Shown here: positions 1-64,000 of the stretch, piece by piece
Numbering within the stretch: position 1 is the stretch's first letter
How the letters are laid out: each line of letters begins with the position of its first letter
NCBI RefSeq assembly: GCF_000179555.1
Contig: NZ_AECZ01000006.1
Coordinates: 124,001-188,000, forward strand
Reading direction: 5' to 3'
DNA from: Solidesulfovibrio fructosivorans JJ]
GTDB lineage: Bacteria > Desulfobacterota > Desulfovibrionia > Desulfovibrionales > Desulfovibrionaceae
Length of the DNA: 64,000 bases
Program-made: the position numbers and the translations under genes
The notes under the pieces: model-generated
The model's input: the letters and a program-made list of their open reading frames with translations, nothing else
The model's database searches: none
Told to the model about the DNA's origin: nothing

Positions 1-49
1 GCTCTGATCCGCTCCATTCCCGGACATTTCCTTTTTTCAGGCCAAGGCG

Positions 50-77
50 TTGCAATCCATCGCGCCTGTGGCATACT
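50..77 (+). promoter_or_regulatory. Candidate sigma-70 promoter for the encapsulin operon
   Basis: A TTGCAA box at 50-55 and a CATACT box at 72-77 are separated by 16 nt, with a TG just upstream of the -10 box. Each hexamer matches consensus at four of six positions. Transcription would start near 84, about 45 nt before the ferritin start codon. This is read by eye from sequence only. Confidence 0.4.
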
Positions 78-129
78 GTTGACAATTACCACGTTCGACC
101 GTTTCGAACGGGTCATACGGAGGAAACAT

Positions 130-510
130 ATGGATCAGTATCACGAGCCCGTTGCCGAACTCTCGCCCCAGGACCGGGACTTCGTCCGGGCGCTCAACAG
201 CGTCAAGGAAGAGATCGAAGCCATCAACTGGTACCATCAGCGCGTGGTCGTCGCCACCGATCCCCAGATCAAGGCCATCATGGCCCATAATCGCGACGAG
301 GAGATCGAACACGCCGTCATGGGCCTGGAATGGCTGCGCCGCAACATGCCGGTCTGGGACGAGAACATGCGCACCTACTTCTTCACCACCGGCGACGTCA
401 CCGCCCTGGAAGACGCCGCCACCGGCGGCGAGGGCGGCGAAGGCGCGCCCGCCGGCAAGCCGGCCTCCGGCGGGTCCCTCGGCATCGGCAGCTTGAAAGG
501 AAACCGTTAA
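130..510 (+). CDS. Encapsulated ferritin-like protein (EncFtn)
   Basis: A 126-residue cargo protein of the EncFtn family. These proteins form ring-shaped decamers with Fe-binding ferroxidase sites at subunit interfaces and mineralise iron inside encapsulin shells. The helical core contains a Glu-x-x-Ala-x-x-x-Tyr-His segment (EEIEAINWYHQR) followed by EEIEHAV, matching the E...H metal ligands of the family. An Ala/Gly-rich flexible linker leads to the C-terminal tail GSLGIGSLKGNR, which resembles known encapsulin-targeting peptides. I chose the ATG at 130 because AGGAGG lies just upstream; the in-frame ATG at 79 would add 17 residues unlike the family. The encapsulin shell gene follows 21 nt later, so the two are almost certainly co-transcribed. 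Confidence 0.93.
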   Translation: MDQYHEPVAELSPQDRDFVRALNSVKEEIEAINWYHQRVVVATDPQIKAIMAHNRDEEIEHAVMGLEWLRRNMPVWDENMRTYFFTTGDVTALEDAATGGEGGEGAPAGKPASGGSLGIGSLKGNR

Positions 511-531
511 GCGCCATTACGGGAGTACGTC

Positions 532-1335
532 ATGGATATCTTGAAACGCGATCTCGCCCCCATCACAGCAGCCGCCTGGACCGCCGTGGACACCCGCGCC
601 CGCCAGACGCTGACCAGCATGCTTTCCGCCCGCCGGGTGGTGGACGTGGCCGGTCCGCTCGGCTGGGAATACGCCGCCGTGCCGCTCGGCCGCATCGACT
701 ACAGCCATCCGCAGTCCGTCTCCGGCATCACCTACGGCCTGCACCAGGTCAAACCGCTGGTGGAAGTCAAGGTGCCGTTTACCCTGGACATCGCCGAAAT
801 CGACAACGCGGCTCGGGGCGGCAAGGACATCGACCTGGCCGGCCTCGACGAGGCGGCGGAAAAACTGGCCCGGTTTGAGGAAGAAGCCCTCTACCACGGT
901 TTCGCCCCGGCCGGCATCAAGGGCCTGTCCGAAGTCTCCAGCCAGTCGCGCATGAGCGTGGGCGGCAATCCCGAGGACGTCGCCGAGGCCGTCTCCAAGG
1001 GGCTTACCGCCCTGCGCAAGACCTCGGTGGAAGGCCCCTACTCCCTGGTGGTCGGCCCCGAGGTGTGGGTGGCCCTGTCCGGCCACGTGCGCGGCTATCC
1101 GCTGTCCCAGTACCTCGAGACCATGCTCGGCGGCGAAGTCATCGTGAGCCCCTTCATCGAGGAAGCCTACCTGCTCTCGACCCGGGGCGGCGACCTGGAG
1201 ATGACCCTCGGCGGCGACATCGCCATCGGCTATTCGTCCCACGACACGGAAAAGGTTGCGCTCTTCTTCCTCGAATCCTTCACCTTCCAGGTGCTCGACC
1301 CGACCGTGGTGGTGCGGCTGGACTGGAATAAATAA
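532..1335 (+). CDS. Encapsulin nanocompartment shell protein (family 1)
   Basis: A 267-residue protein with the length and N-terminal pattern of family 1 encapsulins (linocin M18/CFP29 type): MDILKRDLAPITAAAW, then GPLGWEYAAVPLGR. These fold as HK97-like shells and enclose cargo whose C-terminal peptide binds the inner wall. The C-terminal region AIGYSSHDTEKVALFF is also typical. The gene lies 21 nt after the EncFtn gene, so the shell and its iron-storing cargo form a two-gene unit. The likely role is sequestering iron and limiting Fenton chemistry during oxygen exposure; that role is inferred from studied EncFtn/encapsulin pairs. Confidence 0.95.
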   Translation: MDILKRDLAPITAAAWTAVDTRARQTLTSMLSARRVVDVAGPLGWEYAAVPLGRIDYSHPQSVSGITYGLHQVKPLVEVKVPFTLDIAEIDNAARGGKDIDLAGLDEAAEKLARFEEEALYHGFAPAGIKGLSEVSSQSRMSVGGNPEDVAEAVSKGLTALRKTSVEGPYSLVVGPEVWVALSGHVRGYPLSQYLETMLGGEVIVSPFIEEAYLLSTRGGDLEMTLGGDIAIGYSSHDTEKVALFFLESFTFQVLDPTVVVRLDWNK

Positions 1336-1796
1336 CACGCCCGCTTTTGCCTGACGGCAAGAAGCCCACTCCCGTTTCCGGCCGCATCTTCACGGATGCG
1401 GCCGGAAACGGTCGCCACCCTTCCCCGTTCGCCCTCTCCGCACCGTCGCCGCCAAGCCCGTCCGGGCCATAGCGCAGGCTTTAGTGATACTTTCTCGTAA
1501 CAATCCGCCATGATGGCTATCCCCAAAAGATCTTGCCAACAACCTGAGATTTCGCCATAAAATCGGCAAGTGTCTTTTTTCTCCACACTGTCACGCTTTT
1601 ATTGTTTTCGTGTTTCAATAAGTTTAACTTATCGATTTATTTAGTGTTAAAAATAACAGTACTTACACGAAAAAAATAATTTGCGTGTGAGTTAAAAATG
1701 CCTTATCTCTTTTCCCACGAGGACACGGTTTTTCGGCAGGAAGGCGTACGGCATCCTCCCCTCCCCGCAACACCATAAACCGCAAGGAGAGCACCC
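1336..1796. other. 461-nt intergenic region with a perfect hairpin and an AT-rich palindromic stretch
   Basis: No credible gene. It opens with a perfect 17-bp stem at 1372-1411 (loop TTCACG) just after the encapsulin stop, without a following T-run. From about 1570 to 1720 the sequence becomes strongly AT-rich compared with its surroundings. It carries the 15-nt palindrome ATAAGTTTAACTTAT (1618-1632) and a GTTAAAAATAAC palindrome shortly after. This AT-rich block probably holds the promoter and operator of the downstream molbindin pair; a molybdate/tungstate regulator would fit but is inference. Confidence 0.5.
1372..1411 (+). terminator. Strong hairpin after the encapsulin gene
   Basis: Two perfectly complementary 17-nt arms (1372-1388 and 1395-1411) enclose the loop TTCACG, 36 nt after the encapsulin stop. 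No poly-T follows, so it may protect the mRNA 3' end or act with Rho rather than as a simple intrinsic terminator. Confidence 0.5.
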
Positions 1797-2006
1797 ATGA
1801 AAGTCAGCGCCCGCAATCTGATCCCCGGCACCGTCAAGAGCGTTTCCATCGGCAAGGTCGCCGCCGAGGTCGTCATCGAAGCCGCTCCCGGCGTCGAGAT
1901 CGTCTCCGTGATCACCAAGGAGTCCGCCGAAGCCATGGGCCTCAAGGCCGGTTCCAAGGTCAGCGCCATGGTCAAGGCCACCAGCGTCATGATCGTGACC
2001 GACTAA
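1797..2006 (+). CDS. Molbindin (Mop/TOBE-domain protein), copy 1
   Basis: A 69-residue single TOBE (Mop) domain. Such molbindins assemble into hexamers that bind molybdate or tungstate oxyanions in the cytoplasm and buffer the supply for cofactor synthesis. Typical family signatures are SARNLIPGTVKSV at residues 3-15, VSVITKESAEAMGLKAG and a C-terminal KATSVMI. GGAGA lies a few nt upstream of the ATG. A near-identical second gene follows after 42 nt. High Mo/W demand fits a sulfate reducer rich in formate dehydrogenases and aldehyde oxidoreductases. Confidence 0.92.
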   Translation: MKVSARNLIPGTVKSVSIGKVAAEVVIEAAPGVEIVSVITKESAEAMGLKAGSKVSAMVKATSVMIVTD

Positions 2007-2048
2007 TTTCGCCATTCACAACCACCATATAATTCAAGGAGCAATACC

Positions 2049-2258
2049 ATGAAGGTTAGCGCCCGCAATCTGATCCCCGGCACCGTCAAAAGCGTTTCCA
2101 TCGGCATGGTCGCCGCCGAAGTCGTCATCGAAGCCGCCCCCGGCGTCGAAATCGTCTCCGTGATCACCAAGGAATCCGCCGAGGCCATGGGCCTCAAGGC
2201 CGGCGCCAAGGTCAACGCCATGGTCAAGGCCACCAGCGTCATGATCGTGACCGACTAG
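2049..2258 (+). CDS. Molbindin (Mop/TOBE-domain protein), copy 2
   Basis: A second 69-residue TOBE/Mop domain. It differs from the upstream copy at only three residues (Lys20 to Met, Ser53 to Ala and Ser56 to Asn), so this is a recent tandem duplication or is kept alike by gene conversion. It has its own ribosome binding site (AAGGAG). The strong terminator at 2283-2318 closes the unit. The two subunits could co-assemble into mixed hexamers; that is inference. Confidence 0.92.
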   Translation: MKVSARNLIPGTVKSVSIGMVAAEVVIEAAPGVEIVSVITKESAEAMGLKAGAKVNAMVKATSVMIVTD

Positions 2259-2282
2259 CAGCGTTATCGCGCCAGCCAAAAG

Positions 2283-2318
2283 CCCGGCCGCCTCTCACGA
2301 GGCGACCGGGTTTTTTTT
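2283..2318 (+). terminator. Rho-independent terminator of the molbindin pair
   Basis: A GC-rich stem at 2283-2310 (arms CCCGGCCGCCTC and GAGGCGACCGGG, one mismatch, loop TCAC) is followed directly by eight T residues. It lies 24 nt after the second mop stop codon. Confidence 0.92.
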
Positions 2319-2340
2319 ATGGGGAGAGGAGGAGAAGGAA

Positions 2341-2419
2341 CCGGGGGAGGGAACCCTTTTTTGCAAAAAAGGGTTCCCTCCCCCGGACCCCCACCCTCCC
2401 CAAAAACTTTCAAAGGGGG
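2341..2419 (+). repeat. Short palindromic repeat R1-a
   Basis: A perfect 22-bp inverted repeat (2341-2362 and 2365-2386, loop GC) whose stem runs from a G-rich base to an A/T-rich tip. It is followed by a GGACCCCC tract and the tail AAAAACTTTCAAAGGGG. The same plan recurs at 20925, 25977, 26080, 37292, 37600, 42490, 57770 and 60165. This copy lies in the sense orientation after the molbindin genes and faces the composite element at 2475-2685. Confidence 0.85.
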
Positions 2420-2474
2420 CGAAAACGAAAAATTGCCTCTTGCAAGGCTTCCGAGAGTCTTCTTCCTTATCCAT

Positions 2475-2685
2475 TCGCCCCGCAGGGGCGACGGCGTGGT
2501 GGCGGCGGAATTTGCCTGGGACGAGCTTGTCGCGAAGCGACATGCACCGTCCCGACAAATTCCGCCGCCATCTTCACCCAACCGCCTTTCCGGCAACCGG
2601 CCCCGCCTCCACCCGACCGACGCACACCGGACGGGGGGTCCGGGGGGCCCATGGCCTCCCGGCGGGGTCTGGGGCAGAGCCCCAG
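2475..2685 (-). repeat. Composite palindromic 3' element, subfamily R2, copy A
   Basis: A 211-bp modular element read on the minus strand, starting 25 nt after the stop of the Tim44-like gene. Order: hairpin CTGGGGC-aga-GCCCCAG (2669-2685); a C/G-rich block; a variable spacer; a long palindrome at 2501-2569 (outer arms GGCGGCGGAATTTG and CAAATTCCGCCGCC); and a closing hairpin at 2475-2491. Copies B (14695-14905) and C (20616-20824) have the same order and nearly the same length. Confidence 0.85.
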
Positions 2686-2709
2686 CGGCGCAACGGCGTA
2701 AGCGCCTCG

Positions 2710-3513
2710 CTAGCGTTGCTCCATGGCGTCGAGCAGCCAGTTGGCGCCCGGGGTGGCGTTGTCGCGGACGAAACGCCAGCGGTCGAAGCGGTCGGTGTTG
2801 TGGGGCGCGTCTTTTTCGTGGATGAGCACCTTGTAGTCCACGACCATGACGGTTTGGGAACCCTGTTCGCGGTGCTCGGCCAGGGTCGCCTCGACGAGCA
2901 GGACATCCGGCGCGGGCGGCGGCGAGAGGGGCAGGCTGTTTTTGAGATTGGCCAAAAAGTCGGGCGTGGTGAAGCCGGCCAGATCGTCGAAATCGCGCTT
3001 GGCGATATCGGCGAGGATGCGTCCGTAGGCCATTTTGGCCCCGGCCAGGAATTCCTCGTCCGGCGTCGCGCCGGCCGACGGCTGCCCGGCGGACTGCGAG
3101 GCTGTTTTCGAGGACGGCGTCGAGCGCAGGGCATCCCAGGTGGCCTGGGCATTGGTGTACATGTCGCGTTTGGGGCGCGGCGGGGCCGGGGGCGGCGTGC
3201 CGTCGTAGGGTTCGGTGGGGCCGGACCGGTCGTAGGGGCGCGATTGATCCTGGCCGGAACGTCGCGAGCGCCCGAGCAACAGGCGCAAGACCAGAAAGAT
3301 GACCAAACCGACCACGACCAGGTCGAGGACGCGAGGCCCGGTGAACTCGTCGCCGCGCAGGACGCTGCCAAGCACGCCTCCGGTCAACGGATCGGCCAGG
3401 GCCGCGCCGGGGGCGGCGACGACGCCGAGGCAAGCGGCCCCGGCCAGGGCGGCATGGCGGCACAAACGCCGCAAACTTCGGACGGGTAATAAAAGAGGGG
3501 AATGCTTCTCCAT
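2710..3513 (-). CDS. Tim44-like domain membrane protein
   Basis: A 267-residue protein. An N-terminal signal-like segment (Leu/Ala-rich, to about residue 42) is followed by a transmembrane helix (LDLVVVGLVIFLVLRLLLG). Next comes a Pro-rich linker (PPPAPPRPK) and a C-terminal Tim44-like domain from about residue 150 to the end. The Tim44 fold is similar to the mitochondrial import motor subunit. In bacteria this family is membrane-anchored and of unsettled function, possibly in transport or envelope homeostasis. It is monocistronic and followed directly by composite repeat A. Confidence 0.8.
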   Translation of the reverse strand: MEKHSPLLLPVRSLRRLCRHAALAGAACLGVVAAPGAALADPLTGGVLGSVLRGDEFTGPRVLDLVVVGLVIFLVLRLLLGRSRRSGQDQSRPYDRSGPTEPYDGTPPPAPPRPKRDMYTNAQATWDALRSTPSSKTASQSAGQPSAGATPDEEFLAGAKMAYGRILADIAKRDFDDLAGFTTPDFLANLKNSLPLSPPPAPDVLLVEATLAEHREQGSQTVMVVDYKVLIHEKDAPHNTDRFDRWRFVRDNATPGANWLLDAMEQR

Positions 3514-3655
3514 ACTGTTTTTTTGTCAAAGCCCCCCGGGCAAGTCAATGCGCAAGACTTGACGTTCCGTAAAAAAACCTGACAGCCCCCCCCTTCCGGT
3601 CCCGACGGGACAAAATGGGACGATATGAAATGCATGACCATTCAGGCCGTGTGGA

Positions 3656-3672
3656 TTGGCATGTCCTTTGCG
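3656..3672 (+). promoter_or_regulatory. Candidate sigma-54 promoter of the chemoreceptor gene
   Basis: TTGGCATGTCCTTTGCG carries the invariant GG (3658-3659) and GC (3670-3671) separated by exactly 10 nt, with TTGGCA and TTGC elements matching the -24/-12 consensus. The predicted start is near 3683, about 118 nt before the MCP start codon. Confidence 0.7.
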
Positions 3673-3686
3673 TGATAGAAATCACG
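3671..3686. promoter_or_regulatory. CRP/FNR-type palindrome overlapping the sigma-54 promoter
   Basis: CGTGATAGAAATCACG is a perfect GTGA-N6-TCAC palindrome, the core recognised by CRP/FNR-family regulators. It begins within the -12 GC element and extends to about +1, so a bound protein would block sigma-54 polymerase. Which regulator binds is unknown. Confidence 0.45.
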
Positions 3687-3800
3687 AGCTCATGGCGTCA
3701 CAGGGGCTTTCATGACTTTTGCAACAATATGGCATAATGCGTATGTGTAAAAGGATGTGCGCTACGGCCCCGGAAAGAGTGGGGGCTGGAGGGGGGAACT

Positions 3801-5804
3801 ATGGGTATCCGGCGGAAGCTGTACCTGTTGATCGGCGTGTGCGCGCTGGGTTTTATCTGCTCGGTCGCCGCGGATCGGATTGGCAAGCATTACACGGCCA
3901 AATACCGCCATCTCATGGGACTGGCGGCGAATGCCTATACCGAACTGCTGCAGGCCCGGCGGGAAGAAAAAAACTTCCTGCTGCACCTGGACCCGCAGCG
4001 CGTCGCGCCGGCCCTGGCCCATGCCGACAAGGTCAAGGAGGACATCACGCTCCTTTCCGGCCAGGACGCGGCCCTGGCGCAGGAGGTCCGGGGAGCGTTG
4101 ACGGAACTGGCCGCTTACCGCAAGGGCTTTGAGGACCTCGTCGCCATCGAGCGCGTCAAGGGCTTTAACGAACACCAGGGTTTGATGCGCAATTTCGTCT
4201 ACGCCGCCAGGGACCTGGACACGAAGTTCAAGCCGGTGACGGACAAGGATTTCCAGATCGTGCTGCTCACCATCCGCCGCCATGAAAAGAACTGGCAGCT
4301 GCGCGACGAGGAAACCTATGTGGACAAGGTGGACGCTTCGGTCAAGGAGCTCGGGGGCCTGGTCGCCGCCAACCCGGACCTGACCCCGGAGCAGAAAAAG
4401 AACTTCGCCACCGTCATCGACACCTACCAGCGCAGTTTCAAGGAATATGTCGCGGCCAGCGCCAAGGCCAAGAAGATCGCCGCCGCCATGGTGCAAAACG
4501 GCCGGGACCTCATGCCCCATTTCGAAAAGATCGAGCACTTCTACGCCACGCGCAGAAGCGAAGTCCAGACCACCGTGGATTGGGCCATGCTGGCCGTCCA
4601 GAGCATGCTCGGGGTTGTCGTCCTGTTCGTGATCCTGTGGATCATCCGGGGCATCACCGGTTCGCTTTCGTCGCTCGGGGCCTATTCCAGGCAGGTGGCA
4701 TCCGGCGATCTGGAGGCCCGGCCCAGGGGCCGCTTCGAGCGGGAATGCGCGGCGCTACGCGACGACATCACCGCCATGGTGGCCAACCTCAAGGAGAAGA
4801 TGCGCCAGGTGGCCGAAGAGCAGGCCGAAGCCAGCCGGCAGGCCCGGGCCGCCGAGGAGGCCATGCTCGAAACCAAGCGCAAGGAAGAGGAGCTGGCGTC
4901 AACGCTCGACCGGATGCAGGGCGTGGCCGACGAAGCGGCCAACATCTCGCGCCGCCTCTCGAATGCCGCCCAGGACCTCTCGGCCCAGACCGAGCAGTCC
5001 GCTTCCGGCGTGGAATTGCAACGTCGCCGCGTGGACGAGACCGCCACGGCCATCGCCCAGATGAACGCCACCATCCTGGAAATCGCCGGAAACGCCGGTT
5101 CGGCCGCCCAGACCGCCGAGCAGGCCCGCGACAACGCCACCACGGGCGCGGACGTGGTCAAGCAGGCCGGGAAATCCATGGCCACGGTCAACGACATCGC
5201 CATTGAACTGAAGGCCGACATGGGGAGCCTCGGCCAGGAAGCCCAGTCCATCGGCGAGGTCGTCGGCGTGATCAACGACATCGCCGACCAGACCAACCTG
5301 CTGGCCTTAAACGCCGCCATCGAAGCGGCAAGGGCCGGCGAAGCCGGTCGCGGCTTCGCGGTCGTGGCCGACGAGGTCCGCAAGCTCGCCGAGAAGACCA
5401 TGGTGGCGACCAAGGAAGTCGAATCGCGCATCCGGGCCATCCAGGACGCCGCCGGGCGCAACATCAAAAGCATGGACCAGGCCGTTTCCGCCGTGGCCGA
5501 CGCCAATGCCCTGGCCGGGCGCTCGGGCGAGGCCATCCTCGCCATCGTGGGTCATGCCGACGCCACCAGCGGCCAGGTCCAGGCCATCGCCACCGCGGCC
5601 GAGGAGCAGTCCGCAGCCTCGGAGCAGATCAGCCGGGCCATCACCGAGATCAACCAGGTGGCCGACGACAACGTGGCCGGCGTCGAGGCCACGGCCAAAG
5701 CCGCCCGTTCCCTGGCCGCCATGGCCGACGAGCTCAAGGGGCTCATCACCAGGCTGCGCGGCGACCGGGCCGAAACGACCGGTCCACGCGCCCTGGCCGC
5801 GTAA
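3801..5804 (+). CDS. Methyl-accepting chemotaxis protein
   Basis: A 667-residue chemoreceptor. Domains in order: TM1 (about 7-27); a long helical periplasmic sensor region (about 30-255) rich in charged helices, resembling the four-helix or bimodular (HBM) type; TM2 ([19 protein letters not shown]); HAMP; and the cytoplasmic signalling coiled coil with the conserved hairpin tip ([19 protein letters not shown]) that contacts CheA/CheW. The start at 3801 has GGAGGGGG upstream. The ligand cannot be told from sequence. A sigma-54 promoter and a CRP/FNR-like site lie upstream, which is unusual control for an MCP. Confidence 0.95.
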
Positions 5805-6015
5805 AACATCGCCGTTGCGGCGGGCATAGGGCGCATGCACGCTTTCCCGCGTGCGGCCGTATGCCCGCCCCTGGCGCGCCCGGGGCGGGAAACCTCGCGG
5901 CATCCCCCGGCCGTTATTGTCCTTTGCCGCCGCCCCCCCGGCGGAAAGCGTTGCCCCCCCGCCCCGCCCCGGTTACAACCGAACCGTCGACGACGCGACG
6001 CGCACGGCGCGCCCC

Positions 6016-6042
6016 TGCGCCCCGGCATCCCGCCGGGGCGCA
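6016..6042. repeat. GC-rich hairpin upstream of the histidine kinase gene
   Basis: Perfect 11-bp arms (TGCGCCCCGGC and GCCGGGGCGCA) enclose ATCCC, about 48 nt before the kinase start. It could affect the mRNA leader or end transcription from the MCP; there is no T-run. Confidence 0.4.
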
Positions 6043-6089
6043 CGTTTCGCATCGGGCCAGGCCGCCCGCCGCAGGAGTGAAGGCTTGCC

Positions 6090-7607
6090 ATGACCGCCGC
6101 CAAAACCGCCTTCGGGCTCGCCGCGCTCGCCCGCCTGGGCCTGCGCGCCCGGGTCTATCTGCTGCTCGGCAGCCTGCTTGCGGTCAACATGACCGGCCCG
6201 GTCATCATGATCTGGTACGCGGCCATGGCCCGGGACCTCTACACGGCCACGGCCGACAAGGACCTCACCGCCCTGACCGCCGCCCACGAGCTGGAAAACG
6301 CCCTGCTCAACCAGAAGGGCTACGCCACCTATTATTATTTGAGCCACGACGCCTCCTGGCTCGGCAAGCTCGACGAGAGCCGGCGCACCTTCAGCCTGTG
6401 GCTCGAGCGCATCCGCCAGCAGGTGGACGCGCCCGAAGCGACGGAGCTCCTCGACGCCATCACGCGGGCCTACAAAAAATACACCGACGCCAAGGACAAC
6501 GTCATCGACCTCTATCAGCAAGGGCGCATCGAGGCGGCCAAGGACCAGCACTGGGAGGTGCGCGACGAGTTCGACGGCCTGCGCGACCTGTGCGACCGGT
6601 TCAAGGACTTTTTCCGCAACCGCATGCGCCGCACCGGCCGCCTCTACCTGGAGCGCACCGACATGGTCATGGGCGTGGCCGTCATCGGCGTGGTCATAAA
6701 CGTCGGCCTGGGCCTCTTCCTGGCCTACGTCCTGATCGGCCAGATCCTCGACCCCATCCGCCGGCTGGCCCGGGGCGAACGGGGCCAGGAAGCGACCGCC
6801 GGCCTGTCCGACGAGGTCAAGGCCATCGGCCAGAAATTCCGCGACATGGAAAGGGACGTGGACCAGGCCCACCTGGATTTGGAGCAAAGCCGGGGCCACC
6901 TCATGCAGTCCGAAAAGCTGGCCATGGCCGGACGCCTCGCCGCCGGCGTGGCCCACACCATCCGCAATCCGCTCACCTCGGTCAAAATGCGGCTTTTCTC
7001 CCTGGAGCGCGGCCTCAAGCTCGACCCGACCCAGAAGGAGGATTTCGAGGTCATCGCCGAGGAGATCGGGCATATCGACACCATCGTGCGCAATTTTCTG
7101 GAATTCGCCCGGCCGCCCAAGCTCACCGCCCAGCCCGTGAGCCTCTCCGACGTGGTCGATACGACGCTGACCCTGCTCAAGCACCGCCTGGAATCCTACA
7201 ACGTCACCGTCACCGTGGACCGGGTACGCCCCCTGCCCCCGATCAACGCCGATCCCGACCAGCTCAAGGAAGCCCTCGTCAACCTCGTGCTCAACGCCTG
7301 CGAGGCCATGATCGAGGGCGGCGAGATCCTCATCCGCGAGGAAGTGGGCGTGCTCGATCCCCACGGCCGCATCCTGGCCGTGCGCGTGTCGGACAGCGGG
7401 CCGGGCGTCCCGCAGGCGCTCGTCGAGAACATCTTCCAGCCGTTTTTCACCACCAAGGGCGAAGGGTCGGGACTGGGGCTGCCCATCGTCAAACGCATCG
7501 TCGAGGAACACGGCGGCTGGATCACGGTCCAGTCCCCGGAAGGAAAGGGAACGACCTTCACCATGGTTTTTCCGTACGAAGGGGAGCGCGAGTGGCACAG
7601 ATCCTGA
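6090..7607 (+). CDS. Sensor histidine kinase of an NtrC-type two-component system
   Basis: A 505-residue membrane kinase. TM1 (about 20-45) and TM2 (VAVIGVVINVGLGLFLAYVL, about 192-212) flank a periplasmic helical sensor. A linker leads to a HisKA domain with the phosphoacceptor His in GVAHTIRNPL, then an ATPase domain with the N box (LVNLVLNACEAM), G1 (DSGPGVP) and G2 (GEGSGLGLPIVKRI). The start follows a GCAGGAG site. The last 16 nt overlap the response regulator start, so translation is coupled. The signal is unknown; nearby sigma-54 promoters at 3656 and 9159 are plausible outputs of this system. Confidence 0.93.
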   Translation: MTAAKTAFGLAALARLGLRARVYLLLGSLLAVNMTGPVIMIWYAAMARDLYTATADKDLTALTAAHELENALLNQKGYATYYYLSHDASWLGKLDESRRTFSLWLERIRQQVDAPEATELLDAITRAYKKYTDAKDNVIDLYQQGRIEAAKDQHWEVRDEFDGLRDLCDRFKDFFRNRMRRTGRLYLERTDMVMGVAVIGVVINVGLGLFLAYVLIGQILDPIRRLARGERGQEATAGLSDEVKAIGQKFRDMERDVDQAHLDLEQSRGHLMQSEKLAMAGRLAAGVAHTIRNPLTSVKMRLFSLERGLKLDPTQKEDFEVIAEEIGHIDTIVRNFLEFARPPKLTAQPVSLSDVVDTTLTLLKHRLESYNVTVTVDRVRPLPPINADPDQLKEALVNLVLNACEAMIEGGEILIREEVGVLDPHGRILAVRVSDSGPGVPQALVENIFQPFFTTKGEGSGLGLPIVKRIVEEHGGWITVQSPEGKGTTFTMVFPYEGEREWHRS

Positions 7608-9028
7608 TCGTCGACGACGACCACCAGTTGCGGATGAGCTTCGAGCGGCTGCTGGCCGCCGAAGGCTTCGAGGTGCGCACCGCCTCGTCGGGAGAGGCCG
7701 GCATCGCGGCCGTGCGCGAGGAGGCGCCCGACGTCGTGATCATGGACGTGCGCATGCCCGGCATCTCCGGGCTCGAGGCCTACGCCGCCATGCGCGAAAT
7801 CGAGCCCCGGCTCCCGGTCATCATCATGACCGCCTACGGCACCACGGACATCGCCATCGAAGCCACCAAAATGGGGGCCTTCGACTACATCCTCAAGCCC
7901 TTCGACATCCCGGACATTCTAAAGCTCATCGACAAGGCCATCGCCGCCGGCCGGTCCATGCGCAGCCGCGTGGCCGTTGGCGAGGAAGGCGAGCAGGCCC
8001 TGGCCGCCGACGCCATCATCGGCCGCAGCCCGGCCATGCAGGAACTCTACAAGGCCATCGGCCGCGCCGCGCCCACCGACGCCACGGTGCTGATCCGCGG
8101 CGAATCCGGCACCGGCAAGGAGCTCGTGGCCCGGGCCGTCTACCAGCACTCGCTGCGGGCCGACAAACCCTTCCTGGTCATCAACTGTGTGGCCATCCCC
8201 GAAACCCTTCTGGAATCCGAACTCTTCGGCTACGAAAAAGGCGCCTTCACCGGAGCCACCGGCCGCAAGGTCGGCAAGATCGAACAGGCCAACCACGGCA
8301 CGGTCTTCCTGGACGAGATCGGCGACATGCCGCTGCCCATCCAGGCCAAGATCCTGCGCCTGCTCCAGGAGCAAAACGTGGAGCGCCTCGGCGGACGGCA
8401 GGTCATCCCGGTGGACGTGCGCATCATCGCCGCCACCAACCGCGACCTGGAAGAGGCCGTGCGCCGGGGGCAATTCCGCGAGGACCTCTACTACAGGCTC
8501 AAGGTCGTCAGCCTCACCCTGCCGCCGCTTCGCGAACGCCCGAGCGACATCCCGCTGCTCGTGCGCTATTTCATGGCCCGCTACGGCCGGGAAATGAGCC
8601 AGCCCGACCCCGGCGTGTCCGAGGCGGCCATGGCCCTTTTCACGGCCAATCCCTGGCCGGGCAACGTGCGCGAACTCGGCAACACGGTCAAAAAGGCGTT
8701 CATCTTCAACCGGGGCGCGCCGCTTGGCCCGGACGAAGTCCAAAAGGCCACGGGCGAGCCGCTGCGAAACGGCGACCTCGCCGCCCTGACCACCGGCGAC
8801 GCCCTGGCGGATTTCGTCCGCCGCCAGCTCGGTTCCGGCCGGGAGAGCCTGTTCGAGGAGCTCATGGACCACTTCGGCCAGCTCGTCATCCGCGAGGCCC
8901 TCGAGGCCACGGGCGGCAACCGCACCCAGGCGTCGAAGCTGCTTGGCCTGTCCCGGCCGACGCTCATCGCCAAGATCGAGAAGTACGGCCTGCGCATCGA
9001 ATCCCGCGTGCGCGACAGCCGCTCCTGA
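7592..9028 (+). CDS. Sigma-54-dependent response regulator (NtrC family)
   Basis: 478 residues from a GTG start lying inside the kinase 3' end; AAGGGGAG lies upstream. Domains: receiver (1-120) with acidic pocket Asp8-Asp10 and phosphoacceptor Asp52 (VVIMDVRMPG); AAA+ domain (about 145-385) with Walker A GESGTGKE, the sigma-54-contacting GAFTGA loop and Walker B VFLDEIGDMP; C-terminal Fis-type helix-turn-helix (GNRTQASKLLGLSRPTLIAK). It drives open-complex formation at sigma-54 promoters. The frame is open far upstream, but that part has no homology-like content and is a GC-driven extension. Confidence 0.95.
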   Translation: MAQILIVDDDHQLRMSFERLLAAEGFEVRTASSGEAGIAAVREEAPDVVIMDVRMPGISGLEAYAAMREIEPRLPVIIMTAYGTTDIAIEATKMGAFDYILKPFDIPDILKLIDKAIAAGRSMRSRVAVGEEGEQALAADAIIGRSPAMQELYKAIGRAAPTDATVLIRGESGTGKELVARAVYQHSLRADKPFLVINCVAIPETLLESELFGYEKGAFTGATGRKVGKIEQANHGTVFLDEIGDMPLPIQAKILRLLQEQNVERLGGRQVIPVDVRIIAATNRDLEEAVRRGQFREDLYYRLKVVSLTLPPLRERPSDIPLLVRYFMARYGREMSQPDPGVSEAAMALFTANPWPGNVRELGNTVKKAFIFNRGAPLGPDEVQKATGEPLRNGDLAALTTGDALADFVRRQLGSGRESLFEELMDHFGQLVIREALEATGGNRTQASKLLGLSRPTLIAKIEKYGLRIESRVRDSRS

Positions 9029-9158
9029 TTCCGTTCCCTTTTACAGGCCGTAAAAATTGCTGACAGCCCGGGCGTCGAAACGCTTGCGGGCCCTGTCGGC
9101 ATTTCTCAAAAGATACATTTATTTCAAGTAATTATTTCTCAACACAATATCTCCGGCC

Positions 9159-9175
9159 TTGGCACGGGAGTTGCG
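9159..9175 (+). promoter_or_regulatory. Sigma-54 promoter of the receiver-TauE operon
   Basis: TTGGCACGGGAGTTGCG matches the -24/-12 consensus almost fully: GG at 9161-9162 and GC at 9173-9174, 10 nt between. The predicted start is near 9186, 23 nt before the GTG at 9209. An imperfect inverted repeat at 9060-9100 (GACAG...CTGTC arms) about 60 nt upstream is a possible activator site. The adjacent NtrC-type regulator is the obvious candidate activator. Confidence 0.85.
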
Positions 9176-9208
9176 ATTCCTCGACGAAACCTTGTCAGGG
9201 AGCACGCG

Positions 9209-9598
9209 GTGAAACGTTGCCAGGCCTCGCTCGTCATAGCCGAGAGAAACGCCAACATCCGGGAACTGCTGCGCCGGGAATTCGGCCGCGAGGGCTACGC
9301 CGTCACTACGGCGGGCTCCGGCGCCGAAGTCCTGGCGCGACTGCGGGAGCCGGAGCGGGCGGACCTGCTCGTGCTCGACGCCGAGATCGGCGACACCGAC
9401 GGTGAAAGCCTCGTGCCGCGCCTGACCCGCCTCTTTCCGAAACTCCCCGTGGTGCTGCACGTCTTCGCCGGCCAGGAAGGCGACGAGGACGGCGTGGTGC
9501 GGGTGCGCAAGGAAGGGGATTTCGAGCGCCTCAAGCACGCCGTACGCGAGGTGCTCGCCACCCGGGCCGGATCGGACGATCCCGGCAAGGCAGGCTAG
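9209..9598 (+). CDS. Stand-alone receiver-domain protein
   Basis: 129 residues, single receiver fold. The putative phosphoacceptor Asp lies in LLVLDAEIGDTDG. The usual N-terminal acidic pair is altered (VIAERNANI has one Glu where Asp-Asp is normal), and the switch Lys may be the one in RVRKEGDF. Phosphorylation could therefore be weakened or lost. It has a GTG start with AGGGAG upstream. It is the first gene behind the sigma-54 promoter, and the permease gene follows 87 nt later, so it may tune transport or signalling of that operon. Confidence 0.8.
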   Translation: MKRCQASLVIAERNANIRELLRREFGREGYAVTTAGSGAEVLARLREPERADLLVLDAEIGDTDGESLVPRLTRLFPKLPVVLHVFAGQEGDEDGVVRVRKEGDFERLKHAVREVLATRAGSDDPGKAG

Positions 9599-9685
9599 GG
9601 AACAAGCGAAGCACACGTCGCGGGGTTGGGGTATCGCGCGACGGAAGGCGCGCGAACACGGACTTTCAAAACGGAGGAAGTAGGA

Positions 9686-10948
9686 ATGGGATTCGGCAGG
9701 CAGGTCTTTGAGTTCCTCAAGGCAGCATCGGTCGCTCATGCCCAATGGGATATGGAAGTCTCCACATCCATCATCAAGAATCGTAAAAAACTGCTCATTC
9801 TCGCCATCCTGTTACTGCCCATCATCGCGGTTTCCTTTGCCGAGGCCGGCGGCTATCTCGGCGGCAAGCACGCCTACGCCCCGGCTTTTTACACCTCGAC
9901 GATCTTTCTGGCCTCCATCGCCGTGGGCTTGGCCGCCGGGCTCATCACCGGCTGCATCGGCGCGGGCGGCGGCTTCATCATCACCCCGGCGCTCATGTCC
10001 GTCGGCGTCAAGGGCATCCTGGCCGTCGGCACCGACCTCTTCCACATCTTCGCCAAGGCCATCATGGGCACCACGGTCCATAAAAAGCTTGGCAACGTCT
10101 CGGTCAAACTGGCCATCGCCTTTCTGGTCGGCTCGATCTCCGGCACCTTCGTCGGCGGCGCCATCAACAAATGGTTCTACAACAAGGACCCGCTCCTTTC
10201 CGATACCTTCATCAGCATCATTTACGTCCTGATACTCGGCTTCCTGGGCATCTACGCCATGACGGACTTCATCCGGGCCAGCCGCAAGACGTCGGCGGCC
10301 ACCAGCACCGACAGCCACGGCGGGGCCACTGGCGTCACCAGCATCGGCGCGAAACTGCAAAACCTCAACATCGCCCCCATGATCCCCTTCGACGAGGACT
10401 TCGTGCCCGGCGGCAAGCGCATCTCCGGCTGGATCGTGGCCTCGGGCGGCCTGCTCGTCGGCATCCTGTCCGCCCTGATGGGCATGGGCGGCGGCTTCGT
10501 CACCTTCCCCATGTTCGTCTACGTCTTCGGCGTCTCCTCCATGACCACCGTGGGCACGGACATTTTCCAGATCATCTTCACCGCCGGCGTCGGCTCCATC
10601 GCCCAGTACGCCATCTACGGCTACGTGTTCTATTCCCTGGCCGTCGGCATGCTGCTCGGATCGCTTCTCGGCATCCAGGTCGGCGCGCTGACCACCAAGG
10701 TGGTCAAGGGCATCCAGATCCGGGGTTTTTACGCCATCACCATCCTGGCCGGCTTCATCAACCGTATCGCCGCGCTGCCGAAGAAGTTCACGGAAATGGG
10801 CTACATCAACTGGCCCAAGGCTGTGGTGGGCAATATCGAGTTCGTCGGCAACATCCTCTTCTGGATCGTGGTGGCCGTGTTCATGGTCTGGGTCATCAGC
10901 AAGTTCGTCACCAACCTCGCCAATCTGCATCATCAGGAGGTGAACTAG
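9686..10948 (+). CDS. TauE/SafE-family anion permease
   Basis: A 420-residue polytopic membrane protein. Two homologous halves each carry a glycine-rich TauE/SafE signature (GLITGCIGAGGGFIITPAL; later SALMGMGGGFVTFPMFV). An enlarged central loop (about 205-260) separates them. The family exports or imports sulfite, sulfonates and related anions; in sulfate reducers such proteins are often suspected sulfur-anion carriers. The ATG at 9686 follows GGAGG. It lies in an operon with a receiver protein upstream and a membrane protein 2 nt downstream. It is longer than simple 250-residue TauE proteins. Confidence 0.88.
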   Translation: MGFGRQVFEFLKAASVAHAQWDMEVSTSIIKNRKKLLILAILLLPIIAVSFAEAGGYLGGKHAYAPAFYTSTIFLASIAVGLAAGLITGCIGAGGGFIITPALMSVGVKGILAVGTDLFHIFAKAIMGTTVHKKLGNVSVKLAIAFLVGSISGTFVGGAINKWFYNKDPLLSDTFISIIYVLILGFLGIYAMTDFIRASRKTSAATSTDSHGGATGVTSIGAKLQNLNIAPMIPFDEDFVPGGKRISGWIVASGGLLVGILSALMGMGGGFVTFPMFVYVFGVSSMTTVGTDIFQIIFTAGVGSIAQYAIYGYVFYSLAVGMLLGSLLGIQVGALTTKVVKGIQIRGFYAITILAGFINRIAALPKKFTEMGYINWPKAVVGNIEFVGNILFWIVVAVFMVWVISKFVTNLANLHHQEVN

Positions 10949-10950
10949 AT

Positions 10951-11661
10951 ATGATCGCCAGCAAGAAAAAGCTGACCACAGGTATTCTCCTGATGGCCTC
11001 CTTCATCGGCGTTCTCATAGTGATTTTCCTGCCCATATTCGGCCAGGGTCGAAACGGGCTGGAATTCTCCGACGATCTCTTCAACAAGCTGGCCAAGGGG
11101 TCCTCGTACTTCATCCCCAAGGTCAAGGCGGAAGTCGCCACGGTCATGGACAAGCAGCTTGACGTCACCGTCAAGTTCAAGGACCCCAATATTGCCAAGA
11201 CGGCCGATATCCTGCTGGCCAAGGTCGGCGCGACCGGCGAGGCCAAGGGCGACCTCTATGAGATCAAGGGCAACCTGCACAAGATCCTGTCGCAGGTGTT
11301 GACCGACTCGGACTATATGTACAAGGACGAAGGCAAGCCCGTGGCGGACTTCTACGGCATGGACGAAAAGAAGGTCATGGAGGCCTGGTATACGATTCTT
11401 AGCGCCATGATCCAGCCCTTGCAAAAGCAAAAGCTGATCCATGAAGCCAGCGTCATCAACACCGTCAACCAGAAGGCCATCGAGCCGGCCTACAACTTCT
11501 ACGGCATCCCGGCCGAGCACGTCGGCGAAAAGATGCCGCTCGTCACGGGGATGCTGGCCTTCTATCTCCTCTACACCGTCTGGTACGGCTTCGCCATCTT
11601 CGACATCTTCAACGGCATCGGGCTTTCCATGACCCGGTCCAAGATCAAGAAGGAAGTGTAG
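10951..11661 (+). CDS. Membrane protein of unknown function coupled to the TauE permease
   Basis: 236 residues. An N-terminal transmembrane helix (LLMASFIGVLIVIFLPIFG) leads to a mostly hydrophilic, probably periplasmic domain of about 160 residues. A second helix follows (MLAFYLLYTVWYGFAIFDIF), then a short basic tail (SKIKKEV). I recognise no named domain. The 2-nt gap to the permease and the AGGAGGTG site overlapping its end imply translational coupling and a stable partnership, for example as an accessory subunit. A terminator follows directly. Confidence 0.8.
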   Translation: MIASKKKLTTGILLMASFIGVLIVIFLPIFGQGRNGLEFSDDLFNKLAKGSSYFIPKVKAEVATVMDKQLDVTVKFKDPNIAKTADILLAKVGATGEAKGDLYEIKGNLHKILSQVLTDSDYMYKDEGKPVADFYGMDEKKVMEAWYTILSAMIQPLQKQKLIHEASVINTVNQKAIEPAYNFYGIPAEHVGEKMPLVTGMLAFYLLYTVWYGFAIFDIFNGIGLSMTRSKIKKEV

Positions 11662-11676
11662 CACCCCCCGCCCCTC

Positions 11677-11724
11677 AAAGGCGAAACCCCGGTCCGTCTT
11701 CTGGCGGGCCGGGGTTTTGCCTTT
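11677..11724 (+). terminator. Terminator of the receiver-TauE operon
   Basis: A long stem (arms beginning AAAGGC and ending GCCTTT, with ACCCCGG paired to CCGGGGT) lies 15 nt after the stop codon. T-runs lie in its 3' arm. It may act in both directions because the opposite gene ends at 11872. Confidence 0.75.
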
Positions 11725-11871
11725 AGCGGACAGAGCCTAGCCGCAACCACCGGCAACGACGCAGGCAACGAATCGATAGATCGCCGCGCCGGGTGCACGA
11801 TCCCCATCGCCCCGAAGGCAAAAATGGAAAGGAAAGGGAAGCGTCCGCCAGCCGGAAAGGGCGGCCCGCCG

Positions 11872-12270
11872 CTATTCGATCACGCCGAGGTTCTTGAGCA
11901 GATGCAGGAGCATGTGTTTGTCGATGGGCTTGGGAACGTAGGAGGTGGCCCCGCCCTTGTAGTAGGCTTCCACCACGTTCTTGGGATCGTCCAGAGCCGT
12001 GGTCATGATGACCTTGGCTTCCTGGGCCGGGGTGATGCCCCGCTCCCGCTCGATGGCGCGAATGGTCTTGAGCGCCGCCTGCCCGTCCATCTCCGGCATC
12101 ATGATGTCCATGCAGATCAGGTCGTAACGATTGTCGTCATCGAGAGACTGGCTGAAGGCCTCGACGGCTTCGAGCCCGTTGACCGCGATGTCGACCTCGC
12201 CATAGGGGCCGAGAATCTTCTGGAGGATTTTACGACTCGTAAAGTCGTCCTCGACTACCAACACTCGCAT
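11872..12270 (-). CDS. CheY-like response regulator
   Basis: 132 residues, a single complete receiver domain: acidic pair Glu7-Asp8-Asp9 (VVEDD), phosphoacceptor Asp55 (ICMDIMMPEMDG), Thr in MTTALDD and Lys in VPKPIDK. There is no output domain. The ATG at 12270 is preceded by GAGGAGG; the longer in-frame start at 12288 has no such site. No kinase is adjacent, so it probably works by protein contact with a distant kinase. Confidence 0.93.
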   Translation of the reverse strand: MRVLVVEDDFTSRKILQKILGPYGEVDIAVNGLEAVEAFSQSLDDDNRYDLICMDIMMPEMDGQAALKTIRAIERERGITPAQEAKVIMTTALDDPKNVVEAYYKGGATSYVPKPIDKHMLLHLLKNLGVIE

Positions 12271-12517
12271 CGCCGCCTCCTCGACCATACCGCCCGCGAA
12301 AACATGCCGGGAGGATTACACGGCCATAATGCCGCGAATTCGCCTAGTGATCTTTTGTAAGCGCAAAATACGAGAAAGGCAATGCGGCGGCCGTGAAATC
12401 CCGCGCTTCCCGCCGCCGGACGACGTCGCACCCGTCCCTTTGCCGGGGCGTCTTGCAACATGGCCCGATCCCGCGTAAGCCGCTGGCGATGCGCAATCGG
12501 CGCCACGGAGCAACCGC

Positions 12518-12781
12518 ATGTTTTTTTTGAACGCCTTGGCAATCCAGGCCGCCAGCAAGGTGGAACCGAGCTGGCACAAGACCTGGCCCTTCGGTCCCGG
12601 CATCGAGGAAGGCTTTTTTTCCGTCGTCCTCAAGGGGCTCTTCATCCTGGTCATCCTCGGCGGCATGGCCTGGCTGCTGCGTTACCTGTTCGGCCCCGGC
12701 GGCCCCCTGCGCGACAAGGAATTCGATGAACCGGATCCGGAAGACCCCGCCAACCAGGACAAGGATCGGCGCGAACAATGA
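12518..12781 (+). CDS. Small single-pass membrane protein
   Basis: 87 residues with one central transmembrane helix (SVVLKGLFILVILGGMAWLLRYL) and a charged C-terminal tail (DEPDPEDPANQDKDRREQ). I do not recognise a family. ACGGAGC precedes the ATG. Its stop overlaps the start of the HD hydrolase by 4 nt (ATGA), which supports it being translated and functionally linked to that gene. Confidence 0.7.
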   Translation: MFFLNALAIQAASKVEPSWHKTWPFGPGIEEGFFSVVLKGLFILVILGGMAWLLRYLFGPGGPLRDKEFDEPDPEDPANQDKDRREQ

Positions 12782-13569
12782 TCGCGGCCATTCGCGCTTG
12801 GTTCGAAGCCTTTGTCGACGCCCATCGCCTGGGAACGCCCGTCCACGACGCCCACCTGGATCTCAAACGCGTCCATAGCCTCCTCGTCATGGACGAGGCC
12901 AAGGCCCAGGCCGAAGAACTGGAATTGCCCGGACGGCTGCGCGAACTGGCCGTCATCACAGGTCTTTTGCACGACACCGGCCGTTTTCCCCAATACCGGC
13001 GCTACCATACCTTCCGCGACGCCGACAGCGCCAACCACGCCATCCTCGGCACCGTCGCCCTGGCCCGCGAAAACGCCCTGGCCGCGCTGGATAAAACAGC
13101 CCGAGCCCTTGTGCGCACGGCCATCATCTGCCACAATAAACGGGCTCTTCCGGCGCGCGTCGCCTCGGGCCGAGATCCCGACGCCCTGACCCTGGCCCGC
13201 ATCGTGCGCGATGCCGACAAGCTCGATATCGTCCGGGTCATGCTCGAACATTTTCAGGACCCGAAGGAAAAAGACGCCGTGGTGTTTCTGGGGCTGCCCG
13301 ACATCCCCGACGTCTACAATCCCGTCTTCCTCGAAGACATCGCAGCCGGCCGCATAGGAAACTATTACGCCATGGGCTCCACCAACGACTTCGCCCTGCT
13401 GCTTCTAAGCTGGATCAACGACATGAATTTCGCCCGGACCCGGCGCGAATTCTTCACCCGCGGCCTCGTTGCCGGCCTTTTCGACGCGCTGCCAGACCAG
13501 CCCGAGCTTACCGCCTTCAAGACACGCTACCACGACCGGTTCGCCCCGAGCGAAACGATCAGCCACTGA
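12778..13569 (+). CDS. HD-domain hydrolase
   Basis: A 263-residue HD-superfamily metal-dependent phosphohydrolase. Likely metal ligands: the His in KRVHSLLVMDEA, the HD pair in GLLHDTGRFPQ, and the later His and Asp residues (ICHNKRA, RDADKLDI). HD domains of this type cleave nucleotides or phosphomonoesters; the substrate is unknown. The gene is translationally coupled by ATGA to the small membrane protein, and the receiver-TPR gene follows 14 nt downstream, so the three form an operon. Confidence 0.85.
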   Translation: MIAAIRAWFEAFVDAHRLGTPVHDAHLDLKRVHSLLVMDEAKAQAEELELPGRLRELAVITGLLHDTGRFPQYRRYHTFRDADSANHAILGTVALARENALAALDKTARALVRTAIICHNKRALPARVASGRDPDALTLARIVRDADKLDIVRVMLEHFQDPKEKDAVVFLGLPDIPDVYNPVFLEDIAAGRIGNYYAMGSTNDFALLLLSWINDMNFARTRREFFTRGLVAGLFDALPDQPELTAFKTRYHDRFAPSETISH

Positions 13570-13583
13570 CGACCGGAGGCGCC

Positions 13584-14672
13584 ATGGACTTCTCCCCGAT
13601 CCTCTTCGATACCGTCGTCATCGTCAGCGGCAACGAGGAAAACGTCCGACGCGACCGGCGCTCCCTGGCCCCCTTTCGCCCCCGGCGCGTGGAACAATTC
13701 GCCTCCGGCGAAAAAGCCCTGGCCTTCCTCGCCGCCAACCGCGCCGACGTCGTGCTCCTCGACAGCCAGCTCGAAGACATGGACGGCACCCAGTTTCTCC
13801 GCGCCAGCCGCCGCGACCTGCGCCTCAAGGACGTGCCCATCGTCATGGTCACCTCCGAGAGCCAGCGCGACAAGGTCCTCGACGCCATCGCCGTGGGCTG
13901 CGCCGGCTACATCCTGCGCCCCTACTCCGAGGAAACCTTCCGCAAACACGTGCTGCGCGGCTGCCAGGTCGAACGCGTCACCGAAATCGAACGCCAGCAG
14001 ATCGAAGACGCCCGCGAAATGGTGGCCATGGGCAACTTCGACGACGCCATCGAAGCCTTCGAGGAAATCATCACCGAACAGAACATGGCCCAGAAATACT
14101 ACGACATGGGCTGCCGCTGCCTGGTGCGCCAAAAATACGGCCAGGCCATCATCGCCTTCAAGAAAGCCATCAAGATCAACGACCTGTTCGCCGAAGCCTA
14201 CAAGGGCCTGGCCGACGCCTACAAGGGGAAGGGAGAGCTGGACGAATTCAAGCGCTACCTGCAAAAGGCGGCTGAAATCCACGCCCAGTTCAACCACATG
14301 GAACAAACCAAGGAACTCTTCATCGAGATCCTCAAATACGACCCCAATACCCCCAACCCCTTCAACTCCCTCGGCGTCAAGCTGCGCAAAAGCGGCGACC
14401 TCGCCGGCGCCCTGCACGCCTACAAGCAAGCCCTCTCCCTCACCCCGGACGACGAGAATATCCACTTCAACATGTCCAAGGCCTACTACTTCATGGGCAA
14501 TACCGAGGACGCCAAGGAGTGCGTCGAAAAAGCCCTGGAGAGCAGCCCCGGCTTCGAAGAAGGCCGCAAACTCTACCGAAAACTCTTCGGCCGCGAATAC
14601 CCCCGCACCGCGCCCCCGCCCGCGCCGCCCGACGACCGCCAACAGGCGGCGGAATCGTTGCGCGACGACTAG
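13584..14672 (+). CDS. Response regulator with TPR output domain
   Basis: 362 residues. The N-terminal receiver (about 1-130) has phosphoacceptor Asp in VVLLDSQLEDMDG and a conserved Thr-Ser in MVTSESQRD. It is followed by at least five tetratricopeptide repeats (about 150-335; for example GQAIIAFKKAIKINDLFAEA and GALHAYKQALSLTPDDENI). TPRs mediate protein contacts, so the output is likely scaffolding rather than DNA binding. The C-terminus is Pro-rich (APPPAPPDD). Composite repeat B begins 22 nt after the stop. Confidence 0.9.
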   Translation: MDFSPILFDTVVIVSGNEENVRRDRRSLAPFRPRRVEQFASGEKALAFLAANRADVVLLDSQLEDMDGTQFLRASRRDLRLKDVPIVMVTSESQRDKVLDAIAVGCAGYILRPYSEETFRKHVLRGCQVERVTEIERQQIEDAREMVAMGNFDDAIEAFEEIITEQNMAQKYYDMGCRCLVRQKYGQAIIAFKKAIKINDLFAEAYKGLADAYKGKGELDEFKRYLQKAAEIHAQFNHMEQTKELFIEILKYDPNTPNPFNSLGVKLRKSGDLAGALHAYKQALSLTPDDENIHFNMSKAYYFMGNTEDAKECVEKALESSPGFEEGRKLYRKLFGREYPRTAPPPAPPDDRQQAAESLRDD

Positions 14673-14694
14673 GCAGGCAGGCAGGTAGGTCAGG

Positions 14695-14905
14695 CAGGGG
14701 CTCTGCCCCTGCACCCCGCCGAGGGGCCACGGGCCCCCTGGGCCCCCCTTCTCGGCTTTGGCTGGGCGGGGATGGCATTGGCTGGCGGGAAGCCGGGCTG
14801 GATGAAGATGAAGGCGGCATTTGTCGGGACGCTGCCGCCGCTTCGCGGCAGGCTCGTCCCAAGCAAATGCCGCCTCCACCACGCCGGTCGCCCCTTCGGG
14901 GCGAC
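14695..14905 (+). repeat. Composite palindromic 3' element, subfamily R2, copy B
   Basis: 211 bp, sense orientation, starting 22 nt after the receiver-TPR stop. Order: hairpin CAGGGGC-tct-GCCCCTG (14695-14711); nested G/C-rich block with CCGAG pairing to CTCGG; spacer; long palindrome at 14812-14875 (outer arms AGGCGGCATTTG and CAAATGCCGCCT); closing hairpin at 14887-14905 with a TTC loop. It faces element R3 copy 1 tail-to-tail across about 36 nt. Together they fill the 516-nt space between two convergent genes. Confidence 0.88.
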
Positions 14906-14941
14906 AACTTTAGAATAACCTTCCCATATTTTTCTTGAAAT

Positions 14942-15172
14942 GCGGCGCTTCGCCGCTGGCGCGGTTGTTGCCGCAATCGCGTCCGGCGTCGAGGCGCAAA
15001 GCGCCTCGTGCCGCCGGGCCGATTGCGGCAACAAACATACGGCACCCCGCCTCTCCCCAACGCATCCACCACCCACCATCCCAACCCGGTAAAAGGGGGT
15101 CCGGGGGACATCAAGTCCCCCGGCGGTGGGGTCCAGGGGAGGCGGAGCCTCCCTGGCCGCCGGAGGCTCATC
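14942..15172 (-). repeat. Composite palindromic 3' element, subfamily R3, copy 1
   Basis: Read on the minus strand, it starts 17 nt after the YibQ-like gene stop with the head GCCTCCGGCGGCC. Order: hairpin at 15133-15156; hairpin CCGGGGGAC/GTCCCCCGG at 15101-15123; CCCCCTTTTACCGGGTTGGG; spacer; long palindrome with a perfect 15-bp stem (14965-14979 and 15020-15034) enclosing a GAGGCGC-aaa-GCGCCTC hairpin; closing hairpin at 14942-14956. Copy 2 lies at 33886-34098. Confidence 0.87.
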
Positions 15173-15188
15173 CCACACCATGCCGAGC

Positions 15189-16313
15189 CTAGAACTCGGG
15201 GCCGAGTTCGGTCAGGGTGACGAGGCTGACGTGGGGATCGCGTTCCTTGGCCCAGAGGAGCAAGGCTTCGTAGGTTTCGTTGTAGGGGTGGCCGATGGCG
15301 ATGGCGCGGCCGTGTTTGAGGGCGTGGCGTTCAGCGGTTTTGAGTTGGCCGAGGATGGTGCGGACGTTGCGGACGTTGTCGAGAAAAACGGCCCGGCGGT
15401 AGTAGTGCACGCCGGCCTTGCGGGCGGCTTCGGCGGCGGCGCTGGCGGGCGAGGTGACGGAGTCCATGAAAAAGAGGCCGTGCGCCTTGAGCACCGGCAT
15501 GACGGCGTCCATGCCGGCCTGATCGCTGGTGAAGGCCGAGCCCATATGGTTGTTGATGCCGACGATATGCGGCAGTTGGGCGATGTTTTCGGACAGGGTG
15601 GTCTGGATGCGCCGGGTGTCCATGTCGGTGAAAAGCGCTCCCGGGCCGGGATTGACCCGGGGGTAGGAGATCGGCTGCATGGGCTGGTGCAGGATGGTTT
15701 CATTGCCGTGGGCGGCGATCTCGGCGGCCAGGGAACGGGTATGGGGCCGGTTGGGCAGGATGGCCAGGGTCACAGGGAACGGCAGTTCCATGAGTCTTCT
15801 GGCCATGACCGGATTGTCGCCGATGTCGTCGATGACCACCACCATACGCGGCCCTTTGGCGGTATCCTCGGCCGGCTGCGGGGATTGCGTCGCGGGTTCG
15901 GCTGCCGGCGGCGACGGGGGCGCGGCGGGTGCGGCCGGCTCGACCTTGATCCGTACTTGCGAACCGTTGGGAGGCGTTTCCGTGCTGGGCAAATGTTCCT
16001 CGAAGGGCAGCGCGGCGGGCTGGGCGTCATGGGCCACGGCCCGGGCCTCATGGGGCGGTTTGGACGGATGGCGCGGCTTTACGGTGGCGGCGACCGGCTG
16101 GCGGACATGTCCGGCCTTGGCGTTTCGGACGACATGGTCGAGCGGCAGCGGCGGGAACGGTCCGAAAAGGAGCATGGCCAGCACACCAAGGGAGATGGCC
16201 AGCACCAGTCCGGCGATGACCGCAATATAAGGCCGGCCGGGGAGAACGACCTTGCGTTTCCCCCCGGCCTTGGCGCGCGCCGGAGACTTCCCCGGCCCCT
16301 TGGCGGGTTTCAT
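15189..16313 (-). CDS. Divergent polysaccharide deacetylase family protein (YibQ/DUF610-like)
   Basis: 374 residues. The cytoplasmic N-terminus is very basic (KGPGKSPARAKAGGKRK), followed by a transmembrane helix (IAVIAGLVLAISLGVLAMLL), a Pro/Ala-rich periplasmic linker (about 60-140) and the deacetylase-like domain (about 145-370). Family motifs include VVVIDDIGDNP, LPFPVTLAILPNRPHT, NETILHQPMQP and a late AIGHPYNET. The family is related to NodB deacetylases and sits in envelope gene clusters, but its substrate is unsettled. The S41 protease gene lies 25 nt upstream in the same operon. Confidence 0.88.
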   Translation of the reverse strand: MKPAKGPGKSPARAKAGGKRKVVLPGRPYIAVIAGLVLAISLGVLAMLLFGPFPPLPLDHVVRNAKAGHVRQPVAATVKPRHPSKPPHEARAVAHDAQPAALPFEEHLPSTETPPNGSQVRIKVEPAAPAAPPSPPAAEPATQSPQPAEDTAKGPRMVVVIDDIGDNPVMARRLMELPFPVTLAILPNRPHTRSLAAEIAAHGNETILHQPMQPISYPRVNPGPGALFTDMDTRRIQTTLSENIAQLPHIVGINNHMGSAFTSDQAGMDAVMPVLKAHGLFFMDSVTSPASAAAEAARKAGVHYYRRAVFLDNVRNVRTILGQLKTAERHALKHGRAIAIGHPYNETYEALLLWAKERDPHVSLVTLTELGPEF

Positions 16314-16338
16314 GGAAGCCGATTTCCGCTTGCGCGTA

Positions 16339-17622
16339 CTAGGGCTTGTAGGTCTTGATCGGGAAATACTTCACCAATTCCAAAGCGAGCTTGAGCTGAT
16401 TGTCCCGGGCGAGCTGATCGAGCAGCTTCTGCTTGGGATCGTCGGATTCGGACTTTTTCTTACGCTTGTTCACCAGGTGGCGGGACAAATCGCGTTCCCG
16501 AAACTGGTGGTTGGCGGCCAGTTTGTCGCCGTCCGCGCCGTTGTCCTGGAGCGGCACCATGAAGTCGGGTTCGATGCCCTCGGCCTGTATGGAACGGCCG
16601 TTGGGCGTGTAGTACAGGGCCGTGGTCAGCTTGATGCCCGAGCCGTCGGAGAGCGGAATGACGGTCTGCACCGAGCCCTTGCCGAAGCTCTTTTCGCCCA
16701 CGAGCAGGGCCCTTTTGTGATCCTTGAGCGCGCCGGCCACGATTTCCGAGGCCGAGGCCGAGCCGGAGTTGATGAGCACGACGAGCGGCGAGGCGAGGTC
16801 GGCGCCGTCGCCCTTGGCGCTGAACACCTTTTCCTGATCCGGGTTCTTGCCCTTGATGGACACGATCTGGCCCGAGGGCAGGAAGACGTCCGCGACGTTG
16901 ACGGCCTGTTCGAGCAGCCCGCCGGGGTTGTTGCGCAGGTCGAGGATGACGCCCTTGAGCTGCTTGCCGCCCTTCCTGTAGTCGGCCAGGGCCTGGTTGA
17001 GTTCGGCCGTGGTGTTTTCGTTGAAGCGGGTCAGGCGGATATAGAGGTAACCGGGCTCCACTTCATTGCTTTTCACGCTGATGATCGGGATGGTGTCGCG
17101 CACCACCTTCACTTTGAAAGGCTTTTGCTGGTCCTTGTGGATGACGGTCAGGGACACGGGCTTGCCTTTGGGGCCGCGAATCTTCTGCACCGCGTCGATC
17201 AGCGTCATGTCCTGGGTGGGCTGGCCCTCGATTTCCAGGATCACGTCGCCGGCCTTGAGGCCGGCTTTTTCGGCCGGGGTATCGTCGATGGGCGAGATGA
17301 CGGTCAGCCGGCCGTTCTCCATGCTGATCTCGATGCCGATGCCGCCGAATTCGCCCGAGGTGCTGACCTGCATCTCCTTGAACTCTTCCTTGGACAGAAA
17401 GCTGGAGTGCGGATCGAGCTGTTGGAGCATGCCAACGATGGCCCCGTCGATGAGTTCGTTGCGGGTGACGGGCTTGACATAATGGTTCTCCACCAGGTCC
17501 ATGACCTGGCTGAAGCGCTTGAGCGGGGCGAAGCGGTCTTCGTCGTTCTTGGCGGCCAGGGCAACGGAGCCGATAACCAAGCAGACGATCAGGGAACAGG
17601 ACACCTTGGTCAAAAGACGCAT
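16339..17622 (-). CDS. S41 carboxy-terminal processing protease (CtpA type)
   Basis: 427 residues. An N-terminal signal sequence (MRLLTKVSCSLIVCLVIGSVALA) exports it to the periplasm. Next come the PDZ domain (about 90-165, with ENGRLTVISPIDDTPAEKAG) and the S41 catalytic core, containing LRNNPGGLLEQAV, the Ser nucleophile in NSGSASASEIVAGAL and the general-base Lys in GEKSFGKGSVQT. It cleaves C-terminal tails of envelope proteins and commonly controls peptidoglycan hydrolases. The ATG at 17622 is preceded by GGAGG; the ORF opens 12 nt earlier. It is flanked by a LytM factor and a YibQ-like gene, an arrangement common in proteobacteria. Confidence 0.93.
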   Translation of the reverse strand: MRLLTKVSCSLIVCLVIGSVALAAKNDEDRFAPLKRFSQVMDLVENHYVKPVTRNELIDGAIVGMLQQLDPHSSFLSKEEFKEMQVSTSGEFGGIGIEISMENGRLTVISPIDDTPAEKAGLKAGDVILEIEGQPTQDMTLIDAVQKIRGPKGKPVSLTVIHKDQQKPFKVKVVRDTIPIISVKSNEVEPGYLYIRLTRFNENTTAELNQALADYRKGGKQLKGVILDLRNNPGGLLEQAVNVADVFLPSGQIVSIKGKNPDQEKVFSAKGDGADLASPLVVLINSGSASASEIVAGALKDHKRALLVGEKSFGKGSVQTVIPLSDGSGIKLTTALYYTPNGRSIQAEGIEPDFMVPLQDNGADGDKLAANHQFRERDLSRHLVNKRKKKSESDDPKQKLLDQLARDNQLKLALELVKYFPIKTYKP

Positions 17623-17701
17623 ACCTTCCTCCACGAAACATGACAGGCCGCGACACTTACTTCCCGCGCGGCCGTTTCCCTCTCTCTCGTCCGAAAAGCC
17701 C

Positions 17702-18496
17702 TTATCGCCTCACGGCGAACCACTCCGCCGGATTAAGAGCTTTTTCACGAAAACGCAATTCGAAATAGACGCCGGGCTTGCGGATGGGACCGCAATATCC
17801 CGCCTGCCCGAGAACGGCTCCGCCCTCGAGCAAATCCCCCTCGGCCGCGTCGAGACGCCCCAAACAGGCGTACACGGTGTGGCGGCGCCCGCCGTGGGAG
17901 AGAATCAACACCCGACCAAGGCCCATAAGCGCTCCGGTGAAGACCACCCGCCCGGCGGCGGCGGCGGTCACCGGCGTGCCTTCGGGCACGGCCAGCACGA
18001 GCCCCTGGCGCGGCGGATTGTCCGCCGGAGCGAAGGCGGCGGCCACGGGGCCTGTCGCCGGCCAGGAAAAACCTTCCGCCGGCGGCGCGAAGACATCCGG
18101 GACGTCCTCCGCTTTCACCGGCGCATCGGCCAAAGTCGCATTCGCGGCGCGCGCCGGGGGCAACGTTGCGGACGTCCTCGGCGGCGCGAGGAGTTCCGGC
18201 GGCAAGGCGACCGGGACACCGTCCACGCCGGGCAGCCCGGCACCCCGCACCAGCGCCCGCATCCATACATAAAGGCGGTCGGCCTCGGCCCAATCCCCGA
18301 CGGCTCCGGGCTCCCCGGACAAAACGGCCACCCGGCCGGGCCACAGCGCGGCCAGAAGCGCGGCCTGACGTCGGGAGACGGTCTCCCGGGCCGCATCCTG
18401 CCGGCCGGCATGGGACCGGGCCGGCTCCCGGGCCACGGCCCCTCCCGCCGTCGTCAAAAAAGTGACGACAGCAACCACTAGGATGGGCCACTTCAT
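17702..18496 (-). CDS. Degenerate LytM (M23-like) factor, EnvC-type
   Basis: 264 residues from the ATG at 18496: signal peptide (MKWPILVVAVVTFLTTAGGAVA), a variable Ala/Pro-rich region, and a C-terminal M23/LytM fold (about 155-264, with ALMGLGRVLILSHGGRRHTVY). The zinc ligands are missing: the first motif reads PRQGLVLAV instead of H-x3-D, and the last reads GVYFELRF instead of H-x-H. It is therefore probably non-catalytic and may activate amidases, as EnvC does. Unlike classical EnvC it lacks the long N-terminal coiled coil. Its start overlaps the endonuclease stop by 4 nt (ATGA). Confidence 0.85.
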   Translation of the reverse strand: MKWPILVVAVVTFLTTAGGAVAREPARSHAGRQDAARETVSRRQAALLAALWPGRVAVLSGEPGAVGDWAEADRLYVWMRALVRGAGLPGVDGVPVALPPELLAPPRTSATLPPARAANATLADAPVKAEDVPDVFAPPAEGFSWPATGPVAAAFAPADNPPRQGLVLAVPEGTPVTAAAAGRVVFTGALMGLGRVLILSHGGRRHTVYACLGRLDAAEGDLLEGGAVLGQAGYCGPIRKPGVYFELRFREKALNPAEWFAVRR

Positions 18497-19143
18497 GGCA
18501 GAAACGGCCCCAATGGACAACTGTCGCAACGCGGCGCGCGCGGCCGGCACCAGCCGTTGCCCACGCGCACGAGCAGGGCGTGGAATTCATTGTACAAAGC
18601 CGTATCCTCGGGCAGGGCGTCCATGAAAAGCTCCCGCAATTCCTCGTACCCCGCGTCTTCCGGGGCCAGGGCGTGCCGGTTGCAGATCCGCGCCGTGTAG
18701 GCGTCCACCACGAAGCTCGGCAGCGAAAGACCGTAAAGCAGGATGCTGTCCGCCGTCTCCGGCCCCACGCCCTTGACCGCGAGCAGCCGCTCCCGGGCCG
18801 CGTCGAGACCGCCGTCGGCCAGGGCCGTGATGTCGCCGCCAAGTTCATGCACGATAAGTGCCAGAAGGTTTCGCAGCCGGGCCGCCTTGACCCGGAAATA
18901 CCCCGCCGGCCGTATCAGCTCCGCCAGCTCTTCCACCGGCAGGGCGTAAAGCGCCTCGGCCGAAAACCGGCCCGCGGCCTTCAGATTGTCGATGGCGCGC
19001 GCCACGTTGGCCCAATTGGTGTTCTGGGTCAAAATCGCGCCAACCGCCATCTCGAAGGCCGAATCCGCCGGCCACCAGCCGCTGGGGCCGAGCGCCTCCA
19101 ACATGGCCTGATGCATGGCCAAAAAAAGTTCCCGCCGCTTCAT
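18493..19143 (-). CDS. Endonuclease III-like DNA glycosylase
   Basis: 216 residues of the HhH-GPD superfamily, which excise damaged bases. Visible: substrate-helix region (FEMAVGAILTQNTNWANVARA), helix-hairpin-helix (LLAVKGVGPETADSILLYGL) and catalytic Asp in SFVVDAYTARI. The C-terminal Fe-S loop has C-x6-C-x2-C but the protein ends eight residues later, so the fourth Cys of the usual C-x6-C-x2-C-x5-C pattern is absent. The motif Lys of bifunctional EndoIII is not evident, so it is more likely a monofunctional glycosylase. The start at 19143 is the last Met before the domain. Confidence 0.85.
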   Translation of the reverse strand: MKRRELFLAMHQAMLEALGPSGWWPADSAFEMAVGAILTQNTNWANVARAIDNLKAAGRFSAEALYALPVEELAELIRPAGYFRVKAARLRNLLALIVHELGGDITALADGGLDAARERLLAVKGVGPETADSILLYGLSLPSFVVDAYTARICNRHALAPEDAGYEELRELFMDALPEDTALYNEFHALLVRVGNGWCRPRAPRCDSCPLGPFLP

Positions 19144-19301
19144 GCCGTCCCCCGCCCCGTTCCCGTGCGCACGCTTCGTCCTCCCGCCAATGCCGCATCC
19201 CCGATTCCGCCGGCCAAGCCCCCGCCTTTGCAAACGCCTGGCCCCTCGTGTAAGGCATCAATCCGAATGTCGTAACACCGCCAGCCGGCCTGGAGAACGC
19301 C

Positions 19302-19625
19302 ATGTCCGCCGTAATGGTCTACATCACCGCCCCGTCGCCCGAGGCCGCCGAATCCATCGGCCGCGCCCTGGTCACCGAGCGCCTCGCCGCCTGCGCCAAC
19401 ATCCTGCCCGGCATGCGCTCGATCTACCATTGGAAGGGCGCCATCGAAACCGCCGAGGAAACCGTGCTCATCGCCAAGACCCGGTCCGATCTGGCCGACG
19501 CCCTCACCGCCCGGGTCAAGGAGTTGCACGACTACGAAGTCCCCTGCGCGGTGGTCGTGCCCATCGTCTCCGGGCTGCCGGATTTTCTGCACTGGATCGA
19601 CGACGAAACCGCCCCAATCGCATAA
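19302..19625 (+). CDS. cutA: CutA1 divalent-cation tolerance protein
   Basis: 107 residues, the full length of the trimeric CutA1 family: VYITAPSPEAAESIGRALV, RLAACANILPGMRSIYHWKG, ETVLIAKTR and HDYEVPCAVVVPI are all family hallmarks. CutA1 was named for copper tolerance in E. coli; its biochemical role is still debated. A PfkB-type kinase gene follows 15 nt downstream, probably in the same transcript. Confidence 0.95.
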   Translation: MSAVMVYITAPSPEAAESIGRALVTERLAACANILPGMRSIYHWKGAIETAEETVLIAKTRSDLADALTARVKELHDYEVPCAVVVPIVSGLPDFLHWIDDETAPIA

Positions 19626-19640
19626 AGGAGAACCCCGCCC

Positions 19641-20576
19641 ATGCGCATCCTCGTTTCGGGCTCCCTGGCCTATGACCGCATCATGAGCTTTCCCGGCAGC
19701 TTCGCCGAACATATCCTGCCCGACAAGATCCATATCCTCAACGTCTGCTTCCTGGTCGACGGGCTGGAGGAAAAATTCGGCGGCACGGCCGGCAACATCG
19801 CCTATTGCCTGAAACTCCTCGGCGAGGAGCCGACCATCGTGGCCGCCGCCGGCAAGGACTTCGCCGCCTACGAAGCCTGGCTGCGCCACTGCGGCCTCTC
19901 CCTGCAAGGCATCCGCCGCATCGGCAGCGAGTTCACCGCCGGGGCCTACATCACCACCGACCGCTCCGACAATCAGATCACCGGCTTCAACCCCGGGGCC
20001 ATGAAATACGGCGCCCAGTACCCCGTTGCCGACTGCGACCCGGCCGACACCATCGCCATCGCCGCCCCCGGCAACCTGGACGACATGCAGGAATACCCCC
20101 GCATCTGCAAAGCCAAGGGCATCCCCGTCATCGTCGACCCCGGCCAGAACATCACCGCCCTGTCCGGCGAACAGCTCACCGAAATGCTCACCGGCGCCGA
20201 CTACCTCGTCAGCAACGACTACGAGCTGCAACTGATCGAAAACACCACCAAACTCACCCTGGCCGAAATCGTCGGCCGGGCCAAGACCGTCATCACCACC
20301 CTCGGCGAAAACGGCTCCACCATCCGCCAGGGCGCGCGGGAAGACAACATCGCCCCCTGCCCCGTCGCCGATGTCCAGGACCCGACCGGCGCGGGCGACG
20401 CCTTCCGGGCCGGATTCATCAAAGGCCTGTGCCTGGGCAAATCCCCAGTGGACGCCGCCAAGATCGGATCAGTCTCCGCCGCCTACGCCGTGGAAAAACA
20501 CGGCACCCAGGAACACCATTTCACCTGGGACGCCTTCCGCGCCCGCTACGCCGCGACGTTCGGCGAACTGGCGTAG
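19641..20576 (+). CDS. PfkB-family sugar/nucleoside kinase (adenosine kinase-like)
   Basis: 311 residues of the ribokinase fold. Motif 1 (EEKFGGTAGNIAYCLKLLG) is at about residues 46-64 and the ATP-anion hole with catalytic Asp (DPTGAGDAFRAGF) at about 249-261. The early pattern (GSLAYDRIMSFPG) and overall length resemble bacterial adenosine kinase-like members, but the substrate cannot be fixed from sequence. AAGGAG precedes the ATG. Composite repeat C begins 16-40 nt after the stop. Confidence 0.88.
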   Translation: MRILVSGSLAYDRIMSFPGSFAEHILPDKIHILNVCFLVDGLEEKFGGTAGNIAYCLKLLGEEPTIVAAAGKDFAAYEAWLRHCGLSLQGIRRIGSEFTAGAYITTDRSDNQITGFNPGAMKYGAQYPVADCDPADTIAIAAPGNLDDMQEYPRICKAKGIPVIVDPGQNITALSGEQLTEMLTGADYLVSNDYELQLIENTTKLTLAEIVGRAKTVITTLGENGSTIRQGAREDNIAPCPVADVQDPTGAGDAFRAGFIKGLCLGKSPVDAAKIGSVSAAYAVEKHGTQEHHFTWDAFRARYAATFGELA

Positions 20577-20615
20577 TCGAGCCGCCCATAGACCAGGGCT
20601 CTGCCCTGGACCCGG

Positions 20616-20824
20616 CAGGGGCGCTGCCCCTGCACCCCGCCGAGGGGCGGGGGCGCCCCCCGGTCCCCCCTTCTCGGCTCTGGTCGGGCGGAAAGCTTGG
20701 CTTGCCGCGGTCAGGCGATGCTGGAAGATGGGGACGGCATTTGCCGGGACGGTGCATGTCGCTTCGCAACAAGCGCGTCCCGGGCAAATGCCGTCCCCAC
20801 CACGCCGTCGCCCCTTCGGGGCGA
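20616..20824 (+). repeat. Composite palindromic 3' element, subfamily R2, copy C
   Basis: 209 bp in the orientation of the upstream kinase gene, preceded by an extra hairpin CCAGGGC-tct-GCCCTGG at 20593-20609. Order: CAGGGGC-gct-GCCCCTG hairpin (20616-20632); nested G/C block with CCGAG/CTCGG pairing; spacer; long palindrome at 20730-20798 (arms GGGGACGGCATTTG and CAAATGCCGTCCCC); closing hairpin TCGCCCC-ttc-GGGGCGA at 20808-20824. Together with R1-b it fills the 458-nt gap before thiL. Confidence 0.87.
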
Positions 20825-20924
20825 AATAAGAAGGCCTCTTCCTGCCCCCTTCTAAAAGAGCTTCCAATTTAAACGAAATCGGTCGATATTTCTTGGCTCC
20901 GGCTGTCGCGGCCCTTGCCACTTC

Positions 20925-21003
20925 ACCCTTTTAAAGTTTTTCGGGAGGGTGGGGGTCCGGGGGAGGGGACCCCTTTTTTTCAAAAAGGGGTCCCCTCCCC
21001 CGG
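20925..21003 (-). repeat. Short palindromic repeat R1-b
   Basis: A perfect 22-bp stem (20957-20978 and 20982-21003, loop TTC) with the characteristic AAAGTTTTT tail at its left end. It is inverted relative to both neighbouring genes and faces composite repeat C tail-to-tail. It ends about 30 nt before the thiL start codon, so its stem may lie in the thiL leader RNA. Confidence 0.83.
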
Positions 21004-21034
21004 TTCCTCCTTCCCCTTCCCCACCCACCACACC

Positions 21035-21997
21035 ATGCCGCATATACGCTCCGAGGATGATTTCCTGGCTTTGGTCGACCGGCATTTCCCGCGTGGCGGG
21101 GAGTCGGTGGCGCTTTCGCGCGGCGATGACGCGGCCGTAATTGCTTGTCCCGACCGGATGTGCGTCACCACGGATCTTTTTTTGGAGGATGTGCATTTCC
21201 GGCGCTCGTACTTTTCGCCTGGTGATATCGGGTACAAGGCGCTGGCCGTCAATATAAGCGACGTGGCCGCCATGGGCGCGCGGCCGTTGGGCTTCGTCCT
21301 GGGTCTTGTGAGCCCCGGCGACGCCGACCGGGATTTTTGGAACGGGGTCCTGGCGGGCATGGCGGAGCTGGCGGAGGCATACGGGTTGCCGCTGGTGGGC
21401 GGCGATTTGAGCCGGGGCGACAAGACCGGGCTGACTGTGACCATCTGGGGGGAGGCCGGGCCGTCGGGCCGTTTTCTGACCCGGAGCACGGCCAAGCCGG
21501 GGGATATTTTGTTCATCGTCGGCGCGATCGGCCTGGCCCGGGTGGGGCTGGCGCTGTTGGAAAAAGAAGGCATCGGCGCCAGGGAACGCTTTCCGGCCGC
21601 CGTGGCCGCCCATCTGCGCCCGATTCCCCGGGTGGACGAAGGGGTAATCCTGGCCGATATCCCCGGGATCACGGCCTGCATGGACGTCTCCGACGGCCTG
21701 GCCCGGGACCTGCCGCGCTTGCTGCCCCAAGGAATGGGGGCGGATCTTTTCCTGCCGCCGGGCCTGCTCCATCCCGAAGTCACGGCCTACGCCGCCGGGC
21801 ATGGCCGGCAACCGGAGAAAGAGGCGATTTTCGGCGGCGAGGATTACGCGCTTGTGGCCAGCGCCACGCCCGAGGGCTGGAAGGCGGTGCGCGCCGCCCT
21901 GCCCGGGGCGCACCCCATCGGCATGGTCGGCGGCAAACCGGGGTATACGCTCAACGGCGCGCCGTTCGCCATGAACGGCTTCGATCATTTCGGATAG
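21035..21997 (+). CDS. thiL: Thiamine-monophosphate kinase
   Basis: 320 residues. ThiL phosphorylates thiamine monophosphate to the active diphosphate. Motifs: GDDAAVIACPD (Mg/ATP binding) and TTDLFLEDVHFRR near the N-terminus, VNISDVAAMGARP, GGDLSRGD, and MDVSDGLARDL at about 222-232. The ATG at 21035 gives the standard N-terminus (MPHIRSEDDFLALV) but has no clear Shine-Dalgarno site. Upstream in-frame codons run through repeat R1-b and are not coding. The DMT exporter gene starts 3 nt after its stop. Confidence 0.93.
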   Translation: MPHIRSEDDFLALVDRHFPRGGESVALSRGDDAAVIACPDRMCVTTDLFLEDVHFRRSYFSPGDIGYKALAVNISDVAAMGARPLGFVLGLVSPGDADRDFWNGVLAGMAELAEAYGLPLVGGDLSRGDKTGLTVTIWGEAGPSGRFLTRSTAKPGDILFIVGAIGLARVGLALLEKEGIGARERFPAAVAAHLRPIPRVDEGVILADIPGITACMDVSDGLARDLPRLLPQGMGADLFLPPGLLHPEVTAYAAGHGRQPEKEAIFGGEDYALVASATPEGWKAVRAALPGAHPIGMVGGKPGYTLNGAPFAMNGFDHFG

Positions 21998-22000
21998 ATC

Positions 22001-22861
22001 ATGGGACTTTTGTTATTCGGAGCGACGTGCATCAGTTTCGCCGCCGTGTTCGTCAAGCTGGCCGGGGTGGCCACCTCGGTGTCCGCGTTTTACCGGCTGC
22101 TCATCGGCGGGTTGGCGCTCGTGTCGCTTCTGGCCGCGACGAAAAACCTTCCGGCCTTTCGCCGGGCGATGTCCTGGCCGGCGGCCGGCTGCGCCGTTTT
22201 TTTCGTGTGCGACCTGTTGTGCTGGCATGCCAGCATCGCCCGGGTGGGACCGGGGCTGGCCACGCTGGTGGCCAACTTCCAGGTGTTCGCCCTGACGGCC
22301 GTGGCCGCCGTGACCGGCCGGCGTCTGCCCCGGCCAGGGTTTCTGGCGTCCATGGGGCTAGCCCTTTTCGGACTCTACCTTGTGGTCGGCAGGAATTTCG
22401 CCGCCCAAACGCACGATTTCCGCCTGGGCGTGGGCTACGGTCTGGCGGCGGCGGTTTTTTACGCGCTCTTTATCCTGACCCTCAAAAAAGCCGTCACCGA
22501 CCAGGGCCGGGCCGGCCCCATGGCGACCATGGCGGTGCTGTCCTTTCTCGGGGCGGGGCTGCTCGTCGCGGTCGTTGGCGCAACGGGCGAGAGTTTCGCC
22601 CTGCCAGGGCCGCAAGCAATCCTGTCCCTGGTCGCGCTTGGCATCCTGGCCCAATGCCTGGGCTGGCTGGCCATTTCCAGCGGCTTGGCCGGCGTGCGCC
22701 CCGCCCTGGCCGGACTCATCCTGCTGCTCCAGCCCACGCTGTCCTATCTCTGGGACGTGCTCTTTTTTGACAAAGCCACCGGTCCGGTGGAACTATGCGG
22801 GGTGGTACTAGCCCTTGGCGGCATCTATCTCGGTTCCGTCCGCTTCGCCGACAAACCTTAA
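22001..22861 (+). CDS. EamA/DMT-superfamily exporter
   Basis: 286 residues, about ten hydrophobic helices arranged as two EamA repeats (about 1-135 and 145-282). Such proteins export amino acids or other small metabolites; the substrate is unknown. Features: short cytoplasmic N-terminus, SAFYRLLIGGLALVSLL early in repeat 1, and the repeat 2 signature GLAGVRPALAGLILLLQPTLS. It is tightly spaced between thiL (3 nt) and the trmO-like gene (13 nt), so it is part of one operon without an obvious functional theme. Confidence 0.88.
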   Translation: MGLLLFGATCISFAAVFVKLAGVATSVSAFYRLLIGGLALVSLLAATKNLPAFRRAMSWPAAGCAVFFVCDLLCWHASIARVGPGLATLVANFQVFALTAVAAVTGRRLPRPGFLASMGLALFGLYLVVGRNFAAQTHDFRLGVGYGLAAAVFYALFILTLKKAVTDQGRAGPMATMAVLSFLGAGLLVAVVGATGESFALPGPQAILSLVALGILAQCLGWLAISSGLAGVRPALAGLILLLQPTLSYLWDVLFFDKATGPVELCGVVLALGGIYLGSVRFADKP

Positions 22862-22874
22862 AGGAGCGTTCCCC

Positions 22875-23282
22875 ATGGACCTGACCCTTCGCGTGCTCGG
22901 CACGGTGCGCTCGGTGCTCACCGACCCGGCCACGGCCCCGCGCTTCGAAACCGAAAACGCCCCCCCGGCCGAACTGGTCCTGGACCCCGCCTATCGCGCC
23001 GCGGCCGAATCCCTCGAGGTCGGGCAGGAAATTCTGGTTTTCACCTGGTTCCATCTGGCCAACCGGTCCTGCCAGCAGGTCCATCCCCGCCGGGACAAGA
23101 CCCGTCCCCTGACCGGCGTTTTTTCCACCCGCTCGCCGGACCGGCCCAATCCCATCGGACTGCACAAGGTACGCATCGCCGCCATCGACGACGCAAAGAT
23201 CACCGTCGAAGCCCTGGAAGCCGTCGACGGCACCCCGGTCATCGACATCAAACCGCTGGCCGACCGTCACGGCACTACCTGA
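22875..23282 (+). CDS. TrmO/TsaA-like tRNA methyltransferase family protein
   Basis: 135 residues of the UPF0066 (TsaA/TrmO) beta-barrel family, which uses S-adenosylmethionine to methylate N6-threonylcarbamoyladenosine at tRNA position 37 in E. coli. The signature TRSPDRPNPIGLHKV is intact at about 87-101, preceded by FTWFHLANR. The protein lacks the C-terminal extension of E. coli TrmO (about 235 residues), like many short archaeal and deltaproteobacterial members, so tRNA methylation is likely but not certain. AAGGAG lies before the ATG at 22875. Confidence 0.85.
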   Translation: MDLTLRVLGTVRSVLTDPATAPRFETENAPPAELVLDPAYRAAAESLEVGQEILVFTWFHLANRSCQQVHPRRDKTRPLTGVFSTRSPDRPNPIGLHKVRIAAIDDAKITVEALEAVDGTPVIDIKPLADRHGTT

Positions 23283-23397
23283 GCGCGACAGACAACAATC
23301 CGCGCGGCCATGTTTTTTCCGCTCAAGGCTTGCCGAGCACCGGGAAAATGCTTTAGCAAAACCGCTGTCGACCACGATCCCATCAAAGGAGTCCCGC

Positions 23398-23661
23398 ATG
23401 TCCACCAAGACCGAGCACGTCAAGAAAGTCAACGCCGTCGTCTGCGCCTACTTCGCCCATACGGGCTACCTGACCCGGGAGGAAGCCAAGGATTTGTGCG
23501 GCCTCGACGAGAGCCATTTCGAGGAAGCCTATGCCAAGGCCGGCAACATTTTCAGCAAGATCGGCGCCGAGCCGGACAAGGGCGTCAGCAAGCTGTTCGA
23601 CCACCTGGCCAAGGAAGTCGACGACTACATGAAGCACATCAGCGGCTACGGCATCGCCTAA
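23398..23661 (+). CDS. Conserved-looking small helical protein, unknown function
   Basis: 87 residues, charged and predicted helical, with no signal peptide or membrane segment. Two Cys (VVCAYFAHTGY and KDLCGLDE) are not arranged as a metal motif. AAAGGAG lies upstream of the ATG, and coding-like composition and normal codon use support a real gene. I do not recognise the family. It lies alone between the trmO-like gene and yihY. Confidence 0.75.
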   Translation: MSTKTEHVKKVNAVVCAYFAHTGYLTREEAKDLCGLDESHFEEAYAKAGNIFSKIGAEPDKGVSKLFDHLAKEVDDYMKHISGYGIA

Positions 23662-23727
23662 GCGCCGCTTCCGCCGCGCCCGCGACCCGGAGGCGCTCCG
23701 GGTCGCGGCGGCCGGCACAACGTCGCC

Positions 23728-25074
23728 GTGGCCGGTTCCGACGCTTCCCATCGCGCCGCCTCCCTGGCGGCCGCCATCGGCAAGGCTTTCACATCGGGCC
23801 GCCTGCCGGAGCAGAGTCCCCTGCCTCCCTGGCTGGGACCGTTTTTTCATGTTCTGCATTTGTTTCTCAAAAACCATGGCCTAAGCCTCGCCGCCGCGCT
23901 GTCCTACACCACGGTGCTGTCCATCGTGCCGTTTCTGGCCGTGGCCTTTTCCGTGGCCAAGGGGCTCGGCTTCTACGACTCGCCCCAGGTCCACGACCTG
24001 CTTATGCGCATCACCGCCGGCCGCGCGGAAGTGGTGGAGCAGATCCAGCTCTACATCCAGAACACCAACGTCAAGACCCTCGGAGCCATCGGTACGGTGC
24101 TGTTGCTGGTCACGGCCGTGTCCCTGGTGTCCACCATCGAGGGCGCGATAAACGCCGCCTGGGACATCGGCGTCAAGCGCGGCTTCGTCACCCGCTTCAC
24201 CAGCTATCTGCTGTTGATCATCATCTGCCCGCCGCTGCTTTTCGCCGCCGTAAGCGCCATGGCCGCGGTCCAGGACGCAAGCCTCACCCGCCGGCTGCTG
24301 GAATTTTCCCTGGTCCAGGACGTCGAGCGCATTGTGTTGTCCGTGGCCCCGGTGCTCATCGTCTGGACGGTTTTTTTCGTGCTCTACCAGTTTTTGCCCA
24401 ACACCAGGGTCAAACCGCGATGCGCCCTGATCGGAGCGTTTTGCGCCGGCACGCTGTGGCAACTCGTGCAGTGGGCCTACATCAAATTCCAGTTCGGAGC
24501 CGCCGGCTACAACGCCATCTACGGCAGCTTCGCCCAGATCCCCCTGCTCCTGCTGTGGCTCTACATCAGCTGGGCCATCGTGCTGCTCGGAGCCCAGATC
24601 AGCCACACCGCCCAACGCTACGGCGTTTTTTTGCGCCAGTCCCGGGCCGACGGCCTGGTCCAGTCCCACCGCCACGCCCTGGCCCTTTTCCTGCTTCTGC
24701 TGGCCGCGCGCGCCGCCGCCAGACGCCGGCTGCTCCCGGACATCACCCGCCAGGCGACACTGCTGGGCCTGCCCGAGCCGAGCGTGGCCGGACTGTGGCA
24801 GGCCATGGCCGCATCCGGGCTCGCGGTCGCGGCCGACGGGACCAACGGCCGCACCTTCGTGCCCCTGGCCCGGCCGCAAGACGTGACCCTGGCCGACGTG
24901 GCCCGGGCCCTGGACGGGAACGACGCCCCGCCTCCGGCCGGTCTGGTCCGGGACTACCCCCTTCTCGCACGGCTTTGCACCCTGGCCGGCCAGTCCGACC
25001 GCACGGAAAGCCTCGCCTCCCTGGAAGCCCGCTTCGCGGCGGACCTGGACGCGGCGCTTCCCGCCAAAATATAA
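23728..25074 (+). CDS. YihY/BrkB-family inner membrane protein with C-terminal extension
   Basis: 448 residues from a GTG. The UPF0761 (YihY) core has six transmembrane helices (about 40-300) including GLSLAAALSYTTVLSIVPF, NAAWDIG and the late motif YGSFAQIPLLLLWLYISW. A cytoplasmic extension of about 140 residues follows, with a winged-helix-like look (ALFLLLLAARAAARRRLL onward). The family was once called ribonuclease BN in error; its function is unknown, perhaps transport. The GTG start lacks a strong ribosome binding site, so a downstream start is possible. Confidence 0.85.
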   Translation: MAGSDASHRAASLAAAIGKAFTSGRLPEQSPLPPWLGPFFHVLHLFLKNHGLSLAAALSYTTVLSIVPFLAVAFSVAKGLGFYDSPQVHDLLMRITAGRAEVVEQIQLYIQNTNVKTLGAIGTVLLLVTAVSLVSTIEGAINAAWDIGVKRGFVTRFTSYLLLIIICPPLLFAAVSAMAAVQDASLTRRLLEFSLVQDVERIVLSVAPVLIVWTVFFVLYQFLPNTRVKPRCALIGAFCAGTLWQLVQWAYIKFQFGAAGYNAIYGSFAQIPLLLLWLYISWAIVLLGAQISHTAQRYGVFLRQSRADGLVQSHRHALALFLLLLAARAAARRRLLPDITRQATLLGLPEPSVAGLWQAMAASGLAVAADGTNGRTFVPLARPQDVTLADVARALDGNDAPPPAGLVRDYPLLARLCTLAGQSDRTESLASLEARFAADLDAALPAKI

Positions 25075-25150
25075 CGCAACTTCTTTTCTTTCCCGACTTT
25101 TCTCGTTACAGGCAACTCCAGCCCTATCAGTACCCGCAAGGAGTTTCGCC

Positions 25151-25954
25151 ATGCCGTCCCTTTCGTTCTGGCTCGCCTATCTCGCGTTCGGTTGCGCCGC
25201 CGGCATCATCGCCGGCCTGCTCGGGGTGGGCGGAGGCATCGTCGTCGTTCCGGCCCTGTATTTTCTGTTCACCGCCCAAGGACTGCCTTCCGAGCACATC
25301 ATGCAGATGGCGCTCGGCACGTCGCTGGCCACCATCGTCTTCACCTCCGTGGCCAGCTTCCGCGCCCACGACAAGCGCGGCGCGGTGCGTTGGGACATTT
25401 TCAAGAGCATCACCCCCGGCATCCTCATCGGCTCGTTTCTGGGCGCCTGGGTGGCCGCCCAGCTGTCCACCAAGTTCCTCAAAGGCTTTTTCGTCGTCTT
25501 CCTGTACTACGTCTCGATCCAGATGATCCTCAACATCAAGCCCAAACCCTCGCGCCACATTCCGGGCACGGCCGGCATGTTCACGACAGGCGGCGGCGTA
25601 GGACTCATCTCCAACATGGTCGGCATCGGCGGCGGCACCATCACCGTGCCGTTTATGACCTGGTGCAACATCCCCATCCACGTGGCCGTGGGCACGGCCT
25701 CGGCCATCGGTTTCCCCATTGCCGCCGCCGGCGTCATCGGCTATATCGCCAACGGCCTGGGCAAGGCCGACCTGCCGGGCATGAGCATCGGCTACATCTA
25801 CCTGCCGGCCCTAATCGGCATCGTGGCCACCAGCATGCTGACGGCCAAATACGGGGCCAAACTCGCCCACGCCCTGCCCGTGGGAACGCTCAAACGCGTC
25901 TTCGCCCTGTTCCTCCTGGCCATGGCCACCCGCATGCTGTGGAGTATGTTTTAA
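25151..25954 (+). CDS. TauE/SafE-family permease (second copy)
   Basis: 267 residues, eight predicted helices, two TauE/SafE halves with the signatures IIAGLLGVGGGIVVVPAL and LISNMVGIGGGTITVPFMT. It matches the usual short form of the family, unlike the 420-residue copy at 9686. The substrate is probably an organic or inorganic sulfur anion, but nothing local confirms this. AAGGAG precedes the ATG. Two facing R1 repeats lie between it and the CNT carrier gene. Confidence 0.88.
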   Translation: MPSLSFWLAYLAFGCAAGIIAGLLGVGGGIVVVPALYFLFTAQGLPSEHIMQMALGTSLATIVFTSVASFRAHDKRGAVRWDIFKSITPGILIGSFLGAWVAAQLSTKFLKGFFVVFLYYVSIQMILNIKPKPSRHIPGTAGMFTTGGGVGLISNMVGIGGGTITVPFMTWCNIPIHVAVGTASAIGFPIAAAGVIGYIANGLGKADLPGMSIGYIYLPALIGIVATSMLTAKYGAKLAHALPVGTLKRVFALFLLAMATRMLWSMF

Positions 25955-25976
25955 GGTGGAGAAGAGGGAAGAGGAT

Positions 25977-26040
25977 GCGAGAGGGGAAACCCTTTGAAAA
26001 GGGTTCTCCCCTCTCGCGCTCTCCCCTTCCTAAAGTTTTT
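25977..26040 (+). repeat. Short palindromic repeat R1-c
   Basis: Stem arms beginning GCGAGAGGGG and ending CCCCTCTCGC (25977-26017, one mismatch), followed by CTAAAGTTTTT. It lies 22 nt after the TauE stop in sense orientation and faces R1-d. Confidence 0.8.
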
Positions 26041-26079
26041 CCATGACTAAGGTGTAATGGCGACAATACGCTGTAACCG

Positions 26080-26137
26080 TTAAAAGTCTTTGGAAGGGGG
26101 CATGGGGGAAACCTTTCTCCAGAAAGGTTTCCCCCAT
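26080..26137 (-). repeat. Short palindromic repeat R1-d
   Basis: A perfect 17-bp stem (26102-26118 and 26121-26137, loop CC) with the AAAAGTCTTTGGAAGGGGG tail on its left. It is inverted, ends 27 nt before the CNT carrier start codon, and forms a tail-to-tail pair with R1-c. Confidence 0.8.
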
Positions 26138-26164
26138 TTCTTCACCTCTTAAAAGGATACTGCC

Positions 26165-27409
26165 ATGGGACAAAGCCTGCTCGGGCTGGCGGCGCTTGTT
26201 CTGGTCGCCATGGCGCTCAGTGAACGTCGGGGGGTGATTCCCTGGCGGTTGGTTCTGGGGGGATTGGGTTTGCAGGCGGCCATCGCCGCCTTCATGCTCA
26301 AAGCGCCGTTCCTGCGCGGCCTTTTCATGGCCCTAAACGCCCTGGTCACGGCCATGGACGAGGCCACGCGCGCCGGCACGGCCTTCGTGTTCGGCTACGT
26401 GGGCGGCGGTCCGGCCCCTTTTGCCGTCACCGACCAGTCTTCGGCGTTTATTCTCGGCTTTCAGGCGTTGCCCCTGGTCATCGTCGTCGCGGCCCTGACC
26501 GCGCTGCTCTATTACTGGAAAATCCTGCCCAAAGTGGTGCGGGCCTTTTCGCTGGTGTTGGAGAAAAGCATGGGCATCGGCGGTGTGCTCGGGGTGGGCT
26601 CGGCTGGCTGCGTCTTTCTCGGCATGATCGAAGCGCCGCTTCTCATCCGCCCCTACATGGAGCGCATGACCCGAAGCGAGCTTTTCGCCATGATGGCGAC
26701 GGGCATGTCCTGCATCGCCGGCACCATGCTCATGCTGTACGCCACGGTGCTCAAGTCCGTCATTCCCGACGCCGTGGGGCACATCCTCACCGCCTCGGTC
26801 ATCCACGCCCCGGCGGCGTTGGTGGTGGCGGCGCTCATGCTGCCGGAAAGCGAGTCGCCGACGCTCGGCAACAAACTGCCCGCCTCGTCGGCATCGGGGA
26901 GCATGGACGCCGTCGTTTCGGGCACGGCCGACGGACTGAAGCTTTTCTGGAGCATCGTGGCCACGCTGCTTGTGTTCGTGGCCCTGGTCAAACTGGCCAA
27001 CATCGTGTTGGCCGTCTTTCCGGAGGTGGCCGGCGCGCCGCTGACCCTCGAGCGCATGCTCGGCTTCGCGCTGTCCCCGGTGGCCTGGCTGCTCGGCGTG
27101 CCCTGGGCCGAAGCCTCGACGGCCGGTACGCTGCTCGGCACCAAGATCGTGCTCAACGAATTCATCGCCTTCATCGACATGGCCAAGCTACCGGCCGGAG
27201 CGCTTTCCGGGCACAGCCGGCTGATTCTGACCTACGCCATGTGCAGCTTCGCCAACTTCGGCAGCGTGGGCATCCTGCTCGCCGGGCTCACCTCGCTTTG
27301 CCCTTCGCGCAAGCACGAGATCACGGCTCTTGGCGGCAAGGCGCTGGTAGCCGGCGTCCTGGCCTCGCTCATGACCGGGACGGTGGTGGGAATTTTGTCG
27401 TCGTTTTAA
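26165..27409 (+). CDS. Concentrative nucleoside transporter (CNT/NupC family)
   Basis: 414 residues, polytopic. CNT carriers import nucleosides with H+ or Na+. Features: N-terminal helices, the central segment VGSAGCVFLGMIEAPLLIRPY (Gln/Glu substrate-binding region of hairpin 1) split by charged KSMGIGG, the NEFIAFIDM motif in the C-terminal core, and CSFANFGSVGILLAGLTSL near the end. AAGGA lies upstream of the ATG. It is monocistronic between repeat R1-d and the AT-rich receiver locus. Confidence 0.9.
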   Translation: MGQSLLGLAALVLVAMALSERRGVIPWRLVLGGLGLQAAIAAFMLKAPFLRGLFMALNALVTAMDEATRAGTAFVFGYVGGGPAPFAVTDQSSAFILGFQALPLVIVVAALTALLYYWKILPKVVRAFSLVLEKSMGIGGVLGVGSAGCVFLGMIEAPLLIRPYMERMTRSELFAMMATGMSCIAGTMLMLYATVLKSVIPDAVGHILTASVIHAPAALVVAALMLPESESPTLGNKLPASSASGSMDAVVSGTADGLKLFWSIVATLLVFVALVKLANIVLAVFPEVAGAPLTLERMLGFALSPVAWLLGVPWAEASTAGTLLGTKIVLNEFIAFIDMAKLPAGALSGHSRLILTYAMCSFANFGSVGILLAGLTSLCPSRKHEITALGGKALVAGVLASLMTGTVVGILSSF

Positions 27410-27499
27410 AAAAGGCGGCAGACGTCCGGAGAAGAAGCCTCCGCGTTGTCGAACGGATTTGCCCTCCAGTCCATCCGCTCCGTCTTTCTCCCTTACGGT

Positions 27500-28216
27500 T
27501 CAGCGCAAGAGGAGACGGTCAAGGCCATATGTCAAAATGACGCTCAGAATACAGGATGCAACTGTTTCTGGAAAAGAATTCGCTCCAATAAGATGCTGGC
27601 CAATAAAAATTGCCAGGACAGTAATTGATATAAAAATAGCTAAAACTGAAACAATGCGCATCTTGAAGATCTGTCCTTTCGTCTTCCGGTTTTCTTCATA
27701 AATACCGACAAGACGATCGATACGATCTTGCACATACTCGAAAAACTCATTCTCGTCATTCTTAAGAATCCAATGGGCATTTTGGGTCTCAACCTGCTCC
27801 AATTGCTCAGGAGTAGCTAAAAAGTAGCCGCGTTTGGAATACAGAGCGACTGGCAATTCCGTTGGATCAGGCCACTCTTTACGGATTTCACTGAGGATAT
27901 GAAAGCCTCGTGGAATCCATGCCTTCTGAACAATACTGCGTGTCCGTTCCAATTGGTCGGTCAAATCCTGTAAACTTTCCTTGGCACGGGCCTCACGCTC
28001 CGCCTGATCAGGTGGTATGCGGTCAGCAGGCCGCCAAATATCAAGCAGCACAAGGTCTGGACTTTGATTTAGTGCAAACAGCTTCTTGAGTTCATCTACA
28101 AGATTATTCGCATTATCAACTTCAAGAACCTTAAAATGCTCAGGTCTTGAAGTGAATTCCTCCCTGCATTCCGCTTCGTCGTCCGCTATAATAATATTCT
28201 TGACTTTTCCCATCAT
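27500..28216 (-). CDS. Membrane-anchored receiver-like protein in an AT-rich island
   Basis: 238 residues. A receiver-like domain (about 1-155) has acidic pocket IIADDEAECREE and likely phosphoacceptor Asp in DLVLLDIWRPADR. An insert of charged helix (PPDQAEREARAKESLQDLTD) interrupts it, and the switch Lys lies in WILKNDENEF. Two transmembrane helices close the protein (VSVLAIFISITVLAIFIGQ and the final 22 residues). This order, receiver first and membrane anchor last, is unusual. The ATG at 28216 has AAAGGGA upstream and lies behind a good promoter. Base composition is visibly AT-richer than all neighbours, which suggests acquisition by transfer. Function unknown. Confidence 0.75.
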   Translation of the reverse strand: MMGKVKNIIIADDEAECREEFTSRPEHFKVLEVDNANNLVDELKKLFALNQSPDLVLLDIWRPADRIPPDQAEREARAKESLQDLTDQLERTRSIVQKAWIPRGFHILSEIRKEWPDPTELPVALYSKRGYFLATPEQLEQVETQNAHWILKNDENEFFEYVQDRIDRLVGIYEENRKTKGQIFKMRIVSVLAIFISITVLAIFIGQHLIGANSFPETVASCILSVILTYGLDRLLLR

Positions 28217-28646
28217 TTTTCCCTTTGTCGCATTGAACATAAAAATCAAAATTAAAACGATTATAGCAAAAAATGTGCAGTCCCGCAAATAACCATCACA
28301 CCATCCATAATTTTTGCTCTAACGAAAGCCGCTGGGATTGCATCACGTAAAATCGAGGCCTGACAAGCGGTCACGAGAGCCAATCCCTTAAGGCCTAGGC
28401 AAAAAAAACTATGATGCGTTTTCGAAGCGCGAGAAACGCGGAGCCGGAGACTGCAACAAAGGGAGATTTGGGGAATAATAGGAACAGGTTGCGGTGACGT
28501 AAGGCGGTATTGGACCAAGCGCATTATTTTAAAAAAAACGAGACTCCCCACCAATGTCAGGGGCATATCCGCTTCTCTCAAGAGCGATGCGTTCCGGTCT
28601 CCCCGGAGATGGGCTTTTCTACTATAACAGCGTCAAAATAACGCAT
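28217..28646. other. 430-nt AT-richer intergenic region
   Basis: Apart from the promoter at 28260-28288 I find no convincing gene. A 106-codon minus-strand reading frame (28261-28581) has no ribosome binding site and an irregular composition. No tRNA remnant or direct repeat that could mark an integration site is evident by eye. Confidence 0.5.
28260..28288 (-). promoter_or_regulatory. Sigma-70 promoter of the AT-rich receiver gene
   Basis: On the minus strand a perfect TATAAT (28265-28260) lies 17 nt downstream of TTGCGG (28288-28283). The start would be near 28253, leaving a leader of about 37 nt before the ATG at 28216. This supports that start over the upstream in-frame Met. Confidence 0.65.
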
Positions 28647-29306
28647 TCAGACCATGCACGCCGCCCCCCCGGGCCGATCCCGCCGCCCCCTGGGGGAAGC
28701 GCCAGCCCCGCAATGGGGCAAATCCCCGGCCAAACGGCAGTTTCCGGCCAAAAGCGCGGCCACGAAATCGGCCCGAGAGCGTATCGCGGCCTCGATCCTG
28801 AGCGGCACGCGGCCGAGTTCCTCCAGGCTGTGGGCGTCGGAACCGCAAACCGCGAGCAAGCCCCTGTTGGCGACGAAACGGCGGGCGGCCAGATTTTCCT
28901 CGGGCCGGTTGCGACCGTTTTCCACCTCCACGGCGAGCAGACGCTCATGGCGCAAAATCCCCGGCCCGGCCGGACGCCAGGAACGGAAGGGATGGGCGGC
29001 CACGGCCACGCCGCCAACCGCCGGGGCCATGGACAGGACCTCGCGGGCCGAAAGCCCGGGACGCAGCCCCTCGAACGGCCCGAAAAGCAGGATGTCCCCT
29101 TCGGGCGTGGCATACTCCATGCCGATGATCACGCACAGCCCGTCATCCTGCACGCCTTCGCGCACAAGGCGGCCGGCGTCCATGGTGTCGTGGTCGGTCA
29201 GACACACCCCGTCGAGGCCGCGCCGCCGGGCGTTGGCCAGGATCGCCGCAACCGGCAGCCGGCTGCACGGCGAAAGGTCGGTGTGCACATGCAGGTCGAA
29301 AAGCAT
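28647..29306 (-). CDS. PHP-domain phosphoesterase
   Basis: 219 residues with the four metal-binding motifs of the PHP superfamily: DLHVHTDLSPCS (residues 4-15), LTDHDTM (about 36-42), AAHPF (about 107) and CGSDAHS (about 153-159). Members hydrolyse phosphomonoesters or short nucleic acids; TrpH-like examples act on nucleotides. The substrate here is unknown. The C-terminus is Gly/Arg-rich and may be poorly folded. It is divergent from the iPGM-like gene. Confidence 0.88.
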   Translation of the reverse strand: MLFDLHVHTDLSPCSRLPVAAILANARRRGLDGVCLTDHDTMDAGRLVREGVQDDGLCVIIGMEYATPEGDILLFGPFEGLRPGLSAREVLSMAPAVGGVAVAAHPFRSWRPAGPGILRHERLLAVEVENGRNRPEENLAARRFVANRGLLAVCGSDAHSLEELGRVPLRIEAAIRSRADFVAALLAGNCRLAGDLPHCGAGASPRGRRDRPGGAACMV

Positions 29307-29409
29307 ACCCTACCTTGCGGCCCCGGTCGGAAAAAGGCAAAGTGGTAATCCCGATGCACAAACCGCTTTTTCATCATATGCGCCGATACGACCGAAGGCG
29401 CGGCCGCTG

Positions 29410-30723
29410 ATGCCCCGCTGTTGCGTGCTCGTGGTCCTCGACGGCCTGGGCGACCGTTCCCATGCCGTCCTTGGCGGCCGCACCCCGCTCGAGGCGGCGG
29501 CCACGCCGCATCTCGACCGCATCGCCGCGTCCGGGGCCAACGGCCTCTACCACGCCGGCTTTCTCGGCCAGGCCCTGCCCAGCGAGAACGCCCATTTCGC
29601 CATGTTCGGCTATGCGCCCGAGGAATTCCCCGGCCGGGGCTACCTGGAGGCTTTGGGCCTGGGGCTTTCTCCGGAGCCGGACACGGTCTACCTGCTGACC
29701 CATTTCTGCAACGCGCGGGCGGAAAACGGTTGCCTGCGTCTTTTCCGCGACAAGCCCGAAAAGCCTTCCCCGGACGAGGCGGACGCGCTGTTCGCCGCCG
29801 TGGCCGCATTTTCCTTCGAGGGGATTACCGTGCGCCTGCACCGGGACAGAGGGCTTTTCGGCGTGTTGACCATGGACGGCGACGTCAGCCCCGAGGTGAC
29901 GGACACCAACCCCATGGTGGACGGGCTGTTCGTGCCCGAGCCCGAGCCCATGGCCGGCGCGGACGCGGCGGCGGCGCATACCGCCCGGGCGCTGAAGGCC
30001 TATCTGCTCCATGCCTGGCGCGTGCTCGGCGACCATCCCGTCAACCGCGCGCGCCGGGCGGCCGGGCTGACGCCCGTAAACGCCCTGGTCACCCAGCGGG
30101 CCGGACGCAGGCGCGACCTGCCACCCTTTGCCGAACGTTTCGGCCTGCGCCCCCTTTCCATCACCTCGGGCACGCTTTTCGCCGGACTGGCCCGGGCCAT
30201 CGGCTTCGATTTCCTGGCCACGCCCGACACCGCCGATCCCGGGGCCGACCTGGAAAAGCGCCTCACCCTGGCGGCCAGGGCGGCGGCGGACTACGGATTT
30301 ATCCACGTCCACACCAAGGCCCCGGACGTGGCCGCGCACACCAAGGACCCGCGGGCCAAGCGGGCGGTCATCGAGGCCCTGGACGCGGCCATCGGCCGGG
30401 CGGCCGGACCGCTGCTTGGCGACCCCGACATCCTGTTCGTGGTCACGGCCGACCATTCCACGCCCTCCTGCGGCCCGCTCATCCACGGCGGCGAGCCCGT
30501 GCCGCTGACATTTCACGGCCAGGGGCAGCGGGTGGACGCGGTGACGCGTTTCGACGAGATCGCGGCCGCCGGCGGCTGCCTCGGCTGCGTGCGCGGGCGC
30601 GAACTGCCCTATCTGATTTTAAACGGCCTGGAACGGGCGCGACTGGCCGGCATCCGCGACACGCCCCGGCCGCCGGCCTGCTATCCCGGGCCGGTCACCC
30701 CCATGCGCCTGGAGAAGCCATGA
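29410..30723 (+). CDS. Cofactor-independent phosphoglycerate mutase-like enzyme (alkaline phosphatase superfamily)
   Basis: 437 residues resembling the archaeal-type (ApgM) mutase that interconverts 3- and 2-phosphoglycerate using two metals. Metal motifs: VLVVLDGLGDRS near the N-terminus, the Ser-containing QALPSENAHFAMFGY (catalytic Ser region), FIHVHTKAPDVAAHTKDP, and VVTADHSTPS near the end. It could be a dedicated phosphatase or phosphonopyruvate-type enzyme instead. The ATG at 29410 starts the conserved domain; the frame is open far upstream only because of high GC. It overlaps the NMNAT-like start by 4 nt (ATGA). Confidence 0.82.
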   Translation: MPRCCVLVVLDGLGDRSHAVLGGRTPLEAAATPHLDRIAASGANGLYHAGFLGQALPSENAHFAMFGYAPEEFPGRGYLEALGLGLSPEPDTVYLLTHFCNARAENGCLRLFRDKPEKPSPDEADALFAAVAAFSFEGITVRLHRDRGLFGVLTMDGDVSPEVTDTNPMVDGLFVPEPEPMAGADAAAAHTARALKAYLLHAWRVLGDHPVNRARRAAGLTPVNALVTQRAGRRRDLPPFAERFGLRPLSITSGTLFAGLARAIGFDFLATPDTADPGADLEKRLTLAARAAADYGFIHVHTKAPDVAAHTKDPRAKRAVIEALDAAIGRAAGPLLGDPDILFVVTADHSTPSCGPLIHGGEPVPLTFHGQGQRVDAVTRFDEIAAAGGCLGCVRGRELPYLILNGLERARLAGIRDTPRPPACYPGPVTPMRLEKP

Positions 30724-31346
30724 GCACCCCCCATCCCGTCGGCGTCATTCACGGCCGTTTCCAGGTGCTCCACAACGACCACCTGCGCTACCTGCTCGCC
30801 GGACGCGAGCGCTGCCGCCATCTGGTGGTCGGCATCACCAACCCCGACCCGTCCCACACCCGAAGCGAAGCCGCCGACGCCAAACGCTCGTCCCCGGCCG
30901 CCAACCCCCTGACCTATTTCGAGCGCCAGGCCATGGTCCGGGCCGCCCTGACCGAGGCGGGCACAAACCCGGCCGATTTCACGGTGGTGCCCTTCCCCGT
31001 CAGCTTTCCGGAACTCTACCGTTTCTACGTGCCCATCGACGCGGTCTTCTTCCTGACCATCTACGACGATTGGGGACGGCGCAAGCGCGCCTATTTTCAG
31101 GAAAGGGGACTGCGCATCGAGGTGCTGTGGGAAGTGGCCCAAAATGACAAGGGCATTTCCGGCACGGACGTGCGGCGGCTCATAGCCCAAGGAGACCCAT
31201 GGGAAGCCCTGGTGCCGCCGGCCGTGGCCGGGCTCGTGCGCGCTTTCGGCCTGTGCGAACGTCTGGCGCGCGAAAACTACTCGGGATCGCCCTGCTTGGC
31301 CGCCACGTGCAGGCCCACCAGCCGGGCCATGAAAAAGACCAGGTAG
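30720..31346 (+). CDS. NMN/nicotinate-mononucleotide adenylyltransferase-like protein
   Basis: 208 residues with a nucleotidyltransferase fold. The N-terminal motif GVIHGRFQVLHNDHLRYLL (HxGH-like) and C-terminal ISGTDVRRLI (ISxTxxR) match archaeal NadM-type enzymes, which couple NMN or NaMN with ATP to make NAD precursors. Translationally coupled to the mutase gene by ATGA. Its last 70 nt run into the convergent K+ channel gene, and the terminal residues (about 187-208) look unconserved. A nicotinate phosphoribosyltransferase at 36187 supports a role in NAD metabolism. Confidence 0.8.
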   Translation: MSTPHPVGVIHGRFQVLHNDHLRYLLAGRERCRHLVVGITNPDPSHTRSEAADAKRSSPAANPLTYFERQAMVRAALTEAGTNPADFTVVPFPVSFPELYRFYVPIDAVFFLTIYDDWGRRKRAYFQERGLRIEVLWEVAQNDKGISGTDVRRLIAQGDPWEALVPPAVAGLVRAFGLCERLARENYSGSPCLAATCRPTSRAMKKTR

Positions 31347-31969
31347 AACTGCCCGAGCAGCCCCTCCAGGACCGCGATGACCTGGGCCACCGGGGAAAGC
31401 GGCACGATGTCGCCGTAGCCGATGGTCATCAGCGTCACGTAGCTGAAGAAAAAAAGCAGGCGGTCGGTCATCTCCGGCGTCAGCGGACCGTGGTGCACCG
31501 TAAAGGCGAACGCGTCGGGAATGAGCCTGTTCACAAGGCCGTAGAGCAGAAACCACATGGCTCCCATGAAAAGATAGACGCAAAGCCCGCCCAGCACGGT
31601 GTCCAGATTGACCCGCCGCTGCCGGGCCAGATACAGCGACAGCGCCACGCCCGCCAAAAGGACCACCGCCGCGCCCAACGCGTCGCAGGCCACATCCCAA
31701 AAAACGCCCCCGATGAGGTGCTTTGCCAGCACGCTCAAGACGCTGGCGATCGTTAGCGCGAAAATGACGGGATAGAGCCGGCTATGGCGTACGCCATGAA
31801 CGGAGGCGATCAGCAGAAGCAGAAAGAACACATCCTGGAACACGTCCGTGCCCGCGCCCGTCAGAAACGGCGAAGCCAGAATCTGGGCCAACAGGGCGGC
31901 CAGCAGGATATGGAAGCGATTGTCCGAATGCGACGAGGCGATGGTGGCGTTGAGCGGCGGATTGACCAT
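31277..31969 (-). CDS. Potassium channel-like membrane protein
   Basis: 230 residues, about five to six hydrophobic helices, ending in a pore module: pore loop and selectivity filter MTIGYGDIVPLSP (TxGYG), then the inner helix AVLEGLLGQFYLVFFMARL. There is no cytoplasmic RCK domain, so gating must come from the helices themselves. Convergent 70-nt overlap with the adenylyltransferase gene. Confidence 0.87.
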   Translation of the reverse strand: MVNPPLNATIASSHSDNRFHILLAALLAQILASPFLTGAGTDVFQDVFFLLLLIASVHGVRHSRLYPVIFALTIASVLSVLAKHLIGGVFWDVACDALGAAVVLLAGVALSLYLARQRRVNLDTVLGGLCVYLFMGAMWFLLYGLVNRLIPDAFAFTVHHGPLTPEMTDRLLFFFSYVTLMTIGYGDIVPLSPVAQVIAVLEGLLGQFYLVFFMARLVGLHVAAKQGDPE

Positions 31970-32030
31970 GCGAATCCTCCCTGTCTCACCGGCTACGCGA
32001 TCCCCGACCCGGCCGCAAGCACCCGCCCCG

Positions 32031-33020
32031 TCACAACAAGGACGCGCCGCTTAACAACATGACGAAGCGTTTGTAGAGATCGAGGTCGAAAGAGCCGGTC
32101 ATCTCGTGGCGCATGATGGAAAGCGCCTCGAACGGACGCACCGCATCGGCGTAGACGCGCCTGGAAGTCAGCGCGTCGTAGACGTCGGCCAGGGACACGG
32201 CCCTGGCGTGCAGCGGCACGGCCTCGCCCGAACGGCCGCCGGGATAGCCCCGGCCGTCCATCTTCTCGTGGTGCATGAGGATGCACTCCCGGGCCAGGCG
32301 CGACAGGGAAAGCGGCCGGCAATAGCGCACGCCGAGGGCGGGGTGCTCCCGGACGGCCAGGAATTCCTCGGGCGTCAGGCGGCCGGGCTTGCGCAGGATG
32401 GAGACATCCACCCCTTCCTTGCCGCTGTCGTGCAAAAGCGCCCCCACCCCGGCCTGGATCAGCGCCGGCTTGGGCAGGCCCAGGGAGCCGAGCAGGAACA
32501 CGGTGTAGGCAAAGACATGCACCCCATGGCTGTAGACGTCATAGTCGTGGGACATGAGCGCCCCGATGCGGGCAAGCCCCGCCTCGGTGGCCAGGAAATT
32601 CACGCAATCGCGCACATAGGCCCCGAACAGCCGGCCGTGCCGTTCGGAAAGGCCCTGGGGCAGCCGCGTGTGCAGCAGATCCCGGACAATGTCGCAGCAG
32701 TTGTGATAGAAAACCCCCGCCTTGTGCCGGGTGGCCATCTCCGGGGACAACAGCGCCTCGCCCAGGTGCCGCCGCATATAGCCCCGGTAACGCGCCCGCT
32801 CCTCCTGGTGGATATAGACCACCGACACGCCGTATTCCGCCAGAAGCCCGCGCCGCTCCCGGGTGATCGTCTCGCCGCTGCGGGCGAAAAGGGTGTGGGT
32901 GTCGCCATGGCGCAGATAGATTTCGAAGTCCCCGGCGGCGTGGCCGAAAAGATGCGTCAGCGGAATAGGCTGGAATTCGCTTCCCGGATCGAGCGGCGGC
33001 GGCGGGGGCAATGCGGTCAT
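32031..33020 (-). CDS. HD-GYP domain cyclic-di-GMP phosphodiesterase-like protein
   Basis: 329 residues. The N-terminal part (about 1-135) is an unassigned sensor-like region with Tyr/His-rich stretches (VSVVYIHQEERARYRGYMRR). The HD-GYP domain occupies about 155-325: HGVHVFAYT, HDSGKEGVD (usually HDIGK), the late CILMHHEKMDGRGYPGG carrying the GYP triad, and SLADVYDALTSRR. The triad residues are present, so c-di-GMP hydrolysis is plausible. It is divergent from the SRAP gene. Confidence 0.88.
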   Translation of the reverse strand: MTALPPPPPLDPGSEFQPIPLTHLFGHAAGDFEIYLRHGDTHTLFARSGETITRERRGLLAEYGVSVVYIHQEERARYRGYMRRHLGEALLSPEMATRHKAGVFYHNCCDIVRDLLHTRLPQGLSERHGRLFGAYVRDCVNFLATEAGLARIGALMSHDYDVYSHGVHVFAYTVFLLGSLGLPKPALIQAGVGALLHDSGKEGVDVSILRKPGRLTPEEFLAVREHPALGVRYCRPLSLSRLARECILMHHEKMDGRGYPGGRSGEAVPLHARAVSLADVYDALTSRRVYADAVRPFEALSIMRHEMTGSFDLDLYKRFVMLLSGASLL

Positions 33021-33247
33021 GCGGCGTTTGACTTTGTTACAAAATGGCGTTCCGCTATTCCGACGACCTGTTCAGGTAGCCGAAAATCATACGTATTTGC
33101 GGCGAGTTGACGCATTGCACTGCTCATTGGTCGGTTTTTACCGCCCAATCCTAGCAAAAGCCGGGCCGGTTCATCGCTTCCTCCCCCGCCTTGCCAGCCC
33201 TGAGCCGGCCTGCCATGATCGCGCCCCACGCATAAGGAGGACACGCC

Positions 33248-33865
33248 ATGTGCGGCAGATTCGCCCTGGCCGTGCCGCGCCGCCTGGTGGCCGAAGCCAT
33301 GGGCGTGCCGGACATGCCCCAAAACATCCCGGACCGGCCGGAAATCTCCCCCGGCGAACTCGTCGAGGCCGTCTTCGCCGCCCGGCAAACCGGACGGCAC
33401 ATGGCTGGCCTCTTTCGTTGGGGATTTCTCCCCTCCTTCGCCACATCCGAGCGGCCCCTGCGTCCCATGATCAACGCCCGGGCCGAAACCGCCCTGGACA
33501 AGCCCTCCTTCCGGGGCGCCATCCGCTACCGTCGCTGCCTGCTGCCGGCCCAGGGCTTCTACGAATGGCGCAAGGACCCGGGCGGCGGCAAAACCCGCTT
33601 TTTCGTCACCCTGCCCGAAAGGCCCGTCATGGCCCTGGCCGGCATCTACGAACGCACCCTCACCCCGGAAGGAGAGGCCCGCGACACCGTGGCCATCCTC
33701 ACCCGGCCCGCCGCCTCAGCCATGGCCGCCATCCACGACCGCATGCCGCTCATCCTGCCGCCGGAGATTTTCCGGGACTGGCTCGATCCGCTCCTGACCG
33801 AACGCCAGGACGTGGCCCCGCTTCTGGCCACGCCGCCCCCGGAGTTGCGGTTGGTGGAGGGGTAG
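33248..33865 (+). CDS. SOS response-associated peptidase (SRAP/YedK)
   Basis: 205 residues. SRAP proteins crosslink through Cys2 to abasic sites in single-stranded DNA and shield them. All key residues are visible: Cys2 in MCGRFALAV, Asn in INARAET, Glu in GFYEWRK and His in IHDRMPLIL. AAGGAGG precedes the ATG. Composite repeat R3 copy 2 begins 21 nt after the stop, and umuDC follows on the same strand, so a DNA-damage tolerance locus is likely. Confidence 0.95.
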   Translation: MCGRFALAVPRRLVAEAMGVPDMPQNIPDRPEISPGELVEAVFAARQTGRHMAGLFRWGFLPSFATSERPLRPMINARAETALDKPSFRGAIRYRRCLLPAQGFYEWRKDPGGGKTRFFVTLPERPVMALAGIYERTLTPEGEARDTVAILTRPAASAMAAIHDRMPLILPPEIFRDWLDPLLTERQDVAPLLATPPPELRLVEG

Positions 33866-33885
33866 TGAGGGAGAAAGATCCGGCA

Positions 33886-34098
33886 GGAGAGGCTCTGCCT
33901 CTCCCGCACCTCTCCGCCGGGGGACTTGATGTCCCCCGGACCCCCTTTTACCGGGTTGGGATGGTGGGCGGGGGTGAAGTCGGGAGATGACGGGACGAGG
34001 GATGTTTGTTGCCGCAATCGGCCCGGCGACACGAGACGCTTCGCGCCTCGACGCCGGACACGATTGCGGCGACAACCGCGCCAGCGGCGAAGCGCCGC
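33886..34098 (+). repeat. Composite palindromic 3' element, subfamily R3, copy 2
   Basis: 213 bp starting 21 nt after the SRAP stop, sense orientation. Order: hairpin GGAGAGGC-tct-GCCTCTCC (33886-33904); hairpin CCGGGGGAC/GTCCCCCGG (33917-33939); CCCCCTTTTACCGGGTTGGG; spacer; long palindrome with arms at 34006-34020 and 34061-34075; closing hairpin GCGGCG-aag-CGCCGC (34084-34098). It has the same modules in the same order as R3 copy 1 at 14942. Confidence 0.87.
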
Positions 34099-34148
34099 GA
34101 TGGGAATGGACAGGAAATGAGCACTCTTTTAGGGTGGCAAACGGCAAG

Positions 34149-34243
34149 CCCCCCTCTCAAAACTTTATGGGGGATCCGGGGGGGATGGTTGCACCCCGGC
34201 GGTGGGGTCCAGGGGAGGCGGAGCCTCCCCTGGCCGCCGGAGG
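34149..34243 (-). repeat. Hybrid palindromic repeat R4 upstream of umuD
   Basis: Read on the minus strand, it has the head GCCTCCGGCGGCC and perfect 11-bp hairpin CCAGGGGAGGC/GCCTCCCCTGG (34209-34233) of R3 copy 1, but the tail CATAAAGTTTTGAGAGGGG of the R1 family. It is inverted relative to umuD. Its end provides the GGAGG at 34239-34243 used as the umuD ribosome binding site. Confidence 0.8.
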
Positions 34244-34250
34244 CACACAA

Positions 34251-34673
34251 GTGAAACTTGCAATATTCGGATTCGAGCGGCGCGCGGAACTGGGGCTGCC
34301 GCTCTACCTGTCCACGGTCCAAGCGGGGTTTCCGTCGCCGGCCGAGGACTACATCGACAAAAAGCTCGATCTCAACGAGCAACTGGTGCGCCATCCGGCG
34401 GCCACCTTTTTCGTGCGCGTGGACGGCGACTCCATGCGCGACGCCGGGGTGGCGTCCGGCGACATCCTGGTGGTGGACCGGGCCGTGGAACCCCGCGACG
34501 GGCATATCGTCATCGCCGCCCTCGACGGCGAGCTGACGGTCAAGCGGCTGCGGCGCAAAAACGGCCAGGTACTGCTTGTGCCCGAAAACCCCGACTATGC
34601 GCCGGTGGCCGTCGGTCCCGAGGCGTCCTTCGAGGTCTGGGGCGTGGTCACCTACATCATCCACAAGGCGTAA
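34251..34673 (+). CDS. umuD: UmuD-like S24 peptidase of DNA polymerase V
   Basis: 140 residues from a GTG. The self-cleavage site is visible as Ala-Gly in STVQAGFPSPAEDY (about 25-26), the nucleophile Ser in VRVDGDSMRDAG and the catalytic Lys in GELTVKRLRRK. RecA-stimulated cleavage gives UmuD', which joins UmuC for translesion synthesis. The GTG at 34251 has GGAGG 7 nt upstream, supplied by repeat R4. umuC starts 8 nt after the stop. I see no convincing LexA box nearby. Confidence 0.93.
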   Translation: MKLAIFGFERRAELGLPLYLSTVQAGFPSPAEDYIDKKLDLNEQLVRHPAATFFVRVDGDSMRDAGVASGDILVVDRAVEPRDGHIVIAALDGELTVKRLRRKNGQVLLVPENPDYAPVAVGPEASFEVWGVVTYIIHKA

Positions 34674-34681
34674 CGCCCGCC

Positions 34682-35968
34682 ATGTCCACGGTTTTCGCCC
34701 TGGTCGACTGCAACAACTTCTACGCCTCCTGCGAGCGGGTCTTCGCACCGTCGCTCCAGGGCAAACCCATCGTGGTGCTTTCCAACAACGACGGCTGCGT
34801 CATCGCCCGCTCGGCCGAGGCCAAGGCGGCGGGGGTGCCCATGGGCGCGCCGGCCTTCAAGTGCCGGGACCTTTTCGCCCGCCGGGGAGTGACGGTTTTT
34901 TCCTCGAACTACGCCCTTTACGGCGACATGTCGGCCCGGGTCATGAGCGTGCTGACCCGCATGGCCCCGCGCCTGGAGGTCTATTCCATCGACGAGGCCT
35001 TCCTGGACCTGACCGGGCTTCCCGGCGGCGCGGACGCCCATGCCCGCCACATCAAGGAGACGGTCGGCCGTTGGACGGGCATCCCGGTTTCCGTCGGCAT
35101 CGGCCCCACCAAGACGCTGGCCAAGCTGGCCAACCGGGCGGCCAAGAAACGACCGGCATGCGGCGGGGTGCTCGACTTTTCGGCCCTGCCCGATCCCGAG
35201 GCCCTGCTCGAAAGCGTGCCGGTTGCCGATGTCTGGGGGATCGGCCGCCGTCACGGCGAAAAGCTGGCCAAATACGGCGTGGCCAACGCCCTCCAGTTCC
35301 GCGACCTGCCCCAGGTGTTCGTGCGCCGGCACATGACCGTGCAGGGCGTGCACACGCTGCTCGAACTGCGCGGCTTTTCCTGCATCGACCTGGAAAAGGC
35401 CCCGCCGCCGCCGCGCACGCTCATGTCCTCGCGCTCCTTCGGCAAGGCGGTGACGACCCTGGAGCCGCTCTCTGAGGCCGTGGCCGACTACATCGCCCGG
35501 GCGGCGGCCAGACTGCGGGCGAAACGGCTCGTGGCCGGGGGGCTCGAAGTCTACGTCCGAACCTATGCCGACGCCTCGGGACGCCCGCCCTCTTCCGACA
35601 TCGCCGCCGCCGCGCCCCAATCGCCCACGGCCCACACCGCAACGCTCATCGCCCTGGCCCAAGCCGCCCTGGCCGGCATCTTCCGCCCCGGCCAGCGCTA
35701 CAAGAAGGCCGGGGTGATCCTCACCGGCCTCGAGCCCGAATCCGGCCGCCAGCTTTCCCTGCTCGATCCCGAGCCGGCAAACGCGGCCCGCGATGCCCGG
35801 CTCATGGCCACCCTGGACGCCATAAACGCCAAATGGGGCCGCGACACGCTGCGCTGCGCCGCCCAGGGAGCCTCGGTCACGGGGCAGTCCTGGGCCATGC
35901 GCCAGAACATGCGCTCCCCGCGCTACACCACCGACTGGGCCGAACTGCCCGTGGTGACCGCCGGCTGA
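34682..35968 (+). CDS. umuC: UmuC-like Y-family DNA polymerase V catalytic subunit
   Basis: 428 residues, normal length. Catalytic carboxylates lie in FALVDCNNFYASCERVF (residues 5-21) and YSIDEAFLDLTG (about 101-112). The helix-hairpin-helix region is at VWGIGRRHGEKLAKYG, and the C-terminal UmuC extension is present. It carries out error-prone bypass of DNA lesions with UmuD'. It starts 8 nt after umuD, in one operon. The first bases of repeat R4 and the SRAP gene lie upstream. Confidence 0.95.
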   Translation: MSTVFALVDCNNFYASCERVFAPSLQGKPIVVLSNNDGCVIARSAEAKAAGVPMGAPAFKCRDLFARRGVTVFSSNYALYGDMSARVMSVLTRMAPRLEVYSIDEAFLDLTGLPGGADAHARHIKETVGRWTGIPVSVGIGPTKTLAKLANRAAKKRPACGGVLDFSALPDPEALLESVPVADVWGIGRRHGEKLAKYGVANALQFRDLPQVFVRRHMTVQGVHTLLELRGFSCIDLEKAPPPPRTLMSSRSFGKAVTTLEPLSEAVADYIARAAARLRAKRLVAGGLEVYVRTYADASGRPPSSDIAAAAPQSPTAHTATLIALAQAALAGIFRPGQRYKKAGVILTGLEPESGRQLSLLDPEPANAARDARLMATLDAINAKWGRDTLRCAAQGASVTGQSWAMRQNMRSPRYTTDWAELPVVTAG

Positions 35969-35985
35969 CCGTTCCCGGAGGCGTC

Positions 35986-36153
35986 ATGGACCGTTTTGAC
36001 CTGCCGCATCTCCTCTATCTGCTGCTGCTTTTGGCGGCGCTCGTGGCCATGCGCTGGCTGCCCCGGTTCAGAAGCGGCCGCGACCGGCGTCGTCCACGCT
36101 CCATTGGTCACGAAAAGAAAGAAAAGCGACCAAAGCGGTCGCTACGCTCTTGA
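35986..36153 (+). CDS. Small basic single-pass membrane protein
   Basis: 55 residues: one transmembrane helix (LPHLLYLLLLLAALVAMRWL) and a strongly basic tail (SGRDRRRPRS then KKEKRPKRS). CCCGGAGG precedes the ATG, 17 nt after umuC, so it may be a third gene of the operon. I do not recognise it; the low-complexity tail leaves some doubt that it is functional. Confidence 0.45.
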   Translation: MDRFDLPHLLYLLLLLAALVAMRWLPRFRSGRDRRRPRSIGHEKKEKRPKRSLRS

Positions 36154-36186
36154 ACCTCCCGCGATTTAAGGATAAAATAAATAATT

Positions 36187-37284
36187 ATGTACAAACTGCC
36201 CGAAAATCCGCGGCCCTATGCGGACAAATACTTCCTCCGCTCCCGGCAGATCCTGGAGGCCGAAGGCCTCAACCCCATCGCGACCATGCAGGTGTTTTTC
36301 CGGGACGGACCGGGGAAGTTCGCCGGCATAGACGAAGCCGTGGCCGTGTTTCGGGCCTTTTCGCCCCTGGCCGACCATGGCGGGGAAATCCTCGCCCTGC
36401 CCGAGGGCGCGGATTTTTCGCCCCTCGAGCCGGTCATGCACATTACCGGGCCGCTTTTGGATTTCATCGAGCTGGAAACGCTCTATCTCGGCATCGTCAG
36501 CGCCGCCACAACGCTTGCCTGCGGCCTGCCCGAGCCCACGACGCGGGAGGTCGCGGCCAAGGCCGCCGCCATCCGCGAGCTGCTGCCGGACACGCCGCTG
36601 ATGTATTTCGGCGCGCGGCACTGGCACTGGTCGCGGGAGGAAGCGTTTTGCCAGGCCGCCGTGGGGGCGGGGTTCGATTCCTGCGCCACGGACGCCGGAG
36701 CCCGGGCCGCCGGCCTGTCCCAGGGCGTCGGCACCATTCCCCACGCGCTGGTCCTGGCCTTTGCCTCCCGGGTCGGCCGCGAGCACGCCACGCGCGAGGC
36801 CACCATCGCCTTCGACCGGCACATCGAACGCTCCTGTCCGCGCATCGCCCTGGTCGACACCTTCAACCACGAGATCGACGACTCGCTGGACACGGCCGAA
36901 GCCCTTGACGGACACCTCGACGCCGTGCGCCTGGACACGGCCGGGGAATCCATCGGCCAGGGGGGCATGGCCTTCGACGGGCGCACATATCAGACCGGCA
37001 CCGGCGTGACCGTGGCCAGCGCCCTGGCCGTGCGGCGGGCGCTCGACGCGGCCGGCCACGACAAGGTGGATATCGTGCTTTCGAGCGGGTTCGGAAACCT
37101 GGAGAAGGTGGCGGCCTTCGCGGCGGCCCGGCGCGAGCACCCAAGGCTCTTCGCGTCGCTCGGTATCGGCGGGCTGTTCAAATCCTACGCCGCCACGGCC
37201 GACATCGTGCGCGTGGGCGGAACCGATCTGGCCAAGACCGGCCGGGCCTTCCACCCCAACCCGCGCCTTGTCAGGATGCTATAG
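36187..37284 (+). CDS. Nicotinate phosphoribosyltransferase-like protein
   Basis: 365 residues of the type II phosphoribosyltransferase fold: an N-terminal substrate region (ENPRPYADKYFLRSRQIL), FGARHWHW in the middle and a C-terminal barrel with VRLDTAGE and VLSSGFGNLE. It resembles the shorter archaeal-type nicotinate phosphoribosyltransferases, which convert nicotinate and PRPP to NaMN for NAD salvage. The NMNAT-like gene at 30720 would supply the next step. Repeat R1-e begins 8 nt after the stop. Confidence 0.85.
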   Translation: MYKLPENPRPYADKYFLRSRQILEAEGLNPIATMQVFFRDGPGKFAGIDEAVAVFRAFSPLADHGGEILALPEGADFSPLEPVMHITGPLLDFIELETLYLGIVSAATTLACGLPEPTTREVAAKAAAIRELLPDTPLMYFGARHWHWSREEAFCQAAVGAGFDSCATDAGARAAGLSQGVGTIPHALVLAFASRVGREHATREATIAFDRHIERSCPRIALVDTFNHEIDDSLDTAEALDGHLDAVRLDTAGESIGQGGMAFDGRTYQTGTGVTVASALAVRRALDAAGHDKVDIVLSSGFGNLEKVAAFAAARREHPRLFASLGIGGLFKSYAATADIVRVGGTDLAKTGRAFHPNPRLVRML

Positions 37285-37291
37285 GGCGTAA

Positions 37292-37353
37292 CCGGGGGGA
37301 AACCTTGTCTTCCGAAAGGTTCTCCCCCCGGGCCCCCTTTCCAAAGACTTTTA
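37292..37353 (+). repeat. Short palindromic repeat R1-e
   Basis: Arms beginning CCGGGGGGAAACCTT and ending CTCCCCCCGG (37292-37332, imperfect), followed by the tail CCAAAGACTTTTAACG. It lies in sense orientation, 8 nt after the nicotinate phosphoribosyltransferase stop. Confidence 0.78.
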
Positions 37354-37557
37354 ACGATAACACTTCGTTATCTCTACCAATTTCACAAAGAAAAAGATTG
37401 CGGAAGGCGAACGCGAGAGAGAGGTCCCACTCTTTAAGGGGAACCTATTTGCAGCCGTTGTGCTGGCTGGGCTTGTCAGGCGGGAGCAGAAAAAAAGCAC
37501 GGTCAAGACAACGCCGACGCCTGCGACCACAAGCCACAGCAGGTCAGTCTTGCTCAT
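37351..37557 (-). CDS. Possible small membrane protein between two repeats
   Basis: 68 codons beginning MSKTDLLWLVVAGVGVVLTV, a plausible transmembrane helix, then a polar tail that runs into repeat R1-e. There is only a weak purine-rich stretch before the ATG. The helix looks gene-like; the rest does not. It may be a decayed gene or chance. Confidence 0.25.
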   Translation of the reverse strand: MSKTDLLWLVVAGVGVVLTVLFFCSRLTSPASTTAANRFPLKSGTSLSRSPSAIFFFVKLVEITKCYR

Positions 37558-37599
37558 TTTCCAGTTTCTCTGATCTCACTTTGAAAAATTCTCCGTCAC

Positions 37600-37671
37600 C
37601 CCTTTGAAAGTTTTTGAAAGGGGTCCAGGGGGAAACTTTTTTCAAAAAGTTTCCCCCCGGCCGCCGGAGGC
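37600..37671 (-). repeat. Short palindromic repeat R1-f
   Basis: A perfect 14-bp stem (37628-37641 and 37644-37657) with head GCCTCCGGCGGCC at 37659-37671 and tail AAAAACTTTCAAAGGGG on the left. Read on the minus strand it begins 12 nt after the stop of the acyl-CoA ligase gene, in sense orientation. It is nearly the mirror of R1-g. Confidence 0.85.
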
Positions 37672-37682
37672 ATCTTTTCTCT

Positions 37683-39335
37683 CTATATCTCCCTATTCGC
37701 ATCGCGGGCGCGGATCTCGGCCCGCTTGATCTTGCCGCTGATGGTCTTGGGCAGTTCGTCCACGAAGTCGATGACGCGCGGGTACTTGTAGGGCGCGGTT
37801 TCCTTTTTCACGTGGTTTTGCAGCTCCTTGGCCAGTTCGTCGGACGGATCGAATTCCGGGGCCAGCACCACCGTGGCCTTGACCGCCTGACCGCGCACGG
37901 GATCGGGCACGCCGGTCACCGCCGCCTCGACCACGGCCGGGTGGGTGATGAGCGCGCTTTCCACCTCGAAGGGGCCTATGCGGTAGCCGCTCGACTTGAT
38001 GAGGTCGTCAGTGCGGCCAAGGAACCAGTAGTAGCCGTCCTCGTCCATCCAGGCCTTGTCGCCGGTATGGTAGTAACCGTCGATCATGACCGAGGCGGTT
38101 TTGGCCGGCTCCAGCAGGTAGCCGGCGAAAAGCCCGACGTTCTTGTCGTCCTCGAGCCCGATGCAGATTTCGCCTTCCACGCCCGGCGGGCAGACGTGTC
38201 CCTCCTCGTCGAGGAGCGTCACGTTCCAGCCCGGAGCCGGTCGGCCGATGGAGCCGGGTTTGGGCTCCATGCAGGGAAACGTGGCGATTTGCAGGCAGGT
38301 TTCGGTCTGGCCGTAGCCTTCGTGGATGGGCAGCCCCGTGATCTCCTTCCAGGCCCGAAACACGCCGTCGTTCAAAAGTTCGCCGGCGGTGGTGCAGTAG
38401 CGCAGCGCCGACAGGTCGTATTTCTTGAGGTCTTCGCGGATAAGGAAGCGGTAGACCGTGGGCGGGGCGCAAAAGGTCGTGACCTTGTGCTTGCTCATGA
38501 TTTCGAGCAACTCCGCCGGATGGAACTTGCCCCGGAAGTCCCAGACGAAGACCGTGGCTCCGGCCATCCACTGGCCGTAGAACTTGCCCCACACGGCCTT
38601 GCCCCAGCCGGTGTCGGCCACGGTGAGGTGGACGTCGCCGGGCTCCAGGTTGTGCCAGTAGACGCCGGTGGGCATATGGCCCAGGGCGTAGCCGTGGGTG
38701 TGCTCCACCATCTTGGGCATGCCGGTGGTGCCGGAGGAAAAGAAAATGAGCAGCGTGTCCTTGCCGCCGGGGGCGTCGGCGGTCCGGGGAAAGACGTCCG
38801 AAGCGGCGGCGCGGATGGTTTCGTAGTCGAGCCAGCCCGCCGGCATGGGGGCTTCGCCCACATGGACGAGGACGGAAAGCGTCGGACAGGTCGGCCGGGC
38901 GTCCTCCACCCGGGAGACGACCGAATCCTCGGCGATGATGGCCTTGATGCCCGCGTAGTTGACCCGGAAATCGATGTCGTGGGGAGTGAGCAGGTTGGGC
39001 GAGGGCACGGGCACGGCCCCGAGCTTGTGCAGGGCCAGCATGGTCACCCACCACTCCAGGCGGCGGTAGAGGATGACCATGACGCGGTCGCCCTTTTTCA
39101 GTCCCGCGTCCTTGAAGGCGTTGGCCATCCGAGCCGATTCCCGGCTGAAAAAGGCCAGGTCGAAATCCCGGCGATTGCCGTCGTTGTCGATATGGATCAT
39201 GGCCGGCCGGGTCGGGTCCGCGGCGGCCTCGGCATCGAGAAAGTCGAAGGCGAAATTATAGTGTTCGGGCACGGAGACGGACACGGTCTCCAGCAGTTCG
39301 CGATAGGTTTTGGGTCGCAGTTTGGCGACGGGCAT
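37683..39335 (-). CDS. AMP-forming acyl-CoA synthetase (medium-chain ACSM-like)
   Basis: 550 residues from the ATG at 39335; an in-frame Met at 39392 would add 19. ANL-superfamily enzymes adenylate a carboxylate and transfer it to CoA. Motifs: P-loop LIFFSSGTTGMPKMVEHT, motif GYGQTETC, DKAWMDEDGYYWFLGR and the C-terminal catalytic Lys in PKTISGKIKRAEIR. The pattern ADTGWGKAVWGKFYGQWMAG is typical of ACSM-type benzoate/medium-chain ligases. An XRE-cupin regulator lies upstream in the same direction. Confidence 0.9.
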   Translation of the reverse strand: MPVAKLRPKTYRELLETVSVSVPEHYNFAFDFLDAEAAADPTRPAMIHIDNDGNRRDFDLAFFSRESARMANAFKDAGLKKGDRVMVILYRRLEWWVTMLALHKLGAVPVPSPNLLTPHDIDFRVNYAGIKAIIAEDSVVSRVEDARPTCPTLSVLVHVGEAPMPAGWLDYETIRAAASDVFPRTADAPGGKDTLLIFFSSGTTGMPKMVEHTHGYALGHMPTGVYWHNLEPGDVHLTVADTGWGKAVWGKFYGQWMAGATVFVWDFRGKFHPAELLEIMSKHKVTTFCAPPTVYRFLIREDLKKYDLSALRYCTTAGELLNDGVFRAWKEITGLPIHEGYGQTETCLQIATFPCMEPKPGSIGRPAPGWNVTLLDEEGHVCPPGVEGEICIGLEDDKNVGLFAGYLLEPAKTASVMIDGYYHTGDKAWMDEDGYYWFLGRTDDLIKSSGYRIGPFEVESALITHPAVVEAAVTGVPDPVRGQAVKATVVLAPEFDPSDELAKELQNHVKKETAPYKYPRVIDFVDELPKTISGKIKRAEIRARDANREI

Positions 39336-39431
39336 GGTCTTGGGCTCCGAGGGCAAGAGGTTGGTGACGCGTAAAGACGCATGGACAGGCATCGGTTCCG
39401 GCCGGACACGGCATGGGGCATGCGGTGCCGG

Positions 39432-39992
39432 CTAGATAATCACGTCGAGGAATTCGGCTTCCGTGTCGTCGAGCCCCCGCATGGCGTGGGGCGTGCGCGA
39501 GGAGATGTAGAGGGAATCGTGGGGCTCGAGGGTGAGGACCTCGTCGCCGAGGCGCACTTCCATGCGGCCGCGCAGCATGTAGATGAATTCCTCGCCCAGA
39601 TGCCGGTTGAATTCCATCTCCGACTCGTCCTTGGGCGGCACGGTGACCAGAAACGGCTCCATGAGCGGCTTGTGGAAGCGGTACGCCAGAGCCTGGTACT
39701 TGTAGGCCTTGCGCCGGTCCACGGACAGGCCGTTGCCCGAGCGCACCAGGGAATAGGCGTGGAGGTGGGCCTCGCCGCCGGTCAAAAGCGCCGTGAGGTC
39801 GACGCCGGCCGCCTTGGCCACTTCATAGAGGTAGCTGACGGGAATTTCCTCTTCGCCGGTTTCGTACAGCAGCACCTGGTCCGCCGAAACGCCCGTGGCT
39901 TCGGCCAGTTGCTCCATGGTGAAACCCGTCACTTCGCGTATGCCGCGAAGGCGCATGGCGATTTCCCGCACGGGTCCGATTTCCTTGCTCAT
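39432..39992 (-). CDS. XRE-family regulator with cupin domain (left pair)
   Basis: 186 residues: helix-turn-helix at about 12-65 (TMEQLAEATGVSADQVLLYE) and a cupin barrel at about 110-180 (HLGEEFIYMLRGRMEV, HDSLYISSRTPHAMRG). Such regulators often sense a small acid or its CoA ester and control the neighbouring ligase. The ATG at 39992 has AAGGGGA upstream. The acyl-CoA ligase gene follows in the same direction with a 39-96 nt gap. It is divergent from a second regulator of the same type. Confidence 0.9.
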   Translation of the reverse strand: MSKEIGPVREIAMRLRGIREVTGFTMEQLAEATGVSADQVLLYETGEEEIPVSYLYEVAKAAGVDLTALLTGGEAHLHAYSLVRSGNGLSVDRRKAYKYQALAYRFHKPLMEPFLVTVPPKDESEMEFNRHLGEEFIYMLRGRMEVRLGDEVLTLEPHDSLYISSRTPHAMRGLDDTEAEFLDVII

Positions 39993-40194
39993 GAAAGTCC
40001 CCTTGCCTGATGTTTTGGGTTCAAACGCGTTTCCCCGTCTTTTCGCAGGACAAAGGGGCTTGTCAATTTCTTTCGCTGCCCGAGGAACGAAAAACGGCTG
40101 GAATTTCACCCCGTCCTGGGCTATGGAATCGGTTTCACGGGGCCGTGCCATCATTTGGCCCCATCCCATACCATATTCGACCAACGAGGGAGCC
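39993..40194. promoter_or_regulatory. Divergent control region of the two XRE-cupin/ligase units
   Basis: About 200 nt between divergent regulators. It contains CACGGGGCCGTG (arms CACGG and CCGTG) near 40136 and little else recognisable. Both promoters and probably shared operators must lie here, but I cannot place -35/-10 boxes with confidence. Confidence 0.4.
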
Positions 40195-40773
40195 ATGAGC
40201 GACAAAAAGCTTGGTGATCGCATTCGCACGTATCGCGAGGGCCAGGAGCTTTCCCGTGAGGAACTTTCCCGGCGCACGGGCCTTTCCGTGGATTTTCTGA
40301 CCGCCCTGGAAGAAGAGGACGTCACCCCGTCGATCGGCCCCTTGCTCAAGATCGCCCTGGCCCTGGGCCAGCGCCTTGGCACCTTCATGGACGACGCCGT
40401 GGACGGCGACCTGTGCGTCACCTGCCAGGCCGACCGGAACGAGGACGACGCCATCCTCAGAAAAGCCCGGGGCAAGCGCGCCGCCTTTCGCTACCATTCC
40501 CTGGGCCGGGGCAAGACCGACCGCCACATGGAGCCCTTTTTCATCGAGGTCTACCCCGACGAGGACGCCGCGGCCGAAAAGCCCCTGTCCTCCCATGAGG
40601 GCGAGGAATTCATCGTGGTCGTCTCCGGCGAGCTGGAAGTGATCGTGGGCAACGAGCGCCATGTTCTCGCCCCCGGCGACTCCATCTACTACAACTCGGT
40701 GGTGCCCCACTATGTCGGCTGCGGCAACGCGCAAAGGACCGACATCTACGCCGTGTTGTACATCCCGCAATAA
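40195..40773 (+). CDS. XRE-family regulator with cupin domain (right pair)
   Basis: 192 residues: helix-turn-helix (about 7-60, LSREELSRRTGLSVDFLTAL) and cupin (about 120-190, SHEGEEFIVVVSGELEV and GDSIYYNSVVPHYVGCG). It is clearly homologous in plan to the divergent regulator at 39432. An additional pair of Cys (DLCVTCQAD) sits between the domains and could respond to metal or redox. The ligase gene follows 16 nt downstream. Confidence 0.9.
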   Translation: MSDKKLGDRIRTYREGQELSREELSRRTGLSVDFLTALEEEDVTPSIGPLLKIALALGQRLGTFMDDAVDGDLCVTCQADRNEDDAILRKARGKRAAFRYHSLGRGKTDRHMEPFFIEVYPDEDAAAEKPLSSHEGEEFIVVVSGELEVIVGNERHVLAPGDSIYYNSVVPHYVGCGNAQRTDIYAVLYIPQ

Positions 40774-40789
40774 CGAAAGGAGCCGTCTT

Positions 40790-42463
40790 ATGACCTTTGT
40801 GCCTCCTCCACTGCACGAGCCGCCGCTTTTCGACCTGACGCTCGGCGAGCTGCTCCACCAGACGGCCACCAAATATCCGGATCAGGAAGCCGTGGTCTAC
40901 GTGGACCGGGATTACCGGCTGACCTGGCGGCAATTCGACGAGCTGACCGACGATCTGGCCAAGGGGCTTCTGGCGCTCGGCATCCAGAAAGGCGAGAAAG
41001 TGGCGGTCTGGGCCACCAATGTGCCCTTCTGGGTGGCGCTCATGTTCGCCACGGCCAAGATGGGGGCCGTGCTGCTCACGGTCAACACGGCCTACAAGCG
41101 CAACGAGCTCAAATATCTGATGACCAACTCCGAAGCGGAAAACATCTTCATCACCAACGGGTTCCGCGACTCGGACTACATCGAGATCCTCTACGACCTG
41201 GCCCCGGAACTGCGCACCATGCAGCGCGGGGCCGTTCGAAGCGAGACCTTCCCGCACTTGAAGCGCGTCTGCTTCCTGGGCGTGGAAAAACACCGGGGCA
41301 TGTACTCCATCCCCGAGATCCTGGGCCTGGCCCGTACCGTCACCGACGAGGACCTGCGCGCAAGGCAGGCCACCTTCACCTGCCACGACGTGGTGAACAT
41401 GCAGTACACCTCGGGGACCACCGGCTTTCCCAAGGGCGTCATGCTGAGCCACCACAACATCGTCAACAACGGCTATTCCATCGGCCAACGCCAGCGCTTC
41501 ACCAACAAGGACAAGCTGTGCGTCCAGGTGCCCCTGTTCCACTGCTTCGGCTGCGTGCTCGGGGTCATGGCCTGCGTCAACCACGGCACCACCATGGTCT
41601 TTACCGAAGTGTTCAACCCGATCCATTCCATGATGAGCATCGAGCAGGAGAAGTGCACGGCCATCTACGGCGTGCCGACCATGTTCATCGCCATCCTGGA
41701 ACACAAGCTCTTCCCGAAGTTCGACTTCTCGTCGTTGCGCACCGGCATCATGGCCGGCTCGGTCTGTCCCACCCAGACCATGCGGCAGGTGACCGAGAAG
41801 ATGTACATGAAGGAAATCACGAGCGTGTACGGGCTGACCGAAAGCTCGCCCGGCATGACCCAGACCGACGTCACCGATCCCTACCATTACCGGGTCGAGG
41901 GCGTGGGCCGGGCCTTTCCCCACGTCGAAGTCAAGGTGGCCGACCCGGAAACGGGCGTGGAAATGGAACGCGGCAAGCAGGGCGAACTGTGCTGTCGCGG
42001 CTACAACACCATGAAAGGCTACTACAACAACCCCGAAGCCACGGCCAAATGCATCGACAAGGACGGCTGGCTGCACTCCGGCGACCTCGGCGTCATGGAC
42101 GAGTTCGGCTACGTGGCCATCACCGGCCGCATCAAGGACATGATCATCCGGGGCGGCGAGAACATCTATCCGCGCGAGATCGAAGAGTACCTCTACACCA
42201 TGCCCGGCATCGCCGACGTCCAGGTGGCCGGCGTCCCCAGCCGCAAATACGGCGAGGAAGTGGGCGCCTACATCATCCTCAGAAAGGACGTCGCCATGGA
42301 GCCCGAGGAAGTGCGCGACTTCTGCCGGGGCCAGATCGCCTGGCACAAGATTCCGAAATACATCGCCTTCGTAAAGGAGTTCCCCCTGACCACCAGCGGC
42401 AAGGTGCAGAAATACAAGCTGCGCGAGCTGGGGGCCAAGCTGTTCCCCGAGGCGATGCGGTAG
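40790..42463 (+). CDS. AMP-forming fatty acyl-CoA ligase
   Basis: 557 residues of the ANL superfamily. P-loop YTSGTTGFPKGVMLSH (about 204-219), VPLFHCFGCVLGVM, YGLTESSPGMTQTD, DGWLHSGDLGVMDEFGY, the hinge GRIKDMIIRGGENIYPREI and the catalytic Lys near the end (LTTSGKVQKYKLRE). The pattern fits medium-to-long-chain fatty acyl-CoA ligases. AAAGGAG precedes the ATG. It is regulated presumably by the XRE-cupin protein 16 nt upstream. Repeat R1-g follows in sense orientation. Confidence 0.92.
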   Translation: MTFVPPPLHEPPLFDLTLGELLHQTATKYPDQEAVVYVDRDYRLTWRQFDELTDDLAKGLLALGIQKGEKVAVWATNVPFWVALMFATAKMGAVLLTVNTAYKRNELKYLMTNSEAENIFITNGFRDSDYIEILYDLAPELRTMQRGAVRSETFPHLKRVCFLGVEKHRGMYSIPEILGLARTVTDEDLRARQATFTCHDVVNMQYTSGTTGFPKGVMLSHHNIVNNGYSIGQRQRFTNKDKLCVQVPLFHCFGCVLGVMACVNHGTTMVFTEVFNPIHSMMSIEQEKCTAIYGVPTMFIAILEHKLFPKFDFSSLRTGIMAGSVCPTQTMRQVTEKMYMKEITSVYGLTESSPGMTQTDVTDPYHYRVEGVGRAFPHVEVKVADPETGVEMERGKQGELCCRGYNTMKGYYNNPEATAKCIDKDGWLHSGDLGVMDEFGYVAITGRIKDMIIRGGENIYPREIEEYLYTMPGIADVQVAGVPSRKYGEEVGAYIILRKDVAMEPEEVRDFCRGQIAWHKIPKYIAFVKEFPLTTSGKVQKYKLRELGAKLFPEAMR

Positions 42464-42489
42464 AAAGGGGCGCGGGAGGAAGGAACGCC

Positions 42490-42559
42490 TCCGGCGGCCA
42501 GGGGGAAACTTTTTGAAAAAAGTTTCCCCCTGGACCCCCTTCAAAAACTTTCAAAGGGG
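42490..42559 (+). repeat. Short palindromic repeat R1-g
   Basis: Head CGCCTCCGGCGGCC, a perfect 17-bp stem (42498-42514 and 42517-42533, loop GA), then GGACCCCCTT and the tail CAAAAACTTTCAAAGGGG. It lies in sense orientation 26 nt after the ligase stop and is nearly identical to R1-f on the other side of this locus. Confidence 0.87.
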
Positions 42560-42728
42560 CGACCCCAAAAAGGGACACAAGAAATACTTGTCCCAAGCGT
42601 AGCCGACGCACGTTCAAAGCTTCATTGCACCCACTCCCAGCCGATATTGATTTTTCCCATTCCAACGAGAATCTGCGGCAGCCCGCGAAATAGGCCTTTC
42701 ACAACAGGCTGAGGGGTCGCGTGTCCAG

Positions 42729-42812
42729 GGTCGGCGGGGCAGGGCGCGCGGGCGTGAAGGCGTATTCTTCAAATATGCGCCGCGCACGGCCGCGCGCCCT
42801 GCCCCGCCGACC
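42729..42812. repeat. Large perfect hairpin upstream of hicAB
   Basis: Two perfectly complementary 23-nt arms (42729-42751 and 42790-42812), starting GGTCGGCGGGGCAGGGCGCG, enclose about 38 nt that can fold further (GCGTG with CGCAC; GGCGTAT with ATATGCGCC). There is no T-run. It differs in sequence from the R1-R4 families. Confidence 0.8.
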
Positions 42813-42928
42813 GACCCACAGACTATCCTTCCCGGGACCTTCCATGGGGTTGAAGTGTTTGCCCCTTGTCTTTGGCCCCAGATACGGTACTATAATCCAG
42901 GGGCAACGCGGACAGGATACTGGCCCGG

Positions 42929-43138
42929 ATGCGCGTCAATTCGCGCGACTGGCGCATGACGGACTTGGAATGCGTCGCCGGGCAATTGGGATTTGCCATC
43001 CGCAAAGCTTCGGGCAGCCATGTCACGTTCAGCGTCGCCGGATGTCCGACCGTGGTGACCGTACCGGCTCGGAAACCCGTCAAACCGGCCTACGTCAGAT
43101 TGTTTCTCCGGCTGGTTGACGAGTCCAGGGAGGTGTAG
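42929..43138 (+). CDS. hicA: HicA-type mRNA interferase toxin
   Basis: 69 residues of the HicA double-stranded RNA-binding-like fold. The catalytic His lies in KASGSHVTFSV, the conserved G-S-H-x-x-F signature. HicA toxins cleave mRNA and are blocked by HicB, encoded 3 nt downstream. The ATG at 42929 follows a weak GGAUAC-like site; translation efficiency may depend on the large hairpin upstream. Confidence 0.88.
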   Translation: MRVNSRDWRMTDLECVAGQLGFAIRKASGSHVTFSVAGCPTVVTVPARKPVKPAYVRLFLRLVDESREV

Positions 43139-43141
43139 TCC

Positions 43142-43513
43142 ATGCAAGCCATGCCGCGATTCGAGGATTATCCATTTCAGATCACGCCGCTTTCCGAACT
43201 CGACGGCGGCGGCTATCTTATCACCTTTCCCGACCTTCCCGGCTGCATGAGCGATGGGGAAACGCCGGAAGAAGCCATTGAAATGGGTCGTGACGCCTTT
43301 ACCGCCTGGATGTCCGTCTACATCGAGGAGGGGCGTGAGCTTCCGGAGCCCCGCAGTGGCGGCCCGGCCTCGGGCAAGTTCAACCTGCGCACACCCAAAA
43401 GCCTGCACGCCAAACTGGCCCGGCAGGCCGAGGCCGAAGGCGTCAGCATGAATACCCTGGCCGTGGCCCTGCTCGCCGAAGGCCTCGGCCGCAGGGAATC
43501 CTCCGGCCGATAG
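43142..43513 (+). CDS. hicB: HicB-type antitoxin
   Basis: 123 residues: partial RNase H-like HicB domain (about 10-65, GGGYLITFPDLPGCMSDGET, AIEMGRDAFTAW) and a C-terminal ribbon-helix-helix/HicB DNA-binding domain (RTPKSLHAKLARQAEAEG). It neutralises HicA and probably represses the operon. GGAGGTG lies upstream of the ATG at 43142; a second Met (43151) is possible. It is convergent with the MarR gene. Confidence 0.93.
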   Translation: MQAMPRFEDYPFQITPLSELDGGGYLITFPDLPGCMSDGETPEEAIEMGRDAFTAWMSVYIEEGRELPEPRSGGPASGKFNLRTPKSLHAKLARQAEAEGVSMNTLAVALLAEGLGRRESSGR

Positions 43514-43548
43514 GAATCGGAGTTGGGGACGCCAGGAGCGCCCCCCCG

Positions 43549-43962
43549 TCACAGGCAGGACGTAATGCGCTCCAGCATGCCGGCGAACTGCTCCGCCTCC
43601 TCGGGCGAGAGATCGCATAAAATCTCGCTCGTCAGCTTCTCGTGCAGCGCATGGTGCTCGGTGAAAAGCCGCTCCCCCTCGGGAGTGAGCCCCACGCGAA
43701 TGGAACGCCGGTCCGTCTCGTGGGGCCGGCGGGCCACGAATCCGCCCCGCTCCAGCCTGTCCACCAGCACCGTCAGCGACCCGGTCGTCACCCCCATCCT
43801 GGCGGCAAGCTCGGTCATGCGCAGGTCGCCGTCGGCCCCGAGAATCTCCAAGGTGTGCATCTGGGGCAACGTCAGCCCGCTTTCCTTGACCACTCCGTGT
43901 TCCCAAGAGGAAAACTTCTCGTAAAAGGCGATGAGCAGCCGGGTGAGCTTTTCATGCTCCAT
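43549..43962 (-). CDS. MarR-family transcriptional regulator
   Basis: 137 residues with a winged helix: DLRMTELAARMGVTTGSLTV (recognition helices) and VDRLERGGFVARR (wing), then LTPEGERLFTEH. It is the second gene of a unit beginning with the metal P-type ATPase, 6 nt after its stop, so it may sense the exported metal or a redox signal and autoregulate. A TTTGACTATCAAA palindrome lies in the ATPase promoter. Confidence 0.92.
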   Translation of the reverse strand: MEHEKLTRLLIAFYEKFSSWEHGVVKESGLTLPQMHTLEILGADGDLRMTELAARMGVTTGSLTVLVDRLERGGFVARRPHETDRRSIRVGLTPEGERLFTEHHALHEKLTSEILCDLSPEEAEQFAGMLERITSCL

Positions 43963-43968
43963 GACGGA

Positions 43969-45879
43969 TCAGGCCTCCTCGCCGGCAAAAAAGTCCGGCT
44001 CCCTGGTGAGGGCGAGGCTGGCCGAGGACAGCACCACCACCACCGACCCCACGTTATGGAAAATCGCGGCCGCGACCGGCGACAGGTAGCCGTAGGCCCC
44101 CCCCATAATGGCCACGGAATTGAAAAGGAGCCCCAGGCCGATGTTGACGCCGATAAGCCACGTCATGCGCCGGCCCAAATGGATAAGAAACGGCAGCTTG
44201 GCGATGTCGTCGTCGGCCAGGGCCACATCGGCCGTTTCCAGAGCCACGTCCGAGCCCACCGCGCCCATGGCCACGCCCACGTTGGCCCGGGCGAGCGCCG
44301 GGGCGTCGTTGATCCCGTCGCCGACGAAAAGCACCCGCCCGGCCCGGTCCTGGAACCGGGACAGGATATCGAGCTTGTCCCCGGGCGCAAGCCCGGCCCA
44401 TACGTCGGTGACGCCGACCCGGCCGGCCAACGCGGCCACGGCCTTTTCGTGGTCCCCGGACAGGATGCCCACGGTTTTCATGCCGAGCCGGCGCAGCGCC
44501 GCCACGGCATGGGCCGCCGTTTCCCTGGCCGCGTCGGCCACGCCGATGATGCCGATGGCCTCGCCGTCCCGGCGCACCACAAGTCCCGTGGCCCCCTGGT
44601 CGCGAATGGCGGCCAGGCATTCCCGGAGCGGGGGCGGGAGCGTTTCCGGGCCGCCGGCCATCTCCGGGCTGCCCACTTCCACGGCCCTGCCGTCCACCGT
44701 GCCGCGAAGCCCCAAGCCGACGGCGGCGGACATGGACTCGGGCGCGGCCGGCTCGAGGCCCAGACGCCGGGCCTCGTCGCAAATGGCCGCGGCCAGCGGA
44801 TGGGAGCTCTCCCGTTCCAGGCAGGCGGCGCAGCCGATGACGCCCTTGGCCGATTCCCCGTCGGCCGAAGCGACCTCGGTCACGGCCGGCCGGCCCAGGG
44901 TCAGGGTGCCGGTCTTGTCGAAAAGGACCACATCGGCCCGGCCCGCTTCTTCCAGAAACTGCCCGCCCTTGACCAGGATGCCGCGCCGGGCCGCCCGTCC
45001 GACCGCCGCCACGGTGGCCGTCGGCGCGGCCATTAAAAGCGCGCAGGGGCAGCCGGCCACCAGCACGGCCACGGCCCGGTCGAGCTGGCCGGAAAAAAGC
45101 CAGGCCATGGCCGCAGCGAAAAGCACCAGCGGCGTGAACCACCTCGCGTAACGGTCGACGACCCGCGCCGCCCGGGGCTTGCCGGCCTCGGCCGCGACCA
45201 CGAGCCTCACCACCTTGCCGAAGGTGGTATCCTCCCCCACCTTGACGGCCCGGGCCGTGATCCGGCCGGTGTAGTTGAGCGTGCCGGCCAGGATGGCCTC
45301 GCCGGGGCGGCGCTCGCGGGGGAGCGATTCGCCGGTCAGCGCCGACTCGTCCACGGCCGTCGTCCCGGACACGATGACCGCGTCGACCGGGATGCGCTCG
45401 CCCGGGCGCACCAGCACGATGTCGCCAAGACGGATGTCGGCTACGGGAACGGTGCGCTCGGCCCCGTCGTCGGTCACCAGCACCGCTTCCTGGGGCGAAA
45501 GCGCGGCGAGCCCTTCGATGGAACGCCTGGCCCCGTCGCTGACCGCCTCTTCGATGAGCGACCCAAGCGTCATGATGAAGCTTATGACCGCCGCGGCCAG
45601 CACCTCGCCCTGGATAAGCGAGGCCACGATGGCGAGGCTCACCAGTTCGTCCACATTGACCCGGCGCTCGTAAAGCCCCCTGGCCGCCTCGATGACGATA
45701 GGCGCGCCGTTGACCACGACCGAGGCCAGTCCCAGCAGCATGGCCAGCCACAGCGGTCCCCCCGCCTGTCCGACAATGAAGGCGGCCAGGGCCAGCCCGC
45801 CGCCGGACAGGCAGCGGTAGAACTCCCGCAACGTGAAAAGCCCCTTGTACGCCCCGAGGCTGGAAAAGCGTCCTATCAT
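43969..45879 (-). CDS. Heavy-metal P1B-type ATPase
   Basis: 636 residues from the ATG at 45879 (AAGGAG upstream). Motifs: TGES (actuator), CPC in the metal-transport helix (VAGCPCALLMA), DKTGTLT (phosphorylated Asp), SSHPLAAA and GDGINDAPAL. There is no N-terminal HMA domain, so metal delivery differs from CopA/ZntA types. The last helices read IFHNVGSVVVVLSSASL rather than the Asp-x-Gly of Zn/Cd pumps or MSxSS of Cu pumps, so the metal is uncertain; it loosely resembles the CtpC-like Mn/Zn group. It exports metal ions using ATP. Confidence 0.9.
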   Translation of the reverse strand: MIGRFSSLGAYKGLFTLREFYRCLSGGGLALAAFIVGQAGGPLWLAMLLGLASVVVNGAPIVIEAARGLYERRVNVDELVSLAIVASLIQGEVLAAAVISFIMTLGSLIEEAVSDGARRSIEGLAALSPQEAVLVTDDGAERTVPVADIRLGDIVLVRPGERIPVDAVIVSGTTAVDESALTGESLPRERRPGEAILAGTLNYTGRITARAVKVGEDTTFGKVVRLVVAAEAGKPRAARVVDRYARWFTPLVLFAAAMAWLFSGQLDRAVAVLVAGCPCALLMAAPTATVAAVGRAARRGILVKGGQFLEEAGRADVVLFDKTGTLTLGRPAVTEVASADGESAKGVIGCAACLERESSHPLAAAICDEARRLGLEPAAPESMSAAVGLGLRGTVDGRAVEVGSPEMAGGPETLPPPLRECLAAIRDQGATGLVVRRDGEAIGIIGVADAARETAAHAVAALRRLGMKTVGILSGDHEKAVAALAGRVGVTDVWAGLAPGDKLDILSRFQDRAGRVLFVGDGINDAPALARANVGVAMGAVGSDVALETADVALADDDIAKLPFLIHLGRRMTWLIGVNIGLGLLFNSVAIMGGAYGYLSPVAAAIFHNVGSVVVVLSSASLALTREPDFFAGEEA

Positions 45880-45914
45880 GGGTACTCCTTGCAAAACGTC
45901 TTTATGGGAAAGAA

Positions 45915-45943
45915 TCTTTAGGAGATTATTTTTTGATAGTCAA
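45915..45943 (-). promoter_or_regulatory. Promoter of the P-type ATPase-marR unit
   Basis: On the minus strand TTGACT (45943-45938) and TAAAGA (45920-45915) are 17 nt apart, in an AT-rich leader. The start lies near 45908, about 29 nt before the start codon. Confidence 0.5.
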
Positions 45944-45944
45944 A
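45932..45944. promoter_or_regulatory. Candidate MarR operator
   Basis: TTTGATAGTCAAA (arms TTTGA and TCAAA) covers the -35 box of the ATPase promoter. Its position fits repression by the co-transcribed MarR protein; binding is inference. Confidence 0.4.
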
Positions 45945-45983
45945 CATTTTGAAAACAGAAACAGCTGCCGGCCCTCAGGCCAT

Positions 45984-46020
45984 AAAAAAGACGGGAAGGC
46001 CCGCGCGCCCTCCCGCCCGT
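45984..46020 (-). terminator. Terminator of the gap-GAF operon
   Basis: On the minus strand an ACGGGCGGGAGGG...CCTTCCCGT stem is followed by CTTTTTT. It lies 23 nt after the gap stop codon, a normal place for an intrinsic terminator. Confidence 0.85.
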
Positions 46021-46042
46021 GACGGTCGATTCTATCGGGGAA

Positions 46043-47059
46043 CTACAGGCCTTTCGCGGCCATGAAGGCGACCAGGTCGGCCACCCGGCAGGAATAGCCC
46101 CATTCGTTGTCGTACCAGGACAGGATCTTGACCATGTCGCCGCCCTGGACGCTGGTGTACTCGGCGTCCACGATGCTCGACCGGGGATCGCCCTTGAAAT
46201 CCATGGACACGAGAGGCTTTTCGGAAACGCCCATGATGCCCTTAAGTGGCCCGGCGGCGGCTTCCTTCAGCTTGGCCCGGACCTCTTCGGTGGAGGTGGA
46301 TTTCTCCACCTGGACCACGAAGTCGACCAGGGACACGGTCGGGGTGGGCACACGTACGGACAGGCCCGAAAACTTGCCCTTGAGGTCCGGAATGACCAGG
46401 GCCACGGCCTGGGCAGCGCCGGTGGAGGTGGGGATCATGTTGCAGGCGGCGGCCCGGGCCCGGCGCAGGTCCTTGTGTGGCTGATCCAGGATGCGCTGGT
46501 CGTTGGTGTAGGAGTGGATAGTGGTCATCACGCCTTTGACGATGCCGAAGCTGTCGTGGATGACCTTGGCCACCGGAGCCAGGCAGTTGGTGGTGCACGA
46601 GGCGTTGGACAGGATGTGGTGGGCGGCCGGGTCGTACTTGTCCTGGTTGACGCCGAGCACCACGGTCAGGTCCTCTTCCTTGGCCGGGGCGGTGATGATG
46701 ACTTTTTTCGCGCCGGCTTCAATGTGGGCCTGGCATTTGGGGCCGGTGCGGAAGATGCCCGTGGATTCGATGACCACGTCGATGCCCAGCTCGTCCCAGG
46801 GCAACCCGTGGGGATCGCGCTCGGCATAGTTGCGGATATGCCAGTCGCCGACGACCATGATGTCGCCCTCGACCGTGGCGGCCACGGGCAGCTTGCCGTA
46901 GTTGGTGTCGTAGCTGAGCAGATGGGCGTTGGTTTCGACGTCGAAAAGGTCGTTTATGGCCACGACTTCCATGGCCTCGGCATGATGCTCGATCATGGCC
47001 TTGAGCACCTGCCGGCCGATGCGGCCGAAGCCGTTGATGGCGATGCGCAATTTGTTCAT
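46043..47059 (-). CDS. gap: Type I glyceraldehyde-3-phosphate dehydrogenase
   Basis: 338 residues, full length. It oxidises glyceraldehyde-3-phosphate with NAD and phosphate in glycolysis or the reverse in gluconeogenesis. NAD-binding [14 protein letters not shown] at residues 8-21, catalytic Cys in [14 protein letters not shown] at about 151-164, and [18 protein letters not shown] near the end. Second gene of an operon, 13 nt after a GAF-domain gene. A terminator follows. Confidence 0.97.
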
Positions 47060-47072
47060 GAGGCTTCTCCCG

Positions 47073-47633
47073 CTACTCGTGGATGGTGTAATCGTAGGCC
47101 GTGAGCAGTTCGTAATCGGTCTTGAGCGCCTGATGCAGCCGGGCGTTCTCGATGGCGATGGCGCTTAAGTTGGCGATGGCCGTGGCGAAATGGACCTCGC
47201 CTTGCTCGAACTCCCGGACCTTGTCGCAATACAGGCGCAGCACGCCGATGGCGCGGCCCTCGACGGTCAGCGGCAGGGCCATGACCGAGGCGATGCCCTC
47301 TTCCTTGGCGGCTTCGGGATACTGGAAGCGGGGATCGGAGCCGGCGTCCTTGATCTGGACGATCTGGCCGGCCAGGGTTTCCTGGTCGATCTTGCTCTTG
47401 GCCACTTCGACCGGGCCCTTGCGCAGATAGCCCTTGCTCAAGCCATACGAGGTGCTGGCCAGAAGCGTCTTCCCCTTCTTGTCCAGAAGGCGGATGGAGC
47501 ACCCTTTGGCGTCGAGGGCCTTGGCCACCTGCTCCACGATGGCCCGCAGCACCGTGACGGGCTCCAGGCTGGAGTTGATGCCCTTGGCCACTTCATACAG
47601 GGTGCGATAATAGGCGCATTCCTTCTCGCTCAT
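47073..47633 (-). CDS. GAF-domain protein co-transcribed with gap
   Basis: 186 residues, almost all one GAF domain (about 15-165): [20 protein letters not shown], the ligand-pocket stretch and [41 protein letters not shown] domains bind cyclic nucleotides or small molecules or sense redox. There is no output domain, so it may work by contact with another protein. The ATG at 47633 has AGGAGGG upstream. The 13-nt gap to gap suggests a link to central carbon metabolism. Confidence 0.87.
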
Positions 47634-47931
47634 GATTCCCTCCTGATAGGGATGGTTACACGTCCCGGCCTCCGGACGATCCCGGTGCGGCCGGGAGAGG
47701 CGACCATGGCTGCCTGACACGTACGTTTCGATGGCAACCAAATGACAGCATACCTACTTTACATGAAAAGGGAAGTTCCCGCGGGCCGGACAAAACGTGA
47801 CGGGCCATTTCCACTCGCGCCAGGCAAGGGCGCGATCGCCCGGACGCCGCCCCCTTTACCTCGCCGCCGGTTTGCGGTAGGGAAGTCAATTTCCAAGCCG
47901 GAGCCCGCAGGCCCAGACCCAGGAGGACCGC

Positions 47932-48294
47932 ATGGATCCCAAGGATGTCGAATTTTTCCGGGAACTTTTAAACGGCATGCTTCAGGATATCCTCAAAAAA
48001 GGCGAGGAGACCATCGAAGACATGACCGACACCGTGGAGGTCTACGCCGACCCGGCCGACCGGGCCACGGCCGAATCCGACCGGGCTTTCACCCTGCGTC
48101 TGCGTGACCGCGAGCGCCGCCTTATCAAGAAGATCAAGGAAGCCCTCGAGCGCATCGACGACGGCACCTACGGCGAATGCGTGGAATGCGGCGAGGATAT
48201 CAGTGTGGCCAGACTCAAGGCCCGGCCCGTCACCACCCTTTGCATCAAGTGCAAAAGCAAGCAGGAAGCCGACGAGAACCTGCGCGGCGATTAG
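47932..48294 (+). CDS. DksA/TraR-family zinc-finger protein
   Basis: 120 residues. N-terminal coiled-coil hairpin (about 1-75) and a C4 zinc finger with Cys pairs in GECVECGEDIS and LCIKCKSKQ. DksA-type factors enter the RNA polymerase secondary channel and modulate rRNA and stress promoters with ppGpp. The coiled-coil tip carries Asp residues (TVEVYADPADRATAESDR). AGGAGG precedes the ATG. It is shorter than E. coli DksA (151). Confidence 0.92.
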   Translation: MDPKDVEFFRELLNGMLQDILKKGEETIEDMTDTVEVYADPADRATAESDRAFTLRLRDRERRLIKKIKEALERIDDGTYGECVECGEDISVARLKARPVTTLCIKCKSKQEADENLRGD

Positions 48295-48394
48295 CGTCGC
48301 CTTGCGACGCCGCCGCCGGATCAAGCCCGTGTCGCATCCCCCGCGCCAGCAATCCGCCCGCCGGACGCGCTGACCGGCGTCCCGGATAACGCTC

Positions 48395-49921
48395 ATGGAG
48401 GCCGTCTTCTTTCGCTTCCTGGCCCGGGAACTGGCCCAGGCGCTGCCCGGGGCCCGGGTGGAAAAGATATTCCTGCCGAGCCCCAACGTCATTTCCCTGG
48501 CCCTGTATATGCCGCCGGGCGTCGCCCCCGCCGTGACCGGCGGCAAAAAGACCCTGTATCTCCATGCCCGGTACGGCACGGGCCGCTTTTTCCTGTTTCT
48601 CTCACCTCAAAAGACCAACCAGCCCGAACGCGCCCCGGCGGCGGCCATGCGCCTGCGCAAGCATCTGCGCGGCCGACGGCTGGCCGGCGTCGTCGCCGAC
48701 TGGCCCCGGCGCGTCCTGACGCTGGTTCCCGCCGGGGAAGGCCCCAGCCTCGTCCTTGATCCCCGGTCCTTTCCCACTCTGGCCGACGCCCCGCCGGTCC
48801 CGGCCGACGAGCGCCCCGCCTGGCCGCCGCTTGAGGCGGTGTTAAGCGAGCCCGACATCTGGCAGGAACATCCCCAGCTCTCCCCGGCCCTGCGCCGCCG
48901 GCTGGCCGCGCTGCCCGAGGCCGAAGCCCGGGAATGCTACGCCAGACTCCAGGACGAGACGGCGGAGGGCTTTTTCCTGGAGACGCGAAACGGCGCGCCC
49001 GAGTCCGTCTGGCCCGTGTCCTGGCTGGGCCGGGCCAAGGGCCAAACGGAGACGCGCGCCTTCCCCACGGCCCTGGCCGCGGCGGCCGCCTTTGGTGAAC
49101 CGCTGGCCTTCGGCGAGGTGTCGGGACGCGAGGCCGCCCCGCAAGCCGCCGCCCAGGCGGCCGGGAAACGCCGGCAAATCCGGGCCCTGGCCAAGCTCGA
49201 CGCCGACGAGGCGCGCATGCGGGCCTTTATCGCCCGCCGGGCGGACGCGGACCTGATCGCGGCCCTGCTCCACACTTTGGACAAACAGGCCAAGATTCCT
49301 GCGCTTTCCGTCCCCACCCCGGAGGGCGGCAATCGGGATCTCAGCCTGGACCCGTCGCTTTCGGTGCTCGGCAACATGCAAAAGCTCTATCATTTTGCGG
49401 CTAAAGGCGAACGGGGACTGGCCGCCATCGCCAAGCGCCGGGGGGACTTGCAAGACGCGAAAAAATACTTACAAGGTCGACAACACGTCGCGGGCACAAA
49501 GACGCCCGCGCCCCCAGCGCCCGCCATCGTCACGGGCATTGCGGCCAACGTCTACCGCACCTCCGACGGATTCCTGGTTCTTCGCGGCAAAAACGCCAAG
49601 GCCGGCGAGCAGCTCCTGCGCAAGGCCAGCCCCTTCGACCTGTGGCTGCACGTCGCCGGCGGTCCCGGAGCCCATGTCGTCCTGCGCCGGGATCATCCCG
49701 GCCGGGAGGTGCCCAGGCAAAGCCTGCTCGAAGCGGCGGGACTGGCGGCCCTGGCCAGTTTTGCCGGCAAGGCGGGCGCGGCCGACGTCATGCTGGCCAA
49801 GGTGGCCGACGTGCGGCGCATAAAGGGCGCGGCCACGGGGCGCGTGACCGTGGCCAACCTTTTGGAAACCCTGCGGGTCGCACCGGATCCGCAATTGGAA
49901 ATGTTGCGGGAATCGTCATGA
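48395..49921 (+). CDS. NFACT-family (RqcH/Tae2/FbpA-like) protein
   Basis: 508 residues: NFACT-N domain (about 1-200), a helical coiled-coil region (about 240-370, with KRRQIRALAKLDADEARMR) and the NFACT-R domain (about 400-490; GFLVLRGKNAKAGEQLLRK, FDLWLHVAGGPGAHVVLRR). Family members bind stalled 60S/50S ribosomes; RqcH adds alanine tails to stalled chains. The R domain is intact. The usual (D/E)R motif of NFACT-N needs an alignment to check. Followed by phoH-pgpH-ybeY, all on one strand. Confidence 0.88.
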   Translation: MEAVFFRFLARELAQALPGARVEKIFLPSPNVISLALYMPPGVAPAVTGGKKTLYLHARYGTGRFFLFLSPQKTNQPERAPAAAMRLRKHLRGRRLAGVVADWPRRVLTLVPAGEGPSLVLDPRSFPTLADAPPVPADERPAWPPLEAVLSEPDIWQEHPQLSPALRRRLAALPEAEARECYARLQDETAEGFFLETRNGAPESVWPVSWLGRAKGQTETRAFPTALAAAAAFGEPLAFGEVSGREAAPQAAAQAAGKRRQIRALAKLDADEARMRAFIARRADADLIAALLHTLDKQAKIPALSVPTPEGGNRDLSLDPSLSVLGNMQKLYHFAAKGERGLAAIAKRRGDLQDAKKYLQGRQHVAGTKTPAPPAPAIVTGIAANVYRTSDGFLVLRGKNAKAGEQLLRKASPFDLWLHVAGGPGAHVVLRRDHPGREVPRQSLLEAAGLAALASFAGKAGAADVMLAKVADVRRIKGAATGRVTVANLLETLRVAPDPQLEMLRESS

Positions 49922-50015
49922 ATGTCGCCATTCGCTTGTACTTGTCGCTTGGTTGTATTAGGTGCGTAACCGGGCCATGCGCGCGGCATTTTGACCGTAA
50001 CCGCTTCGTGACGCC

Positions 50016-51002
50016 ATGATGCAAACCCTTGAGCACGAACGGCGGCTGGAGTTCGACGACTCCGAGCTGGCCAGGGACCTCTTCGGTCCCCACAACGCCA
50101 ATATCGCCCTGATCGCCGGCAAATCCGGGGCGCGTCTCGACACCCGGGGCAACGCCGTCGTGCTGCGCGCCGATTCCGAGGAAACCCTGGCCCACGTGGC
50201 CAATGTCCTGGTGCAGCTCTACGGACTTTTGCGCCAGGGCAAGCCCGTCTATCCAGCCGACGTGGAACAGGCGCTTTCCGTCCTGGCCAAGGAACCCGAG
50301 GCCAGCCTCCACCGGGTGTACCGGGAGGAGGGGCTGGTGGTTTCGGCCAAAAAGACCGTGGTGCCCAAGACCGCCACCCAGCGTGACTACCTCGCCTCCA
50401 TCCGCGGCCACGACCTCGTGTTCGGCATCGGCCCGGCCGGCACCGGCAAGACCTACCTGGCCGTGGCCATGGGCGTAAGCTTCCTGCTCGAGCGCAAGGT
50501 CAAGCGGCTCATCCTCACCCGGCCGGCGGTGGAAGCCGGCGAAAAGCTGGGATTTCTGCCGGGCGACCTAGTGGAAAAGATCAATCCCTACCTGCGCCCA
50601 CTCTACGACGCTTTAAACGACATGCTCGACTTCCGGAAGGTCCGGGAAATGCTGGAAACGGGCGTCATCGAGGTGGCCCCGCTGGCGTTCATGCGCGGCC
50701 GCACCCTAAACGACGCGCTGATCATCCTGGACGAGGCGCAAAACACCACCCCGGAACAGATGAAGATGTTTCTCACGCGCCTGGGCCTGGCCTCCAAGGC
50801 CGTGGTCACCGGCGACGTGACCCAGATCGACCTGCCCTCCCGGGCGGTCTCCGGCCTCGTCGAGGCCAGACGCGTGCTCAAAAACGTGCGCGGCATCGAT
50901 TTTATATCCTTTAGCGACGCGGACGTGATCCGCCATCCCCTCGTGGGAAGGATCGTCAAGGCCTATGAGCGAGATAGCCAACAAGGTCAAAAGGAAGCTT
51001 AA
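50016..51002 (+). CDS. phoH: PhoH-like ATPase
   Basis: 328 residues. P-loop ATPase with Walker A GPAGTGKTYLAVAM (about 143-156) and Walker B LIILDEAQNTTPEQM (about 238-252). PhoH proteins are RNA helicase-like ATPases linked to RNA and ribosome maintenance, and are normally encoded beside ybeY as here. The stop overlaps the next gene by 38 nt. Confidence 0.95.
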   Translation: MMQTLEHERRLEFDDSELARDLFGPHNANIALIAGKSGARLDTRGNAVVLRADSEETLAHVANVLVQLYGLLRQGKPVYPADVEQALSVLAKEPEASLHRVYREEGLVVSAKKTVVPKTATQRDYLASIRGHDLVFGIGPAGTGKTYLAVAMGVSFLLERKVKRLILTRPAVEAGEKLGFLPGDLVEKINPYLRPLYDALNDMLDFRKVREMLETGVIEVAPLAFMRGRTLNDALIILDEAQNTTPEQMKMFLTRLGLASKAVVTGDVTQIDLPSRAVSGLVEARRVLKNVRGIDFISFSDADVIRHPLVGRIVKAYERDSQQGQKEA

Positions 51003-53274
51003 AAGCCATCCTGGCGCGCAGGCCGTTTGCTGCGCGGTAACGGCCAACGGGCTGCCGGGATTCGTCTTCTTTTTGGCCATTGTCTTCGCCCTGAGTTTCC
51101 TCGCCCGGCTCGGGCTCGACAACTCCGTCAAGATTTTCACCGCCGGCGAGATCGCCTCCCAGGACGTGGCCGCCGACCAGAACCTCCAGATCGAGGACGT
51201 GGAAGCCACCAGCCGCAAGCGCGAGCAGGTGGCCCAGTCCCAGCCCCCGGTTTTCGACGTCAGCCCCCTGCCCTACGAGGCCCTGGCCAAAAGCGTGGAC
51301 GACATCCTGGCGTCGGTGCGAAACGCCGGCGGCGAGGACCTGGACAAGCTGCGCTGGCAGATCGCCGAGAACCTCAACACCGAGATCGGCGGCGAGATCA
51401 TCGAGGTCTGGCGCCAGGACGGCTTTAAAAACCTCATCGACCAGGACGTCCTGCCCTGGCTCAAACAGAACTACGAACAGGGCGTGGTGGCCTCCACCGC
51501 CCTTTTCGCGCCGTACAAAAACGGCATCCTCATCCGCGACCTGCCCTCCATGATGGAAACGCTGCGCATGGACACGCGCGAGATCAAGGACATCAAGCAG
51601 GTCAAGGACGACATGGAACACATGCTCAAGGTGTCCATGAACAAGCCCTTCCGGGTACGCAAGGCCGTCTACACCCTGGTCAATCCCTTCATCGCCCCGA
51701 ACATGACCTTCAACCAGGACACGACCCAGGTGCGGCGGCGCGAGATCAGCCAGGCCGTGGAACCGCTGTACTACATCATCAAGAAGGGCGAGGTCATCGT
51801 GCGCCAGGGCGAGCGCGTGGGCCCCATCCAGCAGCTCAAGCTCCAGGCCCTCTACTCCCACCGCAAGGGCTCGTACAACATGCTGCGGGCGCTCGGCATC
51901 TTCGGCATGTGCCTGATGTTCCTGGCCGTGCTCTACGCCTCCCTGGAGCGCACCGGCGTCAAGCGCATCCGAAACACGGACTGGATATTCCTGGGCGTGA
52001 TCCTGCTCATTTTCGGCCTGCTGGCCAAAATGGGCGACGTGGTTACACTGCCGGGGGGCGGCGGGCTGCCCGAGGGCACGCGGGCGCTCTATTTCGCCTT
52101 CAGCCTGCCCATGGCCGGGGCGGCGGGCATCCTGGCGCTTTTTTTCTCCAAGCGCCTGTGCATCTTCGTCAGCCTCATCCTGGCCTTTCTGGCCTCCAAC
52201 ATGGTCTTCGGCGGCGTCGGCATCTTCTGCTACTATTTCGTCGGCTCCATGATCTACATCTACCTCATGAAGCGTTCGGAGACCCGGGCCCAGGTGCTCA
52301 AGGCCACCCTGCCGCTTTTCGCCGCCCTGTGCGTCATGTGGGTTTCCATCAACCTCATGGACCTGAGCACCCCGGCCGTGACCGGCACGGGCTTCGCCTT
52401 CGTGGCGCTGTCCGCCTTTCTGTCGCTTCTGGCCGTGGTCGGCATCGCGCCCATCATGGAGCTCCTTTTCAGCTACACGTCGCGCTTTCGGCTCATGGAG
52501 CTTTTAAACCTCGAACAGCCGCTTCTGCAGGAGCTGATGGTCAAGGCCCCGGGCACCTACCACCACTCGCTGATCGTCTCCAACATGGTGGAGGCCGGCG
52601 CCCGCAACATCGGGGCCAACCCGCTCCTGGCCAAGGTCGCGGCGCTCTACCACGACATCGGCAAGCTCAAAAGCCCCCATTATTTCATCGAAAACATCTC
52701 CTGCAAGGAAAACCGGCACAACAAGCTGGCCCCGTCCATGAGCGCGCTGATCCTCATCGCCCACGTCAAAAAGGGCGTGGAGCTGGCCAGGGAACATCGG
52801 CTCGGCCAGCAGATCACCGACCTCATCGGCCAGCACCACGGCACCACGCTGATCGCCTACTTCCACCACAAGGCCAAGGAAATGGCCGAGGCCAAGGGCG
52901 AGGAGCCGGTGCGCGAGGAGGATTACCGCTATCCCGGCCCCAAGCCCCAGAGCAAGGAAGCCGGGCTGATTCTCCTGGCCGACGCCATCGAGGCCTCCAG
53001 CCGCACCCTGGTCGACCCCACGCCGAGCCGCATCAAGGGCCATATCCAAAACATCGTGCGCAAGATCTACACCGAGGGCGAGCTGGACGACTCCCAGCTC
53101 ACGCTCAAGGACCTGACGCTTCTCACCGACACCTTCCACCGCATCCTGACCGGCATCTTCCACCAGCGCATCGAATACCCGAGCGCCAAGACGACCGAGG
53201 TCAAAAACGGCAAGACCCGCGAGGAGCCGGTGTGCGCCGTGGACCCTAAAAACGCGGCGGAACACGCCGCATGA
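50965..53274 (+). CDS. pgpH: 7TM-HD family cyclic-di-AMP phosphodiesterase (PgpH-like)
   Basis: 769 residues. Short cytoplasmic N-terminus, TM1, an extracytoplasmic helical (7TMR-HDED) domain (about 60-290), seven transmembrane helices (about 300-490) and a cytoplasmic HD domain (about 510-720) with His in KAPGTYHHSLIVSNMVE, HDIGKLKSPHYF, and IGQHHGTT. In Gram-positives PgpH degrades c-di-AMP. The same domain order here suggests the same reaction, but c-di-AMP use in this organism is inferred. It overlaps phoH by 38 nt and ybeY by 4 nt. Confidence 0.92.
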   Translation: MSEIANKVKRKLKSHPGAQAVCCAVTANGLPGFVFFLAIVFALSFLARLGLDNSVKIFTAGEIASQDVAADQNLQIEDVEATSRKREQVAQSQPPVFDVSPLPYEALAKSVDDILASVRNAGGEDLDKLRWQIAENLNTEIGGEIIEVWRQDGFKNLIDQDVLPWLKQNYEQGVVASTALFAPYKNGILIRDLPSMMETLRMDTREIKDIKQVKDDMEHMLKVSMNKPFRVRKAVYTLVNPFIAPNMTFNQDTTQVRRREISQAVEPLYYIIKKGEVIVRQGERVGPIQQLKLQALYSHRKGSYNMLRALGIFGMCLMFLAVLYASLERTGVKRIRNTDWIFLGVILLIFGLLAKMGDVVTLPGGGGLPEGTRALYFAFSLPMAGAAGILALFFSKRLCIFVSLILAFLASNMVFGGVGIFCYYFVGSMIYIYLMKRSETRAQVLKATLPLFAALCVMWVSINLMDLSTPAVTGTGFAFVALSAFLSLLAVVGIAPIMELLFSYTSRFRLMELLNLEQPLLQELMVKAPGTYHHSLIVSNMVEAGARNIGANPLLAKVAALYHDIGKLKSPHYFIENISCKENRHNKLAPSMSALILIAHVKKGVELAREHRLGQQITDLIGQHHGTTLIAYFHHKAKEMAEAKGEEPVREEDYRYPGPKPQSKEAGLILLADAIEASSRTLVDPTPSRIKGHIQNIVRKIYTEGELDDSQLTLKDLTLLTDTFHRILTGIFHQRIEYPSAKTTEVKNGKTREEPVCAVDPKNAAEHAA

Positions 53275-53720
53275 TCGGAGTGGCGCGCGGGCCCATCCAA
53301 CCGGAACTCCCCGTCTCGCGCCGGGAGCTCGCCGCGCTTTGCCGGCGCATCCTGGCCGCCCTGGACCTTCCGGGCCGCGACTTCGACCTGCGGCTGGTGG
53401 GCGACGCGGAAATGGCGCGGCTCAACAGCGACTACCTGGGCCTTTGCGGCCCGACCAACGTCTTAAGCTTCCCGGCCGACGATCCCGACCGGCCGGACTA
53501 TCTCGGGGAAATGGCCGTCAGCCGCGACACGGCCGCGCGCGAGGCCTTTCTCTACGGCCAGGACCCGACGGAGCATCTCACCCGGCTTCTCGCCCACGGC
53601 TTTCTGCATCTGGCCGGGTTCGACCACGGGCCGCTCATGGACGGGCTGACCGAAGCGGCCTGCCAGGCCGTTGCGGAAGCCGACGAGGCCGATGCCAGCC
53701 CGGCACGGCCACGGACATGA
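53271..53720 (+). CDS. ybeY: Endoribonuclease YbeY (rRNA maturation factor)
   Basis: 149 residues. Zinc ligands in HGFLHLAGFDH (H-x3-H-x5-H) and the upstream signature GPTNVLSFPADDP are complete. YbeY processes 16S rRNA 3' ends and takes part in ribosome quality control. Its ATG overlaps the pgpH stop by 4 nt. Its last 86 nt overlap the convergent DMT exporter gene; the final residues (about 125-149) are Ala/Asp-rich and variable. Confidence 0.95.
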   Translation: MIGVARGPIQPELPVSRRELAALCRRILAALDLPGRDFDLRLVGDAEMARLNSDYLGLCGPTNVLSFPADDPDRPDYLGEMAVSRDTAAREAFLYGQDPTEHLTRLLAHGFLHLAGFDHGPLMDGLTEAACQAVAEADEADASPARPRT

Positions 53721-54573
53721 CCACGGCCGCCCCGCCGACAAGCTGCCACCATCCCAGACGCTCGCCGAGACTCGCCCAGGCGCCGACGGCCGTGACCACC
53801 GGCACGGCGTTGAGCCACAAGGCCGATCGGGCCGGCGAGAGGCGGGAGAGCACGTAATTGTAGCACAAAAAAGCGGCGAGACTGGCCAGCACGGTCAGGG
53901 CGGCAAGGGCCGCAAGCTGCCTGCTGTCCGGAGCCGGCCAGCCCCGCGCGGCGATTTCCCACACACAGCCCGGAACAAAAAGCGCCGCGCCGCAGGCCAG
54001 CTGGGCAAAGGTCACGGTCCAGGCGTCCAGACGTCGCACCAGCGCCCCGCCCAGCACCACGTAGCCGGCCGTGGAAACCACCGCCCCCACCATCAGCAGG
54101 TTGCCGGCCAGCTCGCCGCCGGCCGGCTGGCCACCCTGCCCGCCGCCCAGGATGATCAGCGCGACGCCGCCGGCGGAAACGACAATACGGGCCACATCCC
54201 CGGTCCCGGCCCGCTGCCGGCCGAGACAGACGGCCAGGGCCAGGACGGCCAGGGGAATGGCGGCCACGATCAGGGCCGCGGCCGAGGCCGTGGTGTAGAC
54301 CAGCCCGCAGGTCTCGAAGGCGAAATGGCCGACGGGCTGGAGCAAGGCCAGAAAGAACATGCGCCAGCGGTCGGCCCGGCCAAGCCGCTGGGGCCGCCGC
54401 CCCGTGACCAAAAACAACAATCCGAAAAGCGCCGTCGCCAGGGTGAAGCGCAGGCACACCAGGGTGAAAGGTCCCATGGCCGTAAGCGCCACCTTGGTCC
54501 AGACATAGGAAAGTCCCCAGGCGAAAAGCGTGACGGCCAGGGCGGCGGCCACGCCCCCATCGTGATCTTTCAA
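53635..54573 (-). CDS. EamA/DMT-superfamily exporter
   Basis: 312 residues with ten predicted helices in two EamA repeats (about 10-140 and 155-290), an N-terminal LFAWGLSYVWTKVALTAMG signature and the repeat 2 stretch LSPARSALWLNAVPVVTAVG. A basic, Pro-rich C-terminal tail (WHRPRRLPQRPGRPLR) overlaps ybeY convergently and may be dispensable. The AraC regulator at 54661 lies upstream in the same direction and is the likely controller. Substrate unknown, probably an amino acid or metabolite. Confidence 0.87.
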   Translation of the reverse strand: MKDHDGGVAAALAVTLFAWGLSYVWTKVALTAMGPFTLVCLRFTLATALFGLLFLVTGRRPQRLGRADRWRMFFLALLQPVGHFAFETCGLVYTTASAAALIVAAIPLAVLALAVCLGRQRAGTGDVARIVVSAGGVALIILGGGQGGQPAGGELAGNLLMVGAVVSTAGYVVLGGALVRRLDAWTVTFAQLACGAALFVPGCVWEIAARGWPAPDSRQLAALAALTVLASLAAFLCYNYVLSRLSPARSALWLNAVPVVTAVGAWASLGERLGWWQLVGGAAVVMSVAVPGWHRPRRLPQRPGRPLRSARP

Positions 54574-54660
54574 AAGAGCCTCCCCGCGACGCGACGGCCG
54601 CGCCGGGAGGACATGCCATGTCCGCTCCGGGATGGATTGAACGAAATTGCCCTGCCGGGG

Positions 54661-55488
54661 CTACGCCCCCGGGCGCGAACGCCGCAGGGACAGGCGGTAC
54701 TGGTTGGGCGTGGCCCCGACCTGGGGCGTGAAGGTGCGGATCAAATGGCTCTGGTCGGCAAAACCCGTTTCCTGGGCCACGGCGGCGGCGGGCAGATCGG
54801 TACCGGCCAAAAGCGCCTTGGCCCGCTCCACGCGCAGGAAGTTCTGGTAGGCATGGGGCGGCAGGCCGTATTCCCGCTTGAACAGGCGCAGCACATGGCT
54901 CGGGCTGTGCCCGGCCAGGACGGCCAGATCAGCCAGCGAAACCTTGTCGCGCCAGTGCTCCCGCAGATAGTCGCGCACCCGGGTAAGCCCCCGGCCAGGC
55001 GGTCCGGGCAAATGCTCCGTCCTGGAAAAAAGCGGCGCCAGAGCCAGGCACAAAAGCGACTGTTTTTCCAGGCGGTCGCGACGCGCGGTCATGGCCCGGT
55101 ACAGCCCGGACAGGCGCGCGGCCACAACCGGGTCCCGCACAAGCGGCGCCCGAAAGGCCGGCTCGTCGCCGACGCCCACAAGCCGCACCGCCTCGCGTTC
55201 CAGGAAAAACATCACATAGGCCAGCCTGCCGTCCGGCTCGGGATTGCAGGCATGGGGTTCGCCCGGGGCGATAAGCGCCGTCTCCCCGGCAGTGATCCGG
55301 CGTATGCAGCCGGCCCGCCGGACCCGTGTGGCCCCGGAAAGGATGAGGCCCACACACCAGGCGTCATGGATATGGCGGGAAAAAGCCCGTCGGCGGTAGG
55401 CGGCCAGACGGGCCACGAGCCCGGGGAGATCGGGATCTTCCCGACGACGCAGGAGTTCTGGGGCAAAGGATGCGGCGCGGCGGGGCAT
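54661..55488 (-). CDS. AraC-family transcriptional regulator
   Basis: 275 residues: N-terminal cupin-type sensor domain (about 15-165, HIHDAWCVGLILSGATRVR and GEPHACNP) and C-terminal double helix-turn-helix (about 180-270, VSLADLAVLAGHSPSHVLRL and ETGFADQSHLIRTFTPQVG). AraC regulators next to DMT or LysE exporters usually activate them when the exported compound accumulates. The exporter starts about 88 nt downstream in the same direction. Confidence 0.9.
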   Translation of the reverse strand: MPRRAASFAPELLRRREDPDLPGLVARLAAYRRRAFSRHIHDAWCVGLILSGATRVRRAGCIRRITAGETALIAPGEPHACNPEPDGRLAYVMFFLEREAVRLVGVGDEPAFRAPLVRDPVVAARLSGLYRAMTARRDRLEKQSLLCLALAPLFSRTEHLPGPPGRGLTRVRDYLREHWRDKVSLADLAVLAGHSPSHVLRLFKREYGLPPHAYQNFLRVERAKALLAGTDLPAAAVAQETGFADQSHLIRTFTPQVGATPNQYRLSLRRSRPGA

Positions 55489-55518
55489 GGCTTTCCATGC
55501 CTCGGCGGCCGGCCCGGG

Positions 55519-57162
55519 TCAAGACGCGGCAGTTCCCCCGTCCCGGGGCAGGCTAAACGGCGCGGTGAAGCAAAACACGCTGCCGCTCCCGGGCCGGCTT
55601 TCCACCGTCAGGTCGCCCCCCATGGAAGTGGCTATTTTCCGGGCGATGGCCAGGCCCAGGCCCGCGCCGCCGTAATGCCGGGTCATGCTGCCGTCGGCCT
55701 GACGGAAGGGCTCGAAAACGGTTTCCAGCTGGTCGACGGGCAGGCCGATGCCCGTGTCGCGCACGGCAAAAGACACCATGACCACCCCGTTCGTTGCCGC
55801 GGGTACCGCTTCCCGGCAGTCCGCGCCCACGGAGACGGCCACCTCCACCCCGCCTTGGACCGTAAATTTGATGGCGTTGCTCAGAAGCGCCGCCAGCACG
55901 CGCCGCAGGCCCGCGCCGTCGCCGACGACCAGGTCCGGTGTTTCGGGGTCGATGCGCCAGGTCAGGGACAGGCCTTTTTGCAGGGCCGAGGAACCGAAGG
56001 AATTGACCGCGCCCTGGATGATGTTGTTGATGTTGAAGGGCGTATTCCGGGTCGCCTCGGAGTCGGCGTCCAGGCGCGAAAAATCGAGGATGCTTTCCAG
56101 AAGTTCGGTGAGGTTGCCGGCCGACTCCTTGAGTGTCGCCACCAATCCCCGCTGCTCGTCGGTCAACTCGGTGGCCAGCAGCAGCTCGGCCATGCCCAGG
56201 ATGCCATTGAGCGGCGTGCGCACCTCGTGGGACATGTTGTCCGCGAATTCCCGCTTGAGGCGCTCGGCGGCCAACGTGGCCTCCTCGGCCAGACGGCGCT
56301 CGGTCACGTCCTCCATGAGCCAGATGGAGCCGGCCTGGGGCCTGTCCGGAAAAAGCACCTGGCCGATGATGCGGCACCAGAACTCCGTGCCGTCGGCGCG
56401 CCGCATGGGCCGCACCGTGTCCACGCGCCGCCCGCGTCCGAGGACCGGATAAAAGTCCCGGCCAAAGGCCTCATAGGCCTCGCGGTCGGGATAGAAATCG
56501 GCGGTCGACCGTCCAGCCACCGTACCCGGGGGCATGGCGAACAGTTCGTGAAACGTCGGGTTGGCCCGTTGCACAATGCGGTCGGCGACAACGGCGATGC
56601 CGATGGGGCTGTTTTCCAAGATCAGGTTGACGGCGCGCAGGGATTCTTCCAGGGCCTTTTCCGCCTTGCCCCGCTCGGCCGCCTGCCTGCGCAGTTCCTC
56701 GTTGACGCGGCGCAGGTCCTCGGCCCGGGTGGCGGCATCCTTTTCCAGTTCAAGGCGCGCGTTTCGGGACGCCACTTCGAGCCGCTTGTGGGTGGTGATA
56801 TTGCGCGCCGAGCAAAAGATGCCCTGTATGCCGCCGGAAGCGTCACGCACGGGCGTCTTGAACACCTCGAGCCAGACCGATCGACCGCCGCCCACCACCT
56901 CGTACTCGAAGGCGCCGAAACGTCCCGTACGCATAACGGTGAGATCGGCCTTGCGGTGGCGCTCGGCGCTTTCCTTCTCGAAAAGCGTGAAATCCGTCTG
57001 CCCGGCCACGGCCTCCAAGGTCAGCCCGAAAAGCTCGCAAAACGCCCTGTTGGCGAACCGATAGAGAAACGACGCGTCCTTGTAGAAAAAGAGGTCCGGT
57101 GAGGCGTCGAGCAACGCCCCGACAAACGCGGGATCACCGAACAGCGGGAAGGTACCGGCCAT
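55519..57162 (-). CDS. PAS-PAS sensor histidine kinase
   Basis: 547 residues from the ATG at 57162; a GTG at 57201 would add 13. No membrane helix, so cytoplasmic. Two PAS domains (about 10-130, ending in a PAC region GIFCSARNITTHKR; and 180-300), a coiled-coil linker between (RRVNEELRRQAAERGKAEKA), then HisKA with phosphoacceptor His in DNMSHEVRTPLNGILGM and the ATPase domain (NAIKFTVQGG, DTGIGLP, GGAGLGLAIARKI). No regulator is adjacent. It ends without a receiver domain. Confidence 0.92.
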   Translation of the reverse strand: MAGTFPLFGDPAFVGALLDASPDLFFYKDASFLYRFANRAFCELFGLTLEAVAGQTDFTLFEKESAERHRKADLTVMRTGRFGAFEYEVVGGGRSVWLEVFKTPVRDASGGIQGIFCSARNITTHKRLEVASRNARLELEKDAATRAEDLRRVNEELRRQAAERGKAEKALEESLRAVNLILENSPIGIAVVADRIVQRANPTFHELFAMPPGTVAGRSTADFYPDREAYEAFGRDFYPVLGRGRRVDTVRPMRRADGTEFWCRIIGQVLFPDRPQAGSIWLMEDVTERRLAEEATLAAERLKREFADNMSHEVRTPLNGILGMAELLLATELTDEQRGLVATLKESAGNLTELLESILDFSRLDADSEATRNTPFNINNIIQGAVNSFGSSALQKGLSLTWRIDPETPDLVVGDGAGLRRVLAALLSNAIKFTVQGGVEVAVSVGADCREAVPAATNGVVMVSFAVRDTGIGLPVDQLETVFEPFRQADGSMTRHYGGAGLGLAIARKIATSMGGDLTVESRPGSGSVFCFTAPFSLPRDGGTAAS

Positions 57163-57313
57163 AGTCGCTTTATAGAGCACTTTCGGGGTATTGGCCAGCA
57201 CGGCGGGAAGGCCCCTCCCCGTGCGCGGACGCCGGCCATTGCCGGGCCGGGTAAAATGTGATTAGGTCGCGCACGCGCAGAATTTCGCGGCCCGCCGCCG
57301 CCAGGGAGATTCC

Positions 57314-57673
57314 ATGTATAAGCTTTTCTTGCCGATCATGCTGGCGGTTCTCGTTTGGGCCCTTCCTGCGGCGACCCAGGCCGCCGACCCCGCCGCCCCG
57401 GCCGCCGCGACAAGTCAAAAAGCACCCACCGCAGCGCCCCCCAAAGAGACCACCACCAAGGCCGAACCAGCCAATCACGGTCCCTCCAACCCGGCCACGG
57501 ATGCGGCCGAAGCGCGCTACCGCGCCTGGGTGGATCGGGAACATGCCGCGGACGCTGCCGAATTCGCCAAGGAAAAAAACAAGATCGAAGACAAGTACAA
57601 GGGCTACGTGCGCCCCAAGCACGACAAGAAGAAAAACGCCAAGGCCGAACCGGCCACGCCCAAGGGCAACTGA
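57314..57673 (+). CDS. Small secreted Ala/Pro/Lys-rich protein
   Basis: 119 residues with a clear signal peptide (MYKLFLPIMLAVLVWALPAATQA, cleavage near 23-25). A low-complexity Ala/Pro/Thr region follows, then a charged helical segment (AEARYRAWVDREHAADAAEF) and a Lys-rich C-terminus (DKKKNAKAEP). No family recognised. GGGAGA lies before the ATG. Likely periplasmic. Confidence 0.7.
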   Translation: MYKLFLPIMLAVLVWALPAATQAADPAAPAAATSQKAPTAAPPKETTTKAEPANHGPSNPATDAAEARYRAWVDREHAADAAEFAKEKNKIEDKYKGYVRPKHDKKKNAKAEPATPKGN

Positions 57674-57769
57674 TCTCCGTCCAAAGATAATCGATCGTAT
57701 TCCAAAGGTTTCTTTTCTCCCCGCAAACACTTCTCATCGTGTACTGGGTGATTCTCCCAGCACCGTGAA

Positions 57770-57868
57770 ACGTTTTTGGGAGGGGAGAGCGCGAGAGGGG
57801 GACCCTTTTTTCCAAAAAGGGTCCCCCTCTCGCACGGTCTGCCTTCTCCAAAAAATCTTCCCCTCCCC
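57770..57868 (-). repeat. Short palindromic repeat R1-h
   Basis: A perfect 20-bp stem (57791-57810 and 57814-57833, loop TCC) starting GCGAGAGGGGGACCC, flanked by AACGTTTTTGGGAGGGGAG on the left and an AAAAAATCTTCCCC stretch on the right. It begins right after the stop of the fused succinyl-CoA synthetase gene on the minus strand. Confidence 0.82.
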
Positions 57869-57871
57869 GCT

Positions 57872-59983
57872 CTATCTCCCGCACAACAACCCGGCCATGA
57901 CGCCGGCCACGTCGCCGAGTTCCGGGCACACGGCGATGCCGGCCCGCTTCAGGCAAGAGACCTTGGCGGCGATGCCGCCGGGGTGTTCGAGCAGCGCCCC
58001 GGCGTGGCCGAGCGCCCGTCCGGCGGGCGCGGTCATGCCGGCCACGAACGCCGCCACGGGCTTGGGATAGCCGGTTTCGGCCACATAGGCGGCTAGGTCC
58101 TCCTCGGCCCGCCCCCCCACTTCGCCGATGACCATCACCGCGAGCACCTGGGGATCGTCGCGCACCATTTCGCACAGCTCGACAAAGCCCGCGCCGCCGA
58201 AAGGATCGCCGCCGATGCCGGCGGCCACGGCCTGGCCGATGCCGGCGGCGGAGAGGCGTGAACAGACCTCGTAGGTCAGCGTGCCACTGCGGGAAAAAAC
58301 CGCCACCGGCCCCGGAATGAAGGGATCGGCCGGCATGATGCCCGCCTGCATTTTGCCCGGCAACAGCATGCCCGGCGTGTTGGGCCCGAGCAGCAGGGTG
58401 TCGCGCCCGGAAAGGGCCGAACGCACGGCCAGCATGTCCTTTTGGGGAACGCCGTCGGTGATGCAGACGATGCGCGGGATGCCGGCCTCGATCGCCTCCA
58501 GCACGGCGTCGGCCGCGCCCATGCCGGGAACGAAAATGACGGACAGGGCGATGTCGTGGGCTTTGGCGGCCCCGGCCACGGTGTCGTAGACCGGCACCCC
58601 GTCCATAAGCGTGCCGCCCCGAAAAGGCGTCACCCCGCAGACCACGTTGGCCCCATAGGCCCGCATGCGCTTGGCGTGCAGCCGCCCGGCCCGGCCGGTG
58701 ATACCCTGGACGAGCACGCCGCTTGCGCCGTCAAGCGTGAGCAAGGAAGGCACCGCCTGCGGGCACGCCCTGGACGCGGCCGACGTTCGGGACACGGGAG
58801 CGATCTCGCGGCAGTTGTCCGCCGAGACCTCGACCTGCGGCTTTCGCGGGCCGACCGGGGCCACTTCGGAGAGCAACGCGACGGCCTGGTCCATGTCGTC
58901 GGCCACAAGCAGCGCGGGCAGGCCCTGGCGACGCAACAGCGCCGCGCCCATCTCCGCGCCGTTGCCGGCGAAACGCACCACGATCGGCCGCGACGGGGAC
59001 GCGTCGCCCAAGGCCTCGAGCAGGGCCTTGGCCACGTCGGCGCAGGAGAGGATGCCGCCGAACATGTTGACGCAGCAGGCCGCGACGCGCGGTTCGGCGA
59101 AAATGAGGTCAAACGCGGCCCGCAGCCGGGCGGCGTCGGCCGTGCCGCCGAAATCCAGGAAGTTGGCGGCGGCAAGCCCGGCGGCGTCGAGGGCGTCCAT
59201 GGTGGCCATGGCCAGGCCCGCGCCGTTGGCCACAAGGCCGATGTGACCGGAAAGGCTCACAAAAGACAGGCCATGGTCCCGGGCCAACCGCTCGGTCGGC
59301 GTGGCCAGCCGGTCGTCGCCGAAGCGGGCCAATTTGGGGATGATGCGCGACGCGCTGTCGTCGATGACCACCTTGGCATCGAGGGCCACGAATCGTCCGT
59401 CCGGCGTCACGGCCAGAGGATTGATCTCGGCCAAGAGCAGGCCGTAGTCGTTGACGGCGGCAAAAAGCCGCTCGATCAGGCCGGCGAAGGCCGCATAGCA
59501 TTCCCGAGCCAGGCCGAAATGGAAAAAGGCCCGGCGCACAAGGCGCGGCGTGGGGACAAATGGCGGCGCGACCGGCAGGACGAGCAGTTCCGGCGTGCCG
59601 GCCAGCCCCTCCACATCCACCCCGCCCTGCCGGGCGAGGGTCAGGCACAGCGACCGGAGATCCCGGGACACGCCCAGGGAAATATACAAGGCCCGGTCAT
59701 GGGCGACCGCCGGCTCCAGGCGCAAAAAAGGCGGCACGACGCCGCCGCAGGGACGGGAAAAAAGCGCCTCGGCGGCCCCGGGCAGTTCCCCGGCCGATTC
59801 CAGCCGGACCACTCCGCCGGCCTTGCCCCGGCCACCGGAAAGGGTCTGGGCCTTAAGATAATACGGCGCGGCAAAAGGCGGCTTGAGGCCGGCCACATCA
59901 CCCGGTTCGAAGGCGAGGCCCGGCGGCACGGCGATGCCCGCCTCGGCCAAAAGCGTCTTGCCGGCGTGTTCGGTTAGATGCAT
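57872..59983 (-). CDS. Fused succinyl-CoA synthetase (beta-alpha) / acyl-CoA ligase
   Basis: 703 residues. The first part (about 1-385) is SucC-like: ATP-grasp with LSGGRGKAGGVV, LLAEINPLAVTPDGRFVALD and the late CVNMFGGILSCADVA. The second (about 415-703) is SucD-like: VQGITGRAGRLHAKRM (CoA-binding), GPNTPGMLLPGKMQAG, SRSGTLTYEV and the phosphorylated His in ALGHAGALLE. A linker of about 30 residues, Ser/Ala-rich, joins them. Most bacteria encode these as separate sucC and sucD genes, and ADP-forming acetyl-CoA synthetases have the reverse order. It lies downstream of korDABC on the same strand, so it probably converts succinyl-CoA to succinate with ATP formation. Confidence 0.88.
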   Translation of the reverse strand: MHLTEHAGKTLLAEAGIAVPPGLAFEPGDVAGLKPPFAAPYYLKAQTLSGGRGKAGGVVRLESAGELPGAAEALFSRPCGGVVPPFLRLEPAVAHDRALYISLGVSRDLRSLCLTLARQGGVDVEGLAGTPELLVLPVAPPFVPTPRLVRRAFFHFGLARECYAAFAGLIERLFAAVNDYGLLLAEINPLAVTPDGRFVALDAKVVIDDSASRIIPKLARFGDDRLATPTERLARDHGLSFVSLSGHIGLVANGAGLAMATMDALDAAGLAAANFLDFGGTADAARLRAAFDLIFAEPRVAACCVNMFGGILSCADVAKALLEALGDASPSRPIVVRFAGNGAEMGAALLRRQGLPALLVADDMDQAVALLSEVAPVGPRKPQVEVSADNCREIAPVSRTSAASRACPQAVPSLLTLDGASGVLVQGITGRAGRLHAKRMRAYGANVVCGVTPFRGGTLMDGVPVYDTVAGAAKAHDIALSVIFVPGMGAADAVLEAIEAGIPRIVCITDGVPQKDMLAVRSALSGRDTLLLGPNTPGMLLPGKMQAGIMPADPFIPGPVAVFSRSGTLTYEVCSRLSAAGIGQAVAAGIGGDPFGGAGFVELCEMVRDDPQVLAVMVIGEVGGRAEEDLAAYVAETGYPKPVAAFVAGMTAPAGRALGHAGALLEHPGGIAAKVSCLKRAGIAVCPELGDVAGVMAGLLCGR

Positions 59984-60164
59984 GGAGGGAGCTCCCTTAC
60001 GGGTTGCGACGATGCGGCAGCGGCCTTTCCGCCGCCCGTTTCCTTTCCCCTACCTCAAAAAAACATCCGGAGGGAACAGCTTGATCGGGCGAAGATTTTC
60101 CCTCAAGGGGCTTTCCCAGCTTCGCAACCCAAAAGATAGGGATCACAGAGCGTTGCAACGTCAA

Positions 60165-60250
60165 AACATTGAGGAAAGGGAGAGCGCGAGAGGGGAGAAC
60201 CCTTTTTAAAGGGTTTCCCCTCTCGCACGATCTTTTCCAAATGCTTTGCC
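60165..60250 (-). repeat. Short palindromic repeat R1-i
   Basis: Arms beginning GCGAGAGGGG and ending CCCCTCTCGC (60186-60226, one internal mismatch), in a 267-nt gap. It begins right after the korC stop, in sense orientation on the minus strand, between the kor operon and the SucCD fusion gene. Stem sequence is close to R1-c and R1-h. Confidence 0.8.
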
Positions 60251-60895
60251 CTAGTCCTCGGCCATGATGTTGCAGAGGTCCATGCGTTCCTCGTCCTGGC
60301 CGTCGCCGGCGCCTGGCTCGGGCACGGCAATGGGCTGGCCCAGACGCTTTTTGGCTTCGTTGTAGCCGAGGTTGAAGGCCTTGAGGTTGGCGGCCCGGAT
60401 TTTTTCCGGCAGCGCCGCCTTGAGGCTCTTGCGCATGGCCTCGGGCTTGGCGAACGGCAAAAGCCAGGTCACCGCGCCGAGCGCCACCACGTTGGTGGAC
60501 TGGGGCACGCCCACATGGTCCCGGGCCAGGGCCGTAAACGGCAGGCCCAAAAAGACGTTGGAGGGCGTTTGCTTGACGAGCCCGGTGTCGATGAGCAGCG
60601 TGCCCCGGGGCTTGAGGTAATGGTAGTAGATGCCGACCGCCTCCTGGGACAGGGCGACGAGCAGGTCCAGATATTCCGTCTTGGGATAGCTGATCGGGTC
60701 GGAGCTGACCACGAGGTCGGACCGGCTGGCCCCGCCCCGGGCCTCCGGGCCGTAGCTCTGGGTCTGGGTCACGTGGTAGCCGTGGTAAAGGGCCAGGCCC
60801 TGGCCCAAGAGCTTGCCCATGGTCAGGATGCCCTGGCCACCGAGCCCCGACAGCCGTATCTCGTAGCGCACCAACGCCATCTCCTCGCCGTTCAT
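60251..60895 (-). CDS. korC: 2-oxoacid:ferredoxin oxidoreductase, gamma subunit
   Basis: 214 residues. Hallmark GLGGQGILTMGKLLGQGLA at residues 14-32, QTQSYGPEARGGASRSDLV, and VPQSTNVVALGAVTWLL. It is the gamma subunit of the heterotetrameric (delta-alpha-beta-gamma) class. The C-terminal tail (about 180-214) is acidic and extended. The ATG at 60895 overlaps the beta-subunit stop by 4 nt. Confidence 0.93.
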   Translation of the reverse strand: MNGEEMALVRYEIRLSGLGGQGILTMGKLLGQGLALYHGYHVTQTQSYGPEARGGASRSDLVVSSDPISYPKTEYLDLLVALSQEAVGIYYHYLKPRGTLLIDTGLVKQTPSNVFLGLPFTALARDHVGVPQSTNVVALGAVTWLLPFAKPEAMRKSLKAALPEKIRAANLKAFNLGYNEAKKRLGQPIAVPEPGAGDGQDEERMDLCNIMAED

Positions 60896-61728
60896 GCCGC
60901 GCCTCCCTTTTTCTCCCGAAACTCCCGGCACATGGCGGCGTAGCGCGTCTCCAGGCCCGGCACGTCGCGCTTGACGAACACCCCGATGGGAATACGTCCG
61001 TCTTTTTGCTCCAGCTTCTCGTAGGCCTCGATGGGGAGAGCCCGCTCTTTGAGCCACTGGAACATGGCCACCGGATTTTTAAATCCGTTGCCCCGCCCGT
61101 ATTGGGTGAAGCACGGGGTCAGGGCCTCGACCAGGTTGAAGCCCGGCTGGGAAATCGCGGCGGTTAAAAGTCCGTCCAGGGCTTTGACGTGGTAGACCGT
61201 GCCCCGGGCCACGCCGCTGGCCCCGGCGGCCCTGGCCAGCTCGACCACGTCGAAGGAGGCCTCGGGCTGACCCATGGGGCTGGTGTGGGTGTAGGCGCCC
61301 TCGGGGGTGGTGGACGAGCACTGGCCGCCGGTCATGCCATAGATAAAGTTGTTGAGCACGAGCGCCGTGACGCCGATGTTGCGCCGGGCGGCGTGGATGA
61401 AGTGGTTGCCGCCGATGGAGAAGGCGTCGCCGTCGCCCATGACCGCGATGACCGTGAGTTCCGGGTTGGCCATCTTGATGCCCGTGGCGATGGTCAGCGC
61501 CCGGCCGTGGGTGGCGTGGACGGTGTTGAAGTCCACGTAGGCGGCGATGCGGCCCGAACAGCCGATGCCGGCCACGACGACCACCTCGTCCTTGGACAGG
61601 CCCAAAGCATGGACGCTGCGCACGAGCGACCCGAGCACGATGCCGTGGCCGCAACCCGGGCAAAAGACCAGGGGGAATTTCTTGTTGTGGCGCAGGTACT
61701 GGTGGATAAGCTGCGTTACTTCGGCCAT
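60892..61728 (-). CDS. korB: 2-oxoacid:ferredoxin oxidoreductase, beta (thiamine diphosphate) subunit
   Basis: 278 residues. Thiamine diphosphate-binding GDGDAFSIGGNHFIHAARRN (Gly-Asp-Gly motif) at about 93-112, FCPGCGHGIVLGSLV (conserved Cys pair) and LVLNNFIYGMTGGQCSSTTP. The order and length fit 2-oxoglutarate:ferredoxin oxidoreductase (KorB). The ATG at 61728 has AAGGAG upstream. It lies 1 nt after korA. Confidence 0.94.
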   Translation of the reverse strand: MAEVTQLIHQYLRHNKKFPLVFCPGCGHGIVLGSLVRSVHALGLSKDEVVVVAGIGCSGRIAAYVDFNTVHATHGRALTIATGIKMANPELTVIAVMGDGDAFSIGGNHFIHAARRNIGVTALVLNNFIYGMTGGQCSSTTPEGAYTHTSPMGQPEASFDVVELARAAGASGVARGTVYHVKALDGLLTAAISQPGFNLVEALTPCFTQYGRGNGFKNPVAMFQWLKERALPIEAYEKLEQKDGRIPIGVFVKRDVPGLETRYAAMCREFREKKGGAA

Positions 61729-61729
61729 G

Positions 61730-62875
61730 TCACGCAATCTCCTTGAATATCTGCGATGGGGTAATAATCTGGCCGTCGATGCGGTTGATGGTGCGCACGG
61801 CGGTGTAGCCCTCGTTGACGCGTTTGACCTCCCGGGAGATCTGGCCGACGTTGAGTTCCGGCACCACGACCAGGCGGCAAGTCCGCATGAGCTTTTCCAC
61901 GTGGGACCTGGGAAAGGGAAAAAGCGTGTTGAGCACGAGCAGGCCGGCCTTGGCTCCCGCCTCCCGGGCCTGCTTCACGGCAAGCCTGGCCGAACGGGCC
62001 ACGCAGCCGTAGGCCACGACCAGCACTTCGGCGTCGGCCGTGTCCACGTGCTCCACGAGCTGCACGTCCTGGAAGAAGCGGTCGATCTTGCGGAATTGCC
62101 GCTCGACCAGGGCGCGCACCTCCTCAGGCCGTGAGGTCGGAAACCCGAGCAGGTCGTGGGTGAGCCCGGTCACGTGGAACCGGTAGCCCGAGCCGACCGG
62201 CGGCATGGGCGGCACGCCGCGAAGCGTCTCCTCGTAGGGCTTGTACCACTCCGGCGGCATGGTCGGCACGAGGCGGGAGAAGATCTCGAAATCGCCGGGT
62301 TCGGGCAGCGTGATCTTCTCGCGGGTGTGGGCGGTGATTTCGTCCAGGAGCAGCACCACCGGGGTGCGGTATTTTTCCGCGAAATTAAAGGCCGCCACGG
62401 TCATTTCCAGGCACTGGGGCACGTCCGTCGCCGACAGCACGATGATGGGATGGTCGCCATGGGCCCCCCAGCGCGCCTGCTGCACGTCGCCCTGGCCGGG
62501 GCTCGTGGGCAGTCCCGTGCTCGCGCCGCCGCGCATGACGTCGACGATCACAAGCGGCGTCTCGGTCATGGCGGCATAGCCGATCTGCTCCTGCATGAGC
62601 GAAAATCCGGGGCCGGAGGTGGCGGTCATGGCCTTGCGCCCGGCAAGCGACGCGCCGATGATCGCTCCCATGGAGGCGATCTCGTCCTCCATCTGGATAA
62701 AGACGCCGTCCGGCGCCAGCGGCAGCCTGCGGGCCATGGTCTCCATGATTTCCGTGGACGGCGTGATGGGGTAGCCGGCGTAAAAGGAGCAGCCGGCGGC
62801 GAGCGCCCCTTCGACAACGGCCTCGTTGCCGAGCACGAAGGCCTCGCGCCGTTTTTTGCGAAGATGCTGCGTCAC
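61730..62875 (-). CDS. korA: 2-oxoacid:ferredoxin oxidoreductase, alpha subunit
   Basis: 381 residues. Pyruvate/2-oxoglutarate:ferredoxin oxidoreductase alpha fold: AAGCSFYAGYPITPSTEIME near the N-terminus, QMEDEIASMGAIIGASLAG, TATSGPGFSLMQEQIGYA, and a C-terminal transketolase-like domain (LVVAYGCVARSARLAV). The N-terminus and the lack of a separate gamma domain fit the KorA type (2-oxoglutarate). It has a GTG start that overlaps the delta-subunit stop by 4 nt (GTGA). Confidence 0.93.
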   Translation of the reverse strand: MTQHLRKKRREAFVLGNEAVVEGALAAGCSFYAGYPITPSTEIMETMARRLPLAPDGVFIQMEDEIASMGAIIGASLAGRKAMTATSGPGFSLMQEQIGYAAMTETPLVIVDVMRGGASTGLPTSPGQGDVQQARWGAHGDHPIIVLSATDVPQCLEMTVAAFNFAEKYRTPVVLLLDEITAHTREKITLPEPGDFEIFSRLVPTMPPEWYKPYEETLRGVPPMPPVGSGYRFHVTGLTHDLLGFPTSRPEEVRALVERQFRKIDRFFQDVQLVEHVDTADAEVLVVAYGCVARSARLAVKQAREAGAKAGLLVLNTLFPFPRSHVEKLMRTCRLVVVPELNVGQISREVKRVNEGYTAVRTINRIDGQIITPSQIFKEIA

Positions 62876-63219
62876 GGCCTGCCCTCCTTGTCGTCCGCCT
62901 TGGCCTCGGTCCCGGCGGAAGCGCCCGGCCCTTCGGGGCCTGGACAGTCCTTATCCGCCGGAGGCTGGACGCTATGGTTGTTCTTATGGCCGTTTTGACG
63001 GCCATTGCCGTTCGCCGGAACCACCATGATGGCGAAATCAGGGCAATGCGGCTCGCAAAAACCGCAATTGACGCAGGCTTCCTCGCGAACGACCCTGGCC
63101 TTGCCATCAGGGCCGAGCGCGAGTACTTGTTTCGGGCAAAATGCGGCGCATATGCCGCATCCTTTGCACCAGTCCGGATAGACGACGACGCGGTTTTGTC
63201 CTTTCCTGTGCTCGGTCAT
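62872..63219 (-). CDS. korD: 2-oxoacid:ferredoxin oxidoreductase, delta (ferredoxin-like) subunit
   Basis: 115 residues with two 4Fe-4S motifs (CKGCGICAAFCP and CVNCGFCEPHCP) in a ferredoxin fold. It carries electrons from the catalytic subunits to ferredoxin. An extended Pro/Gly-rich C-terminus (about 80-115) is variable. First gene of the four-gene korDABC operon. The promoter must lie in the 150-nt gap shared with the divergent cyclophilin gene. Confidence 0.93.
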   Translation of the reverse strand: MTEHRKGQNRVVVYPDWCKGCGICAAFCPKQVLALGPDGKARVVREEACVNCGFCEPHCPDFAIMVVPANGNGRQNGHKNNHSVQPPADKDCPGPEGPGASAGTEAKADDKEGRP

Positions 63220-63369
63220 GCCACTGTCCCGGGATGAGGATTTATGAGTGGGCGTGAATGTGACCTGTTTGTGGCAAAATGGCAACGTGCCCTTCCGATT
63301 CCATTTTTTGCTCGACGAAATTGCGAATTTCCCTTAGGGCGATGCAACTTTTTTCCGGAGGTTGACGTT

Positions 63370-63978
63370 ATGGTGGCAATTGGCCGGAGGTTTTGGCTGC
63401 GGGCGCTTGTGGCGCTGTGCTGCGTTCTGGCCGCAACCCTGGGCGGCGTTGGCGTCGTCCGGGCCGAGGGAGGTAACCCCATGGTCAAGTTGACAACCAG
63501 CAAGGGTGACATCGTCATCGAGCTGGACAAGGAAAAAGCCCCGATCACGGTTGAGAACTTTCTCAAGTACGTCAAATCGGGCCATTATGACGGCACGATC
63601 TTCCACCGTGTCATCAACGGTTTCATGATCCAGGGCGGCGGCATGGACAAGTCCATGAAGGAGCGCGCAACCGAAGCCCCGATCCAGAACGAGGCCGACA
63701 ACGGGCTCAAGAACAAGGCCTATACCGTGGCCATGGCCCGCACGGCCGATCCGCATTCGGCCACGGCCCAGTTCTTCATCAACGTGGCGGACAACGGCTT
63801 TCTGGATCACACCGCCAAAAATCCCCAGGGCTGGGGCTACGCGGTGTTCGGCAAGGTGGTCAAAGGCCAGGAGGTGGTGGACGCCATCAAGGCCGTGCCG
63901 ACCATGACCAAGGGCTTCCACGAGAACGTGCCGGTGGTCCCGGTGATCATCGAAAAGGCCGAAGTGGTCAGCGAATAG
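63370..63978 (+). CDS. Cyclophilin-type peptidyl-prolyl isomerase
   Basis: 202 residues with signal peptide (about 1-35, ending GVVRAEGG) and cyclophilin domain (about 37-200): [34 protein letters not shown] and [19 protein letters not shown]. The domain itself looks like cytoplasmic PpiB. The ATG at 63370 has GGAGG upstream. A second ATG at 63481, with GGGAGGT 8 nt upstream, begins exactly where PpiB proteins begin, so two products (periplasmic and cytoplasmic) are possible. Confidence 0.93.
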
Positions 63979-64000
63979 CGTTTTCGCTTTCCGCCGCGAA

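What the first reader, a model, noticed from the sequence alone, without database searches (positions are those of the whole stretch)
2475..34098. A modular palindromic element of about 210 bp lies just behind stop codons, five copies
Elements at 2475-2685 (minus), 14695-14905 (plus), 14942-15172 (minus), 20616-20824 (plus) and 33886-34098 (plus) share one plan. In order they carry a small GC hairpin, a nested G/C block ending in a CCCCCTT-type tract, a variable spacer, a long interrupted palindrome of 64-70 bp and a closing hairpin. Each begins 15-45 nt after a stop codon and lies in the same orientation as that gene. The five genes are unrelated (Tim44-like, receiver-TPR, YibQ-like, PfkB kinase, SRAP). 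Two subfamilies (R2 and R3) differ in all stem sequences but keep the layout and a core length of 209-215 bp. I recognise no named repeat or RNA family. A strand-specific 3' position suggests a transcription or mRNA 3'-end function, or a mobile element that targets gene ends.
Basis: seen in the sequence. Interest (0 to 1): 0.85.

Follow-up and report, generated by a model that had tools for sequence, protein, structure and literature searches.

The report
Paired palindromes behind stop codons
Bacteria of the genus Solidesulfovibrio carry dozens of copies of two different hairpin-forming DNA repeats just behind genes, and where two genes end face to face the repeats meet as one of each kind; the layout resembles known gene-end repeats (REP/BIME) but is far larger and seems to follow a stricter pairing rule.

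Summary
All five elements exist, fold far better than shuffles (z -4.7 to -8.4) and follow stop codons in sense. They belong to two multi-copy families: 56 R2 and 47 R3 copies counted in this 4.67-Mb genome. The genus is Solidesulfovibrio; both models match 13 of 14 genus genomes and 0 of 45 others.

This holds for 33 of 33 pairs here, 21 of 21 in G004 (19 of the 33 G000 pairs have a paired G004 counterpart), and 20 hand-tallied pairs in three other genomes. No R2/R2 or R3/R3 pair was seen.

Of mapped copies, 89 of 101 (G000) and 75 of 85 (G004) follow a gene in sense (null 0.59). Stems covary strongly, but G-U pairs are not favoured, pointing to DNA-level upkeep. There is no Rfam family, no terminator call at the three copies scanned, and no linked RAYT.

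Best reading: a genus-specific, BIME-like repeat system kept at gene ends, where it probably bounds transcription (inferred, untested). New variant of a known kind.

The parts
2473..2687 (-). R2 unit, solo, behind the stop (2710) of a Tim44-like gene
14693..14906 (+). R2 unit, left half of a convergent R2/R3 pair, behind the stop (14672) of a receiver-TPR gene
14812..14875 (+). long interrupted palindrome of this R2 unit (approximate, from the fold)
14887..14905 (+). closing hairpin of this R2 unit, the GAC-ended form typical of paired copies
14907..14939 (.). AT-rich linker between the R2 and R3 units (33 nt between model matches; mostly 24-27 nt in other pairs)
14940..15157 (-). R3 unit, right half of the pair, behind the stop (15189) of a polysaccharide deacetylase (YibQ-like) gene
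14965..15034 (-). long interrupted palindrome of this R3 unit (approximate, from the fold)
20590..20826 (+). R2 unit, solo, with one extra leading GC hairpin (from 20590), behind the stop (20576) of a PfkB kinase gene; the core starts at 20614
33882..34100 (+). R3 unit, solo, between an SRAP gene (stop 33865) and an S24-peptidase gene

Best explanation
These are copies of a genus-wide dispersed repeat system that works like REP/BIME elements but is built from two partner units of about 210 bp. Shown: each unit has GC hairpins, a CCGG..CCGGACCCCC-type block, a G-rich C-poor spacer, a long interrupted palindrome and a closing hairpin; it usually sits just behind a stop codon in sense; close neighbours are always one R2 and one R3, tail to tail; stems change mainly by Watson-Crick swaps. 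Inferred: the palindromes are kept up as DNA hairpins, by exchange or copying between copies rather than by stepwise selection on an RNA; like pairs are missing because they would make inverted repeats with arms of about 210 bp that are 76-88% alike, which replication and hairpin nucleases tend to remove; the units persist at gene ends because the transcribed hairpins bound the mRNA 3' end, and the C-rich, G-poor antisense strand of the facing unit may help stop read-through from the opposite gene (Rho-like). No protein that moves or reads the units is identified.
For: 33 of 33 close pairs in G000, 21 of 21 in G004 and 20 hand-tallied pairs in three other genomes are convergent R2/R3; no same-family neighbours within 2 kb in G000 or G004. 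Paired and solo R2 differ at the closing hairpin (25 of 30 against 1 of 21 end GAC in G000; 17 of 19 against 5 of 21 in G004). Sense placement 89 of 101 and 75 of 85. Compensatory changes: 34 cells against 11 in shuffles (R2) and 17 against 4 (R3); across species 21 of 30 and 17 of 24 pairs. Single-sided transitions gave 80 A-C mismatches against 41 G-U pairs. The orthologous copy is the best match for only 43 of 77, which suggests exchange among copies. Spacers are 48-49% G and 16-23% C.
Against: No expression, deletion or binding data. No transposase found: the single Y1_Tnp gene in G000 has no unit within 1.5 kb. Only 1 of 52 changed hairpin loops is a reverse complement, so template switching with loop inversion is not supported. 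R2 and R3 distances within pairs correlate only weakly (r 0.16, p 0.095; r 0.19, p 0.038), which neither fits nor excludes one co-inherited unit. 12 of 101 and 10 of 85 copies do not have a called sense gene upstream. The Rho-like step rests on composition alone.
Confidence: 0.5

Rival explanations
1. A dedicated transcription terminator or mRNA 3'-end RNA structure: R2 and R3 are two designs of one 3'-UTR RNA and the pair is a bidirectional terminator for convergent genes.
For: Position and strand; very stable folds; strong covariation; 25 of 32 mapped pairs in G000 and 18 of 21 in G004 lie between two genes called convergent.
Against: No terminator-like site was called at the units in 13500-21500, which covers three of five window copies. 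G-U is not favoured over A-C, although an RNA stem should tolerate G-U (general knowledge). Most gene ends lack a unit: 5 copies against 60 called genes in the window.
Confidence: 0.25
2. A non-autonomous mobile element (MITE-like, or RAYT-like single-strand transposition) that targets gene ends and has no host function.
For: Copy numbers far higher in two species than in the rest; element present or absent at the same gene end among species (PfkB end); strong hairpins suited to hairpin transposases; BIMEs are proposed to be mobile (PMC2817692, passages).
Against: 58 of 70 sites have a G004 element beside at least one matching flank; three non-shared sites were not clean empty sites; no transposase is linked; no target duplication was seen.
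Confidence: 0.15
3. A chromosome-structuring site (for example a gyrase or nucleoid-protein site like BIME-2) that lies at gene ends only because insertions are tolerated there.
For: DNA-level palindromes spread over the chromosome, with an AT-rich linker of nearly fixed length between the two units.
Against: No binding data. By eye R2 strands are mixed along the G004 chromosome (positions), so no replichore polarity is evident; this was not tested statistically. Tolerance alone does not explain the sense orientation.
Confidence: 0.06

Closest known systems
REP / BIME elements (GTAG and CGTC families; PMC3733652, PMC2817692, PMC8266576: passages read; section 14 of PMC3733652 read)
   Same: Extragenic palindromes, many copies per genome, mostly near the 3' ends of genes and between convergent or same-strand genes, often in inverted dimers with a preference for unlike partners, stems kept by complementary changes.
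   Different: Units are about 210 bp and modular instead of 20-50 nt; two distinct families that pair only with each other in the sample; no GTAG tag in the consensus; CGTC only in solo-type R2; no linked transposase found; confined to one genus in the genomes searched.
MITEs and RU-type small mobile repeats (PMC2229807 and PMC10969869: listings only)
   Same: Size class of 100-450 bp, multi-copy, intergenic, hairpin-forming.
   Different: No target-site duplication or clean empty site shown; oriented behind stop codons; two-family pairing.
Intrinsic (Rho-independent) bidirectional terminators
   Same: Hairpins between convergent genes.
   Different: No U-tract called at the three copies scanned; the genome has separate T-run terminators, for example at 20951.
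Compensatory change by template switching in replication (PMC8794818: outline, abstract and opening text seen)
   Same: Watson-Crick to Watson-Crick swaps without G-U intermediates.
   Different: The expected loop inversions are missing (1 of 52); exchange between copies fits better.

Membership tests
REP/BIME | Unit is a short palindrome of about 20-50 nt (size from PMC8266576 and PMC3733652) | tested here: not met
   R2 cores 211-222 nt and R3 cores 198-254 nt in 60 copies
REP/BIME | Extragenic, preferentially behind genes | tested here: met
   0 of 101 and 0 of 85 overlap a called gene by more than 50 nt; sense behind a gene in 89 and 75
REP/BIME | Inverted dimers | tested here: met
   33 and 21 convergent pairs
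REP/BIME | GTAG or CGTC tag at one end of the palindrome | tested here: inconclusive
   Consensus of 30 R2 and 30 R3 copies has no GTAG; CGTC precedes the closing hairpin in solo-type R2 but not in most paired R2 nor in R3 (read)
REP/BIME (GTAG type) | Linked RAYT (Y1 transposase) gene flanked by the repeat | tested here: not met
   One Y1_Tnp gene in G000; no unit in its locus L329. CGTC families also lack a dedicated transposase (PMC3733652)
Intrinsic terminator | GC hairpin followed by a T run | tested here: not met
   12 terminator-like sites in 13500-21500 (shuffles 7.8), none at the three units there; the units at 2475 and 33886 were not scanned
Rfam RNA family | Match at the gathering score | tested here: not met
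   0 in the whole window; the permissive search of 14400-21100 gave 52 matches, all below gathering
MITE / insertion element | Clean insertions with target-site duplications | tested here: inconclusive
   3 of 12 non-shared sites read in G004, none a clean empty site; no duplication search was run

The most novel reading that the evidence does not exclude
R2 and R3 (and further unit types in sister species) form a two-part DNA punctuation system: hairpin units that an unknown hairpin-reading enzyme or nucleoid protein recognises as an unlike pair, marking facing gene ends, with the closing hairpin of R2 adapted to whether a partner is present.
Probability: 0.2. Interest if true: 0.8.

Novelty: new variant of a known kind. 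Interest (0 to 1): 0.6.

Why it matters
PMC3733652 states that the preference of many REP families for unlike partners has no obvious explanation (section 14). Here the rule had no exception among the pairs counted, the units are large, the two families are easy to tell apart, and solo and paired R2 differ at one small hairpin, so the question can be tested in a cultured sulfate reducer. The data are also a case of strong stem covariation that should not be taken as proof of a functional RNA, because the changes skip G-U.

Tried and rejected
Chance similarity: rejected. Known RNA family: no match at gathering score; 52 sub-threshold matches, mostly microRNA-type hairpins. Plasmid or phage origin: R3 query no match in plasmids and phages, R2 query no match in plasmids (R2 was not searched in phages); the R3 closing hairpin was absent from viral contigs, and one viral contig holds a 5' block alone. 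RAYT partner: not found. Template switching with loop inversion: 1 of 52 changed loops. Pair as one co-inherited unit: weak. G-quadruplex: 95 of 95 R2 and 75 of 82 R3 spacers fit a two-G-tract pattern, but shuffles fit in 83% and 79%, so it follows from composition. Integron attC likeness was weighed from memory only and not tested. Replichore polarity was judged by eye.

Limits of the counts: the 56 and 47 copies leave out antisense cross-matches, C38:17343 (47 bits) and C31:12470 (41 bits). G004 counts (44 R2, 41 R3) come from listings in which 65 or 69 candidates per genome were scored, with stricter filters, so they are lower bounds, and a missed partner can make a pair look solo. The sense null (0.59) rests on 27 intergenic intervals of one window. 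G000 and G004 are not independent: 24 of 33 G000 pairs have a G004 counterpart site, 19 of them a pair. The gene caller is home-made. The first ORF reading of orthologous gene ends picked wrong stops in most rows and was replaced. In one search one pair (C2:76978) had no fetched flanks and some copies lie at contig ends, so 'not shared' includes untested sites.

Naming: the first scan found nothing; the second gave 45 stretches, 43 of them labelled Solidesulfovibrio or Desulfovibrio, one labelled Nocardioides without the element layout (a chance 23-mer) and one labelled Selenomonadales that looks misbinned.

Literature: the listings showed no paper describing these repeats. Passages were read of PMC3733652 (plus its section 14), PMC12306157, PMC2817692 and PMC8266576, and the outline with abstract and opening text of PMC8794818; all others were seen in listings only. 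The library holds only open-licence papers.
Full report
OBSERVATION. The five elements are in the sequence as described. Three (2475, 14695, 20616) belong to one family, here R2, and two (14942, 33886) to another, R3. Their 3' halves fold as DNA far below shuffled energy (z -7.7, -7.0, -8.4, -6.3, -4.7; 0 of 200 shuffles as good each). A home-made codon-usage gene caller puts stops at 2710(-), 14672(+), 15189(-), 20576(+) and 33865(+), each a few tens of bases before an element. Pfam supports receiver-TPR, divergent polysaccharide deacetylase (the YibQ-like gene), PfkB and SRAP; Tim44 is just below its cut-off.

COPIES AND ANATOMY. DNA queries scored 40 candidate regions per family, nearly all full-length copies. 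Covariance models of the 3' halves gave 56 R2 and 47 R3 copies in the 4.67-Mb genome, after antisense cross-matches and two weak hits were dropped (tally). In 60 aligned copies R2 cores are 211-222 nt and R3 cores 198-254 nt. The plan is: one or more leading GC hairpins, a CCGG..CCGGACCCCC-type block, a spacer, a long interrupted palindrome and a closing hairpin. The spacer varies in sequence but keeps its make-up: 48% and 49% G, 23% and 16% C in 95 of 100 R2 and 82 of 88 R3 copies of G000 and G004 in which it could be delimited, against 30% G and 32% C in 28 other 3' segments of the window.

THE PAIRING RULE. In G000, 66 of 103 copies form 33 close pairs. All 33 are convergent and all are one R2 with one R3 (19 with R2 on the left, 14 with R3 on the left); the gap between model matches is 24-27 nt in 26 of 33. 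In G004, a closed relative, 21 of 21 pairs follow the rule. No same-family neighbours lie within 2 kb in either genome. The two genomes are not independent: 24 of the 33 G000 pairs have a counterpart site in G004, 19 of them also a pair. Among 45 stretches picked by the exact R3 closing hairpin, 20 show an R2 partner, all convergent, with gaps of 30-75 nt, in S. alcoholivorans, Desulfovibrio sp. UBA12339 and Solidesulfovibrio sp. D159_maxbin.009 (my tally). R2 copies in pairs carry a closing hairpin ending GAC (25 of 30 classified in G000; 17 of 19 in G004), solo copies mostly GAA (1 of 21 and 5 of 21 end GAC); Fisher p = 1e-8 and 3e-5.

A POSSIBLE WIDER RULE. In five loci where the R2-family model gave weak second matches of 25-32 bits, the unit facing R2 or R3 looks by eye like a third type: the same CCGG block followed almost directly by a simple long palindrome (L129, L130 and L131 facing R2-like units; L164 and L166 facing R3-like units). 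These were only read, not modelled. They too are unlike pairs.

POSITION. Of 101 mapped copies in G000, 89 have their upstream called gene in sense; in G004, 75 of 85. Random intergenic positions in the window would give 0.59. For those copies the median distance from stop to palindrome is 139 and 141 nt, about the length of the 5' block and spacer plus a few tens of bases. No copy overlaps a called gene by more than 50 nt. Both genes are called convergent at 25 of 32 mapped pairs in G000 and 18 of 21 in G004. Some of the 12 and 10 exceptions may be gene-caller errors.

RELATIVES. Of 59 genomes of the order, both models match 13 of 14 same-genus genomes and 0 of 45 others, at E up to 1e-6 and with the stricter filters of a large search. 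The genus is Solidesulfovibrio by the named records; contig lengths equate G002, G003, G006, G007, G010 and G013 with UBA12339, S. alcoholivorans DSM 5433, S. aerotolerans DSM 16695, S. magneticus UBA7700, D159_maxbin.009 and Desulfovibrio sp. DV. More distant species keep the layout and closing hairpins while long stems differ. In alignments of 27 R2-type and 28 R3-type copies (six of each from G000), 21 of 30 and 17 of 24 consensus pairs show compensatory changes; the R2 set has 4 G-U among 810 cells. At the PfkB gene end, 7 of the 13 genomes with the gene have 69-78 nt to the next called gene and no element; G000 and G004 have R2; G001 and G003 have an R3-type 5' block without the full palindrome. 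At the deacetylase gene end, G006 has a same-plan element with an unrelated palindrome, read by eye. Type and presence thus turn over at orthologous gene ends.

SHARED AND NON-SHARED SITES. Flanks of G000 and G004 are 83-97% identical, median 93%. Of 70 G000 sites, 58 have a G004 element beside at least one matching flank, 47 beside both; the element type differs at some. Three of the other 12 were read in G004: one keeps the R3 5' block and spacer but lacks the palindromes, linker and R2; one keeps only the first hairpin and has other, coding-looking sequence; one keeps an R2 5' block followed by a short perfect palindrome and TTTTTT. None is a clean empty site.

DNA OR RNA. Within G000, R2 stems have 34 doubly changed cells against 11 in shuffles, and R3 17 against 4. 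Among 77 orthologous copies, counted in both directions, 107 pairs changed on both sides against about 10 expected from independent change, 95 of them Watson-Crick to Watson-Crick; paired positions differ by 3.9%, unpaired by 13.5%. Counting each pair once, 52 of 64 double changes are Watson-Crick swaps, and single-sided transitions gave 80 A-C mismatches and 41 G-U pairs, p = 0.0005 against equality. An RNA stem should tolerate G-U (general knowledge), so this points to upkeep at the DNA level. PMC8794818 (abstract and opening text) describes template switching as a route to such swaps; it should also invert loops, but only 1 of 52 changed loops is a reverse complement. Exchange between copies is the likelier route: the orthologous copy is the best match for only 43 of 77.

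WHAT IT IS NOT. No Rfam family at gathering score. No terminator-like call at the three units in 13500-21500. No match to R3 in plasmids or phages or to R2 in plasmids. The single Y1 transposase gene found in G000 has no unit within its 1.5-kb flanks.

INTERPRETATION. The nearest known kind is the REP/BIME class: extragenic palindromes near gene ends, often in inverted dimers of unlike partners, a preference that PMC3733652 calls unexplained and relates to clearance of long hairpins. The present units fail its size feature and the linked-transposase feature of its GTAG type, so I do not file them as REPs; they work like BIMEs. I infer that the pair rule avoids long inverted repeats and that the units bound transcription at gene ends. 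The boundary role and any mover remain unshown.

Noticed in passing
window 1771-2005 and 2023-2257: Tandem duplication of 235 nt, 91% identical, each copy with a small called ORF (1797-2006 and 2049-2258).
   Followed up: no
window 2320-2417 and 20926-21023: Another gene-end repeat: long hairpin with T and A runs followed by CCGGACCCCCACCCTCCC..AAAAACTTT..GGGG, on opposite strands, 80% alike; it shares the CCGGACCCCC theme and is called terminator-like at 20951.
   Followed up: partly
window 37595-37671 and 42487-42563: Inverted pair of 77-nt terminator-like repeats, 96% alike, with a CTCCGGCGGCC..CCTGGACCCCC frame.
   Followed up: no
window 25969-26141, 57760-57834 and 60155-60234: Third terminator-like repeat group with GCGCGAGAGGGG..CCCCTCTCGC arms.
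   Followed up: no
L129, L130, L131, L164, L166: A third unit type (CCGG block plus a simple long palindrome, little spacer) faces R2 or R3 units in sister species; read by eye.
   Followed up: partly
G000 contig ends (C21, C22, C24, C25, C28, C52, C53, C54): Eight copies lie within 125 nt of a contig end; about 1.2 expected by chance, p 3e-5. The units seem hard to sequence or assemble.
   Followed up: partly
L334 (G004 counterpart of the G000 C2:54354 site): An R2 5' block continues into a short perfect palindrome and TTTTTT, then an AT-rich stretch of more than 1 kb that the flank of G000 lacks.
   Followed up: partly
L263 (contig labelled Selenomonadales): An R2-like unit with a shortened palindrome faces an R3 hairpin at the contig end; probably a misbinned Solidesulfovibrio contig.
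   Followed up: partly
L338 1797-1834 (viral contig): The CTCCGGCGGCC..GGACCCCCC 5' block occurs without a palindrome unit.
   Followed up: no
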